NCBI GenBank assembly: GCA_914767715.1
Contig: OU612067.1
Location: 22,976,162-23,040,161, forward strand
Source of the DNA: Membranipora membranacea
Taxonomy: Eukaryota; Bryozoa; Gymnolaemata; Cheilostomatida; Membraniporidae
DNA length: 64,000 bases
Reading direction: 5' to 3'
Below, in pieces: positions 1 to 64,000 of the stretch (within the stretch, counting starts at the first letter, position 1; the number at the start of each line of letters is the position of its first letter). The translations under genes were made by a program, and so were the position numbers. The notes beneath the pieces were generated by a model that saw nothing but the letters and a program-made list of their open reading frames with translations, searched no databases and was not told where the DNA came from.

Positions 1-371
1 CAGGTAATTGTAGAGAAAAGTGCCGGTTGTCTGCTGTGACTACTCTGATCAAACTTAGAGACCATCGAGATTCATAGACACCAGGCTCACAGAAAAAAGT
101 TATTGGAATCAATATCAAAGTTATACATAATAGAATCAAAAGCGGTAGCCATTGTGTTGTCAAAAAAAGTAGTACTGGTAGTGTGTAGCTCCACATTTTC
201 ACGTAAATTAAAAATATTTTCAATTTGTTATGAAGCAATTCTTAGTAAGAAAACATTGGTCTTAATGGCTAGTGTCTCATTACTTTGGCTTATCATGAAA
301 GCATTAGGAGTTCAACTTTTTCGAAGCGGCAATGATAACACGCTCGAATAAGATGTTTTCCATTGTTACAG

Positions 372-3300
372 ACTGCGGCGGTTACCTGAATGATTCATCT
401 GGTTTATTGAAGAGCCCGACACACCCGGTTGACTATCATCATAACCTGAACTGTACCTGGTTGATTGAGGTGTCGTCTGACCAGGCTGTCAATCTGAGGC
501 AAGTTTTATTTATGCTGTTTGAACAATGAGCACAACAACACAAACATTGCAGTTTCTGGTTTTCTCTTTGAAGATTCCAAAGTAATGAAAAAGTTTCACA
601 TTTTAGATTTGAGGAGTTTGATGTTGAATCAAGCGTTAATGGCAACTGCCAGTATGATTACCTAGCTGTATACGACGGCACAACTGTAGATTCGTCCAAC
701 TTGATTGGTCGATATTGTGGTGACGTGTTACCTGACAACGTGAAGTCTACGTCTAACACCATGACCGTTCAGTTCAAAACAGATGGTAGTGTGGCAAAGG
801 GTGGATTCAGGGCAGTCTATCAGGAGACTCATGGTAAGATATGATGCCAGAAATATAGAGGGCTACTTATGAGACCTGCATATCTACTTGTCACATTGAC
901 ATACGATTTGGGAGATACATAACCACTTTTCAATCTTCTGGTAGAAATGCTGTTGGAGCTTCAATGAAATTGTTGATCAGAAAGATTACAAAAGTGTTTT
1001 AAAAATTCATTGTGGCAGATTTTTTCCATGAACAACTTCATCAAATGAATCATCCCATAGCTTAAACCACTGCTGCACACAGCCAAATATGTGTTTATTG
1101 AATCATGTATAGCTCAGAACTAATAAATTGAGGCTGCTATTTCCACATTGTCACCTAATGAGCGAATAATTTGCACAAACTGGTTGTCGAAATTAGGGTA
1201 TGAAATTGATTATCTACTTATCTTATCTTATCTTACTGGTGGAAATTAATGACTTCATCAGCTTGTGCCTATATTTCATGCCCTGATTTTGAAGATCAGT
1301 TTGTGCAAATTATTTGCCCATTAAGTGACAATTCCAGATTAAGTCTCAATTAGTTAATATGGAGCTATACAGATTTCAATGAGCACAAATTTGCCTGAGT
1401 GGCAGCAGTAGCTAAAGGGTAAATCGTTTGAGCATTAACATGTTACTGTTGTAGGCGAGGCTCAGGGATGCGGAGGTAGACTTAACAACACAAGTGGTAC
1501 CATCACACCAGTAATCGGCTCAGATAGCATGTACCTGCCAAATCTGGATTGTGTGTGGACTATAACTGTACCAGATAACAAGGTCATAGCTATTAACTTG
1601 ACCCAGATTGTTATAGAGTCTGGCAGTAGCTCTGATAGTGGATGTGAATATGATGGCCTTGAGGTGAGTTATTGTGACCAAGGATTCAGGCCATAAGCAG
1701 TGCTATAAGTGGACTCTTTTTGTTGTGGGTACTCTAACTCTAACTCTCTGGGTTAAAAGTTGTTTTGAGAAATATTTGCTTTTTCTAGATCAAACTATGC
1801 AGAAATATAGATGTGTAATAGTATGATTGATTTTGTGTCCAAAGAGACAACTTCACACTGTTTTGCGCAGAATCCAGTGTGGACTGTGTTCTAAAGATTC
1901 CCTTTCTATTTTTTTTGTTGGAACTCAGTTCCCACCAGTTCCCACTCGCTCAGAACTCATAAGTCATAAATCGAGTTGATGCTGTTGCTAACTCATCACC
2001 CAGAGAAGTTTATGCAATGTATTGTTGACTTGAAGTTTTTAAAAACAAGTGAATTTGCCATGATTGTATACATGATGTACAAGTTGCGCATGTATCTGCA
2101 TACGAAGATAAAAGTGGCATAGCATATTCCCAAGGTGACATCGTTTTTATAATTCAAAATTAGCTGAGAGATGGAATGACAGCACAAGATCAGAAGCTGA
2201 CGACTAATATATGTGGTACTTCAGCAGACAGATACTTCACCTCCTCTTCTAATATGCTCAGAGTCAGATTCTACTCAGATCCCTCCATATCTGGTTCTGG
2301 ATTCAACTTCGCCTATTCTGCTGTAGATCGTAAGTAGTGATTACTTATTTATCTGCTCAATCGATGCTGAAATTATATCTTTGGATCGGCAAATATTATC
2401 ACATCTAGTTGAACATCAAGTTTTTCTGTAGTAGAGCTCATACCACCAGCACAGGGCAGCACCTGCGCTGTAAGTATTCAGTTTGTGTTAGAGAGTTAGC
2501 AGCCCTAACTTCATATACTGGACTTGCTCTATTGGGTTTCGTTGTTCAATTTATTGACTTATATTACAGCACTATGTGGAGGAATTAGAGAGGCATCGGT
2601 CAATGCTTCTGGTACAATTCAGTCACCAAATTACCCACAAGGCCCTAGCGGTACACCTGTCAACTGTAGATGGGTTATTGGAGCACCTGTTGGTAAACAA
2701 GTAAGACTTACTGTCACCAACATGGCCATAACTGGAGACTGTAAAGAAAATTATCTTCAGTTCAGAGATCAGCCTCTCACCACTCAGGTAAATCATGAAT
2801 ATGCCTTTATCTTCAAAAGTAGGAATTGAAGGCTTGAATGGAAAGACCTCAGTACATGAAAAAAGAAGAAATTTTTTGAAAGAAAATAGGGTTTTTTATA
2901 TTGCAGTTTCTGTTATCTATCACTGCCATGGCTAAGTTGCCGATTTGAGTTGAACAATAACTGAAATTCAATCTACTGACATATGCACTCATGTCATAAT
3001 ATATGTGTACATTTAGCCTTGGTTGTTTCGTAACCCCTCAATCTGTTGTATATCTTAGGTTGTCACAGGGCAGAGTATTCCTCATTGTGGAACACAACTC
3101 CCACAGTCTTTCGACTCATTCGGAAGAGAAGTGCAAGTCAACTTCAAGTATGGAGAGACCGCATCTGGATTCACAGGATTCAGGCTAGAGTATACTGTAG
3201 CAGGTAGGTTATAATGAGTTACCGATGTTCAAATTAAGGTTTCAGATTTTCCTTTGATTGACAAATGAAAACACCCAATTTTTATGACTGCGTTTTAAGC

Positions 3301-3999
3301 ATTAGTCTAGTTATCAAATGTTGTCAATTTCAGACTGTAATCGCCTGTTCACTCAGATGGATGGTAGAATCACTAGTCCTGGATGGCCTGCTAGTTATTC
3401 TAGTAATGTAGATTGCTATATGAACATCAGCCTGCCAGCCAATTCCAACAACAGGATAGCTATCTACTTTAATGCCTTTAGTATTGAGGCTCATGCCAAC
3501 TGTGAATATGATTATCTAGAGGTGAGTTGCAAAGCAGGACGCTAGAGCTGTAGTATGTTATCTTCAGCGTTTTTGGAGTGGGTCATCCCCTCATGAATGA
3601 TGGGAAGATTTTTTCTAATAAGAAAATTTACAAATGGATAGTTATTACAAAAATATCATGCGAGAAATATATACCGGTATCTTAGTTGGACGATGTGTTA
3701 GCTTCGATTAGCTCTGAATTCAAATCAGATAAAAGCAAAACCGTTGGCTAATCCTAGGACCATCTATTGATAGTTGATAGATTGATATTTATAGTTTTTT
3801 AAGAATTTATGAACTCATAATTGTACAGGTGTTTGATGGACCGCTAGCTATTGATAGTGCAAGAACAGGCAAGCACTGTGGCAGTAGCGTTCCAGGCCCA
3901 CTGCTATCCACCGGAACAGATATGGTGCTACATTTTGTGACTGATAGCAGCGTACATGTCGAGGGATTTGACATAACATATGTAGCGAGTCAGAGTTGA
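372..3999 (+). CDS. Multi-CUB extracellular protein, CUB1-4 (5' end outside window)
   Basis: The exons read by eye are 372-498, 607-833, 1455-1663, 2164-2329, 2570-2787, 3059-3203, 3334-3521 and 3829 onward. Together they encode four CUB modules of about 110 residues, each opening with a C-G-G or D-C start and carrying N-C-x-W motifs. CUB1 has NCQYDYLAVYDG, CUB2 has CEYDGLE and CUB4 has CEYDYLE before VFDG, the usual calcium-site region. Modules are separated by phase-1 introns, while internal introns lie at different places. CUB domains bind protein or carbohydrate ligands outside the cell, in cubilin-like receptors or astacin and complement-type proteases. No signal peptide or transmembrane segment is visible because the start is off the left edge; bases 1-3 followed by gtaatt could be the end of an upstream exon. 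Reading stops at an in-frame TGA, 3997-3999, directly after CUB4. Whether this is the natural end or a disabling mutation cannot be told here. Confidence 0.85.
499..606 (+). other. GC-AG intron in CUB1
   Basis: The CUB1 reading frame is restored only if the intron begins with gcaagt at 499, preceded by ctgag, and ends with ttttag at 606. The joined codons then read L-R-F-E-E-F, as expected in a CUB fold. A gcaagt donor after AG is the classic rare GC-type site. No suitable GT donor nearby keeps the frame. Confidence 0.75.
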
Positions 4000-4493
4000 T
4001 GCGGAGGAACAATAACTTCTATAACTGGAGGCTTTGCCAGTCCAACTGCCAGAGATCCTGGTAAGTTTTCACTTTCAACTTTAATTGGTGATAACGCTGC
4101 AGTGACAGTAACAGTAACATTCACTTATTGTCGTAATGTCTCACGGTCTGACTTAACTTTCAGCTAAGCTCATTGTAGAGTTGAGTCATTGCTAAGTTGA
4201 GTTGAGTCATCATTAGCTTTAGTGCGGTAAGGCTTTCTAGGTTAAAATAAAGGTCAACTAAGTAGGCTATGGTTTGCAAATTATCAGTGACTTCTAAGAG
4301 GAGTAATCAACGGAGCAGCTAGTACAATATGTCGGACTGTCAGACTGTAACTGTCACTATCAGACACCAAATAACAATGGTAGTAGAGTAAATGTACAAA
4401 AGAAGCAATTCCTAGGTCATCGAATCCAGTATGGAAATGAATCCATTTCCATACTGCTTTTTGCAAACTGTTTTTTTCCTTTCCTCTTTGGCA

Positions 4494-4530
4494 AATTATT
4501 ATGATTATGATTATTATGATTATGATGCCA
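4494..4530. repeat. Imperfect (TGATTA)n microsatellite
   Basis: Short run of tgattatgattattatgat-type repeats inside a CUB intron. Confidence 0.7.
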
Positions 4531-5154
4531 ATAGTAGTATCAAACAAAAATCCAGAGAAGACCATTTAGCAATGATTATTGTCAGACAACTCCTCACCTG
4601 TTAAACAAAGCCAGAGGTACATTGCAATATGTTGACATAACTCATCAATCACGTTGTTTGTTTTTAGCCACATGTGAATGGGTGATACAGCTACCTACCA
4701 GGCTGCGGCCAGCTCTCGTCTTCAGTGTGATGGACTTGAGACAGAATAACACAGCATGTCCAACTTCATATGTAGAAGTTAGAAATGGTGGTACATCCTC
4801 CTCCCCTCTCATGGGACGCTTCTGTAATGTGAGTATTATGAAGAGACTGTTCTCAGGAATATTGGCGACGCGCAATTAAGCTATGGCCTGATGTTACACT
4901 AGTTGTTTAGTTTGACACATTTTGCTCTACTTTTTTTGCAAAAACAAAAATTGTTGACTAGACAGGCTGTCCTGGCTGTCCAAACAATTGGTGGGTCTTA
5001 TCAGTATACATTGATGTCTGAATATTTCTATGTAATTTTGGTAATATTTGCTATTGATCTTTGCTTGTATGCTGTTATCTACTGTAGAAGTGTAATGCTG
5101 CATGACATATGATGGTTAATGTGGGTTAAAATCGCAAGTTTTTGTCTCTGTTCG

Positions 5155-5326
5155 AAGACTAAGAAATAAAAGTGCCTTGAGGGCGCGGCCGCCATATTCG
5201 GCATCAAGTTGCTTTCAGTTTGTAGGCAGGTTGGAGAACACCTGGGGCCGGATTCAAACCTGAGACCTCTAAAGCTTGCGTGTCAGACAGCAAGCGCTCC
5301 AACCAACTGAGCTACCTCCTACTACT
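5155..5326 (-). mobile_element. tRNA-derived SINE
   Basis: Read on the minus strand from 5326, the sequence has a pol III A box (TAGCTCAGTTGG), an anticodon-arm-like stem (GCTTGC pairing with GCAAGC) and a B box (GGTTTGAATCC). The part after the B box does not pair with the 5' end as an acceptor stem would, and a non-tRNA body follows to about 5155. This is the layout of a tRNA-headed SINE rather than a working tRNA. It sits inside the intron 4829-5511 of the CUB5 remnant. Confidence 0.7.
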
Positions 5327-7023
5327 ATGTTTTTGTTTCTGTTCTGGCTTTGTCATTGGCTGGTGTCAAAATTTTGATTGGCTCCCAACAGCCAATCAAA
5401 TTTAAGGCCAAAATGTTTGGCCAAATGCCCAGACTATGTGTATGTATCCAAGGAGCACTTTATACCAAGCACCTCCATTATGTTATAACATCTGCCTTGT
5501 TTCATTTGCAGAATGATGTCCCACAGTTGACGGGTTAAAGTAACCAGTTATACGTCAAATTTGTCACAACACAAACTCTAGATAGCGAAGCTAAGTTTAT
5601 AGCTTCATATACGTCAGCTGAGCAAGGCGGTGGGACATTCCGGCAGCCCCTCATACCATTAAACATCGGCAAATAGTGGTCACCATCTCTTACATAGCTA
5701 GCATATTATAACAAAACTCTAATACTTCATATTAATCGTGCAATTTTAAAGAAGGTGCTCTCTTTTTTTCTTTTGATCCCATTATAGATAAACAAAAAGG
5801 CAATGCATTTGACTAAAATCACAAAAGTTTTTCTGTTATTTGCTCATGATAAAGAGAAGATTTGTAAGTTATATCAGAACGACATGTTGGTCTCCCATGA
5901 CAGGAGTGTGTGTGGTTCTTAAGTGCCAATTTCATGACTTCTTCTAGAGAAAAACAATTTTTATATGTCACTTTTCTAACAGGCCATTACCATACCTTAC
6001 ACTTTAGCGTGCACATTTGTAAGATTGTCTTCTCATGCTCCATAGTTGAGCACTGAGACAAACCTATCAAGTCAAAAGAGTTATTCCGCTGACTGATTTA
6101 TCATTTATCGCTATTCCAGTCTTTTTCTGTAAATTTTCACCAATATGATATCATTACAAATAATATACATAGAAATATTTCTATATGAAATAAGTCTTGT
6201 GTCGGATAACCAACATACCAACTGGCCCCTCAGGTTAACAAAAAGTAAGTAGGAAGCAAATATAGGGAAGAACTTGGCTATTTTAAGATAAAAAGTGCAG
6301 GTGATTGACATAGTTAGTGTTTAGTTTAGTTTAGTTCCATATTAGGAAAGGATGCATATGTTGTTGTGGGTTTGTATATTACATAATTTACTCTGAGATA
6401 AAAAAGTATGATGATGTATGATCACTTTAAAAAGTAGATACTACAGAAATGTGGTTTTTCATCAGAACTCCTATATGAAGAGGTAAAACTTGATAGATGA
6501 AATGTACGATTATTGAAACAATGGATTTGTAATAATAATACACAGCTGTGGCAATGAGCAACCAATATAACACATAATGACACCACTTCTAATGTAGAGG
6601 AAGTTAGATGCTAAGGGAAAATCATGAGATCAAAATCATAATTCAATATACTGAGCAGTAATAGAATTTCTCAAAGTTCTCCATGAATATTACATTTCAC
6701 CTCAACGAAGATACACATTGAGACCACCATATTGAGTTTTTGCGTCGCGACGCAATCTTTATATCAAAAGAGCTAAGAAGAAACATATGATGATTATGGA
6801 TTACTTCTTAAGATAGGAGAGTATGTTTTATAGGATAAGGGAACCTTGGGACCCACAAAACTAAGACTTCAGGTTAAGTACACATTTGTAGTGGATTCTT
6901 ATTTTAATGGTAGTCGTGTTAAATGCCGACAAAAGCTGTCTCCTCAATTTTATCGATGGGACAACTTCAACAAGTGGAAGATTTTAGTGTAATGAGTTAA
7001 TGTCCACTAAGCAGACTGAAGTG

Positions 7024-7100
7024 TAGCCTGTCTTGACAACCTTTGTTCGGTGGAGTTTGTTCCCCCCCCCCACCAAACAAAGCTTGTCAAGACAGGCTAA
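7024..7100. repeat. Foldback with 'tagcctgtcttgacaa' arms
   Basis: Arms of about 24 bases (tagcctgtcttgacaa followed by a tttgtt block, and its reverse complement ending gacaggcta) flank a loop with a run of ten C. A related short palindrome (agcctgtctgacaagacaggct) occurs near 13312-13333, so this looks like a MITE terminal motif. Confidence 0.65.
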
Positions 7101-7439
7101 CTGAAGTGATGATAAGAGCTCAGTAATCCAGATGGGAGTAGCAAATAATCCACAGAAAACTATTTATCTGTGACAGCAAGAAGTCTTCAAAGGTGTAAAG
7201 TCTAACTGCTTGGTAATGATTCTACACGTAAGTACAGGCTAGATCAAGCGAAAGTTTATCCAGTGTAGTATCTTTATTATTCCGTGTAGTAGGTAACAGC
7301 AACAGTAATATTACATGTGGATGTGTTCAGTTTAACTTCTACTGAGCGAATCTCTCACAGCAAGGAAAATTGTCCACTTTTATATGATAAGGCACTAAGT
7401 GACGGAAAACCAAAAATGAGTCGGCAAACATGAAGTCTT

Positions 7440-7681
7440 ATACAAAAACACTTAGTGTTGGAATTTCGGTACGGTATTACAATGATGCAACATACGCCAT
7501 GTAAATTTATACAAAAGGCACATCGTGTCGGGATTCCAGCGTGCTATTACATAGTACATGTACATTGAAATCATATAAAAAGCACTTAGTGACGGGATTC
7601 CACCGCGCTTTTACATAGTACATGTACATTGTTATTATATAAAAGGTATATAGTGTTGGAATGCAAGCATAGCATTACAGC
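7440..7681. repeat. Short satellite, about four units of 64-71 bp
   Basis: Units begin near 7440, 7511, 7575 and 7639 with a tataaaa/tacaaaa block, then cacttagtg, ggattcc, and the palindromic atagtacatgtacatt in the middle two units. Units diverge by substitutions and small indels. No coding potential is seen. Confidence 0.7.
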
Positions 7682-9268
7682 CCAAAAATAGCTCTTCAAC
7701 AGTTAAAAATAAATTTGTAGTAAATGCCTGTACCTTTTACACGGTTCTACTTCTACACAGATTGTTGACAGAACATCTTGTATTTAGTGATATCAAAATA
7801 AACTGCATAAAAATTTACCAAAACATGCAAATAATAATTCATTCTACTACACATTAAAATAACTTTGAACAATCATCAGATAGGGCTTAAGTATGGTTGG
7901 CGGCAAACACATATGATTGGTAATAGAAAATTGATCATACCTACTTGAAAATCACTACATTTTTCTCAATAACACACAAGCCATTATATGCTACTAGATA
8001 GGTGTGTGACATACAAGAAAAATACTATTACTATGTGATTGTCTACGGATTGTAGATTTTAGTAGCTTGTGATTGAGGAGCACATGCAGACGTTGTGTTA
8101 CGGTCTTCTGCAGAACTCTGTTCCTGGAGAGATGTGTGTCCTGATGATGCTCTTGTTCCTGGAGGGATGTCATCAACGTACATCACCGTACATGTACTAT
8201 CATGAGTCAGAAGAGGCGGGAGTGTGTCGTTCATGTATGTCTGACTTTCCACTTATAATACTCAGCTGACCAGATTAGCTGACCACCTCTTCTTATCTCT
8301 CTGATTTCTTTCTGAGCCTCTTTAAACAAAATGAACGTCTGGTTGTTGATTCATTCAAATAAACAGAAGTGTGATGTCAATGTGTCATATCAACTGTCAA
8401 TTATAGGAACTGTAAATTAGTATAGCATTGTCAGCAATGAATCTCACTGAATGGGGTTGTGTTTTCAGGAGTAATCTCCCTTGATTATTTACAGATGAGA
8501 CCATACTTTTGCAAAGTTTAATATAAGCCATAAAGGAAGCAGATGAGACCTTTTGCTGTAAAAACTCCTTGGTTTCTGCTAACTAAAATTGATATTTTTA
8601 TTCAATAATCCAAAAATCTGACCTATATACTGAAATAAAAAAGTATCGGAAAATCTTAATTTTTAATACAATTAAAATTAAATAATAATACATTAAATTA
8701 TTAAAACCTGATCAATCACAATGAAACTCAGTGTCAGGAAGGAAAGTGTCATGAAATATACAGCTAAATTTGTTTTGCAAAAAAATTCCATATATATATT
8801 AAGTTATTGTATTAAATATAGAATTGTTTTGTATTACAATGACATAAAATATATGTTATTCTGAATTTTTTTTCTGTAATCAATATTTTCAGGTTGGATT
8901 TATAAATCATTCAAAATTCAAAAGTGGAATATTATTATTTCTCTTAATTTTAATGATTTATTTATCATATTATATAATATATTAAATATCAAATTATATC
9001 TGCAGTCAATTTTTGTCTCATAAAGTGGGTCAGCATAATCCGCCTATGAAATTACCCTCATCTTGTTTCTATCTTAATTTCCCTGGCTGCCAGACCAAAA
9101 AGTGTGATCTGCCCCAATGATAGCTTTATATAAATAAGTGCCAATTTATGGTCTCATCTGTTCAGCGCCCCCTATAATAAGGGACAACTCCTGACACAAC
9201 CCCATTAGATGAAGATATGACTCAGCTAACAGAAGTCAACACAAACATTCTCCAACCGGAATGTTACA

Positions 9269-11168
9269 TCAAATATACGCTATAAAGGACCAACCTGGTA
9301 TTGGTTCGATTGTCGTGACCACTTGGTTTAGTACATCAGCAAACATGTCCGGTTGATTCTGAATTTGAATGCCAGGTAGAAGATACAGTTTTCTCAGATT
9401 AGTAAAAGTACAGACAGTTTTAGGCATCTGAGTGACATAAGAGGCAGCAGTTGGAGCACCAGCAGCACCTCGAGTCAAGTTCTGATCTGTTCTCTCCACT
9501 CCGTATCTCGTCACTGACTCTCTAACCTTCAAAACATGTGATAAATGTTTTTTTATATGAACAAATGAAGCTGAAACCTCATATTTCGATGTGTTATTCT
9601 AGATCAGCTGTGGGCAACCTGCTGCCTTTTTGCCAGTGCGGCCTAATTGGTAATCTTTTGCGGCCTAATTGTAGCTTTATGTCCTTGAAAATCATACACT
9701 CAACTTTTAACTGTCATGTGGATGTCCAAGTATGCATTACCCTCTTCAAGCACAATTCATTGTTGGGATATCAAAATATTGCCTTTTATATTTACCATGA
9801 GCTAAGTTACTTACATGCTGGCAACTCAAGGAAATTGCCTATTCTACACAAAAGCATCATAAGTGTACTGGCGCCAACTACTCTTTCACAAGCTTCCATT
9901 TGAATAAATACCCCAAACAGTGAAGACATCGTCGTTATATTGTGAGAGAAAAGCAATTCAATCAATTCTTTCACCTTTGGATAATATTTCAACTACAAAC
10001 TGTTTTTTGTAAAGCTGTCATTTTGAGCAAGAGCGGCAAAGTTGTTCTATCAAATATTTGGCATGTTACAATTGCTCCAGCATTTTGGCTGAAATGTTCC
10101 AGATTGAATCTCATTGACAAGTATGTAAATATTTACTGCACCTCTTGAGCGCCCATCCTGCCCTTTGCCCTACTGCTTGAAACACTGGGAAACAGGCATG
10201 TACGAAACCGTTTCCCAGACACAAAACTTAGAAGATTAGAAAAAGAAGATAAAGTAGTTCTGTTAAACTGATGCGAGTTGAAAAATATGATGCCTATTGC
10301 AACATAACAATAACATTTTTAGTTTGTATAAAATACACAGTGCAAAATTATACTTCGCGTTACAAATTTATGCCGGAAAAATTTGTTGTGGCTTTTCGTG
10401 TTGATTCTGCATAAAATGCGGCCTTCCTCAAAAAAAGGTTGCCCACCCATGTTCTAGATCATGCTATCCTACTCAGTGACTGTTACCAATCATTGTGATA
10501 CTTCAGAAGAAACTATTGGTAGAACCTGAGTTTTGGTTTGCTATCACAAAATGCTTTTCTTTTTTAGTTTATATTCTACTGAATATTGATTTCTACAAGA
10601 CCTGGTAAAATAAGAAAGACCTATTCAATGCATATTTTTAACATCGAAAAACCCAATTGTTATGGTGTGCGTGTCACTGCAACTTACAATCTCAGCCATA
10701 GTTGTGACATCATATTTGTGTCCAAGTTTGCAGAATGTTGCAACCACAGCTCTGATAAAAGGTGATCCAGTCCTGGGGTTCCTTGGTGAAGCGAATGCTG
10801 TCAAACAAAGTACAACGGTTGTGAGTGACATATAAGCTGTAAATTTTTGTTTTAATAAATCTTTGTCATCATAACTTAGAGAAGAAACTTACTATTACTC
10901 GAGCTGTCCAGAGATATAAGTTTAGTGAAGACTGATAGAAAAAAACGCTGTTAGGAAATTATAATTCAATGTTTGGCTATTAATTACTTACAATCAAAGC
11001 TCGACTGCATGATGATCATATCAGAAATGGAAATATCTTGAGTATCAGTGTCTATTTCATCATCAGGTGACCTTGACATTGTCATTGTTTGTCTGCTGCT
11101 AACTACATGACCTGCTGTAACAGCTGCTGGACTTGTATCCAAATCATCTCTCAGCATCTCCCTGTTAC
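9269..11168 (-). other. Caspase interdomain linker and small subunit (p10) exons
   Basis: Exon 11168-10992 holds an Asp-rich linker (SPDDEIDTDTQDISISD) that is a plausible maturation site, followed by the first p10 strand (DMIIMQSSF). Exon 10797-10688 has SFASPRNPRTGSPFIRAVVA, the counterpart of the S-W-R-x(4)-G-S-x-F-I block, with Pro in place of Trp but the Arg kept. Exon 9526-9269 finishes p10 (QMPKTVCTFTNLRKLYLLPG) and adds about 33 extra residues before the stop at 9269-9271. A gttggt near 9290 could be an alternative donor, but the open frame to the stop makes this the likely last exon. Confidence 0.82.
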
Positions 11169-14100
11169 CTGAAGTAGAGAAAAAAAGAAAAATGACCACA
11201 TTATGACTTAATATTTGTGTGCCAATGTATCTACACCGCCTATTTCTACCATCTAAAACAATCTGAGATTGATAGGTTTATCATTGTATGCTGCATATTT
11301 TGTTCTAAATGTCTAAATGTTCTATTTTCGATCAGACACAACAAGGAGGAAAGCAGCTATTGAATTGTCTTCTTGATTGTTTTGACATGAATTGATAACT
11401 TTACAAATTCATAACGGTGTGAACTGTATGACAAGAACCGGGTGTAATTTTGGGGGAGGGGGGTTCCTTTGTCGATTGACTCGGCTCTCAGCACCCTCAT
11501 AAGTAGATATTCTTGTTATCATATATTCACTATTCTGAACTGAACTCACTTCCAGCACATGCTTGTACTATGACAATCTTTGGTCTGCCTCTCATAACAG
11601 GGAAGTTCTTTGGAGAAAGTAGGTCATAGATATCCGTAAGCCTAATGAAGACTCTGTCACAGCCTATGATACAGCCCTCATCTCCGTGACTAGTCAGTAC
11701 CAGTACAAACATTCCCATCTGTCTGTGGACTGATTGTCCCGCAGAATCTGTTCTCTGTGTTTCTCTGTGAATAGTGTCTATCATCTCCTAAGGAACAAGA
11801 AAGCAATATACCCAAAATCAATACATTGAAGTGTACATTGCAGGTTACTTAATTAACCTGGTTTCTGGCTAGTTGTGTAAGTTTTAGAAACAACTAGAAA
11901 AGTATCATTTGGGTATCATCATAGAATGATAAGTGAACTGTAGATAGTGGTTGATATTGCTTACCTTAGCAGTATAGTTGGTATGATCACCTACAGTAAC
12001 AAGCCCAAGTTTCTCAAGCACACACTTCATATTCTGATAATCATGCTCTGAACCCCTTCTTGACTGGTTGTAGTGGTTGGACACAATCAGCGCTCTACCT
12101 CGACTTTCTGTCATCTGGTACTTAGCCTAAAATAAGACAAAAAAACAGAAAAATTGATCAAGTTATATCAATGTGTATCGCAATCTCATGATAACGGTCA
12201 TCCATTCAATAACAGGCTGAAATACTGGACAAGAGCAGGTTGAGATAGTGAATGAGATACTGATTCCATTGTTACTATTACTCTTCAACTAAATCAGCCA
12301 AGTTTTAGGTATTGTAACAGTTTCAATAGTGCAGAAAATACAAATCTGATTAAAATACACCAGGATTATTTTGTTTGGCTTTGGTCAAGGATTTCTTTGT
12401 TAGTAGAACTAGGCATTGGTGTCATTATTCTGATATATAAAAACCTGATTTTCAAAACTTTGATCTGCTATTTGCGGGTCTATATTTATATCAGGCTGTC
12501 CTTGCTTCATCAGCTGCAATATATCTTCTACTTCTGTCATATGTATTCCTGCATCTGCTGCCTCTTGTTCATTGACTGTGAGAGCAAATATAAGTAGGCT
12601 ATATGTAGTGTTATAAATGAAGACATGTTATCGAAGCTTTATATGGTTAGTGAGAAACAAGGGACATTTATATTATCTAGGAACCACAGTGAACTGCATA
12701 ATGAGTGAATATTTGTTAGACTATCAACTGAATGTTTTTGTGGAGGTTCACAAGTTATCTGAGTAAATAACAGTGCCAATAAGTATCAATATAAAGAATA
12801 AACATGGTCTCATCACTTTTAATGCACAATCCATCTGGTTGACATTGTGACTTACTTGGGTCAGCTGGCATCTGTTCCCTCTTGATGAAGTCTTCTAGCA
12901 CTCTCACTCCTTCAGTGTTGATTTCCAGACCTAATAAATTACAAAAATATTGCTATTGATTGTTGTATTAAATATATTTACCTAGTAGTGAACTAAATTT
13001 TGATTTTTAAATGCATGCAAAATTAGGAGCTATGAATCATAGGGTCACAGCATCAGACTTGCCAACCTAATTTTTCCAAAATGAGTACAAAAATTTGCAA
13101 AATGCTTAAAAATGAGTACAAAACTCCAGGGTGCCTCAAATGACCAGAAAACGCCCCAAAAAAATTTTCGCGCTTCGCGCGAAAAATGCTATTATCACAG
13201 TAAGTAGTCCTTAGTAGCGTAGGAGTGCAGATCATTCAACATTAGTCTTTTTTCCTTTGCGTTGTAAGGTGCAGTCTGCTAATAATAAATGAGAAATTGT
13301 TTGTAACCTAGCCTGTCTGACAAGACAGGCTATTTGAAACCCTGTTTGCCCATCCTCCCTGGTTTGCCCTTGAAACACTGGGTCAGGAGATCTGAGTTAT
13401 CTCACCCCAACAAGGAGGTAGACAACTTTGTTACTCTGATTAAAGAAAAGTTGAAGTTGGCAGAACCACAATATTCTACAATGGATTACTAGTTATGTTG
13501 TGTCTCATTGAAGAAAAGTTGCAATTTGGCTCATGCAAAACTTGGACAGGTAAAAAGTCAACTGTAAATCAACATCATGGTTTTCTGCAGCCAATACCAG
13601 ATTTTTAGTCTATTATTTAACCATGACAACCAAGTAAACACTAAAGATAAAAGATGCGTTTTTGATTGCCTAATTAGATGAACAGGCGTTTGGAAAACCA
13701 TAAATGAGTACAACTAGCGTTTTGCGTTTAAAACTCAATTAGTGTCAAATAAGCGTTTACAAACGCTTTATGCGTACAGGTTGGCAAGTATGCAGCATAC
13801 ATATTATACATATTTGACTCACATGGGAATCTGAGAGGTTTGGGAACATTTGATCCTGACACATTATCACACCGGCACGTCTCATCTCCAGTGAAGACTG
13901 TGAGATGTGAATTGAGGGGCTTGTAGCTTTTATGTGATTTGTAGCTCTTTCTGAACCATTCAGGATTGACCAGAGTCGTTGGTGACATTTGTTCTGTCAG
14001 CAGACAATGAGAGCAGTAGAAGACATGCTCATAACGAACTCCTTTCCACACAGATTCCAGTTCAGATGTGAGCTGCTTCATCGTACCCAACAGGCTCTTC

Positions 14101-17100
14101 CATGCATCGCAGATTCTCTTAGCTGGTGTAAGAACAATCAGTGACACTTGTTTCTTGTTCTGGTCGTGTAACAGATATCTCATTATTCCGTTATCTTCTT
14201 GTACTTGAGCACCGTTGCTACCAGCTTCTACTGTATTGACTGGATTGATGTGTATGTCTAGAAACCCTGCGGTAATCAGATGAAAGATGTACCCGGGTAC
14301 CGACATACCGTTGAGATACAGATCGATTTTCAGTGGAAATAGCTTTGGGCTAGGTTTAGCTGCAGATATGATTTGACTGCTGAAATAAGGAATGATAAAC
14401 TTCATGCTGTCATCTTCTCTCCCTATGGGCCCGCAAATCAGGTGGAATGTTTTCAGAAGTGTTACGCCCACCTCAGCTGGCAGCTCTGATTCAGATTTGA
14501 GCAGATTGTGAAGCAGGGCAGCATCGATGACCCCTGTTGCTTTGAAATCCTCCACCATTTTCACATACTCTCGTTTGTCAACATCTCTGTCATGGAATCG
14601 GTAGGGCACAAAGACCTCAATACGATCATCCCATGTTTGGTCAACCCGATGATCATACAGTGTCCCTATGAGAGAGACAAGAACATCAGGTCGATGGAAT
14701 ATATATTCACACAGCTTGTCATCGTTTTGATACCACATAATTCTTCCTATTTCATGAATGTATTGTAAGATATATCGTTTTCTGCTCTTACGGAAACCTT
14801 TCACAATGTCAGTAACCTTAATAAAAGGCTTGTCTGTCTGCACGGTAAGATCCATGAGTGTCTTATACCAGCTACCTGGTATCTCCGTCATAAGATGAGA
14901 ACCGGCTTCGCTAAGGGTCTTCTTAAGAGAATAAATAACAGTTTCAGTCGAAGTAGCAGATAACTCCAATACAATATTGATGAGGGGCTTAGATTTGTCA
15001 CTGAAACTTGTCATAGAAAAGAAAGGGCTTGTAGGGGAACCAGCACTCTCTTCTGCCTCTATTATCTGGAGGCGCAGTTTTTCTGCTGTTGCGATAAGCT
15101 GCTGCTTTCTTATATTAAGCTGCTCTTCAGTAAGCTTATCAGTATGCGTGAGAACTAGCACTGGTTGTCCAAGGTTAGGACGTGCTAAGTAGACATGAGA
15201 TATCCATCTCATACAAAGATCTTGTGTTGCAGCATCCTCTCCTTTATCAGTCACCAAACTGTCAAAATCTGCTATATCTATGACAAGAAGCGGGACAGAC
15301 TGGATTTTAAATGTTAATTGGTAGGCAGGGTAATACACTTCGTGCCCACCAAAGTCAATGAAAACTAGCCTAGATTTGTCATCCACTTCCGCTTCACAGA
15401 TATTGAACACTCGAGTTGCTTCGTCCAGCTTGGAGTCTGTAGCAGATCGTTTTGTCAGCACCCGCTGATTTTCCTGAACACTTCTAACCAGGCTTGTTTT
15501 TCCCGCTCTACTTTTGCCGATCACAGTTACTGGGATAAGTTTTACGTTGCTTTCTCGCTTGAACTTTAGATCATCTAGATACTTCTGTAGAGCTTTTCTA
15601 CCCTGTTTAATGACGGCGTAGGGAGGAGATAAAAGTGCCTTGCAGCCGCTAAAGTCGAAGTTTATCAGTGTTTTGTTATTGAGGAGGCTCTCAGGTATTG
15701 AAGTGAGTTTCTTGTTGTCGCTTACATCCAGTGATGTTAACTGTTTGAGGTTCCCAAGGCTGTAAAAAATAACCATATTTGTTAGCTGTGGTATGAATTT
15801 TGCTTGTTTTGAGAATATTAATGATAAATTGTTAACTATTGTTGATTTAGCAATGGAAGTCTGTCTGTGTTTTGTCGTTTAGAGGTGAGTTGTTTGTTGG
15901 ATCTTATATCCGGTGATTGTTATTTGTTCGAGCTTCCCAAGGCTGCCATAATCACCATATTTATAAGCTATGCTTTGTCTTTTGCTTGATTGGAGAATAT
16001 TAATTATTATTGTTGATATAGCGCTGACCAAGCCTAAAAACCTTTGGTCTAGAAGAATTGCAATAATGAAGAAAATCTTGGTCAGATAATTGGCTGGATT
16101 GAATTTTGAATGCGGGGTCATTTGTGTATTGGGTCAGGATCTCTTCAACAACAATTTGAGGAAATTACATTTAATATGCTTATTATGGCCTATTATGCCA
16201 ATAACTTTCACTAAGACACAAAAATAGTGAAACAATATGGAAAGCAAAATACTGCATTGATGCGAAATAGGTTAGCCTGCTCATATTTAATAGGACAGAT
16301 ATCGGTTTTAGCATATATTTTGATGATGAAAGTGTTTTGATTATCAATGCTTATGATCAATTTTCGGGGGATTGCTATTTGATATTTGTTGTCAGGCTGC
16401 TATATTGATGAATTTCAGATCTTCGAAAACCCTTAATTCTCGGCCACTTGCATCTAATGAGAAAATAAAATTGCATCCAGACAAGACAAATGACTGATCA
16501 AACGAATCTTTTTATCTGATAACATAAGTCTGTCTATATTTTTGTAGTTAACCGTGGAAGGGATAATACATGCTTTTTGAGCTCTTTCTCCCTAACCCAT
16601 CTTTTGTTGGTAACTTAAAAAAATTTAGTTACCGAATCACAATGGAGCAGCCATTCACTATGATCCCATTCAATTTTCCACGTTGAATGAAGTTGACCAT
16701 TCTCAATTCAAATGGATTCCTACTACACCATGATAAAACTTGCCTGCCCGCCTGGTCGGGCCTCCCGGATTTTTTTTTTTTTCATGTGTGTTTATTGCTA
16801 AAGATAAAATTGATAATATATTTAGACAAAGTGAAATTGAGTGAGAGAAAGGCATAAGATTGAATCATAAAACGTGAATAATTGCAATATAAATATGTAA
16901 AAAGTAAAGGAACAGTCTGATAGCCTGCGGCTAGCGTGTAGACCGGCCAACTGTAAATCACGAAGGTCAAATACAAGACACACCGGCAAGGACGCGTAGG
17001 ACGTGTGCCCCCACCAGCTGCAGTCACCACTGCCCCACAGACAGGAAGCTAGGCTCACGGGCACGCAAGTCTGAGAGCCTATCTCCACTCCCTTTAGGCA

Positions 17101-20100
17101 CTTGCTGTACAGTGACACGCCAGTGCATAACAAGGACCTCCCACCCCGATTGTTGTTGGCTTTTTTTTACTTGAGGTAATTGCTTTCTGTGTTGTAAAAA
17201 GTTTTGCATTTTAGATTCATCAGGAACTCAGTTGAATATGTTTTTAAAAGGAGTTTTAAAGTAAAAATTTCAAGTAGCATTTGGATAATTCCCAAAGTTT
17301 AAAAAAATTATGTTACATGTTCTCTGAGTTTTTTGTTCAGAATAACACATACACACACTTTTTGAAGAATAAACACTCGTCAAAGATTTGTGTTGGTGGC
17401 ATGGCCATAGTCTTGTATGCTATCCATTCATTCATTCATTCGTGGCTTCCATACGACACAGTTCTGAAAGCAAATGAAGCAACACAAACTAATACACACA
17501 AATATTGCATCAATGCTATTTCCATGATTCTATAACTCCTAAGACCAATGTGAAATTGAATCTTCAAAACATATTGAGAGCAGCTTTAAAAGGTCTTCTT
17601 CTCCAGCCCCCAGCACCCTCGGATGTTAACCTCTTCAACCTCTCCAACCCTCATATTACATCCACGAAGAGTAACAAACTTAGAGATTGCCCACTACAAT
17701 GTTCACCTTTACCTACAATGTTTACCTCTACAATGTCCACCTCTACAATGCTTTGCTGAAATATAACCTTGAACCTCATGCACTCAATTTCCGAATACAA
17801 ACCTAAGCAACAAATAAACCTATTGATCTTTGGTTATTTGAAACTAAGCGAAGGGGTCTGAAGCTGGTGTATGTGTAAGTCTCAGTTGCGGACAGGTAGA
17901 AGTAATTTATAAATTGATCAACTAAACACTAAACACCTTGAATGCCGCCATTCAACTGACCCACTAATACCAATTTAAGTTAGTACAATTAGATTCATGG
18001 TTTTTAAAGACAGGCAAATTCATGAAAATTACCTCACGGGAATATAAATGAATGTGAGTGTCTACAAATATGAGTATAATCATCCAGTCTGAGAAACTAG
18101 TCAAGTTTTGCAGATCAAAATCTAGTTTCCCTCAGTCACCTTACATTATACTCTATTACACATCACCACAACAACTTATTGCTGGAAAATCCATATCATA
18201 ATAACAATAAAGGATTTTATAAAGCTATACATGCTGCTAATTTGGCGGACGAGTGGACCTACGGGCTTATGCCTAAGGTTAGCCGTGACTGCGTTGGTTA
18301 GATCTTTATGTTCCCTGGCCCAATATCCCCCGCTCATGTCACATAGACATACTACAGCACACTCACGAGGAGCAACACCAAGCTTGTCAACACCCCCACC
18401 CCAACCAAGGGTCAAACCCCCACTGCCATGCGTCACGATCAGATGCAGAAGATGATAGAGAACCTTGATGCTAATAAAGCGTTTATGGAAGAATGACTCA
18501 ACAACATCTCCGAAGATCTACCAAAGGTGCTGAATAGAATTGATACCATCGAGAGAAAGCAGAAAGAAACTGAAGATAAGCAGACCGAGATGGAAAATTG
18601 CCTTAACTTCTATGGTGACGAGATCATGTCATTGAAAACAGAACTTGCAGCCATTAAAACGAAGAAGATGAAGGAAATGGAGGCAAGTGCGGTGAAGGTA
18701 AAACAGGACGACGAGATGCGGCAGCAAGTGAATAAGCTTCAACAAGATCTTAACCTAAAACAATTGAGGATAACGGATACCCTTAACAACTGCTGAGAAC
18801 CTGACACTGCTCATGGAGAAGCTGGCTGAACTGTTGAAGGTCGACAACTTTGCTAGAAATGATGTTGATTCAGTCTACCGCAGAAGAGTTAACACCCTAC
18901 CACAACCTCCTCCATATTCATTCGATTCAAATCGCTAGCTATAAGAGATGAATTCAATGACGGACATAAGCAGATTGGTCACCACAGCATCACGACTGAC
19001 AGCCTGGGTATGTCAACTAAGTCCAAAATAATCGTCAATGAGTATTTAAACCCTGCTGAGCAAAAACTCTTCTACCTAGCATGACAGAAACGCGCTGAAC
19101 TGCATTACAAGTATACATGGACCAACCACAAATAAGTATTCATGCGTAAGGAGAAGTCGTCTGACATCATAGGAATTGTTGATGAAACAACGCTAAACAA
19201 ACTGAAGTAAAAATGATACCATAAACTTAATTTTATATATTTTTTAAGTCTCTCTTTTTATAACCATAACCAAATGGCCAGTGTACCTGAACTAGAAGAA
19301 TCATTTTTTGTAGAGCATTTTGCTAATATTTTAGCATGTGAAGTAAATGAAAAGCTAGAAATCAGTACCAAGCCTTACCAATACTTCATTTAAACATACG
19401 TAGCCTAAGTCAGAAAATGGAATAGTTGGAATTGTTTCTAGCATCCCTGAATACAAAGTTTTCCTGCATCATTTTAGCAGAGACATGGTTCTCATGTGAG
19501 ACATTTTTCCTCAGTATTATATGGATGGTTATAATTTGTTATCAAACCGAAATGGAGGTGGCATTGCTATTTATGTGAGTAAGATGTTTGAGGCTAGTGT
19601 GACAGACATCTCTTTGGCTGGTTGCGAGGCACTGCGAGTGCGGATTGGTGAGTCTGGACTGGATGTGTGCACTGTGCTCGATGTCTACCGGGTGCCCTCG
19701 GGCTCTTCGGGGGCTTTTCTTGGGGATTTAGCTCTGGTTTTGCCCACTTTCCCCTCGAACTGACTTGTTGTTGGTGACATCAATATTGATTTAAATCCAG
19801 AAAATTAATTGGACTCAGCTTCAGAAGACTATAGCAAGTTGATTCAAAGCCAATGTTTTTATAATCTTATTCAATCCCCAACAAGAATTGGCGAAACCAT
19901 AATAAGTATTTTAGATCTAATAGGTCTTTGTAGCAGAAACTAAAAAAAATATTGAGTTGCTCTGTTTCTAGTGCCATCTGATTGTTATCTCCTAATCTGA
20001 AAGTGAGTGCAATGGTGGTATTAAGGGATCGAGGCAAATGAACAACAGTTTTTCACAATTATTTATTTATTTTAATTGTTTTATGTATGACAATCAGCAG

Positions 20101-23100
20101 TGTAATAGTCACTTCAATTTCCTTGGATGTATGTTCAATCATTCCATGTTTTGATATTATATTGATAGAGAACAAAGTGCTTTTAATAAGCATTATTATT
20201 TTTAGTATCACCTCAGGACTTCACATTAATCAACCCCTACCCACAGAGTGATGTGATGACTGACTAGATGTGATATCACTTACTTAGCTGTAAGCATTGT
20301 CACGACTACTAGCAAGTAGTTTGAGTAGGCCGTACTTCTAGAGTACACTGTGCAGATGAGCACAGTAGCTATAAGTGTGTCAGGTGATGATTATTACATG
20401 GTGGCTTAAGGCTTGTCAGGTGAAAATCATGACAGAGCGCGGAAAATGTCCGAAGTTTTATTCACTGCGCAAGGCATATTTGTTTCCCCATCAAACCAGT
20501 CCCAGTATGAACTCATTTACACTTGAGTGTCATGGTGTGTTATATAATCACCAATTGGCTGCACCTATGATATTAATGGTCGTAAATTATTAAGTGTGTG
20601 GTATGCTCTACGATATTACTTCATCCAGCATGGTCTCTGGATACAGCAGTTACAGTTAGTCTCAGTCAACCATGATTTCATTTGAGTACCTTGAAATTGC
20701 ATGTTGATAACATTTTTGTGACAGTCACTGAGATAATGTTAGGTAGTAAAACATATCCAGAGGTAACTATGTGATGATTAATGAGTAACACACACAAAAA
20801 CGAAGAGCACTCATAATTTAATCTGTGTCTTTTGCAACAGCAGGTTGTTTTATCAGGGGTAGACGAGATGTCATGTAAAAGTATAGAAATGTTACAGGGA
20901 CTACTGATAATAAGCATTCAGATTGGAAGTGATGACTTTTGGATGTCATAATTCTGACAACAGCTGCATGTGGCGATTTCCAACTAAAATAAGGGTTGGT
21001 ATTTTAGCGTAAATAGTTCATTAAACCATATCATCTTATACCAATTTGGTGAAACCATTTTTGAAGCACTGTCCCAAAATTTGCTGCAAATTTTCTATAG
21101 TACTATATCATGTAATATATGATACCCAAGTGCAAGGTTTTTATACCAAAATATTTTTACAAAGATTATTTTGATTACGGTAAAAAAGATAAAATGTTCA
21201 CCTCTATTGTGAAATATCATATAAACCAACGAATCATGAGCTTTACACCGATTGTATATCACAGGCCAATGTACATCTAACTGCTGGGTGTCTGTTTTGA
21301 AGGAAGGATACGTAATGAACCAGTGAAAAGTATATTAGCACCAAGATATTAATCGATTTCCTTATCCTCATAGTTGTGACCAGCATCTCAAATCACAGGA
21401 GTGATTCCCTCGGTTTTTTTTCTAATGAGAACATATTAATGGTTTTCTGACATTAAAATCCAAGTATTGAACTAGTACTGTACCAAAACTCTCTATAATT
21501 TAATAAACAGACCTGAATCCTAAGCTACAGTAAAGTTGCCAGCAACTCCCCATAATAATGATAAATCATGACAATACAATTTGTTACAAATAAACACAGA
21601 GAGGAAACAATACAGTTACAGTATATGGAGAGTGATAGTAAGATAGAGGATATGACTCACTTCTCAGGTAGAGTTCTCAAGTCACACGCCTCCAAATCTA
21701 TTATCTTAAGTGACCTCATCCCTCCTAGTCCTTCAGGTAATGTCTGTAGGTTGTTATTAAAGCGTATATGTAACTCCTCCAGTTCAGACAGTGAGCAGAT
21801 GCTGTGGGGATAAAATGTTGACCAATAAATATATATAGTTTTCCGACTTAGATTTTATTACTGCCACTGGCTGAGAAGAAAATTAACAACAATAATAATC
21901 ACAGGATTTCTACTGTTTGGTAAAATAATTTGATGTTAAATCATGTCTAATTTTGCATACAAAGTACCACTAACAAAAAGTAGGTTGAGACTTTGGACAA
22001 CCTTGATAAGCAAGCTAGGGGGCCTGTTACAAGTGTGAGGCATCTTCTCTAGGAAAAGAGACAAGAAGCAAAAGAGACGAAACGCAGTGGCATGTTAAAG
22101 GGGCCCTTATTAGCCTGCAGGCTCACAGTATCAATAAACCTAACTAAAAAAGCAATACGACAGTGGTCAGTAAGCATAACAAACAGTTGATAGAGAATTT
22201 CTTATCCTAGTGATTTAAAAATAAGGATTTTTTTATCAGGATGTAAAACTAATTAAGTTTGACCATGCATATTCAGAATACTACCGATACATTCTCATTC
22301 CTAAAATTAAATATGTTGGGAGTAATCCTGTCATATAAATAAAGAAGATAACTACCTTTTGCCATGTGTATCGAAGGTGAACTTGACACCAAAATATTGC
22401 CTTTCTGAGAGAACCCTTGTATTTGTATCATTAGTATAAGATGTATAAAGTACAGATTCAGTTCAGTACATGAAACCCTGTTATCTATCTGCACCTGACA
22501 GGTACATAATCTCTGTCAACAGGTGTTAGATAGTCTGCTATAGGACATTGCAGCGGAAACTGACAAATATTGAGTTGTTTTGTTCATAATGTTATAATGT
22601 GTTTTGTTAAATGTAAGCACTAATTGGGTGCAGTTAAGTTTTTCTTGGTCCAAAATTCTGGAGTGTCTCATTTTTTTTGTGATGTAATTTTCACCCTGTG
22701 TGGTATGCTCTATTATTATATTACTTCATCCAGCATAGTCTCTGGATACAGCAGTTACAGTTAGTCTCAGTCAACCATGATTTCATTTGCGTATCTTGAA
22801 ATTGCATGTTGATAACATTTTTGTGACAGTCACTGAGATAATGTAAGGTAGTAAAACATATCCAGAGGTAACTATGTAATGATTGTCTTTTGCTTGATTG
22901 GAGAATATTAATCATTATTGTTGATATAGCACTGACCGAGCCTATAAACCTTTGGTCTAGAGGAATTGTAATAATGAAGAAAATCTTGGTCAGATAATTG
23001 GCTGGATTGAATTTTGAATGCTGAGTCATATTCTTTGTGTATTGGGACAGGATCTCTTCAACGACAATTTGAAAAAATTACATTTATTATGCTTATTACG

Positions 23101-26100
23101 TCTATTACTTTCACTAAGACACAAAAATAGTGAAACAATATGGAAAGCAAAATACTGCATTGATGCGGAAAAGGTTAGCCTGTTCATAATTAAAAGGCAG
23201 ATATTGGTTTAAGCATTTATTTTGATGATGAAAGTGTTTCGATTATCAATGCTTATGATCAATTTTCGGGGGATTGCTATTTGACATTTGTTGTCAGGCT
23301 GCTATTTTGATAAATTTCAGATCATCGAAAATCCTTAATTCTCGGCCACTTGCATCTAATGAGAAAATAAAATTGCATCCAGACAAGACAAATGACTGAT
23401 AAAACGAATGTTTTTATCTGATAACATAAGTCTGTCTATATTTTTGTAGTTAACCGTGGAAGGGATAATGCGTGCTTTTTGAGCTCTTTCTCCCTAACCC
23501 ATCTTTTGTTGGTAACTTAAAAAAATTTAGTTACCGAATCGCAATGGAGCAGAAATTCACTATGATCCCATTCGATTTTCCACTTTGAATGAAGTTGACC
23601 ATTCTCAATTCAAATGGATTCCTACTACACTCACGATGATAAAACTTGCCTGCCCGCCTGGTCGGGCCTCCCGGATTTTTTATTTTTTTTCATGTGTGTT
23701 TATTGCTAAAGATAAAATTGATAATATATTTAGACAAAGTGAAATTGAGTGAGAGAAAGGCATAAGATTGAATCATAAAACGTGAATAATTGCAATATAA
23801 AAATGTAAAAAGTAAAGGAACAGTCTGATAGCCTGCGGCTAGAGTGTAGACCGGCCAACTGTAAATCACGAAGGTCAAATACAAGACACACCGGCAAGGA
23901 CGCGTAGGACGAGTGCCCCCACCAGCTGCAGTCACCACTGCCCCACAGACAGGAAGCTAGCCTCACGGGCACGCAAGTCTGAGAGCCTATCTCCACTCCC
24001 TTTAGGCACTTGCTGTACAGTGACACGCCTGTGCATAACAAGGACCTCCCACCCCAATTGTTGTTTTTTTTTTTATTGCTTGAACTAATTGTTTTCTGTG
24101 TTGTAAAAATTTTGCATTTTAGATTCATCAGGAACTCAGTTGAGTGTGTTTTTAAAAGGAGTTTTAAAGTGAAATATTCAAGTAGCATTTGGATAATTCC
24201 CAAAGTTCAAAAAAAATTATGTTTCATGTTCTCTGGGTTTTTTGTTCAGAATAACACGTACACACACTTTTTGAAGAATAAACACAATGTCCACCTCTAC
24301 AATGCTCTGCTGAAATATAACCTTGAACCTCATGCACTCAATTTCCGAATACAATCCTAAGCAACAAATAAACCTATTGATCTTTGGATATTTGAAACTA
24401 AGCGAAGGGGTCTGTAGCTGGTGTATGTGTAAATCTCAGTTGCAAACAGGTAGAAGTAATTTATTAATTGATCAACTAAACACTAAACACCTTGAATGCG
24501 GCCATTCAACTGACCTACTAATACCAACTTAAGTTAGTACAATTAGATTCATGGTTTTTAAAGACAGGCAAATTCATGAAAATTACCACATGGGAATATA
24601 AATGAATGTGAGTGTCTACAAATATGAGTATAATCATCCTGTCTGAGAAACTAGTCAAGTTTTGCGGATCAAAATCTAGTTTCCCTCAGTCACCTTACAT
24701 TATACTCTATTACACATCACCACAACAACTTATTACTGGAAAATCTATATCATAATAACAATAAAGGATTTTATAAAGCTATACACACTGCTTATTTGGC
24801 GCACGAGTGGACCTACGGGCGTATGCTTAAGGTTAGCCTTGACTGCGTTGGTTAGATCTTTATGTTCCCTGGCCCAATATCCCCCCATCATGTCACATAG
24901 ACGTACTACAGCAAACTCACGAGGAGCAACAACAAGCTTGCCAACACCCCCACCCCAAACCCAGCATCAAATCCTCACTGCCATGCAGACCGAGATGGAA
25001 AAGTGCCTTAACTTCTATGGTGACGAGAGCATGTCATTGGAAACAGAACTTGCAGCCATTAAAACGGAGAAGATGAAGGAAACGGAGGCAAGTGCGGTGA
25101 AGGTAAAACAGGACGACGAGGTGGGGCAGCAAGTGAATAAGTTTCAACAAGATTGTATCCTGAAACAATTGAGGATAACGGGAATACCCTTTACAACTGC
25201 TGAAAACCTGACACTACTCATGGAGAAGCTGGCTGAACCTCCTCCATATTCATTCGATTGAAATCGCTAGCTATAAGGGATGAATTCAATGACGGACGTA
25301 AGCGGATTGATCACCACAGCATCACGACTGACAGCCTGGGTATGTCAACCAAATCCAAAATATTCATCAATGAGTATTTAAACCCGGATGAGCAAAAACT
25401 CTTCTACCTAGCAAGACAGAAACGCGCTGGACTGTATTACAAGTATACATGGACCTACCACAATCAAGTATTCATGCGTTAAGGAGAAGTCGTCTGACCT
25501 CATAAGAATTGTTGATGAAACAACGCTAGACAAACTGAATTAAAAATGATACTATAAACTTAATTTTATATTTTTTCAGTCTCTCTTTTTATAACAATAA
25601 CCAAATGGCCAGTGTACCTGAACTAGAAGAATCATTTTTTTGTAGAGCATTTTGCTAATATTTTACCACGTGAAGTAAATGAAAAGCTAGAAATCAGTAC
25701 CAGACCTTATCAGTACTTCAATTAAACATACGTTGCCTAAGTCAGAAAATGGGACAGTTTGAATTGTTTCTAGCATCCCTGAATACAAAGTTTTCCTGCA
25801 TCGTTTTATCAGAGACATGGTTCGCATGTGATACATTTTTATAATTCGCATGGTTATAATTTGTTTATCAATTCCAGATCCAACCGAAGTGGAGGTGGCA
25901 TTGCTATTTATGTGAATCAGATGTGTGAGGCTAGTGTGACGGACATCTCTTTGGCTGGTTGCGAGGCACTGCGCGTGCGGATTGGTGCACTGTGCTCGCT
26001 GTCTACCGGGTGCCCTCGGGCTCTTCGGCGGCTTTTCTTGGGGATTTAGTTCTGGTTCTGCCCACTCTCCCCTCGAACTCACTTGTTGTTGGTGACATCA

Positions 26101-29100
26101 ATATTGATTTAAATCCGGAAAATTATTTGGACCCAGCTTCAGAAAACTATAGCGAGTTGATTCAAAGCCAATGTTTTTATAATCTTATTCAATCCCCAAC
26201 AAGAATTGGCGAAACCAAAATAAGTATTTTAGATCACATTATTGTTAAAAATTCAAATCGGCACATAAAGTTGTACATTCTAGATTTTGACATTTCAGAT
26301 CATAAGCCGGTGTGTGAATCCTTTGTTTACAAAAAAGCACAGCCATAATTTTAACGAAAATCCCTCACCAATGAACATGACTAAAACAAATTTTGTGTTA
26401 TTACAAGAAACTATACAGCAACAAAATTGGTCCCCCATTTCAGAAATATCTGACACCAACACGCTTTTCAACCTTTCATTGAAAAACTAGTGCCAGAAAG
26501 CATCAACGTTCTACTTTCAAAAAACCTTGGATGACTAAGCAATTATTTGCATTTACAAAAGAACGTACTAAGCTTCACAAAATGAGCAAATTACAACCAT
26601 TCAATGGTGAATTACAAATGCGGTATAGGAAGTTCAGAAATCACGTAACAAACTGCGTAAACATGACAAGGAAAGAGCATTACAAAGCTCAGTATGATAA
26701 GTGTTGTGGGAATACCAATGAGAAATGGAGATTTGTCATGAGTTTTATTAAAAAAGATACCAATGGTTCAGATGAGAAAATTCATCTCGGACATGATGAT
26801 GATCAGAGCATTTCCGTAGCTGATAAATTTAATGATTTCTTTATCAATGTTCGTACTAATCTGGCAGAAAATCATCCAACCACTGCAACCAAATTTACAA
26901 AATATTTTCCTAAAATTGATAATGCTTTTGCAGCTGAATTTTCTTTCACTGAAATTGAGGCCTGATGAATACCAATGCAAGCTTTTAAAGATGATAAATT
27001 AACCCTGGCACCACTCTTAACATACTTAGCCGACCTGATGATAAAAACCTCAATTTTCCCAGACTGCTTAAAAATTGCTCGTGTGAAACCACTTTTAAAA
27101 AAGGAGATAAAACTAGATGTAATTGTTACAGACCCAATTTTAAATTCGACATCGAAGTTTTAGAAAAGCTCCTTTCAATGCAAATCAGAGAGTATCTGGA
27201 GTGCAGAGATTTACTCACTAATTACCAATTTGGCTATAGATCACAGCGCAGTACAACTGACGCAAATAATATTATAATGGAACAACCTTACAACAATTCT
27301 AATGATAGATGGTGTGCTTTTAGATTTTTCAAAAGCTTTTGATACAATAAATCAGGGCATTCTCATCAGTAAACTGAAATTTTTTTGATTTTCCTCTCCC
27401 TCTTGTCGACTTTTAGAAAATTATCTTTTAAACAGAAAACAATTTGTCTTGGTTAATGATGTTGAGTCAGGGTTATTGCAAGTCAAGATTGGTGTTCCCC
27501 AGGGTTCGGTTCTCAGGCCACTTTTATTTTAATTTATATTAACGACCTTTTTTAATGCAGCACCTGATCTAAATTATATACTTTTTGCTGATGATACAAA
27601 CATTTTTAATACTGAACCTGAAGTTATGAAAAGAACTTTACCTTTGTTTAATGAATGGTGTATCACCAACCGTCTTGTTATTAACTATGAGAAAACCTTT
27701 CAAGTCCTTTTTAAAGTCCCAAACAAATTTTTAACCCTGAGGAATTCAAGCTCGAATTCGGGAACTCTATTTTAAAAGAAAAAGGAACCAACAAATTTTT
27801 AGGACTTGAGTTAGACTCCAACCCAACTTTCCATGAGCATTTTAAAAGCCTTAAAAAGAAATTAAATTTAACTCTGATGATGATGTGAGCACTACGTCCA
27901 GCTATGGAGCTATGGAGCTAAACCGACTATCAAAGTGATTGCCAGAAGCTGCTGAATCTATTGCAATTTTCAAACTTAAATTCCGATTGAAGCCAGTTGA
28001 GTTATCAACATTTAACCCTAGCAGGGAACGATAAATCAATGATAGCTATGAGTAAAAATCACTGTTTCTACACCCTCCAGTGACGTCGCGTCACCATAAT
28101 TAAGTGCCTCACTTCAGCTATATACAGTGTCATGTCTAGGTTTATTATTAAGTCTATGGTCTGACCATACTGATTCACAATACTACCAATACGTTCTCAT
28201 GTCTAAATTAAAATATGTTCGGAGTTATCCTATCATATAAATATAGAAGATAACTGCCTTTTGCGATATGTATACGTATGATAAGGTTAATTTGACAAAC
28301 AAAGATTGCCTCACTGAGAGAACTCTTGTAATTTGATTGTTGGTATAATATACATAAAATACAGATTCAGTTCAGAACAAGATCCTCTGTTAGCTATCTG
28401 CACCTGTCAGGTATAATTCTTTGTCAAGAGGTGTTCGATATTCTGCTATAAGACTTTGTAGCAGAAACTGACAAATATTGAGTCGTTTTGTTAATAGTGT
28501 TTGATGTGTCTCGTAGAAAGTATATTAACAAGAAAATATTAATCTATTTAGTTGTTCTTTAAGTTGTGACCAGCAGCTCAAATCACCGGAGTGATTATCC
28601 ATGGTTTTTGTCTGATGAGAACACATATTGACATTTAAATCCTAGAATAGAACTAGGACTGTAACAAAACTATTAAGCGATTAATTGACACCCTCTTATC
28701 AACATTCATTAACCAGACCTGAATCCTAAGCTACTGTAAAGTTGCCAGCAACAGCCCATAATAATAATCATGATAATATATTTTGTTACAAATAAACAGA
28801 GAGAAGACGATACGGATACAGTATATGATGAGTGATGGTAAGATAGAGGATATGACTCACCTTTCTGGTAGAGTTCTCAAGTCACACCGAGACACATATA
28901 TACTCTTAAGTGACCTCATCCCTCCTAATCCTTCAGGTAATGTCTGTAGGTTCTCATTATCATCTAGATATAACACCTCCAGTTCAGTCAGTGAGCAAAT
29001 GCTGTGGGGATAAAAATTTCATACAATAATTATATATAGTTTTCAAACTTAGATTTTATTACTGCCACTGACTGAGAGGAAAATTAACAACAATGATAAT

Positions 29101-32100
29101 CACTGGATTTCTTATTTTTGGTATATTAATTTTATATTAATTTTAACCCAGTTTTGCATACCAGTACCACTAACAAAAAATAGGTTGAGACTTAGGACTA
29201 GGACTTAGGATTAGAATGTAAGTATAACTCCTCCAGTTCGGTCAGTGAGCAGATGCTGAGGGAACAAAAATTTCATTCAATAATTATATATAGTTTTCCG
29301 ACTTAGATTTTATTACTGCCACTGGCTGAGGAGAAAATTAAGAACAATGGTAATCACAGGATTTCTAATGTTTGGTAAAATAATTCTATAGCAATTTATA
29401 TCCAATTTTGCGTACCAGTACCACTAACAAAAAGAAGGTTGAGACTTTAGACAAGCTTAATTACCAAGTTAGAGGGCCTGTTACAAATGCGAGGCATCTT
29501 CTCTAGCAAAAGAGACAAGCAGCAAAAGAGACGAGAGGCAGTAGCACCTTAAAGGGGCACTTATTAGCCTGCTGGCTCTCAGTACAAATAAACCTAACTA
29601 AACCAACAATACACCAGTGGCCAGTAAGCAATACAATCCTGGTGTTTTAAAAAATAATACTACCAACACATTCTAAATCATAAAATTAAATATGTTGGGA
29701 GTTATCCTGCCTTATAATTATAGAAGATAACTGCCTTTTGCCATGTGTATCAAAGGCTAATTTGACAATTAAAAAGGTTCTGAGAGAACCCATGTATTTC
29801 TATTATTAATGAAAGAAATATAAAGTACAGATTCAGTTCAGTACATGATACCCTGTTATCTATCTGCACCTGGCAGGTACATATCCAGCTTTGTCAACAG
29901 GTATTAGAAATTCAGCCATGAGACTTTGTAGTGAAAACTGACAAATATTGAGTTGTTTTGTTTACAATGTATGATATGTTTTGTAGAATATAATTACCTA
30001 TTGGCTGCAATTAGGATATTCATGGTAAAAAAATATGGATTTGCTCGGTTTGTTTTCACCCTGTGTGGTATGCTCTATGATATAATTTCACCCAGCACGG
30101 TCTCTGGATACAGCAGTTACAGTTAGTCTCAGTCAACCATGATTTTGTTTGAGTATCTTAAAATTACATATTGATAACATTTTTGTGACAGTCACTGAGA
30201 TATTGTCAAAAGTAAAGTAGTAGTAAAATATATGCAGAGGGTACTATGTTATGATTAACATTAACAACACAATAAACAAAGAGGTCTCATTATTTTATCT
30301 GTGTAAATTACACCAGCTGGCTCTTTTATCAGTGATAGATGAGATATCATGTAAAAGTACAGAAATGTGACAGGGACTACTGATAACTAGCATTCTGATA
30401 TGGCAGTTATGGCTTTAGAATGTCATAATTCTGACGACAGCTTCATGTGGCAATTCCCAACTAAAATAAGGGTTGGTTTTTCAGTGTAAATAGTCATTAA
30501 ACCAAATCATCTTATACGAATTTGCTGAAATCATTTTTAAAGCACTGTCCAAAAATTTGTTAAAAGTTTTGTACATTATGTGTTATATAATACCCAAGTG
30601 CAATGTGTAAATACCATAATATTTTGACATTATTTTTGATGATCACAAAAAGAAAGATGGAATGTTCACCCTCCTCGCAAACAACTGAATATACTGACGG
30701 GAATCCCAAGATATCAAAGGCTAATTTGACAATTAAAAAGATTCTGAGAGAACCCATGTACTTCTATTATTAATGAAAGATATATAAAGTACAGATTCAG
30801 TTCAGTACAAGATACTCTGTTAGCTATCTGCACCTGTCAGGTATAATTCTTTGTCAAGAGGTGTTCGATATTCTGCTATAAGACTTTGTAGCAGAAACTG
30901 ACAAATATTGAGTCGTTTTGTTAATAGTGTTTGATGTGTCTCGTAGAAAGTATATCAACAAGAAAATGTTAATCTATCTAGCAGCTCAAATCACCGGAGT
31001 GATTATCCAGGGTTTTTGTCTGATGGGAACACATTCTGACATTTCTGACATTTAAATCCTAGTATAGCGAGTTGATTCAAAGCCAATGTTTTTATAATCT
31101 TATTCAATCCCCAACAAGAATTGGCGAAACCAAAATAAGTATTTTAGATCACATTATTGTTAAAAATTCAAATCGGCACATAAAGTCATGCACTCTAGAT
31201 TTTGACATTTCAGATCATAAGCCGGTGTGTGTGCATTCTTTGTTTACAAAAAGCACAGCCATAATTTTAACAAAAATCCCTCACAAATGAACATAACTAA
31301 AACAAATTATGTGTTATTACAAGAAATTAATCAGCAACAAAATTGGTCCCCCATTACAGAAATATCTGACACCAACACAGCTTTTAAACTTTTCATTGAA
31401 AAACTAAGCTCATGTGTTGATGATGCAAGCAACAAAATTAGTAGCAGAAAGCATCAACGATCTACATTCAAGAAACCTTGGATGACGAAGCAATTATTTA
31501 CACTTACAAAAGAACGTACTAAGCTTCACAAAATGAGAAAATTACAACCATTCAATGGTGAATTACAAATGCGGAAACTGCGTAAAGATGGCAAAGAAAG
31601 AGTTTTACAAAGCTCAGTATGATAATTGTTGTGGGAATACCAATGAAAAATGGAGATTTGTCATGAGTTTTATTGAAAAAGATACCAATGGTTCACATGA
31701 GAAAATTCATCTCGGACATGATGATGATCAGAGCATTTCCGTAGCTGATAAATTTAATGATTTCTTTATCAATGTTCGTACTAATCTGGCAGAAAATCAT
31801 CCAACCACTGCAACCAAATTTACAAAATATTTTCCTAAAATTGATAATGCTTTTGCAGCTGAATTTTCTTTCACTGAAATTGAGGCCTGATGAATACCAA
31901 TGCAAGCTTTTAAAGATGATAAATTAACCCTGGCACCACTCTTAACATACTTAGCCGACCTGATGATAAAAACCTCAATTTTCCCAGACTGCTTAAAAAT
32001 TGCTCGTGTGAAACCACTTTTAAAAAAGGAGATAAAACTAGATGTAATTGTTACAGACCCATTTCAATTTTAATTTTGACAACGAAAGTTTAAAAAAAAC

Positions 32101-35100
32101 TCCTTTCCATTTAAATCCTAGAATAGAACTAGGACTGTAACAAAACTATTAAGCGATTAATTGACACCCTCTTATCAACATTTATTAACCAGACCTGAAT
32201 CCTAAGCTACTGTAAAGTTGCCAGCAACAGCCCATAATAATAATCATGATAATATATTTTGTTACAAATAAACAGAGAGAAGACGATACGGATACAGTAT
32301 ATGATGAGTGATGGTAAGATAGAGGATATGACTCACCTTTCTGGTAGAGTTCTCAAGTCACACCGAGACACATATATCTTCTTAAGTGACCTCATCCCTC
32401 CTAATCCTTCAGGTAATGTCTGTAGGTTCTCATTACAGGGTAAGTATAACTCCTCCAGTTCGGTCAGTGAGCAGATGCTGAGGGAACAAAAATTTCATTC
32501 AATAATTATATATAGTTTTCCGACTTAGATTTTATTACTGCCACTGGCTGAGGAGAAAATTAAGAACAATGGTAATCACAGGATTTCTAATGTTTGGTAA
32601 AATAATTCTATAGCAATTTATATCCAATTTTACGTACCAGTACCACTAACAAAAAGAAGGTTGAGACTTTAGACAAGCTTAATTACCAAGTTAGAGGGCC
32701 TGTTACAAATGCGAGGCATCTTCTCTAGCAAAAGAGACGAGAGGCAGTAGCACCTTAAAGGGGCACTTATTAGCCTGCTGGCTCTCAGTCCAAATAAACC
32801 TAACTAAACCAACAATACACCAGTGGCCAGTAAGCAATACAATCCTGGTGTTTTAAAAAATAATACTACCAACACATTCTAAATCATAAAATTAAATATG
32901 TTGGGAGTTATCCTGCCTTATTATTATAGAAGATAACTGCCTTTTGCCATGTGTATCAAAGGCTAATTTGACAATTAAAAAGGTTCTGAGAGAACCCATG
33001 TATTTCTATTATTAATGAAAGAAATATAAAGTACAGATTCAGTTCAGTACATGATACCCTGTTATCTATCTGCACCTGGCAGGTACATATCCAGCTTTGT
33101 CAACAGGTATTAGAAATTCAGCCATGGGACTTTGTAGTGAAAACTGACAAATATTGAGTTGTTTTGTTTACAATGTATGATATGTTTTGTAGAATATAAT
33201 TACCTATTGGCTGCAATTAGGATATTCATGGTAAAAAAATATGGATTTGCTCGGTTTGTTTTCACCCTGTGTGGTATGCTCTATGATATAATTTCACCCA
33301 GCACGGTCTCTGGATACAGCAGTTACAGTTAGTCTCAGTCAACCATGATTTTGTTTGAGTATCTTAAAATTACATATTGATAACATTTTTGTGACAGTCA
33401 CTGAGATATTGTCAAAAGTAAAGTAGTAGTAAAATATATGCAGAGGGTACTATGTTATGATTAACATTAACAACACAATAAACAAAGAGGTCTCATTATT
33501 TTATCTGTGTAAATTACACCAGCTGGCTCTTTTATCAGTGATAGATGAGATATCATGTAAAAGTACAGAAATGTGACAGGGACTACTGATAACTAGCATT
33601 CTGATATGGCAGTTATGGCTTTAGAATGTCATAATTCTGACGACAGCTTCATGTGGCAATTCCCAACTAAAATAAGGGTTGGTTTTTCAGTGTAAATAGT
33701 CATTAAACCAAATCATCTTATACGAATTTGCTGAAATCATTTTTAAAGCACTGTCCAAAAATTTGTTAAAAGTTTTGTACATTATGTGTTATATAATACC
33801 CAAGTGCAATGTGTAAATACCATAATATTTTGACATTATTTTTGATGATCACAAAAAGAAAGATGGAATGTTCACCCTCCTCGCAAACAACTGAATATAC
33901 TGACGGGAATCCCAAGATATCAAAGGCTAATTTGACAATTAAAAAGATTCTGAGAGAACCCATGTACTTCTATTATTAATGAAAGATATATAAAGTACAG
34001 ATTCAGTTCAGTACAAGATACTCTGTTAGCTATCTGCACCTGTCAGGTATAATTCTTTGTCAAGAGGTGTTCGATATTCTGCTATAAGACTTTGTAGCAG
34101 AAACTGACAAATATTGAGTCGTTTTGTTAATAGTGTTTGATGTGTCTCGTAGAAAGTATATTAACAAGAAAATATTAATCTATCTAGCAGCTCAAATCAC
34201 CGGAGTGATTATCCAGGGTTTTTGTCTGATGGGAACACATTCTGACATTTCTGACATTTAAATCCTAGTATAGCGAGTTGATTCAAAGCCAATGTTTTTA
34301 TAATCTTATTCAATCCCCAACAAGAATTGGCGAAACCAAAATAAGTATTTTAGATCACATTATTGTTAAAAATTCAAATCGGCACATAAAGTCATGCACT
34401 CTAGATTTTGACATTTCAGATCATAAGCCGGTGTGTGTGCATTCTTTGTTTACAAAAAGCACAGCCATAATTTTAACAAAAATCCCTCACAAATGAACAT
34501 AACTAAAACAAATTATGTGTTATTACAAGAAATTATTCAGCAACAAAATTGGTCCCCATTACAGAAATATCTGACACCAACACAGCTTTTAAACTTTTCA
34601 TTGAAAAACTAAGCTCATGTGTTGATGATGCAAGCAACAAAATTAGTAGCAAAAAGCATCAACGTTCTACATTCAAGAAACATTGGATGACGAAGCAATT
34701 ATTTACACTTACAAAAGAACGTACTAAGCTTCACAAAATGAGAAAATTACAACCATTCAATGGTGAATTACAAATGCGGTAACTGCGTAAAGATGGCAAA
34801 GAAAGAGCATTACAAAGCTCAGTATGATAATTGTTGTGGGAATACCAATGAAAAATGGAGATTTGTCATGAGTTTTATTAAAAAAGATACCGATGGTTCA
34901 CATTTGAAAATTCATCTCGGACATGATGATGATCAGAGCATTTCCGTAGCTGATAAATTTAATGATTTCTTTATCAATGTTCGTACTAATCTGGCAGAAA
35001 ATCATCCAACCACTGCAACCAAATTTACAAAATATTTTCCTAAAATTGATAATGCTTTTGCAGCTGTAATTTTTTTCACTGAAATTGAGACCGCTGCTAC

Positions 35101-38100
35101 TCTTAAAATAATTGATAGCTTCTCCAATAAGAAAGCTACAGGACCTGATAGAATACCAATGCAAGCTTCAAAAAGATAATAAATTAATCCTGGCACCACT
35201 TTTAACATACTTAGCCGACCTGATGAATAAAACCTCGATTTTCCCAGACTGCTTAAAATTTGCTCGTGTGAAGCCACTTTTTAAAAAGGGAGATAAAACT
35301 AGATGTAATAGTTACAGACCCATTTCAATTTTAATTTTGACATCGAAAGTTTTAAAAAAACTCCTTTCCATGCAATTCAGAGAGTATCTGGAGTGCAAAA
35401 ATTTACTTTTAGAAAATTATCTTTTAAACAGAAACAATTTGTCTTGGTTAACGATGTTGAGTCAGGGTTATTGCCAGTCAAGATTGGTGTTCCCCAGGGT
35501 TCGGTTCTCAGGCCACTTTTATTTTTAATTTATATTAACGACCTTTTAAATGCAGCACCTGATCTAAATTATATACTTTTTGCTGATGATACAAACATTT
35601 TTAGTACTGAACCTGAAGTTATGAAAAGAAATTTACCTTTGATTAATGAATGGTGTATCACCAACCGTCTTGTTATTAACAATGAGAAAACCTTTCAAGT
35701 GCTATTTAAAGCCCAAAACAAAATTTTTAACCCTGAAGAACTCAAGCTCGAATTCGGGAACTCTATTTTAAAAGAAAAAGGAACCACCAAATTTTTAGGA
35801 CTTGAGTTAGACTCCAACCTAACTTTCCATGAGCATTTTAAAAGCCTTAAAAAGAAATTAAATTTAACTCTGATGATGCGAGCACTCCGTCCAGCCAATG
35901 GTTGACATATATTACAGCTTTTGTTATCCTCATTTGATATACGGATTAGAGTTCTGGGGCCACGCAAGTGAGAGCCAACTACGACAAATACAGACTCTAC
36001 AAAAATGCTCTGCGAATCATTAGGGGATCCCTTCGAATTGGACCAGGGGCTCACATTTCTAGTCATTTTGAAAAACCAACATCAAGCAAGGAGAGAGGTC
36101 CTTGTTGAGCGATGGCATATCCTTGTTCAACAAGTACCTTTTGGGAGTTTGGACGGGGCCAGGGTGCGATCTCACAGTTGGGCTGGCTGGGCGTCTCTGG
36201 TCGTGCGGTAGATAGCGGGTACGGTGGGCATGTTTTGTCTGGGCTTTTCATGATGTTCGTGTGGTGTTTTTGTAATTAGCTAGAGGGTTGGCCGTCTCTC
36301 TAGTCACAGACTATCTGGCTGACCCATGCTTTTATTTACTTTCTCTGAACATTTATTTCTTATAATTTACAATGTTTCTTTATAGCGAAATACAAAAAAA
36401 AAATTATCCCAATGAACTGCCTGTAGGCCATCAGTCACAATAAACCGAACTAAATCAACAATACACCAGTGGTCAGTAAACAATAAAAACAATGAATAGA
36501 GAATCTCCAATCCTGGTGTTTAAAAAATGATTTGTGTTTTAAAAGGCTTCAAAAGATGATAGAGCAAATGAGATGTATCAAACTGGATGGAATAATTATG
36601 TTTGACCCTGCTGATTTAGAATAATTCCTTGATCTTTCCATATTAAAAAATAAGATTACTGCTTGTGGTATTCAATAATTTGCAATGTGCATCCAAGTTT
36701 TATCTGCCAAATGCAATTACACTTGATTTATTCGTATATGATATAAAATGTACAGAATAAGATCATGCCGATGATACCATGTGATTTATCTGCACCTAAT
36801 AGGTAATGAGGTAATTTCTTTAGACACCGGGCCTGGTGTGAGTTATTCTCTAATAGGTCTTTGTAGCAGAAACTAAAAAAAATATTGAGTTGCTCTGTTT
36901 ATAGTGTCATCTGATTGTTATCTCCTAATCTGAATGTGAGTGCAATGGTGGTATTAAGGAATTGAGGCAAATGAACAACAGTTTTTCACAATTATTTATT
37001 TATTTTAATTGTTTTATGGATGACAATCAGCAGTGTAATAGTCACTTCAATTTCCTTGGATGTATGTTCAATCATTCCATGTTTTGATATTATATCGATA
37101 GAGAACAAAGTGCTTTTAATAAGCAATAATATTTTTAGTATCACCTCAGGACTTCACATTAACCAACTCCTACCCACAGAGTGATGTGATGACTGACTGG
37201 ATGTGATATCACTTACTTAGCAGTAAGCATTGTCACGACTACTAGCAAGTAGTTTGAGTAGGCCGTACTTCTAGAGTACACTGTGCAGATGAGCACAGTA
37301 GCTAAAAGTGTGTCAGGTGATGATTATCACATGGTGGCTTAAGGCTTGTCAGGTGAAAATCATGACAGAGCGCAGAAAATGTCCGAAGTTTTATTCACTG
37401 CGCAAGGCATATTTGTTTTCCCATCACACCAGTCCCTGTATGAACTCATTTACACTTGAGTGTCATGGTGTGTTATATAATCACTAATTGGCTGCACCTA
37501 TGATATTCATGGTCGTAAACTATCAAGTCGCTTTTTTTTTATGTGATATAATTTTGACCAAAGCGTGGTAATTTCTATGATATTACTTCATCCAGCATGA
37601 TCTCTGGATACAGCAGTTACAGTGCGTCTCAGTTCAAATCATGTTTTCATCCCACATATTTGGATTACTATGTAATGATAAATGAGCAACACAAAAAGAG
37701 GTCTCATTATTTAATCTGAAGAATTTACATGAGCTGGGAGTATTGTTGGTGAAAGATGAGATGTCAGTAAAAGTACAGAAATGTGACAGGGGCTACTGAT
37801 AACTAGCATTTTGATATGGCAATTATGTCATTTGGATGTCATAATTTTGACAACAGCTTTATTTGGCGATTGCTATCTTAGATAAGGGAAGATAAATTTC
37901 AGTATAAATGGTCATTAAATCAAATCATCTTATAGAATTTGGTGAAACCATTTTTGAAGCACTGTCCCAAAATTTGCTGCAAATTATCTATAGTACAATA
38001 TCATGTAATATATGATACCCAAGTGCAAGGTTTTTATACCAAAATATTTTTTACAAAAATCATTTTTATTACGGTAAAAAAGATTAAATGTTCACCTCTT

Positions 38101-41100
38101 TTGTAAATCATATAAAACAACGAATCATAAGCTTTGCACCGATTGTATATCACAGGCCAATGTACATCTAACTGGGTGTCAGTTTTGAAGGATACGTAAT
38201 GAACCGTAATGAACCAGCAGACTTCTCAAGTCACACCCGGACACTTGGTATATTCTTAAGTGACCTCATCCCTCCCAATCATGTAGGTAATGCCTGTAGG
38301 GTCTCATTATAGCGTAAGTATAACTCCTCCAGTTCAGTCAGTGAGCAAATGCTGAGGGAACAAAAATTTCATCCAATAATTATATATAGTTTTCCAACTT
38401 AGATTTGATTGCTGCCACTGACTGAAAATGAAAAACAATGATAATCACGGGATATCTAATGTTTGGTAAAATAATTTTAAATTGAATTATGTCCAATTTT
38501 GAATACCAGTACCGCTACGAAAAAGTAGGCTGAGACTTCGGACAACCTTAGTTACCAAGTTTTTGGGGCCTGTTAAGAGTGTGAGGCACTTTCTTTAACA
38601 AAAGAGACGAGAAGCAAAAGAGACGAGAAGCAAAAGAGACGAGAAGCAAAAGAGACGAGAAGCAAAAGAGACGAGAAGCAAAAGAGACGAGAGGCAAAAG
38701 AGACGAGAAGCAAAGGAGACGAGAGGCAGTGACACCTTAAAGGGGCACCTATCAGCCTATAGGCTCTCAGTATGAACAAACCTAACTAAAACAACAATAC
38801 ACCAGTGGTCAGTAAGCAATACAAACGGTAAATAGAGAATCTCTTTATCCTGCATTTTAAAAAAACAAATTTTCTGATAAGGATGTAAATGCTTGGCCAT
38901 GCTGATTATGAATACTACCGATAGGTTCCCATTTCTAAATTTCAATATGAGGGGAGTTATCTTGTAATATAAATAGAGTAGATAACTGCTTTTTACCATG
39001 TGTATCAAAGGTTTTTTTTTACTAGTTCAGTACATGATACTCTGTTATCTATCTGCACCTGACAGGTACATATTTTTTGTCAACAGATGTTAGATATTCT
39101 GCTATAAGACTTTGTAGGGAAAACTGACAATAATATTGAGTTGTTTTGCTTACAGTGTTTGGTGTGTCTTGTAGAATATAAACATTTATTGGCTGCAGTT
39201 ACGATATTTTTGGTCAAAAATTATGGATTTGTTCGATTTTTTTTGTGATGATATTTTCACCCAGTGTGGTATGGTCTATGGTATAACTTCATCTAGCATG
39301 GTCTCTGAATACAGCAGTTACAGTTAGTCTCAGTCAACCATGATTTTATTTGAGTTTCTTAAAATCACATATTGATAACATTTTTGTGACAGTCACTGAG
39401 ATATTGTTAGGTAGTAAAACGTTTGAAAAGTTTTTTTTTCTGATGAGAAAATATTTCTCCTCTAAAAGACCACGCTTCATTGTTTTCTGGCATTAAAATC
39501 TTAGTAATGAACTAGTACTGTAACAAAACTATTCAGGGATTAATCGACGTCCTCTCATCAACACTTTAATAAGCAGACCGGAATCCTAAGATACTGTTAA
39601 GTTGCCAGCAACACCCCTAAATGATAGTAATTATGATAATGTATTTTGTTACAAATAAACACAGTGAGAAGTAGATACGGTTACAGTATATGATGCGTGG
39701 TGGTAAGAAAGATGATATGACTCACCTCTCGGGTATACATCTCAGGTCACAGTAACTCACATTTATCTTCTTAAGGGACCTCATCCCTCCTAGTCCTTCA
39801 GGTAATGTCTGTAGTTTCGCATTATCGGATATATCTAACACCTCCAGTTCAGACAGTGAGCAGATGCTGAGGGAACAAAAATTTCATTCAATAATTATAT
39901 AGTTTTCCGACTGGCTGAGAAGAAAAATAACAACAATAATAATCACGGGATTTCTAATGTTTGGTAAAATAATTTAATGTTAAATCATGTCTAATTTTGC
40001 ATACAAAGTACCACTAACAAAAAGTAGGTTGAGACTTCGGACAACCTTGATAAGCAAGCTAGGGGGCATGTTACAAGTGTGAAGCATCTTCTCTAACAAA
40101 AGAGACAAGAAGCAAAAGAGATGAGAGGCAGTGGTATGTTAAAGGGGCCCTTATCAGCCTGCAGGCAATCAGTATCAATAAACCTAACTAAAACAGCAAT
40201 ACCACAGTGGTCAGTAAGCATAACAAACAGTTGATAAAGAATTTCTTATCCTAGTGATTTAAAAATAAGGATTTTTTTATCAGGATGTAAAATTAACTAA
40301 GTTTGACCATGCATATTCAGAATACTACCGATACATTCTCATTCCTAAAATTAAATATGTTGGGAGTTATCCTGTCATATAAATAAAGAAGATAACTACC
40401 TTTTGCCATGTGTATCAAAGGTGAACTTGACACCAAAATATTGCCTTTCTGAGAGAACCCTTGTATTTGTATCATTAGTATAAGATGTATAAAGTACAGA
40501 TTCAGTTCAGTACAGGAAACCCTGTGATCAATCTGCACCTGACAGGTACATAATCTTTGTCAACAGGTGTTAGATATTCTGCTATAGGACATTGTAGCGG
40601 AAACTGACAAATATTGAGTTGTTTTGTTCATAACGTTAAAATGTGTTTTGTTAAATGTAAGCACTAATTGGGTGCAGTTAAGTTTTCCTTGGTCCAAAAT
40701 TCTGGAGTGTCTCAGTTTTTTTTGTCATGTAATTTTCACCCGGCGGTATGCTCTACGATATTACTTCATCCAGCACAGTCTCTGGATACAGTTGCAGTTA
40801 CAGTTAGTCTCAGTCAACCATGATTTCATTTGAGTATCTTGAAATTGCATGCTGATAACATTTTTGTGACAGTCACTGAGATAATGTTAGGTAGTAAAAC
40901 ATATGCAGAGGTAACTATGTAATGATTAATGAGTAACACACACAAAAACGAAGAGCATTCATTATTTAATCTGTGTCTTTTGCAACAGCAGGTTATTTTA
41001 TCAGTGATAGATGAGATAGCATGTAAAAATACAGAAATGTGACAGGGAATACTGATAACTCGCATTCTGATATGGCAGTGATGACTTTAGAATGTCATCA

Positions 41101-44100
41101 TTCTGACGACAGCTTCATGTGGCGATTGCCAACTATAATAAGGGATGATAATACAGTATAAATGGTCATTAAACCAAATTATCTTACACAAATCTAGTGA
41201 AACCATTTTTGATGCACTGTCCCAAAGTTTCTTGCAAGTTTTGCATAGTACTATATTACGTAATTAATATATGATACCAAGGCACAATGTTTTAATACCA
41301 AAATAGTGTTAAGGTAATGTCAAAGACCGATCCGAATATCAACATATCATATTTTGTAAGTTTTTTTGTATGTCATGTCATGTCATGCATATTGCCTTTC
41401 AACTAATTAGCTTGCATATTGCGAAAACAGTGGACTCTCGAATACACCTGATATTTTTCGCAACTTTTGCATAACGTCAAATGTGCTGTCAAAATGACCA
41501 TTATTGTGGCCAAAGAAATTTTTTTTGAAAGTTCTCACATACGAAGCCGCTTTCATTAGTCATGGTGCACGCAGGAAATGCCAACAGATTTTTTCACTGC
41601 ATCTTCATTTTTCTTGAATTTAACGCAAAAGAATGGCCAAAAACACCTCAAAAGTCCCAAAAAATAGCTGTTTTTCGGCATTCTTTTGCGTTAAATTCAA
41701 GAAAAACGAAGATGCAGGGAAAAAATCTTATGGCATTTCCTGCGTGCATCATGGCTAATGAAAGCAGATTCGTATGTGAGAACTTTCAAAAAAACTTTGT
41801 TTGGCCACAATAATGGTCATTTTGACAGCACATTTGACGTTACGCAAAAGTTGCGAAAAATATCAGGTGTATTCGAGAGTCCACTGTTTTCGCAATATGC
41901 AAGCTAATTAGTTGAAAGTCAATATGCATGACATTTGAAGTGTACTCTAAGGGAAAATCATAATTAATTTTGTTTCGAGCCTATGATCTGTTCTGAATTA
42001 ATAATTGAAATTTCACACATTTTCACGGCTTCACAAAAAAAAGTGCGTTGTATGGCGTAACGTAAAAAGTCAGTTTAGACTAGTCTTATATCAAAGAAAA
42101 TCAAATTTTACTATGAACTCAATCTCTAAGTATACATTCCACCTGTTTTGAAATTTCTTGCAATTAATTTGACTCCTCCATCTGCTTTGACAAAAACAGC
42201 GTTTTCTGCCTCATTTCCTCCCTTTAATGACACAACGTCATCGAATCAAGTTTTTGTTCAGGTATTCATTTTCAGCAGCTCGGCAGCTTTCCAACGGTAT
42301 ATGATATGTCGATATTCGGATCGGTCTTTGATATTACCTTAACAATAATTTTGATAGTCACAGAAGAAAAATATGAAATGTTCACCCCTTTTTAAAAATA
42401 ATATAATAAAATAAGGGTTGGTTTTTCACTGTAAATAGTCATTAAACCAAATCATCTTATACAAATTTGATGAAACCATTTTTAAAGCACTGTTCCAAAA
42501 TTTGTTAAAAATTTTGTATATTATGTGTTATATAATGCCCAAGTGCAAGGTGTTAATACCATAATATTTAGACATTAATTTTGATGCTCATTCAAAAAAA
42601 GATGGAATGTTCACCCTCCTTGCAGACAACTGAATATACAGACGGGAATTCCAAGATACTGTTTAGTTGCCAGCAACAAGGCACAATAATAATGAATAGG
42701 ATAATATATTTTGTTACAAATAAACACAGAGAAGAGACGATACTGTTACAGTATATGATGAGTGATTGTAAGATAGAGGATATGACTCATCTCCCTGGTA
42801 ACCTTCTCAGGTCACAGAGAGACACTTTTATATTCTTAAGTGACCTCATCCCTCCTAATCCTTTAGGTAATGTCTGAAGTATGGGATTACGGTGTGTATC
42901 TAACACCTCCAGTTCAGATTTGATTACTGTCATTGACTGAGAAGAAAATTACCAACAATGATAATCACGGGATTTCTAATGTTTGGTAAAATAACTTTAT
43001 ATTGACTCATATCCAATTTTGCATACCAGTACCACAAAGAAAAAGTAGGTTGAGACTTTGGAAAACCTTAACTACCAAGTTAGGAGGCCTGTTAAAAGTG
43101 TGAGGCACTTTCTTTAACAAAAGAGACGAGAAGCAAAAGAGACGAGAAGCAAAAGAGACGAGAAGCAAAAGAGACGAGAAGCAAAAGAGATGACAAGAAA
43201 AAGAGACGAGAGGCAGTGACACCTTAAAGGGGCACCTATCAGCCTATAGGCTCTCAGTATGAATAAACCTAGCTAAAACAACAATACACCAGTGGTCAGT
43301 AAGCAATACAAACGGTAAATAGAGAATCTCTTTATCCTGCATTTTAAAAAACAAATTTTCTGATAAGGATGTAAATGCTTGGCCGTGCTGATTATGAATA
43401 CTACCGATAGGTTCTCATTTCTAAATTTCAATATGATGGGAGTTATCTTGTAACATAAATAGTGTAGATAACTGCCTTTTATCATGTGTATCAAAGGTTA
43501 TTTTTTACTAGTTCAGTACATCAATGAGCTCCCAAGTGTTTAATAACGCAAACCTCCATGGATGAACAAGTGGTAAATTCACACAGGTAGGGGTAGGGGT
43601 TTTGCAGGTATAATTTTTACCTGCAAAACCAAGATGACCTAACTTGACCCTGAAAAACCGTCTTCCCCAAAACTTGCCAAGGTCTCAACAATTTATCGCA
43701 ATATGTCGCAAAAGCTACATTGTGCGGATCTCTGAGATTGCATTCTATATAGTGATGTTTTAAAGTAGATATTAAAAAATGTATCTCATTAAACAGTCAT
43801 ATTAATATAAATTTTAGAGAAGATCTCTTTCTCTTTACCTCCTGCATAATAAATAACCGATAAGCTAGACATAATCAAATATGAAAACCTGAAAAGAGGT
43901 CACCCAGGGACAGGACACATCATATATAACCGGTGCACAATATATACACTCAATATATTTCTATAAATTGGGTGGTGGAAAATGTATAGAAATGCCAGCG
44001 CATGGTGAATTATCACAATAGCTCAAGGTCGGTTAGCGTAATGGCCACGTATTTAATTCCTTGCTTCTAATCTTCCAGATTCACTTAACTCATGTCTCAG

Positions 44101-45451
44101 ATCTCTAATCGCGAATATAACTACTATGTAGTACCCAGGTGTGTCATCTATTTTGAGCCCAAATAGCCTGTTATTGCCAAAACTTTACTTGTACACATAT
44201 TTTGTTTTTCACCATTAGACTTTTTCAGTGACGCTTTCTGGTTCCAGAACCCCGATAGTTAGGTTACATCAGGAAATCTGCTCAATCTTACAGGGATGAT
44301 AACTCCACCGATATATAATTTTTTTTGAATGACTGAATTTATATCACCTGACTTTGGCTTTCCAACTTGATAACTGAATAACACATTAAACATTTTTTTG
44401 TTTGGAACAAACTTGCAAATGTCATTGCACCTCAAATATATGGTACCACTAACCGTTCTAACTGATCTGAGTGTGGTATCTCTCCGAGAATGAGTTGTTT
44501 CAGATGCGGAGCTATCTCATGTAGGTTAGGTGGGATATCACCTCTGATCATCATATGTGTAATTTGTATTCTCTGTGAAGCCTTTCTCAGCTCTTGTAAT
44601 GTCATTGACTTTTCTGACACATCATGTATGTGGTCAACTTGAGGTTGCCCAGCATGTCTGTACCAGACATGATAACCTAAAAGGTGAGTAATTACAGAAA
44701 ACATTTGAGTCCTATATTAATGTTTTGTATTTTTTAGTTTTCTGTGCTCACATTCAAACTCCAATAAGGATGATCTTGATTTATAGAATATGATTAAGAT
44801 GCATAAACACATGTATTCAACAGTGAAGTGATCCATATGAGACCCAATACACTTTTTAAGTTCTAAAACACTTCTGTAACAACTAGATAATCGAGAAGAC
44901 AAACAATAATCACAGAACATTAATATGCGTATACATTTACTTTTACTTTTTAATTTTTACTTTCATTTTCATTGGTATGCTGTAGGCCTAGTTGACCTTA
45001 CAAAAACAGACACTCAAACACCATATATATTATGTTTTCTGTGCCTTGAATGAATTTCATGAACTGGAGAAGGAACAACAATAATAATTATTCCAGGAGT
45101 CAGTTGTTGATCAAGAAAACAAATTGCACGCTTTACAAGTTTGTAATTTGACTTGACTATGTTTAAAATAAACTAGCCTGTATTCAGTATGACGCCAAAG
45201 GTGATATTCTTGGAAAGAGAATCTAGTGTGTATGCCAATAAATCAAGTGTAGGAGTTGCTTCCTTCACAATCATGTACTCTGCTCTTTCATTTATATCAA
45301 CACAGCCGCAAAATTTAGAAAACTGGTTGCTATCAACAGAGGTATTTATAGTTTTATGAGTCTCACCTTGACCTTCTTCCTCAGTGTTTCTCCTCAGCTC
45401 ACTCTCCCTAGCACTGTCTGCCCCACTAGGATCCTCATTCTGTGATGTCAT
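9269..45451 (-). CDS. LRR-ROC-COR-caspase fusion protein (predicted 1319 aa)
   Basis: The coding exons, 5' to 3', are 45451-45367, 44676-44454, LRR cassettes 39866-39726, 32477-32337, 29001-28861 and 21801-21661, then 15759-13823, 12930-12856, 12575-12445, 12126-11965, 11787-11550, 11168-10992, 10797-10688 and 9526-9269. Every junction is GT-AG, every phase matches, and the total is 3960 nt with one terminal stop, which is strong evidence for one transcript. The domains are an N-terminal LRR-like region (about 60-102), LRRs (103-315), ROC GTPase with P-loop GKSRAGKTS near 372, COR, a linker of about 68 residues, and a caspase from about 1006 with His near 1093 and Cys near 1136. There is no signal peptide or transmembrane segment, so it is presumably cytosolic. 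By family logic the LRRs would sense, ROC-COR would switch or dimerise, and the caspase would be the effector; that is inference. No death-fold domain is seen. The ATG follows a cag acceptor, so a 5' UTR exon lies upstream of 45454. Confidence 0.8.
9605..10451. mobile_element. Non-autonomous hAT element with 8-bp target duplication
   Basis: The ends are CAGCTGTGGGCAACC and, in reverse complement, CATGGGTGGGCAACC, followed internally by the tgcggcc words typical of hAT elements. Both sides carry the same 8 bp, ttctagat (9597-9604 and 10452-10459), the hAT target-duplication length. No transposase is encoded. It lies in the intron between the last two caspase exons. Confidence 0.85.
11550..12126 (-). 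other. Caspase large subunit (p20) exons
   Basis: Exon 12126-11965 encodes the start of the fold (YQMTESRGRALIVSNHY ... GSEHDYQNMKCVLEKLG). Exon 11787-11550 encodes MGMFVLVLTSHGDEG, with the catalytic His in SHG, and KIVIVQACAG, with the catalytic Cys. The peptidase C14 consensus is QACRG or QACxG; Ala after Cys is unusual, but the dyad is intact. The Arg that opens the S1 pocket in R-G-x-A-L-I is present (SRGRALIV). Phases are 0-0 and 0-1. Confidence 0.88.
12445..12930 (-). other. Linker exons between COR and caspase
   Basis: Exons 12930-12856 (CLEINTEGVRVLEDFIKREQ, MPADP) and 12575-12445 (EQEAADAGIHMTEVEDILQL ... INIDPQIADQSFENQ) chain phase 1, phase 1, phase 0 into the caspase. They encode about 68 mostly acidic, probably helical residues. 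This is shorter than a typical CARD or DED, and I recognise no death-fold signature. The final donor (cag followed by gttttt) is weaker than the others here. Confidence 0.65.
13823..15759 (-). other. ROC-COR exon (1937 nt, 645 aa)
   Basis: It opens with a final LRR pair (LGNLKQLTSLDVSDNKKLTS, IPESLLNNKTL). Then comes a ROC Ras-like domain: P-loop GKSRAGKTS near residue 372, DFGGHEVYYPAYQ as the G3 element, and THTDK in the place of the NKxD/TKxD specificity motif. The COR domain follows, with IPGSWYKTLMDL, IGRIMWYQND and FHRPDVLVSLIGTLYDHRVD. A late CSHC pair with nearby Cys residues may form a small metal-binding patch. The layout resembles MFHAS1/MASL1-type Roco proteins rather than LRRK, since no kinase follows. 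The exon ends at 13823 with gtgagt in phase 1; the open frame beyond it is intron. Confidence 0.85.
15883..15942 (-). pseudogene. Relic copy of the start of the ROC exon
   Basis: Just upstream (gene direction) of the ROC exon, a gcag acceptor is followed by LGKLEQITITGYKI, a degenerate match to LGNLKQLTSLDVSDNK. It runs to a stop within 20 residues. This looks like the decayed copy of the exon's first LRR. Confidence 0.5.
16765..17172 (-). mobile_element. LINE-type 3' end, inverted
   Basis: Read on the minus strand, a GC-rich segment beginning near gtccttgtta is followed by an AT-rich 3' tail with aataaa and an A-run at about 16782-16771. The pattern (ggtccttgtt, then aagt..ct..ggga) echoes the 3' region of the + strand LINE at 36.09-36.40 kb. 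An almost identical copy lies at 23672-24070. Confidence 0.5.
17180..19925 (+). mobile_element. LINE fragment A (5' region, ORF1 and endonuclease, broken)
   Basis: An ORF1-like stretch at about 18420-19210 has a heptad-rich coiled coil (IDTIERKQKETEDKQTEMEN) and then a C-terminal part with IIVNEYLNPAEQKLFYLA, as in ORF1 proteins of CR1/L2-type LINEs. It is split by stops. From 19521 an apurinic-type endonuclease starts (NRNGGGIAIYVS ... VVGDINIDLNPEN ... NLIQSPTRIGET), also with stops. Homology ends near 19920, where it joins LRR-unit intron sequence (compare 36845). It cannot move by itself. Confidence 0.75.
19926..22880 (-). repeat. LRR-exon unit (intron plus cassette 4)
   Basis: One member of the tandem family that carries the LRR cassettes. 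19926-20590 is almost the same as 36845-37510, and 21860-22860 as 39930-40930. Shared marks are gtacagattcagttcagtac, tatctgcacctg.caggtac, ctctggatacagcagttaca and an aaaagagacgagaagc minisatellite. Confidence 0.75.
21661..21801 (-). other. LRR cassette exon 4 (live)
   Basis: A 141-nt, phase 2-2 exon reading ICSLSELEELHIRFNNNLQT, then LPEGLGGMRSLKIIDLEACD and LRTLPE. Its last two bases (aa) join the first base (c) of the ROC exon to make Asn, giving an uninterrupted LRR (LPEN-LGNLKQLTSLDVSDN). Confidence 0.8.
22885..26245. repeat. Segmental duplication, copy 2
   Basis: Second copy of the 15.96-19.93 kb block. Its left junction near 22880 joins LRR-unit intron sequence (atgtaatgatt) directly to the duplicated block, and its right side continues into the RT part of the LINE that copy 1 has lost. 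Confidence 0.7.
23672..24070 (-). mobile_element. LINE-type 3' end, inverted (second copy)
   Basis: Near-identical to 16765-17172, including the flanking gcccgcctggtcgggc hairpin outside the A-run. It moved as part of a larger segmental duplication rather than by separate insertion, because the flanks also match. Confidence 0.5.
24071..28035 (+). mobile_element. LINE fragment B (ORF1, endonuclease and RT, broken)
   Basis: It contains the coiled-coil ORF1 (24839-25261, with an internal deletion relative to fragment A), IFINEYLNPDEQKLFYLARQ, endonuclease (NRSGGGIAIYV, VVGDINIDLNPEN, ISDHKPVC), and reverse transcriptase pieces (KPLLKK; QFGYRSQRSTTDA; GVPQGSVLRP near 27.5 kb; LFADDTNIF near 27.6 kb). 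Frameshifts and stops run throughout. The end near 28031 reads like a LINE ORF2 C-terminus. The block order EN-RT and these motifs fit the CR1/jockey group. Confidence 0.8.
28861..29001 (-). other. LRR cassette exon 3 (live)
   Basis: A 141-nt, phase 2-2 exon reading ICSLTELEVLYLDDNENLQT, then LPEGLGGMRSLKSIYVSRCD and LRTLPE. The acceptor is ccccacag and the donor is ag followed by gtgagt. Differences from the other cassettes cluster at the variable positions after L-E-x-L, on the presumed concave LRR surface. Confidence 0.8.
29219..29255 (-). pseudogene. Truncated LRR cassette relic
   Basis: Only the acceptor and first 37 nt of an LRR cassette (ICSLTELEELYL) remain before the homology breaks. 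It matches the start of cassette 2 and lies about 215 bases upstream, in gene direction, of live cassette 3. Confidence 0.65.
31064..32105 (+). mobile_element. LINE fragment C (internal EN-RT piece)
   Basis: It begins in the endonuclease (IQSQCFYNLIQSPTRIGETK, DHIIV, ISDHKPVC) and ends in the early RT near KPLLKK. Both ends are truncated at junctions with LRR-unit sequence. It is nearly identical to the start of fragment D, as expected if the two were copied with the surrounding unit. Confidence 0.75.
32106..35340 (-). repeat. Tandem duplication, unit 2
   Basis: Starts at the same catttaaatcctagaatag boundary word, holds cassette 2, matching intron sequence and the start of LINE fragment D. 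The high identity to unit 1, even in non-coding sequence, implies a recent duplication. Confidence 0.8.
32337..32477 (-). other. LRR cassette exon 2 (live)
   Basis: A 141-nt, phase 2-2 exon with intact splice sites, reading ICSLTELEELYLPCNENLQT, then LPEGLGGMRSLKKIYVSRCD and LRTLPE. Its 5' part matches the relic at 29219-29255, while its 3' part is almost the same as cassette 3. It lies in the second copy of a 3.2-kb tandem duplication. Confidence 0.8.
34270..36402 (+). mobile_element. LINE fragment D (EN end, RT and 3' UTR with A tail)
   Basis: It shares its 5' junction with fragment C but continues through RT: FKKGDKTRCNSYRPISIL near 35.3 kb, GVPQGSVLRPLLFLIYINDL near 35.5 kb, and the catalytic FADD at about 35579-35590. 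The C-terminal FWGHASESQL and QIQTLQK motif follows. A 3' UTR ends in an A-run at 36391-36401. The RT lacks about 180 bases of the fingers/palm region present in fragment B, and frames are broken, so it is inactive. Confidence 0.8.
38218..38351 (-). pseudogene. Dead LRR cassette (internal stop, lost donor)
   Basis: It begins with a good ccctcag acceptor and reads ICSLTELEELYLRYNETLQA, then hits TGA (38281-38279) where live copies have Gly of LPEGLGG. The 3' end is replaced by unrelated sequence, so no donor remains. Confidence 0.75.
38599..38728. repeat. 16-bp minisatellite, about 8 units
   Basis: The unit aaaagagacgagaagc is repeated about eight times. The same site in sibling LRR units has one or two units (22.06, 29.5, 32.7 and 40.1 kb) or six (43.1 kb). 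Confidence 0.9.
39726..39866 (-). other. LRR cassette exon 1 (live)
   Basis: A 141-nt exon, phase 2 at both ends, between a ccctcag acceptor and a gtgagt donor. It reads ICSLSELEVLDISDNAKLQT, then LPEGLGGMRSLKKINVSYCD and LRCIPE: two leucine-rich repeats of 23-24 residues. It has no stop and is usable in frame with the neighbouring cassettes. Confidence 0.8.
41313..42338. mobile_element. Non-autonomous TTAA element with a long internal hairpin
   Basis: TTAA at 41309-41312 and 42339-42342 flanks terminal inverted repeats starting GGTAATGTCAAAGACC and matching over about 45 bases. Inside, arms 41382-41636 and 41679-41933 are nearly perfect inverted repeats of about 255 bases around a 42-base loop. 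No transposase is encoded. The TTAA target suggests piggyBac-type mobilisation. It interrupts an LRR-unit intron whose intact sequence is seen in sibling units near 30.61 and 42.56 kb. Confidence 0.75.
42791..42917 (-). pseudogene. Dead LRR cassette (lost acceptor, mutated donor)
   Basis: It reads LEVLDTHRNPILQTLPKGLG, then GMRSLKNIKVSLCDLRRLPG. The first part of the exon and its acceptor are deleted, joining cagttcag directly to intron sequence. The donor is atgagt instead of gtgagt. It can no longer be spliced as a cassette. Confidence 0.75.
43113..43212. repeat. 16-bp minisatellite, about 6 units
   Basis: Same unit and same position in the LRR-unit as the array at 38.6 kb, with two degenerate repeats near its end. 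Confidence 0.9.
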
Positions 45452-45453
45452 TT
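44454..45453 (-). other. First two coding exons of the LRR-ROC-COR-caspase gene
   Basis: Exon 45453-45367 follows a tatcgcag acceptor. Its ATG (45451-45449) opens a polar, acidic 28-residue stretch (MTSQNEDPSGADSARESELR...) that ends in phase 1. Exon 44676-44454 starts phase 1 (G-YHVWYRH) and carries an LRR-like region with ITHMMIRGDIPPNLHEIAPH and LKQLILGEIP, ending in phase 2. That phase matches the LRR cassettes exactly: the split codon gives Arg before ICSLSELE. The N-terminal 28 residues resemble nothing I recognise. An additional coding exon upstream cannot be excluded, because the acceptor phase would allow it. Confidence 0.65.
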
Positions 45454-46023
45454 CTGCGATACATAAAGTGTTTATTTGGCATATTATAAATGGTGAGAGA
45501 ATATACCCACTTATATATATCATTTGCAGTATTGAGCTTCACAACTTCTCTGCAGTTTACTAACAGTTTCTTCACCATGTGGCAAAAAACTTGAGTTGTA
45601 GATTGGAGAAGCTTTAAAATTGGACCAATACCAATACGTATGTCTTTGAAGCGTTGGAGGTGAATAAAAAAATTCCCACAATGCAATCTTAGCCTGGAGT
45701 TCCTGTAAAAATCAGTTTCATTATTGACCTGGGAAGGGGGAGGGGTGAGTATAGAATGATAAAGTTTTGTGTTTGGAGGTTTGTGTTTGGAAAGATAACA
45801 TAACTAATGGCATGGGAGGCAGAGGGAGGCAAACTCGAATAAAACATTAAAGATTAAAATTGAAAATAATTATTTTCAGAGGCATGAACTATTGTGTATC
45901 ATTTGCCTGTGGTGTAGCTTTGCACAATGGCTCAGAAGTAATGATGGCTCTTGTGAGAGCTTCATGCCCTCAGCACAGAGATGAAGCCCAAATGATAGGA
46001 CTAGCTGATCTAGACCAAGTTTG

Positions 46024-46110
46024 GTCGATTTGCCTGCACTCGGAGTTGATCTTGATCCACTGGTCACGCCACGTGACCAGTTGAAGGGAGCAACTCGAAC
46101 TGATTGGCTC
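46024..46110. repeat. Foldback, 'actggtcacg' family (copy 1)
   Basis: actggtcacg meets its complement cgtgaccagt with almost no loop, flanked by tttgcctgca and gggagcaactc words. The same words in the same order surround the hairpin at 56.43-56.53 kb. Confidence 0.65.
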
Positions 46111-47656
46111 TACAAATATCCTATACAACAGCTAACAGGTTATTACATCACTAGAACGGTTGTTCCCTCTATTGGTGTTGCGGGATATTTAAAAAGCTGT
46201 GTATCAAGGGGCCTCGATACTCGACTTTTTGTAATATCACTCCTCAACCACAGAGGGAACAAACTTGTTCTAGTACAGTAGTGAGTAGACGATTGCCTCC
46301 TTCATTCTGGCGGTATCAGAAAAGTAATACTTAGATAGGATGTCATCAAGCATAATGCAACAGCAATACACCAGGTGCAATGACACAGCTGAAAATACCA
46401 CCTCACAGTGCACCAGGCCCTAAATACCGATTGTACAACTTATCAATTGTGTCAAAATGCCACGCCAGGTTGAGCCAAATACATTTCAGGCCTACATCCC
46501 ATATCCGAAAATGCCATTGCCCATATATCAGAATGCCAAAAAGCATAAGAATCACAAGGAAGATGTCTATCAGATTGGATAGGACATGCTTTGTGTATGA
46601 TGTTCTAATGGGACTACATTCATAATGGACCGAATGGTCGTAGGAAGATGGATAGGTAAGGGAAAAGAACATGCTACTTTAAAATTAACCCCACAGTCGG
46701 TATCATGTAACTGGACTGCGTTTATAATAATCATAACTCATCACACCACAAATGGCAATACTCCTGTCACAAGTAGAACTCCTCACTACCATATTAATTG
46801 AGTTGGCGGCTGGTTAAGTTCTGCCCATAACGGTGAGGATTTGTCTATTATGTGACTGGGGTGGTAAAAGTGTCAGGACTCAGCACACAGTGAACATCAG
46901 TGGTACTTTTGTACAGTGAGTAAGTGGAGCTCAGCTACACTTGGTTATAAACACCCTTCTTGAAGTGGAGCTGAGCTCCACCACATTTTTTTTATTCCCT
47001 GGATAAGCAGGGCTCTCAGCCTGGGAGGATTCGAAACCTGAGTTTTGATATTAGCATGTTGCATAGTGCATATTTTAAAGGTGTAAAACGCCCTGAGCAT
47101 AAACAGCTGAGGGTACGTCTGAGATGGCACTGAACTGAAATATTGTTGGGTGAAACTCCTGAGATTTGAAGATTATGTGCAAAGAATAGCTGGCAAAGCA
47201 AGTCAAAGAATGTATGTTGTTAAAAAAATCAAAGTTGTTCAAAAGTTGTGTAGTTTCCCTCTTTATGTATTTATTGTCTGCCTGATTTGCACACGAGCAT
47301 AATTATGTACCATAGATAAGAAATTACTAAGGAAAGTTTTTAATTTAGTTGTTAAAGACAACTCCTTGATCACATCATACATAATTTTCTAGAGCGATGC
47401 CCTCAAATGCAAGTTCCATACTCTAGTAGCAAGTTCCTTTATTGACAAAGTATATGCATCCTTTTCTCGCAACATTTCCTGTTTGTGATAGCAAGTAAAT
47501 CAATAAAAACCTAGAGCATTTCTTGTAAACATAAAATCGTAAATAATTTTAGATTTGATCCAGATGAACCAATTCATATGGACTAACCAAGGCCGTCGCC
47601 ACAGGTGAAAATGAATCCATATGATGTTAAAATATGTTTGTAAAAATATTGATTTG

Positions 47657-48203
47657 AAGGCGCCAGGGTAGAAAGGCATAACTAATGTAATGTGATGCTA
47701 TTGAAATCATTGCCTGGATTTATCCGGTTCACCTGCCAAATCACTTTTTTAACATGTCTAAAATTCCAATTTCTATTTGGCCATAATAATCTCTTTCGCA
47801 AATCTCTGGGATTGGCAGTTCAATAAGAGCATAGCTTATCACAAATGAAATCAAATACCCAAAACAAATACCACACATTATTCTCATGCGAAAGTTTGGT
47901 GTTATCTTTATTATTCATCTCAGCGTTGATATTCCATAACGCTTAGAAACCATTGTTTGATCATTGATTTAGAAATGACTTGAATAGGCAGCGCAGTGAG
48001 AGTATTATTACAGTGAGTGCAGTGAGAGGCATTATTAGTATTATAGGCAGTGCAATAATCGAATTGAGGCGCCAGGGTAGAAAGGCATAATTAATGTAAT
48101 GTGATGCTATTGAAATCATTGCCTTGATTTATCCGGTTCACCTGCAAAATCACTTTTTTAACATGTCTAAAATTCCAATTTCTATTTAGCCATAATAATC
48201 TCT
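47657..48203. repeat. Direct repeat of about 137 bp
   Basis: 47657-47794 and 48068-48203 match closely (ggcgccagggtagaaaggcat through gccataataatctct), separated by about 270 bases of unrelated sequence. Confidence 0.8.
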
Positions 48204-49290
48204 ATTAGTATAGGCAGTGCAGTATTATTTACATAGCTTATGACAACTAGAATCTAATACTGGATCATTCATTAATAATATGGCATAAATTAATGTAAGG
48301 CAACATTTAGCATTGTTTATATATTATTCATCTCTGTCAACGAGCAAAATCTGAGTTTTTAGCTTACATTCTAAAATCCCCTGACTAGCCTGAGTTGAAC
48401 CCAAAAATCTGAGTAACTCGGGCTAAATGGGGAGTAAACTGTTCTCATGCTGGAGCCATACTAATAGATGGTAAATACATTAATATTTGAGTGTTGGCTA
48501 TGTGTTGTCAGTCCAGAAAAGTTATTTCTGCAACCGCCAATGACAAGAAAATAGAGTATAAAAGCAGAAGCATCTACAACAAATTATATCTGTTGCTGGG
48601 AAATGGGGATATCTGGCTCCCTCTGGCATAGCTACAAAAGACAGGTGATGTCAGAGGATATTGGCTAACAATAAAGCTGCCCATTGGCAACCTCTACAGA
48701 AGGTTGCTGGCTAAACCTTGCTGACTGGGAGGATTGATTGATGAATTAAAAATATAAATAAGTAAGAGCTCCACTTCATTATCCCTTACGAAAGTACCAC
48801 TGGCAAACATTCAATCTCTTGGTATGTTGTGACATTCACAGCAGTTTGGTGCGAGTGACACAATATTTTTGGCGTCAGTTGATACCTCCACACTCCACAA
48901 TTTTTAAAAGGTGAAATAGTATGACCACTTTTCATTCTTCCAATATACAAGGCAGAGGCACTGCTCTTCTCCAAGTTAAGTTTCTATGCCAGGATTGAGG
49001 AGTTGAGCACTAGTCATATTCAATGCTTTACTTCATTTGAATATAGAGAGCGCTGTTTGTGATTAAGTATTTCGCAAGAAGGAAGTTCTTGATGGTTTCA
49101 TTTATATCAGAATGGCTTTTCAAAGTATCCTAAACAATGTATAATATTGGCACATTGCCAGAGGGATTGTACGAATATGGCACAGTACTCTGTGTGATGT
49201 AACCAAAGATTATTACTAAAATGTCATGACTCATGTGAAGGAACTTGTAGGACATTCCTGTTAACTGTAGCGGAACTAACTCTAAACTTT

Positions 49291-49326
49291 TAGAAAACCT
49301 CAATAAATAAATAAATAAATAAATAA
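49291..49326. repeat. (AAAT)n microsatellite
   Basis: About six aaat units in a row. Confidence 0.9.
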
Positions 49327-49791
49327 GATATTATCGTACTCCCACTTTATGTGATCTTTTATCCTTGGCTCATAACAAAATATATTACAGAATCAAATCG
49401 GTACTAGGTCAAAATAAGAAGACAGGCAATGGAAATGACAATGGCATCGTTCTATTCTGACTCCAAGATGGCCCCTCACCACTGAGCTAACTCTTGTCCC
49501 ATTGCCCTTAATCATCACACACTTGAGCGGTAACCAGTTGATCGTCAACACTTGGGTGTTGTCGCTCTGACCTGATCAAACGGTGGCTACAGGTAACTGG
49601 TACTAGTCATATCGATATACAATCAGTAATATAGGCTCACCTGGAATCAAGATTACACCTATCTAACTTGCTTGAGCACAATCCGCTTCGGTATAGAGCT
49701 ATCCATGCAGCACCAAGTCCTCTTTCCTAGCAGCCAGCCTCTAGGTTGACTCTTCTATACGGTAAAAGTAATAAATTCCTCTTATGATTAA

Positions 49792-50169
49792 AGGGCCTGC
49801 TACACAGGCCGATGTTTGGCATCTATTAGCATCGACATAGGCTACGATGGGATCAACCTGCGCTCAACGATGTGCATCGTATGCATCTATAGGCAACACC
49901 GATCTGTTGGTGTTTCAGTCGACTTAGTCCGGTCGATCCTCTCTTTTCATTGGCTGATGGGTTTATAGCAGCAACGCGCAAAAAGTATATGGACTATTAT
50001 TGTCTGTGATTGGTTAATAATGAGTCATGATTGTTAAATGGCCATACTGGGATATATAATCAGTCGATCACAACGTTGGCTGCATCTGCAAATGTAGCAC
50101 ATGTTACGATGTTAGCATCGAGCACAGGTTGTTTGTAAGATGCAAAACATCGGCCCTTGTAGCATGGCC
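49792..50169. mobile_element. MITE with TTAA target duplication
   Basis: TTAA at 49788-49791 and 50170-50173 flanks inverted ends, agggcctgctacacaggc on the left and ggccatgctacaagggcc in reverse complement on the right, both followed by gatgttt. The 378-bp interior has repeated gcatcg words and no coding sequence. It is probably moved by a piggyBac-type transposase. Confidence 0.75.
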
Positions 50170-53100
50170 TTAACCAATCCTTCATTCTAGGATTCTAGAA
50201 TACTCGTTTCCTTTAGTGTTTGGTTTCTACTTTCTTGTTTGGGAATAAGGGTGATGTAATATGCAGGGAGTTTTGAACATACTCTTGAGTTTTGGGATTT
50301 ACCAAATTTTGTCCTAATTCCCTGATAGATTGTGGCTCAAAATGAGTGCAATGCTCGCAGGAGACCTCTATTTGTTTTAGGATAATTTGGCAATGGATGA
50401 TATTATTTTTTTAGAATCGATAGATTTCACAGAATATCATCAAGAATCATATATATCCTGTTGGCAGATTGACAGTGAGATTTATAAAAGAATGTTATGT
50501 AACAACACAGTGAATTAAATGCGATTTTTCTCCCAGATTAGGGCTGAGCACTGCAGAACATATTTTATCCCTTTGGCATTAAATTTTGAAAGGAGATTGA
50601 AATGAAGCTTATTCCTAATTTGCTGGTTATTGAATTTAACTTCCAATAGTATATGAGCATTGTTCAATGGATTTTGAGTGACCTGCACAGTATGAGCAGA
50701 ACAAGATTTTGGTATTGGCGCAGCCCTACAACCAGGAAAAATAAAAAATTAGTCATAATAGATGTTTTCCATAGTTTGTCCATTATTCAAATAAATCCCC
50801 TTCAAGAGTGAGTGGCACGGCAAAGCTGATCAAAATTTGGTGTGCCTAGCATGAGCAGGACTGGAAATACTGGAAAGAAGAAAATGATATATGTTAACCA
50901 TTGGCAATGATAGTGTTTTAATTCACTGTGTAAACAAACATAGTCTCAATTGAATATTTATAGCCCTTTTGCGACAAGGAACTTATGTGCCAATTCAGTT
51001 TCAGTTTGTTTCATTATTAAAAGCTAGGAGTTTCAATGATTGACACTTTATTTTTTTTGAGCCTCGATATAAAATTGGTTGCCCTAAAATATTGAGCAAA
51101 CAGTTTTGTGAAGATTACAGGCGCATGGTGCAATGGCATGAACCACGCTCCTCGGCTGAAAAACAAGCCAGTCATTGAAGCTCCAACTAAATGGAGCCTG
51201 CTGTAATATTCTATATTTGGGACTAACTGCCTAACTATGAAATGCCCGTGGGTATACGTTTCTGAGAGAATTATCGCAAAGCGCCCTGGAGTTTTTGCAA
51301 GAAAATTTCCAACGCTCAATGACAACAATTGTCTTCCTGAGTGGATTACCTGATAGCTGACCAGTAGGTTCAGTTGTTATATCCCAATCACTGGTGGTTA
51401 CTGTCTCTTCTACACTGCCTTTCTTATCCAGCTAGCTTTAGCGTGTTGTGAGGTTTCCTTAGCTCAAAGTGATCTATGTACACTCTCCCAACATTGACTC
51501 CAGTTGCTTCTCTCTTCGCTGTCACGGTTATGAGAAATCAACATTACTGAGTTACATTTATGACCTATGACCTTTAAAATAGTGAAGCAGGATGTCTGGG
51601 CTTTCAAAATATATTGAGGGGTGTAACTGGACTGTATACCGTATACCGTGAGCCGTCTCAATCCTGCGATATCCATTTCTATAAGCATCAGTATTACTAT
51701 CAAAACATTAAACTATACATCAACTTGTTTTTGACAGGGATAAGGCCTTAGCTAGTTAAAAAAAATCATATTATTAGGGATGAATGCCCCTAGCTAACAA
51801 CATTAACTAAACTGATGCAATCACTTGGGAGTGTGCCAACAACATGACACCCGCCTGTCATTGAAATATGATAAATTGGATATTTTCATGAACAACGAGG
51901 AATGATTTGTCAGCTAAGGAATGCTATTCATTTATCATTACCAGGAAATTTGAATTGTGACACAGAAATAAGTGTTCTCGCAATAGCATAATTTTTCCTG
52001 TACCCATCAGATCTGAATGACGAACACAAACACATCTTAATGTAAATAGATAGCTTCTCGTGAACCATCGTTACATCAAATCGAATCAAGAAATTAGCTC
52101 CGACTTGTACACGGTCACGTTGCACCGGCGGAAGGAGAGCAACAGGGTTGCAGGCAAACTGGATCGAGCTTGATCTATATTATGATACACAATACTGAAT
52201 AAATAATAATAAAATAATAAGGGCATAGGCCTGTGCAAATTCTCTTTAGCAAGAGACCTTTCCATGCTTAGACAGAGGCTATAATTGTGTTCATAAGCTT
52301 TTCGCACCTATCATATTGCATGAAAGAAAATGGTGCATTGCAGGCTGTTCTTGCAGACTTTGATTCAGGACTATTAACTTGAAGTGATCGCTGGGATGAA
52401 GCAATGGGTCCGTATTTTATTTCCATTAACCTCTATTTGCATATGATTGTAGCCTATATGTCTATGAGAAATGAAGTAACCGGTTTACTGCTGATACGAT
52501 GCCTTGTCACTACACTACTTAAACATGCCTGTCACAGAGATCTCTTCAGTCTCTTTGAAATCGTGAGTGAGACTTTAGCATAAACTGTTATTTTCTGGAA
52601 TTGAAGAAATATACGAAAGTTAAGTACATTACACGGCGCCAAAATATCATGAATATAGTTTCGTTGCGCAATGATTTTACTGGCGCTACAATGTTATTAT
52701 ATTTCTAAAAAATAGCTCGTAATATACTTGCGATCATATTTGACTCCTAATGGTTGTTAACGACCGACCGAGTGATGGTATATTTCCCCAACAATTTATG
52801 AACCACATAAGCTAGGGGGGAGGGAATTAGTTAAGATGAATCCCATGTCTTATTTGATCATGACAACCTAGAATTTTTCTCCAACTTGTTTGTTTGGACC
52901 GCTAACAAAGTAACAAGGGAGGGACTTGTCTTAGTCATGAAGATCCAACAAATGTGAAATATCATATTCACAAATATACTATTGAGACACTACTGTGTGT
53001 TGCAGGTACAGGACAGAGTAAGCCGAGAGAGTAAATCATTAGCAGAGAAATATCCTGATAGCTGTTCAGGGAAGAAAGCTGTATCTGTTCCCTGGGTTCA

Positions 53101-55888
53101 ACCGACGTCGCTAAACACATATACCCTGCTACTGAACACTAATATAGAGAGGACTTATAGGTATTTACGATCAATTGAGATGTTACCACACTTTATGTTG
53201 TGTCCCTTATTCACTGGGACTTTTTATCTTTATCAAAGGCATATATCTAACCATCCATGTTGAAGTAAGCCCACCATGCGGTTCGGTTCCAATATGCCTA
53301 ACACTTTTAGTTAGAGTATTCTTCTCAAAAACTGGCACAGTTTGGTTTTGTGTAAGCCTGAGAATACAGAAAGAAATTATCACAGCTGTTTGCATACTAC
53401 ACTATCCTCATCACCCATATTTGATTTAAACTATAATTATATATATACCAGTGTTTTTTATTATTAAAAATAGTGTAAATAAACTTTTCTTGTGAAAGAA
53501 TAGTCAAACACATAGATGTGGAAGTGAAAAACGTGGCGCTTACTCAACTTCACCATTATGAAATGTGCTGCTGAGTCATCTAGAGTTACACCCTGCTAGT
53601 GGTTAGACTGTAATAATCATGTATAGATAAGCTCCATACACTGCTAAAGTCTGCCTAATCCTAACTCATAGTGGAGCCTGCTACAGATCTCATACAGCCT
53701 GGAGCTGCATAGTTACGAGTTACATCCTTAGTCTTATAAAGATCAGCTCTGATCACTGCTCGGGTCTGTTAGTGAGGCTGATGGAGCTATAGAGTTTATC
53801 TGTGTCTGAAGATGCTGCTTTTCTAATAAAAGTCTCTCTTTAGTAATCTTATTCTGTTCCAGTTTGTTAGTCAGTGACCTCATCAATGGTGTCACTAAAG
53901 TATCTAGTATATGGCAGACGCTGGCTGAGTAAACTGAAATATAATAATGACAGATACCTGTTACTCTTAATTCCTATGGTCTTGCTTGACAGGCCCACAA
54001 AATGCTTGGAATTGTGATATGCGAGGCTACAAACACCCACTTTCCATACCTTGTGAAAACGTTGCTAAGTGACTGAGCAATGAGTAAGGACCAATGACCG
54101 ATCAAATGTGCTGCATTGAACCAATCTGGCCAACGACAGAAGCGTAGGTTAAAATGCTAATTCACAACACCAATATGATGGTCTCTGAAAAGACGCATCG
54201 TTAGCGCACCCAACGGCGTTGTTCGGCATTGAACAACTGAGGAAGACAATTCCACGCATTTAGTTGGCCTGTGGCCTAGGAGCAGCTTCTAGTGTATGAT
54301 AGTCTATCTACTGAATAATCACAAGGTTATAACATCTCAGGAACAACAAGTTTTAGATGAAAAAGGAAAAATAATATGACATCGACTTTTTGGGGTATTG
54401 TGGAGAGTCGGAGGTATGGTCTGCCAGGTGGAGAATGCAGCGGGAATATCACTTGGGACCTTTTTAATCGTTCCAGCCTCCAGGGACCTTAGGTGTGTAT
54501 TCTTCCATATTAACACAATTTTCAGTATGATATTTGAACTGTTCGCAGTACCATGCAATGAAAATCAAACCAACTACTTTCTTTTTGATAAAAGAATAGT
54601 CATGGGTATATCCGATATCACACTCACCTGAAGAATTATGAACCTGTGTTACTAGATTACTATCTTTATCAGCTGGTATTGTGGAGCGGTAGGCTATACT
54701 CTCTTCTGTTAGTAAAACTTTAGGTAAGGAAATAAGGCTATGCAGATTATGTGCTTCATAAGTCAGTTTCTTGTCCACGTAGAGTGGTACTTCTTTTCTG
54801 TCAAACCTGAAAATAGAGAAGCTAAGTCCGGCATGTGTGTTTATGACTCATCAAACCAGTTCAATTAAATATTTCATTATTGTTGGCAAAGTAACTTAGA
54901 TGTATGTTAAGTGCCTTTTTTTAATCAGAGATCGGCAACCCTAAATGTCTCACAATTCCTCAGAACCTCACAGCAAGAAAATGTTATGAAACTTACTCAT
55001 GAGGGTTACTCGTTTTCTGTACAGACTGAAAACATGTCACTTGGATCTGTGATTCCTAAAACAGAACCATCTCTTATTACAGGTAGGTAAGTAATGGATA
55101 TCTGAGCATGTCATGTAAGAGTCGCACTCCCAGCTGAAAGTGAGTAATTGAGGTATAAGAGCTCATCTTATGCTGGGTCAGAAAAAAAACCCTCACTAAA
55201 CCGACAAATAACGTAACACGAAAAGTAGTCTACCTGTGTGGTTTTATCGATATTAAATACTGAAAAGATAACTCCAACAAAACAAGGATCCATCATCTGA
55301 TAGTCAGCCTGGGTTCTCACATCTACAACAAAAAGGCGGGTTCATATTTGACATCAAAAGTAGTAAGAGTAAGAGAGGCTAGTAAAACACACCACACTAG
55401 TCATGTTGTACAAATGTAGCCCAATGCTTTCGAACGAAGTATTACCAGTAACGTGTTGCAGAGAAGTATTAGTTATTCGAGTACAGATTTGCGAGAGAGC
55501 TCAATTTTTACCGAGATAAAGTTTGTACTGATTTTGTTAAATTCACCCCTTATCATACAAGTGGACCTAATAAATAAGAGGAAATCGTAAATTGGAGTTG
55601 TTTGTAGTTCACTTCTCGAGCAGGAAGTAATGCGCCGGAAATTCAACCAGGTTGCAATTTATGTCATTTTATCATCAATCACATTTCACTTGATAATCCA
55701 ATGCCACTGACAGCAAACCAGCACAATGGAGAAAGCACATAAGAGTTTCCCACAAAAATACAACTGAGAGTCACAGAATCTTTCGATGGAAATCATGTGG
55801 CCCTTTTATGTGTACCACACTAGTTGCAGACAGCTAACCTATGGCTAACTTAATATCAACATTACGTCAATAATCGCCATACAGCAGA

Positions 55889-56003
55889 GTATATATATAT
55901 ATATATATATCATATATAAGTATATACATACATATAATTGAATATAAGTATATACATACATATAATTGAATATAATATATATATATATATATAATATATA
56001 TAG
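55889..56003. repeat. (AT)n runs with a 28-bp duplication
   Basis: Two AT dinucleotide runs (about 55889-55910 and 55975-56001) flank two copies of a tatacatacatataattgaa-type word. They lie in the intron directly after the JAMM exon of the BRCC3-like gene. Confidence 0.85.
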
Positions 56004-56419
56004 AGTAGACATCAGATTAATAATTACCGACATGAGAAGGCCAGACGGTGATGTGTGGATGAGAGTGATACCATCCTATTACCCTCATTGGTCTCTTTAA
56101 CTTCTGACCTAGACTCTGAAATAGAAACATTACAAAGTAATCTAAACATTTGTTACTATGGCTTCTACCAAACTGGAACGAGAAATGATTGATATGTAAA
56201 TATATATAAGGAAGCTATATATGAAATGTTTATAGCAAATAAAGACACTGAAGTTGTTCTAGAATTTAAGCGCATACGGTAAGAGACATCAGCTGTGATA
56301 TCAAATGTTCCATGGATTCATCGAGATGCCCTCATAGGCTAGTGATAGAACAAGCAAAAATCTGAAAGGTTGCTTAATCTACAGTCATAATTTCATGTCA
56401 GCCATATAACAAGTTTGAT

Positions 56420-56600
56420 CCAATTTGCCTGCATTTCCCTTGCTCCAATTTCACTGGTCACGCCGCAGGTCTTTTTGCCTGCGGCGTGACCAGTGAAGAG
56501 GGAGCAACTCCAAATGCAGGCAGATTGACCAATCTTAGCCTTGTCACGGTTGGCTACTGACAGAGCTAAACAAGGCTAGACCAAACTTGGTCCATGTCAG
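56420..56600. repeat. Foldback, 'actggtcacg' family (copy 2)
   Basis: A perfect hairpin, tcactggtcacgccgcagg, an 8-base loop, then its complement, sits in a longer imperfect inverted repeat (gatccaatttgcctgcattt against its complement near 56.52 kb). It lies in a BRCC3-like intron and is related to the copy at 46.0 kb. Confidence 0.75.
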
Positions 56601-57521
56601 TCTTAATGTTGAAACATTATTTTTTCTGCACACCAAGGTAAGAAGTATTGATGCTCAACATACATCAGCATACATAGCAGCATCGCTGAGTTGTTCAGGT
56701 GATATCTCACATCTATCTTTTCATTTAGTCTGATCTCTGTAGTATCACCAACGCTGACACATGAGCCACAGAGTCATTATCTTACTGTAAAATAAATATC
56801 ATATCTCCAACTGTGATCTTGCAGTTGCTTCCATATTAGTGGGGGTCCAGGTGCCTAGTTCAACATGAAAAACGGAATGACACTTACAAGTTTCTGATAA
56901 TGAATTCTGACACACAGGCTAACCTATTCGTATACTATGTGTAATACTTTTTCTATGCTCAGCGCTGAATCATCATCGCAGAGTAAGAGGGAGTCTATGT
57001 ATGATGACAAAATTCAGCTAAAGTCATGAATTCCCCCCTTACACCCCTTTATACATCTCATGTCTACTACTGGATTTGTAATCTCATCATCTTAAAGGTG
57101 GAGAATTTTGATCGAAGTGAAAGAGTGAAAGAGCTAATGTCAGGTCATATCACACATATCATGTGATATACTATTGCATGTACATCTCTGATCGACGGAG
57201 AGTGAACTAATTCACTTAGCATGAGTACCATCGGTGTGACAACCCATGTTCATTTTCATTAATTAAGAGTGGGTACAGGTTAGGTACTCGTACTAAATTG
57301 ACTCTAACGATCAGAGATACACACGATGTCAGTGTGAGGTGATATGGTACCTTTGACAATGTCTCTCTCCCTAATCAATCGGAGCTAACGCATTGGCTAG
57401 ATATTGGGTAAAGTAGCAAAATAGATAACATAGCCTACATCACCAATGAGGAGTCCCATTATCTCCTCTCTTTCAGTAGAACATAGACATCGGACGCTAA
57501 CACACATCCACTAGCAGACAT

Positions 57522-59039
57522 ATTTACGCACTGCCAACTACTACCCTGCAACAAACAAAGATAACTCCCATGTATTATATAGCCGATCAGTTTACTGAAC
57601 AAATAATGTACCAGTTAAAAAAGGGTGCAAATGAAATTATTTTTAGAGCATTTAAATAAAACATTTGTACAGCTGACATGGTGCAACTCTCACTGAGGCC
57701 CGTGATTTGTTGATTTTTAGACCTTTTGATACCATTTTCATTTTCAACCAATGGGACTTAAGCTAGAGAGTAGAGTAAAATAACCTCATATAAGTCTTGG
57801 TACAGTTATCGAGTGCCCCAGTGGCCAAGGCCTCAACGCACACAGTTCTTTCACTATACATTAAAAAATAAAGCACAGTTGTGCTGTAGTATGTAGGATA
57901 AGACCAGGGGAACAATGTCTGGGAACCTCTCTTCAGACATGTTCCAAGACACCTATGAGACTTGTATAACAAAAGGCCTTTTGTACTTGAACCAAGGACA
58001 GTAGAGACCATAACTCTATGGTAGAGACTAGCTCCTTGCACTAACTTACTGAGTTGCCAGGGTAGGCCTATTATTATCCTCAATCAAATTTGAATTGACA
58101 AATTCATTCTTATTTAATTATATCATGACTTCAATATTATTTCATTACATTTTATTACAAAATAAAGTACACCTATGCTGTAGTATGTTGGATAGGCCCT
58201 GGAAGCCGATGTCAGGGAGACATGCCCCAATGCACCTATGAGAGTTGTGTAACAAAAGGCCTTTTGTTTGGTTAACAAAGGATGACAATGGCAGGCAAAG
58301 TGTGCTTGTCTGAATGCATGTTGTTGGATTCATGTGATTGCATGCTGGGGCGCGTGTATGCTAGGCTCAGCTCTCTACTTTTGCTACACTCATTTGTGGG
58401 GATACACAATCCACCTGCTGCTATGATATGTAGGAACCACTGGTAAAGGGTATTTCACAACTGTACTTTATTTTGTAGGGTCACCTCAGCCTCAGGGCCT
58501 TATTATACATGTTTAGTAAAAAATTATCAGTTCAGATCAAAATCATTCTACTGTTTTAAATTACTGCTGTACTTACTAGAAAATGTGTTGTCTCTGATTG
58601 AAGGCAACACATCGGCTTAATCAATGAGTAAGAGGGACTTCTTGGCTACATAATATTGTACTCATCTGACTTTCCAGTTTCCACTTGCCAGTATGCTCTT
58701 TGAGACGATGATCTCTAACTATTTACTAGGGAGTTCTCTTCAGAGCATATGAACAGAAGATTTAGAGATCAACCTGACAGAAAATAGTCATATTAATAGG
58801 CTGCACCCATGATACAAGATCATTCATAGGGTAATAAAATTTACGTGTAGTGTTTAAAACTATGGACTATCTACAAAATCAAAACTAAACTAAGGAAGAC
58901 ACTTGTGACTTTATTATTATTTATTTACAAGGCTAAGAGCTACAATATATCAGGAAAAGATAGCTTTGCTTTCATATATTGATTGTCAGCTTGTAACCTT
59001 CTTAGCATAAATAGCTTGATGTGAGTCTGAGGCCCATCA
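57522..59039. other. Gene-free region between BRCC3-like and right CUB genes
   Basis: No coding exon recognised. Two related segments (57.87-57.98 and 58.16-58.27 kb, sharing aacaaaaggccttttgt and ctgtagtatgt words) suggest an old local duplication. Confidence 0.45.
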
Positions 59040-59640
59040 GAAGGTTACCTTGGCCATTGCTAGAATATTGCTAGAATATGTTCGTCCCATCTTGGAGTAT
59101 TGTTCTTCTCTGTTATTAAATACTTCTGATTACAACTCTAACTTGTTAGAACTTTGTCAAAACAGAGCCATCAGGATAATTCTTGGTACCAACTCATTTT
59201 TTTCTATCTCAACTGGTCGTGGGATTTTGAATCTTTCCACTCTGAGTGACAGGAGGAGGGCAACTTTTGATAGGTTTGTCAATAATGCCACTCTAGGCAA
59301 GAACACATCATTTTTCATCCTTAAACTAATCAATTCCTGCAAAATGCACAATAGAGTTTTGCGGTCAGGACGTAGAATAATTAAACCAAAATATAGGACT
59401 AAATATGGTAAAACAAGATTTTTAAACCAATTCATTTCATTTAGTAAATCGTAATAATATATATCAATCAATCACATACTGTAAAAAATTTTCTCCCAAC
59501 TGATTATCATTTCTGTCCATATCTATAAATATTTTTCTTTCTTTTTTGTTTTGTTTATGAGGTCAAAAAGTTGTTATTTTCCTTTGTTTATGACATACTT
59601 ATGCATATGAAAACCTCAATAAAAACATTATAATAATAAA
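59040..59640 (+). mobile_element. 5'-truncated LINE 3' end
   Basis: The open frame 59050-59454 encodes the C-terminal tail of a LINE ORF2 (VRPILEYCSSLLLN, LCQNRAIRIILG, LSDRRRATFDRF), which follows the RT in jockey/CR1-type elements. A short 3' UTR ends with aataaaaacattataataataaa. It is a different subfamily from the 18-36 kb copies and is dead on arrival because the RT is missing. Confidence 0.75.
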
Positions 59641-59654
59641 TGCAATCTCTCTGC

Positions 59655-59695
59655 AGTCTCTGTCTGTCTGTTACACTCTGTCTGTCTGTCATTGT
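59655..59695. repeat. (TCTG)n microsatellite
   Basis: Two short ctgtctgtctgt runs next to the LINE tail. Confidence 0.7.
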
Positions 59696-59999
59696 TGTGT
59701 TAATTATGAATTAGTTAGGTTATTCAAGGAGTAACAGGTTTCTTCTGTGACTCCTTTGGTTAGTTGGGTACATACTAATTTAGGAATGTTGGAAACAGGG
59801 AGAATGGAAATGAAACGACCTGTCTGAAGAAGGATCAGATGGACTCAAACCAAGGAGTTTGACAACCATTGCATGGTACTTTCTCCTATATCTTCCTAGT
59901 GTTTGTTGGCTGTCTACCATAGCCAAGTGCTTGTCCTATATTGCCCGAGAGTTTATTGACTCACAATCTTAGTAAGGTGCTTTTTGTTTTTATTTGTAG

Positions 60000-62900
60000 A
60001 CTGCTGCGGTGAGTTGTCAGGTGAGACAGGAAATTTCAGATTCCCACCTGTTCAGCATGATAGCTATCCGCATGGAGTTAGCTGTGCCTGGAGAATTGTC
60101 ACCAGCCTGAATAAGGTAAACAAATACAGAGTTGTGTTCCCTGTGTTCATTTCTACCATACCTGTATCAAAATTGAAAATGATTTGCTTTCTGCAGTATT
60201 TTTGTCGCATAAGTTTATCTGTTACAGGGGAGACAACATATAAAACATATAACATGATAAAACATAGTTGGACATGATCTCCTGGAGATTACAAGCTAGA
60301 ATTGCATTGTGGGATAACTGCTGCCATTACCTTTGGCATATAGACTAATTGATGTATAAACGTTGTGTTTTTGTGTTAACTTGTGACATACATTTGTTGA
60401 TGCCTAGATGTCCTCCGCTTATACAAGTAAAATTTTTTTCATGGAGGATTTTTTTTACTTTTTTTCCTCAACCATTAGAAAATCACGTCACTCAGCAGAT
60501 AAAAAGATATTTGAACTTATGGATTTTTGTTTTCAGGGAGTTGATAACATCATCTCAACACACAACCGACTGTATTTATGGTTTAAGACTGACTCATCAG
60601 TGAGCGCACAAGGGTTCGCTGTTACATGGACCTCACAGACTCCAGGTGGGTCTAATTGATAGTATCTAATGATGCAGTTTAACAGTGAATAATCAACAAC
60701 CAGGAAACTAAAGGTGGAGCTAAGCCCACCTCTTGTGAATTCTAGGCATATGAGCTGCATAAAGATTGAATCAGGAGAGAGTCATGACTAGGACGGGTCT
60801 GGCTTGGTTTCCGGTTTAGGCTGTAGCTTTGCAAACCAGCAACTGGGTGGTCAGCACATTAGTAACAGACTATCTGACCAGTACGCTGACCAGTACGCTG
60901 ACCAGTACGCTGACCAGTACGCTGACCAGTACGCTGACCAGTACGCTGACCAGTACGCTGACCACACTAGTAACAGACTATCTGACCAGTACGCTGACCA
61001 CGTCTTTCAAGCTCAGTTTTTTATGTTTCATTTTGTATTCATTTATGCAAACACAAATCATAAAACTAACTAACAAAAAATAGATGTTTTACCAGATTAA
61101 GAAAAGTCCTAATTTCAATGCCTCCGTTCAAGAGCACTTATCCAAACATATATGCTACCTCCAAACAAATTTTGATTATAAGAAATTGAAGAGATAAGAA
61201 ATGGAAGGTCAGATGTCACTTTTAAGTAATTGTTCTGAAACTGAACTATTTCTCTACTTTTCTTTTTGCAGTTTGCGGTGGTGATATTCGAGATGAGACC
61301 AGTGGTTCTATCTCGAGTCCAGGATATCCTGGTAACTACCCAAACAACAGAACATGTGTGTGGACTATACGCGTACCTGCTGGTAATAACATACATGTAC
61401 ACTTTGTTGGTGTGGATTTAGAAGCTCATTCTAACTGCAGCTATGACTATCTTGAGGTAATGAAGTTTTCCACAGCTTTTTATGAGGGTTCCCATAGTCA
61501 TTTATGAAGTTTTCCATAGTCATTCATGAGGTTTTCCACAGCCATTCATGAGGTTTTCCAACCCAATTTATGGGGGATGGGGTTTTTTGCAAGGATTGAA
61601 GTTTCACTTTCTATTCACAGATCCAGTTAGGTTAGCCCATATTTGTACTCTGCATTGGATACACTGATTCATTTTGATTAATTAGTTACAGCACAGATAA
61701 TTTACAGAATTTCTCACTGCCAAAGAAACTATGATCCTCGAATGTTTCTACCAAGCCACAGCACCAATGCTCAGTGCTAAAGAATGGTCCTAAAATATTA
61801 TTTACTGTAAGTGAATTATGGCTGCATAGCTAATATAATTTTAATGATGTTGTTGTTGTCTCCCTGTTATTAGTTCAGGACGGGTTTGAGAGAGACAGAC
61901 TCGCTTATACAGAGATACTGTAACATTACTACACCAGATAACATCATAGTCGAAGGAAATGAGCTCTACATCAAATTCAGCTCAGATATCAGCCTCCAAC
62001 ATAACGGGTTCATGGTCACCTGGAATGCTGTCCCATCTGGTAAGAAGCTAAGTTTTGCATGTTATAGACTGGTCATAGTTCACAGGATGGCATTTATCCA
62101 ACTGTTTGGTTGCAAGTGTCTTTAACAAAGAGCAGTAGCAGTATGATTTGGTGATTACATATATGCGGTATGGAACTCTATCAAGTTGAAGGATATATTT
62201 GTTGAAATTTGCCTGCAATTTTAGAAGTTAAGTTTTACATATCTTAACCGTTTATTATCTTCCTGTTTACATTACAGCACCCAATTGTGGAAGAAACCTC
62301 AATTTGACGGATGGATTTCTCATCTCTCCAAACTATCCTAATCACTACGATCACAACGGTGACTGCGTGTGGGTTATCTCGATCCCTGGCGATGAGAGAA
62401 TTGCTCTTAACTTCACTGACTTTGCTATGGAATCGTCTGCTACTTGTGCTTTTGATTATATTGAGGTAAAAACACTGTCTATCCCACAATCATTCACCAG
62501 ATTTAGTTTTAGGATATTTTGAGAGATTGACCAGTGTCGTGCGATGTTTACTAGTGTTCATTAAAGAGAAAGTTTTCGATAGGATAAGCAAATATTTAGG
62601 TCCTCCTAAAACTAAACTGCCATGATTTGTTATGACTATTGAGTTTTCTTATCAGAGAAATAATTTATTATGATCCAATGTATCTGGTATTCTGTTAAAA
62701 TAAATAGCTCTGTTAAAAAGTCTTGATCGATATGGCCTTTCTTTTCTTAGTCTTAATTTGGCAAATTGTCTACATAGTTTGCTTCTTTGAGCCCCAAACC
62801 TAGACCAAAGCCAAGATCAAGTAAGGCATCGTTCATAGTTCTATGTTTGTATCTAGGCACATGATGGTACTGATGATACATCGCCACAATTTGGGAAGTT

Positions 62901-64000
62901 CTGTGGAACCTCCTTCACCAGCACCGGACCAAACTTGTATGTCAGATTCCATTCAGACTCCAGTGTGAACAACCAAGGGTTTAGAGCTACCTGGACTGTT
63001 GGTGAGTAATTTCATACAATAAACCGGTAAGGGGGAACTTCCCACATAAGAACTCACCTCTGTTACGATTTTTGGGGCTTATTCATATAAATGAATGAAT
63101 GAATGTACAATCAGACAACGATGTACTGTGAATCAGGTTGGTGGATTTTGTTCCATCTTTGTTGTACAGCTCAGTTCCTAAATATGTTTCCTGTTCTATG
63201 GATTTCTACGAATCTATATGATCTATATAATCTTAATGATTCAATCTTTGAATTCATGTTTGTCATACATCGCTTGGCCACTCACCCCAGAACTTAAAAG
63301 TGAATGGCAGCTTTTGTGTATATTCTTATGTTGTTAGATGGTACATTTGAAATACCGACAGCAGTCATAAACAATCGCCACATCTGACTGACTTTTCTGA
63401 GAATCAACAACAATATAATAACTCATAGGCCTAATAGTTCCTGGATTTGTGGTTGGTTGTCAGGTCAGGAAGCTCTTTGGTTTGACTTGACATTATCTTA
63501 ATCCAACTACTAAATACAACAAGCTTGATTAAAATAATTTGTAAATGAATATCAAAAGAATAGAAAACAAAATTTATACTTCTAGCCTGATTGGCACTTT
63601 CATAACAACAACAGTTATCTTGAGCTCATCACTATTTTTTTTGATTTTTTCATTGTGCGGTGACGATGATGGATGAGATATGCAGTCTTTTTCAGATGAA
63701 TATGTAACTTGGTCCAGATTAACTGACAACCAACAAGTTTTTGAATCAGTCTCCAACAGTCAACCAAAATTATTAAATAAAGGGATATTTTCTATCATGG
63801 TTGATAACCTTTCTTGAAACATGGCTCACCAGTGTTTAATCACAATCTTAATCCTCATTTATTTATGCCACTATTAAGATATTTTCTCTGTTGTCAGCAT
63901 GCGGAGGAATGTTTACAGATCCGACAGGGGTGATAACTTCTCCCTACTGGCCTAGTCAGTATCCTCATTCTAAGACATGTAACTACCTGCTGACCGCTGC
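60000..64000 (+). CDS. Second multi-CUB extracellular protein (partial at right edge)
   Basis: The exons are 60000-60115, 60537-60645, 61272-61456, 61874-62039, 62278-62465, 62857-63001 and 63898 to the edge. They encode an abnormal first CUB, two complete CUBs and the start of a fourth. CUB B has VCGGDIRDETSGSISSPGYP and CSYDYLE; CUB C has NCGRNLNLTDGFLISPNYPN and CAFDYIE before AHDGTDD; the last starts ACGGMFTDPTGVITSP. Each complete CUB is split after the YDYLE motif by a phase-0 intron, and modules are separated by phase-1 introns, which suits exon shuffling. The first CUB lacks the third and fourth Cys and the calcium-site strand. No signal-peptide exon is visible before 60000; the acceptor phase (1) means an upstream exon exists. 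No stop interrupts the frame. Confidence 0.85.
60876..60960. repeat. 12-bp minisatellite, 7 perfect units
   Basis: gaccagtacgct is repeated seven times without change, flanked on both sides by agtaacagactatct, with one more unit further on. It lies in the intron between the first two CUB modules of the right gene. Confidence 0.95.

Follow-up and report, generated by a model that had tools for sequence, protein, structure and literature searches.

Animals normally keep sensor and caspase on separate proteins, which are joined via CARD, DED or death-fold assemblies. In bacteria, it has been described that proteins composed of LRRs, an AP-GTPase and COR bear C-terminal effectors, including a caspase (PMC8195603, in the part covered here). 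Other partners of the Roco core have been reported, as far as the consulted portions of the papers go: ROC-COR is combined with TIR in Aplysia proteins (PMC9334734), while group 3 of the brown-algal Roco proteins carries a C-terminal peptidase domain, IPR009003, and groups 1 and 2 display LRR-exon shuffling (PMC11378527). A review of the Roco proteins sorts the family into three groups and, in the sections considered, names no protease (PMC6337361). According to the same sections, Roco proteins alternate between monomer and dimer with the nucleotide, the dimer being made by the C-terminal half of COR; in the Chlorobium protein, the GTP form is mainly a monomer and the nucleotide-free form a dimer (PMC6337361).

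The locus studied here lies in a window of 64,000 nucleotides (the whole stretch of DNA that was analysed) from the bryozoan Membranipora membranacea and almost certainly encodes LRRs, a ROC GTPase, COR and a caspase in a single protein. It resembles the bacterial proteins, going by their description, in having LRRs, a ROC-type GTPase, COR and a C-terminal effector, but its caspase is by sequence animal-type, with CED-3 as the best match among solved structures, so that the fusion most simply arose separately. Because the design is described in bacteria it is not new in kind; among animals, within the reach of the searches, it is new. The original prediction that no LRR-ROC-COR-caspase had been described is thus too broad, given the bacterial examples (PMC8195603) and nine animal proteins present in databases, and holds, within the partly covered sources, for descriptions in animals: none was met among the literature matches listed, which took in part of the matching papers and few subscription ones. 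The accompanying list of Roco partners (kinase, death and ankyrin) was too short, as CARD in Lingula, TIR in Aplysia and a peptidase in brown algae also occur.

A parallel in layout from another lophophorate comes from the brachiopod Lingula anatina, in which two proteins named MFHAS1 homolog at NCBI (P0016 and P0017) also present LRR, Roc, COR and then an apoptosis-type domain. In Lingula the slot after COR holds a CARD (49.4 and 50.8 bits, residues about 1045-1130, in P0016 1047-1130; the COR matches are under the Pfam cut-offs), which would recruit a caspase, whereas here it holds the caspase itself. The algal domain IPR009003 we take to be a serine-peptidase superfamily. Brown-algal Roco proteins share with this gene a C-terminal peptidase (group 3) and shuffled LRR exons of phase 2, but, in the portion of the source at hand, their peptidase is not a caspase and their LRR exons measure 72 nt, against 141 nt here. 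CED-3 and caspase-9, -2 and -1 resemble the present caspase in sequence, in QACxG, in the His and in the p20 pocket residues; they carry a CARD/DED prodomain where this gene has LRR-ROC-COR. MFHAS1/MASL1, LRRK1/2 and DAPK1 share the ROC-COR tandem, with LRRs in MFHAS1 and LRRK1/2, but in the review sections covered they have no protease and end in a kinase, a death domain or nothing (PMC6337361).

The gene was rebuilt from the sequence as 14 exons on the minus strand (9269-45451), chained by 13 GT-AG introns with matching phases. The rebuild returned the same 14 coding exons, phases, GT-AG borders, span and 3960 open nucleotides that had been predicted. The spliced ORF of 3960 nt includes the TGA stop and encodes 1319 aa with no internal stop, in the order N-terminal module, LRRs, ROC, COR, linker and complete caspase. 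In Pfam, the spliced protein matches Peptidase_C14 with 101.3 bits (cut-off 21.4), LRR_8 with 77.6 bits (cut-off 27) and Roc PF08477 with 27.9 bits (cut-off 27), and COR-A with 18.6 bits, under the cut-off of 35.3. Exon 1 (45367..45451) contains the proposed start ATG at 45451 and a hydrophilic N-terminus (MTSQNED); its junction reads ...EEEGQG-YHVWYRHAGQPQ, and the counterpart in P0074, a Watersipora subatra protein, reads ...EREGQNLEVWYRHSGQPQ. Exon 2 (44454..44676) encodes a conserved N-terminal module, VWYRHxGQPQxDHI (here VWYRHAGQPQ), followed by LRRs, and by itself matches P0074, P0073 and P0079. The proposed start of this gene's product is devoid of a myristoylation-like signal, unlike P0073 and P0074, whose N-termini MGAKSSKD and MGCSLSRR look like such signals.

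Elsewhere in the window, a BRCC36-like deubiquitinase gene lies on the minus strand at 53743-56214 (BRCC36_C at 53743-53973, JAB at 56017-56214). CUB-domain exons on the plus strand, found in six of the seven plus-strand ORFs tested, flank the gene at 572-3545 and 61226-62522 and belong either to two CUB genes or to one that encloses this locus as a nested gene. A perfect 12-nt tandem repeat of 7.6 copies (60874-60964) is located close to them.

The LRR part consists largely of repeated exons. Four intact cassettes of 141 nt, all of phase 2-2, correspond to exon 3 (K1, 39726..39866), exon 4 (K2, 32337..32477), exon 5 (K3, 28861..29001) and exon 6 (K4, 21661..21801), all on the minus strand. 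Three broken copies on the same strand fall outside the gene model, so that the cassettes, intact and broken, extend over 21661-42918: one at 38218..38350 with an in-frame stop and a frameshift, one at 42796..42918 in which no usable acceptor was seen and the donor is ATGAGT instead of the GTGAGT found elsewhere, and a truncated one at 29210..29254. Duplication of exons is thus how this region evolves. Downstream of K2 and K3, the introns are identical in 199 of 200 bases and the exons in 129 of 141 (12 differ), and this combination of near-identical introns with divergent exons suggests, from the sequence, recombination or conversion among cassettes. Of the 46 residues of the cassette 15 vary, 8 of them among the 10 that are exposed on the strand and 7 among the remaining 36 (Fisher test, 0.0008), with exposed positions assigned from the general LxxLxLxxN motif once the differences were known. 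The introns between 16000 and 44000 contain long duplicated blocks, for instance at a spacing of 3206 nt with 99-100% identity, and ORFs that look like LINE-type reverse transcriptase fragments.

Exon 7 (13823..15759; 1937 nt) encodes the last LRRs, the ROC GTPase, COR-A and COR-B. The features that place the protein in the Roco family are present: a ROC GTPase domain with a P-loop (GKSRAGKTS, followed by DFGGHE and THTD) and, directly after it, a COR with both its parts. The weak Pfam score of COR-A was addressed through a structure model of exon 7 (mean pLDDT 83.4), whose 19 top-ranking matches in Foldseek belong without exception to Roco proteins; as modelled, the ROC-COR exon has the Roco fold, COR-B included. 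At the end of COR (13869-14015), three cysteines (C582, C585 and C630 of the exon 7 protein) are invariant in an alignment of 23 sequences, and this CSHC...C arrangement is a possible candidate metal site.

The caspase occupies the five last exons. Exon 10 (11965..12126) opens p20, carries the S1-pocket Arg (SRRGSEHDY) and matches Pfam C14; exon 11 (11550..11787) completes p20 with the catalytic His (TSHGD) and Cys (QACAG) and scores 42.1 bits with Pfam C14; exon 12 (10992..11168) encodes an Asp-rich intersubunit linker, with 8 Asp in 45 residues, and the first p10 strand; exon 13 (10688..10797) continues p10 (ASPRNPRTGSPFI, aligned with SWRNSARGSWFI of CED-3), and exon 14 (9269..9526) contains the p10 end (CTFTNLRKLYLLPG), a tail of about 35 residues and the TGA stop. 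The Pfam C14 match spans positions 1-227 of the 233 of the model, p10 included. CED-3 is the best sequence match among solved structures (PDB, 6.5e-18), and caspase-9, -2 and -1 also appear. In an alignment of this gene with nine W. subatra proteins, counted by eye, the catalytic His ([S/T]HG) and Cys (QAC[A/S]G) are present in ten of ten sequences, as are the p20 S1-pocket Arg and Gln, with the roles that these residues have in caspases generally. Nine sequences reach the position of the p10 pocket Arg: seven have it, namely this gene and six of eight W. subatra proteins, and P0074 and P0079 have Lys instead; P0076 is too short to cover it. This gene thus has all three Asp-pocket residues (p20 Arg and Gln, p10 Arg). 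By sequence, the caspase is CED-3-like, animal-type and complete, and it is probably active; the Lys of P0074 and P0079 may shift specificity. The intersubunit linker of P0074 differs in length and composition: 180 residues, repetitive, with a single Asp. In searches for a hidden death-fold, no family was found at E 1 for the two ORFs of the linker between COR and the caspase, nor any death-fold family at E 0.01 across the full protein.

The same architecture has relatives in a second bryozoan. Nine proteins with COR and a caspase were found, all from Watersipora subatra and distributed over contigs of six different lengths (64-76 Mb), with two queries, the C-terminal region of this gene and the caspase of P0073, which is itself included in the count. 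Both searches admitted lengths between 0.55 and 1.75 times that of the query, and due to this filter, stand-alone caspases could not show up; a separate scan scored the 7994 best word-sharing candidates. The domain order of the nine is that of this gene, with 28.7-31.4% identity in the main alignment, and the catalytic dyad is present in all of them. Seven of the nine span from LRRs to caspase and differ in LRR number; P0076 and P0080 have no LRRs, P0076 also lacks most of p10, and P0080 part of ROC. A further W. subatra protein, P0011, is LRR-ROC-COR with no caspase, and its model ends, by eye, roughly where the caspase would begin. The proteins closest to this gene are P0001-P0010. For P0075, a whole-protein model has pLDDT below 50 at residues 17-23, 792-810, 820-825, 837-901 and 1024-1176, which include the linker and p10. 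The best 50 rows of two fold searches with that model are LRR and Roco matches with no caspase among them; as such rows fill the lists, this says nothing against the caspase, whose identification rests on sequence. NCBIfam matches of P0073, P0075 and P0016 are all under the cut-offs and mostly within the LRRs. In databases, the W. subatra proteins are called MFHAS1-like or 'uncharacterized', and in the literature examined no description of them as a family was met: the words 'caspase' and 'immun' are absent from the main text of the W. subatra genome note (PMC12902671), and 'caspase' from those of PMC13326412 and PMC7576161. With this family, the design is shared by two animal genomes or more and is no curiosity of a single one.

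Initiator caspases become active when they are brought together. The reading that we favour, with fair confidence, is that the gene encodes an animal Roco receptor with its own CED-3-like caspase effector, switched by COR dimerisation or proximity and free of adaptors. The LRRs would bind a ligand, and the nucleotide state of ROC would control dimerisation through COR-B, as in other Roco proteins; the behaviour of the Chlorobium protein means that either nucleotide state could switch the caspase on. The COR dimer would then draw the two attached caspase domains together and activate them by proximity, a mechanism that, by analogy, appears reasonably probable. Self-cleavage would follow at Asp of the intersubunit linker, perhaps also in the COR-caspase linker, and the freed protease would elicit cell death or an immune signal. 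Covalent attachment would in this way stand in for the CARD/DED adaptor step of inflammasomes and apoptosomes. Of the one-protein sensor, switch and protease originally proposed, the anatomy has held up (catalytic residues, Roco fold, CED-3-like caspase), and the function is what we infer from it.

A rather unlikely alternative accepts the single gene and assigns it another function: the caspase would be regulatory or repurposed, with a developmental role or a shifted specificity, and the LRRs would sense a host protein and not a pathogen or a non-self colony. It would suit the two paralogues with Lys in place of the p10 Arg, as well as MFHAS1, the nearest vertebrate relative by name, which the review, in the part covered, terms poorly characterised (PMC6337361). 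It has to face, however, the catalytic dyad and p20 pocket Arg kept in ten of ten sequences, LRR cassettes that duplicate and vary at exposed positions, the C-terminal CARD of the Lingula relative, and the titles of papers, seen as titles, that tie MFHAS1 to TLR2 signalling and sepsis. Quite improbable is that the locus represents a decaying copy, a pseudogene or inactive member, of an otherwise real family; the three degenerate cassettes and the heavily repeated introns point that way, but all 14 exons are open, the splice sites intact and the catalytic residues present.

It would be extremely improbable that a Roco gene and an adjacent but separate caspase gene have been chained wrongly here and that the W. 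subatra models suffer from the same annotation error. The question turns on the two exons between COR and the caspase, exon 8 (12856..12930, phase 1-1) and exon 9 (12445..12575, phase 1 to 0), which encode a poorly conserved linker of 68 residues, with 6-10 identities to W. subatra proteins over 44-68 aligned residues. Taken singly, at a threshold of E 0.01, ten of the 14 exons (2-7, 10, 11, 13 and 14) match a set of ten W. subatra proteins (the nine with a caspase plus P0011), and exons 1, 8, 9 and 12 gave no significant match to it. Having no homology of their own, exons 8 and 9 rest on phase, splice sites and position, although exon 8 weakly resembles, by eye, P0011 and P0078 past the common COR end PLRFPC. 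The poor conservation of the bridging exons fits two genes, as do a start codon inside exon 9 (MTEVEDILQ...), an ATTAAA at 12823 in the intron that separates exon 8 from exon 9, and hence between COR and the caspase, and the existence of P0011 without a caspase.

Several observations speak against that chaining error. In BLASTP, residues 27-1287 of the window protein align with residues 42-1383 of P0073, a 1386-aa W. subatra protein, in one alignment (30% identity, 609 bits), and an identical error would be needed in nine models on contigs of six different lengths in a genome whose Ensembl annotation is, in the part of the source covered, mainly based on transcript alignment (PMC12902671); the database names of the proteins are those of NCBI. 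The phases agree and alternative bridges are few. In the 1696-nt gap, a single first-exon candidate, exon 8, has at least 25 nt, incoming phase 1, a donor of at least 7/9 and a pyrimidine-rich acceptor, and two single-exon bridges from phase 1 to 0 have a donor of at least 6/9, one of them exon 9, whose 6/9 donor is the weakest in the gene; these thresholds were chosen once it was known how exons 8 and 9 scored. The COR exon itself has a good donor (8/9). Among 23 proteins scanned, judged on protein letters, 11 (P0001-P0010 and P0012) have a frame that seems to continue beyond the COR exon, and in all 11 the residues after COR are PC and then E or K, P0006 stopping at the E directly after PC. 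Such letters fit a donor that reads T|GTGAG or T|GTAAG at the same spot, so COR is probably not the gene end in those 11. In raw counts, the seven introns between the COR exon and the stop contain no AATAAA and two ATTAAA, and the 1269 nt past the stop hold five signals of the AATAAA/ATTAAA type.

Trees of eight sequences (P0076 and P0080 were left out as truncated) were compared. The caspase data are compatible with the ROC-COR tree (p-AU 0.371), as expected if ROC-COR and caspase were inherited jointly; on the opposite side, the ROC-COR data reject the caspase topology (p-AU 0.003), the conflicting caspase nodes having low supports of 38 and 52. Read-through of two genes was judged unlikely on the basis of the relatives, the donor letters, the poly(A) signals and the bridge enumeration. 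The Roco part and the caspase very probably belong to one gene, as the sequence evidence has it, and the prediction of a single polypeptide is corroborated by the identical order in the second genome. Bacterial contamination was rejected on the 13 introns and on a scan of genome contigs with the ROC-COR exon, which gave 15 pattern matches and no tblastn relative, in a set that perhaps does not include the M. membranacea genome.

For the favoured reading, a Roco receptor that carries its own caspase, a wider version can be proposed, which we hold tentatively and just short of believing: a bryozoan multigene family of one-chain, adaptor-free inflammasomes with shuffling, surface-variable LRRs, acting in intracellular immunity or colony allorecognition, in which the caspase has taken the place that a CARD fills in the Lingula relative, with a parallel in bacteria. 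If a lineage has retained and multiplied such a single-chain form, this would suggest that nothing beyond proximity is needed. It would also give a minimal system for how the Roco GTPase switch governs output, where the way in which nucleotide state, COR dimerisation and output are coupled, a point of debate for LRRK2 in the review sections covered (PMC6337361), would be readable by a simple protease assay. Bryozoans are colonial, and self/non-self recognition based on cell death has been discussed, in the part of that source considered (PMC8195603); with this family, they would gain a testable candidate receptor family for such recognition.
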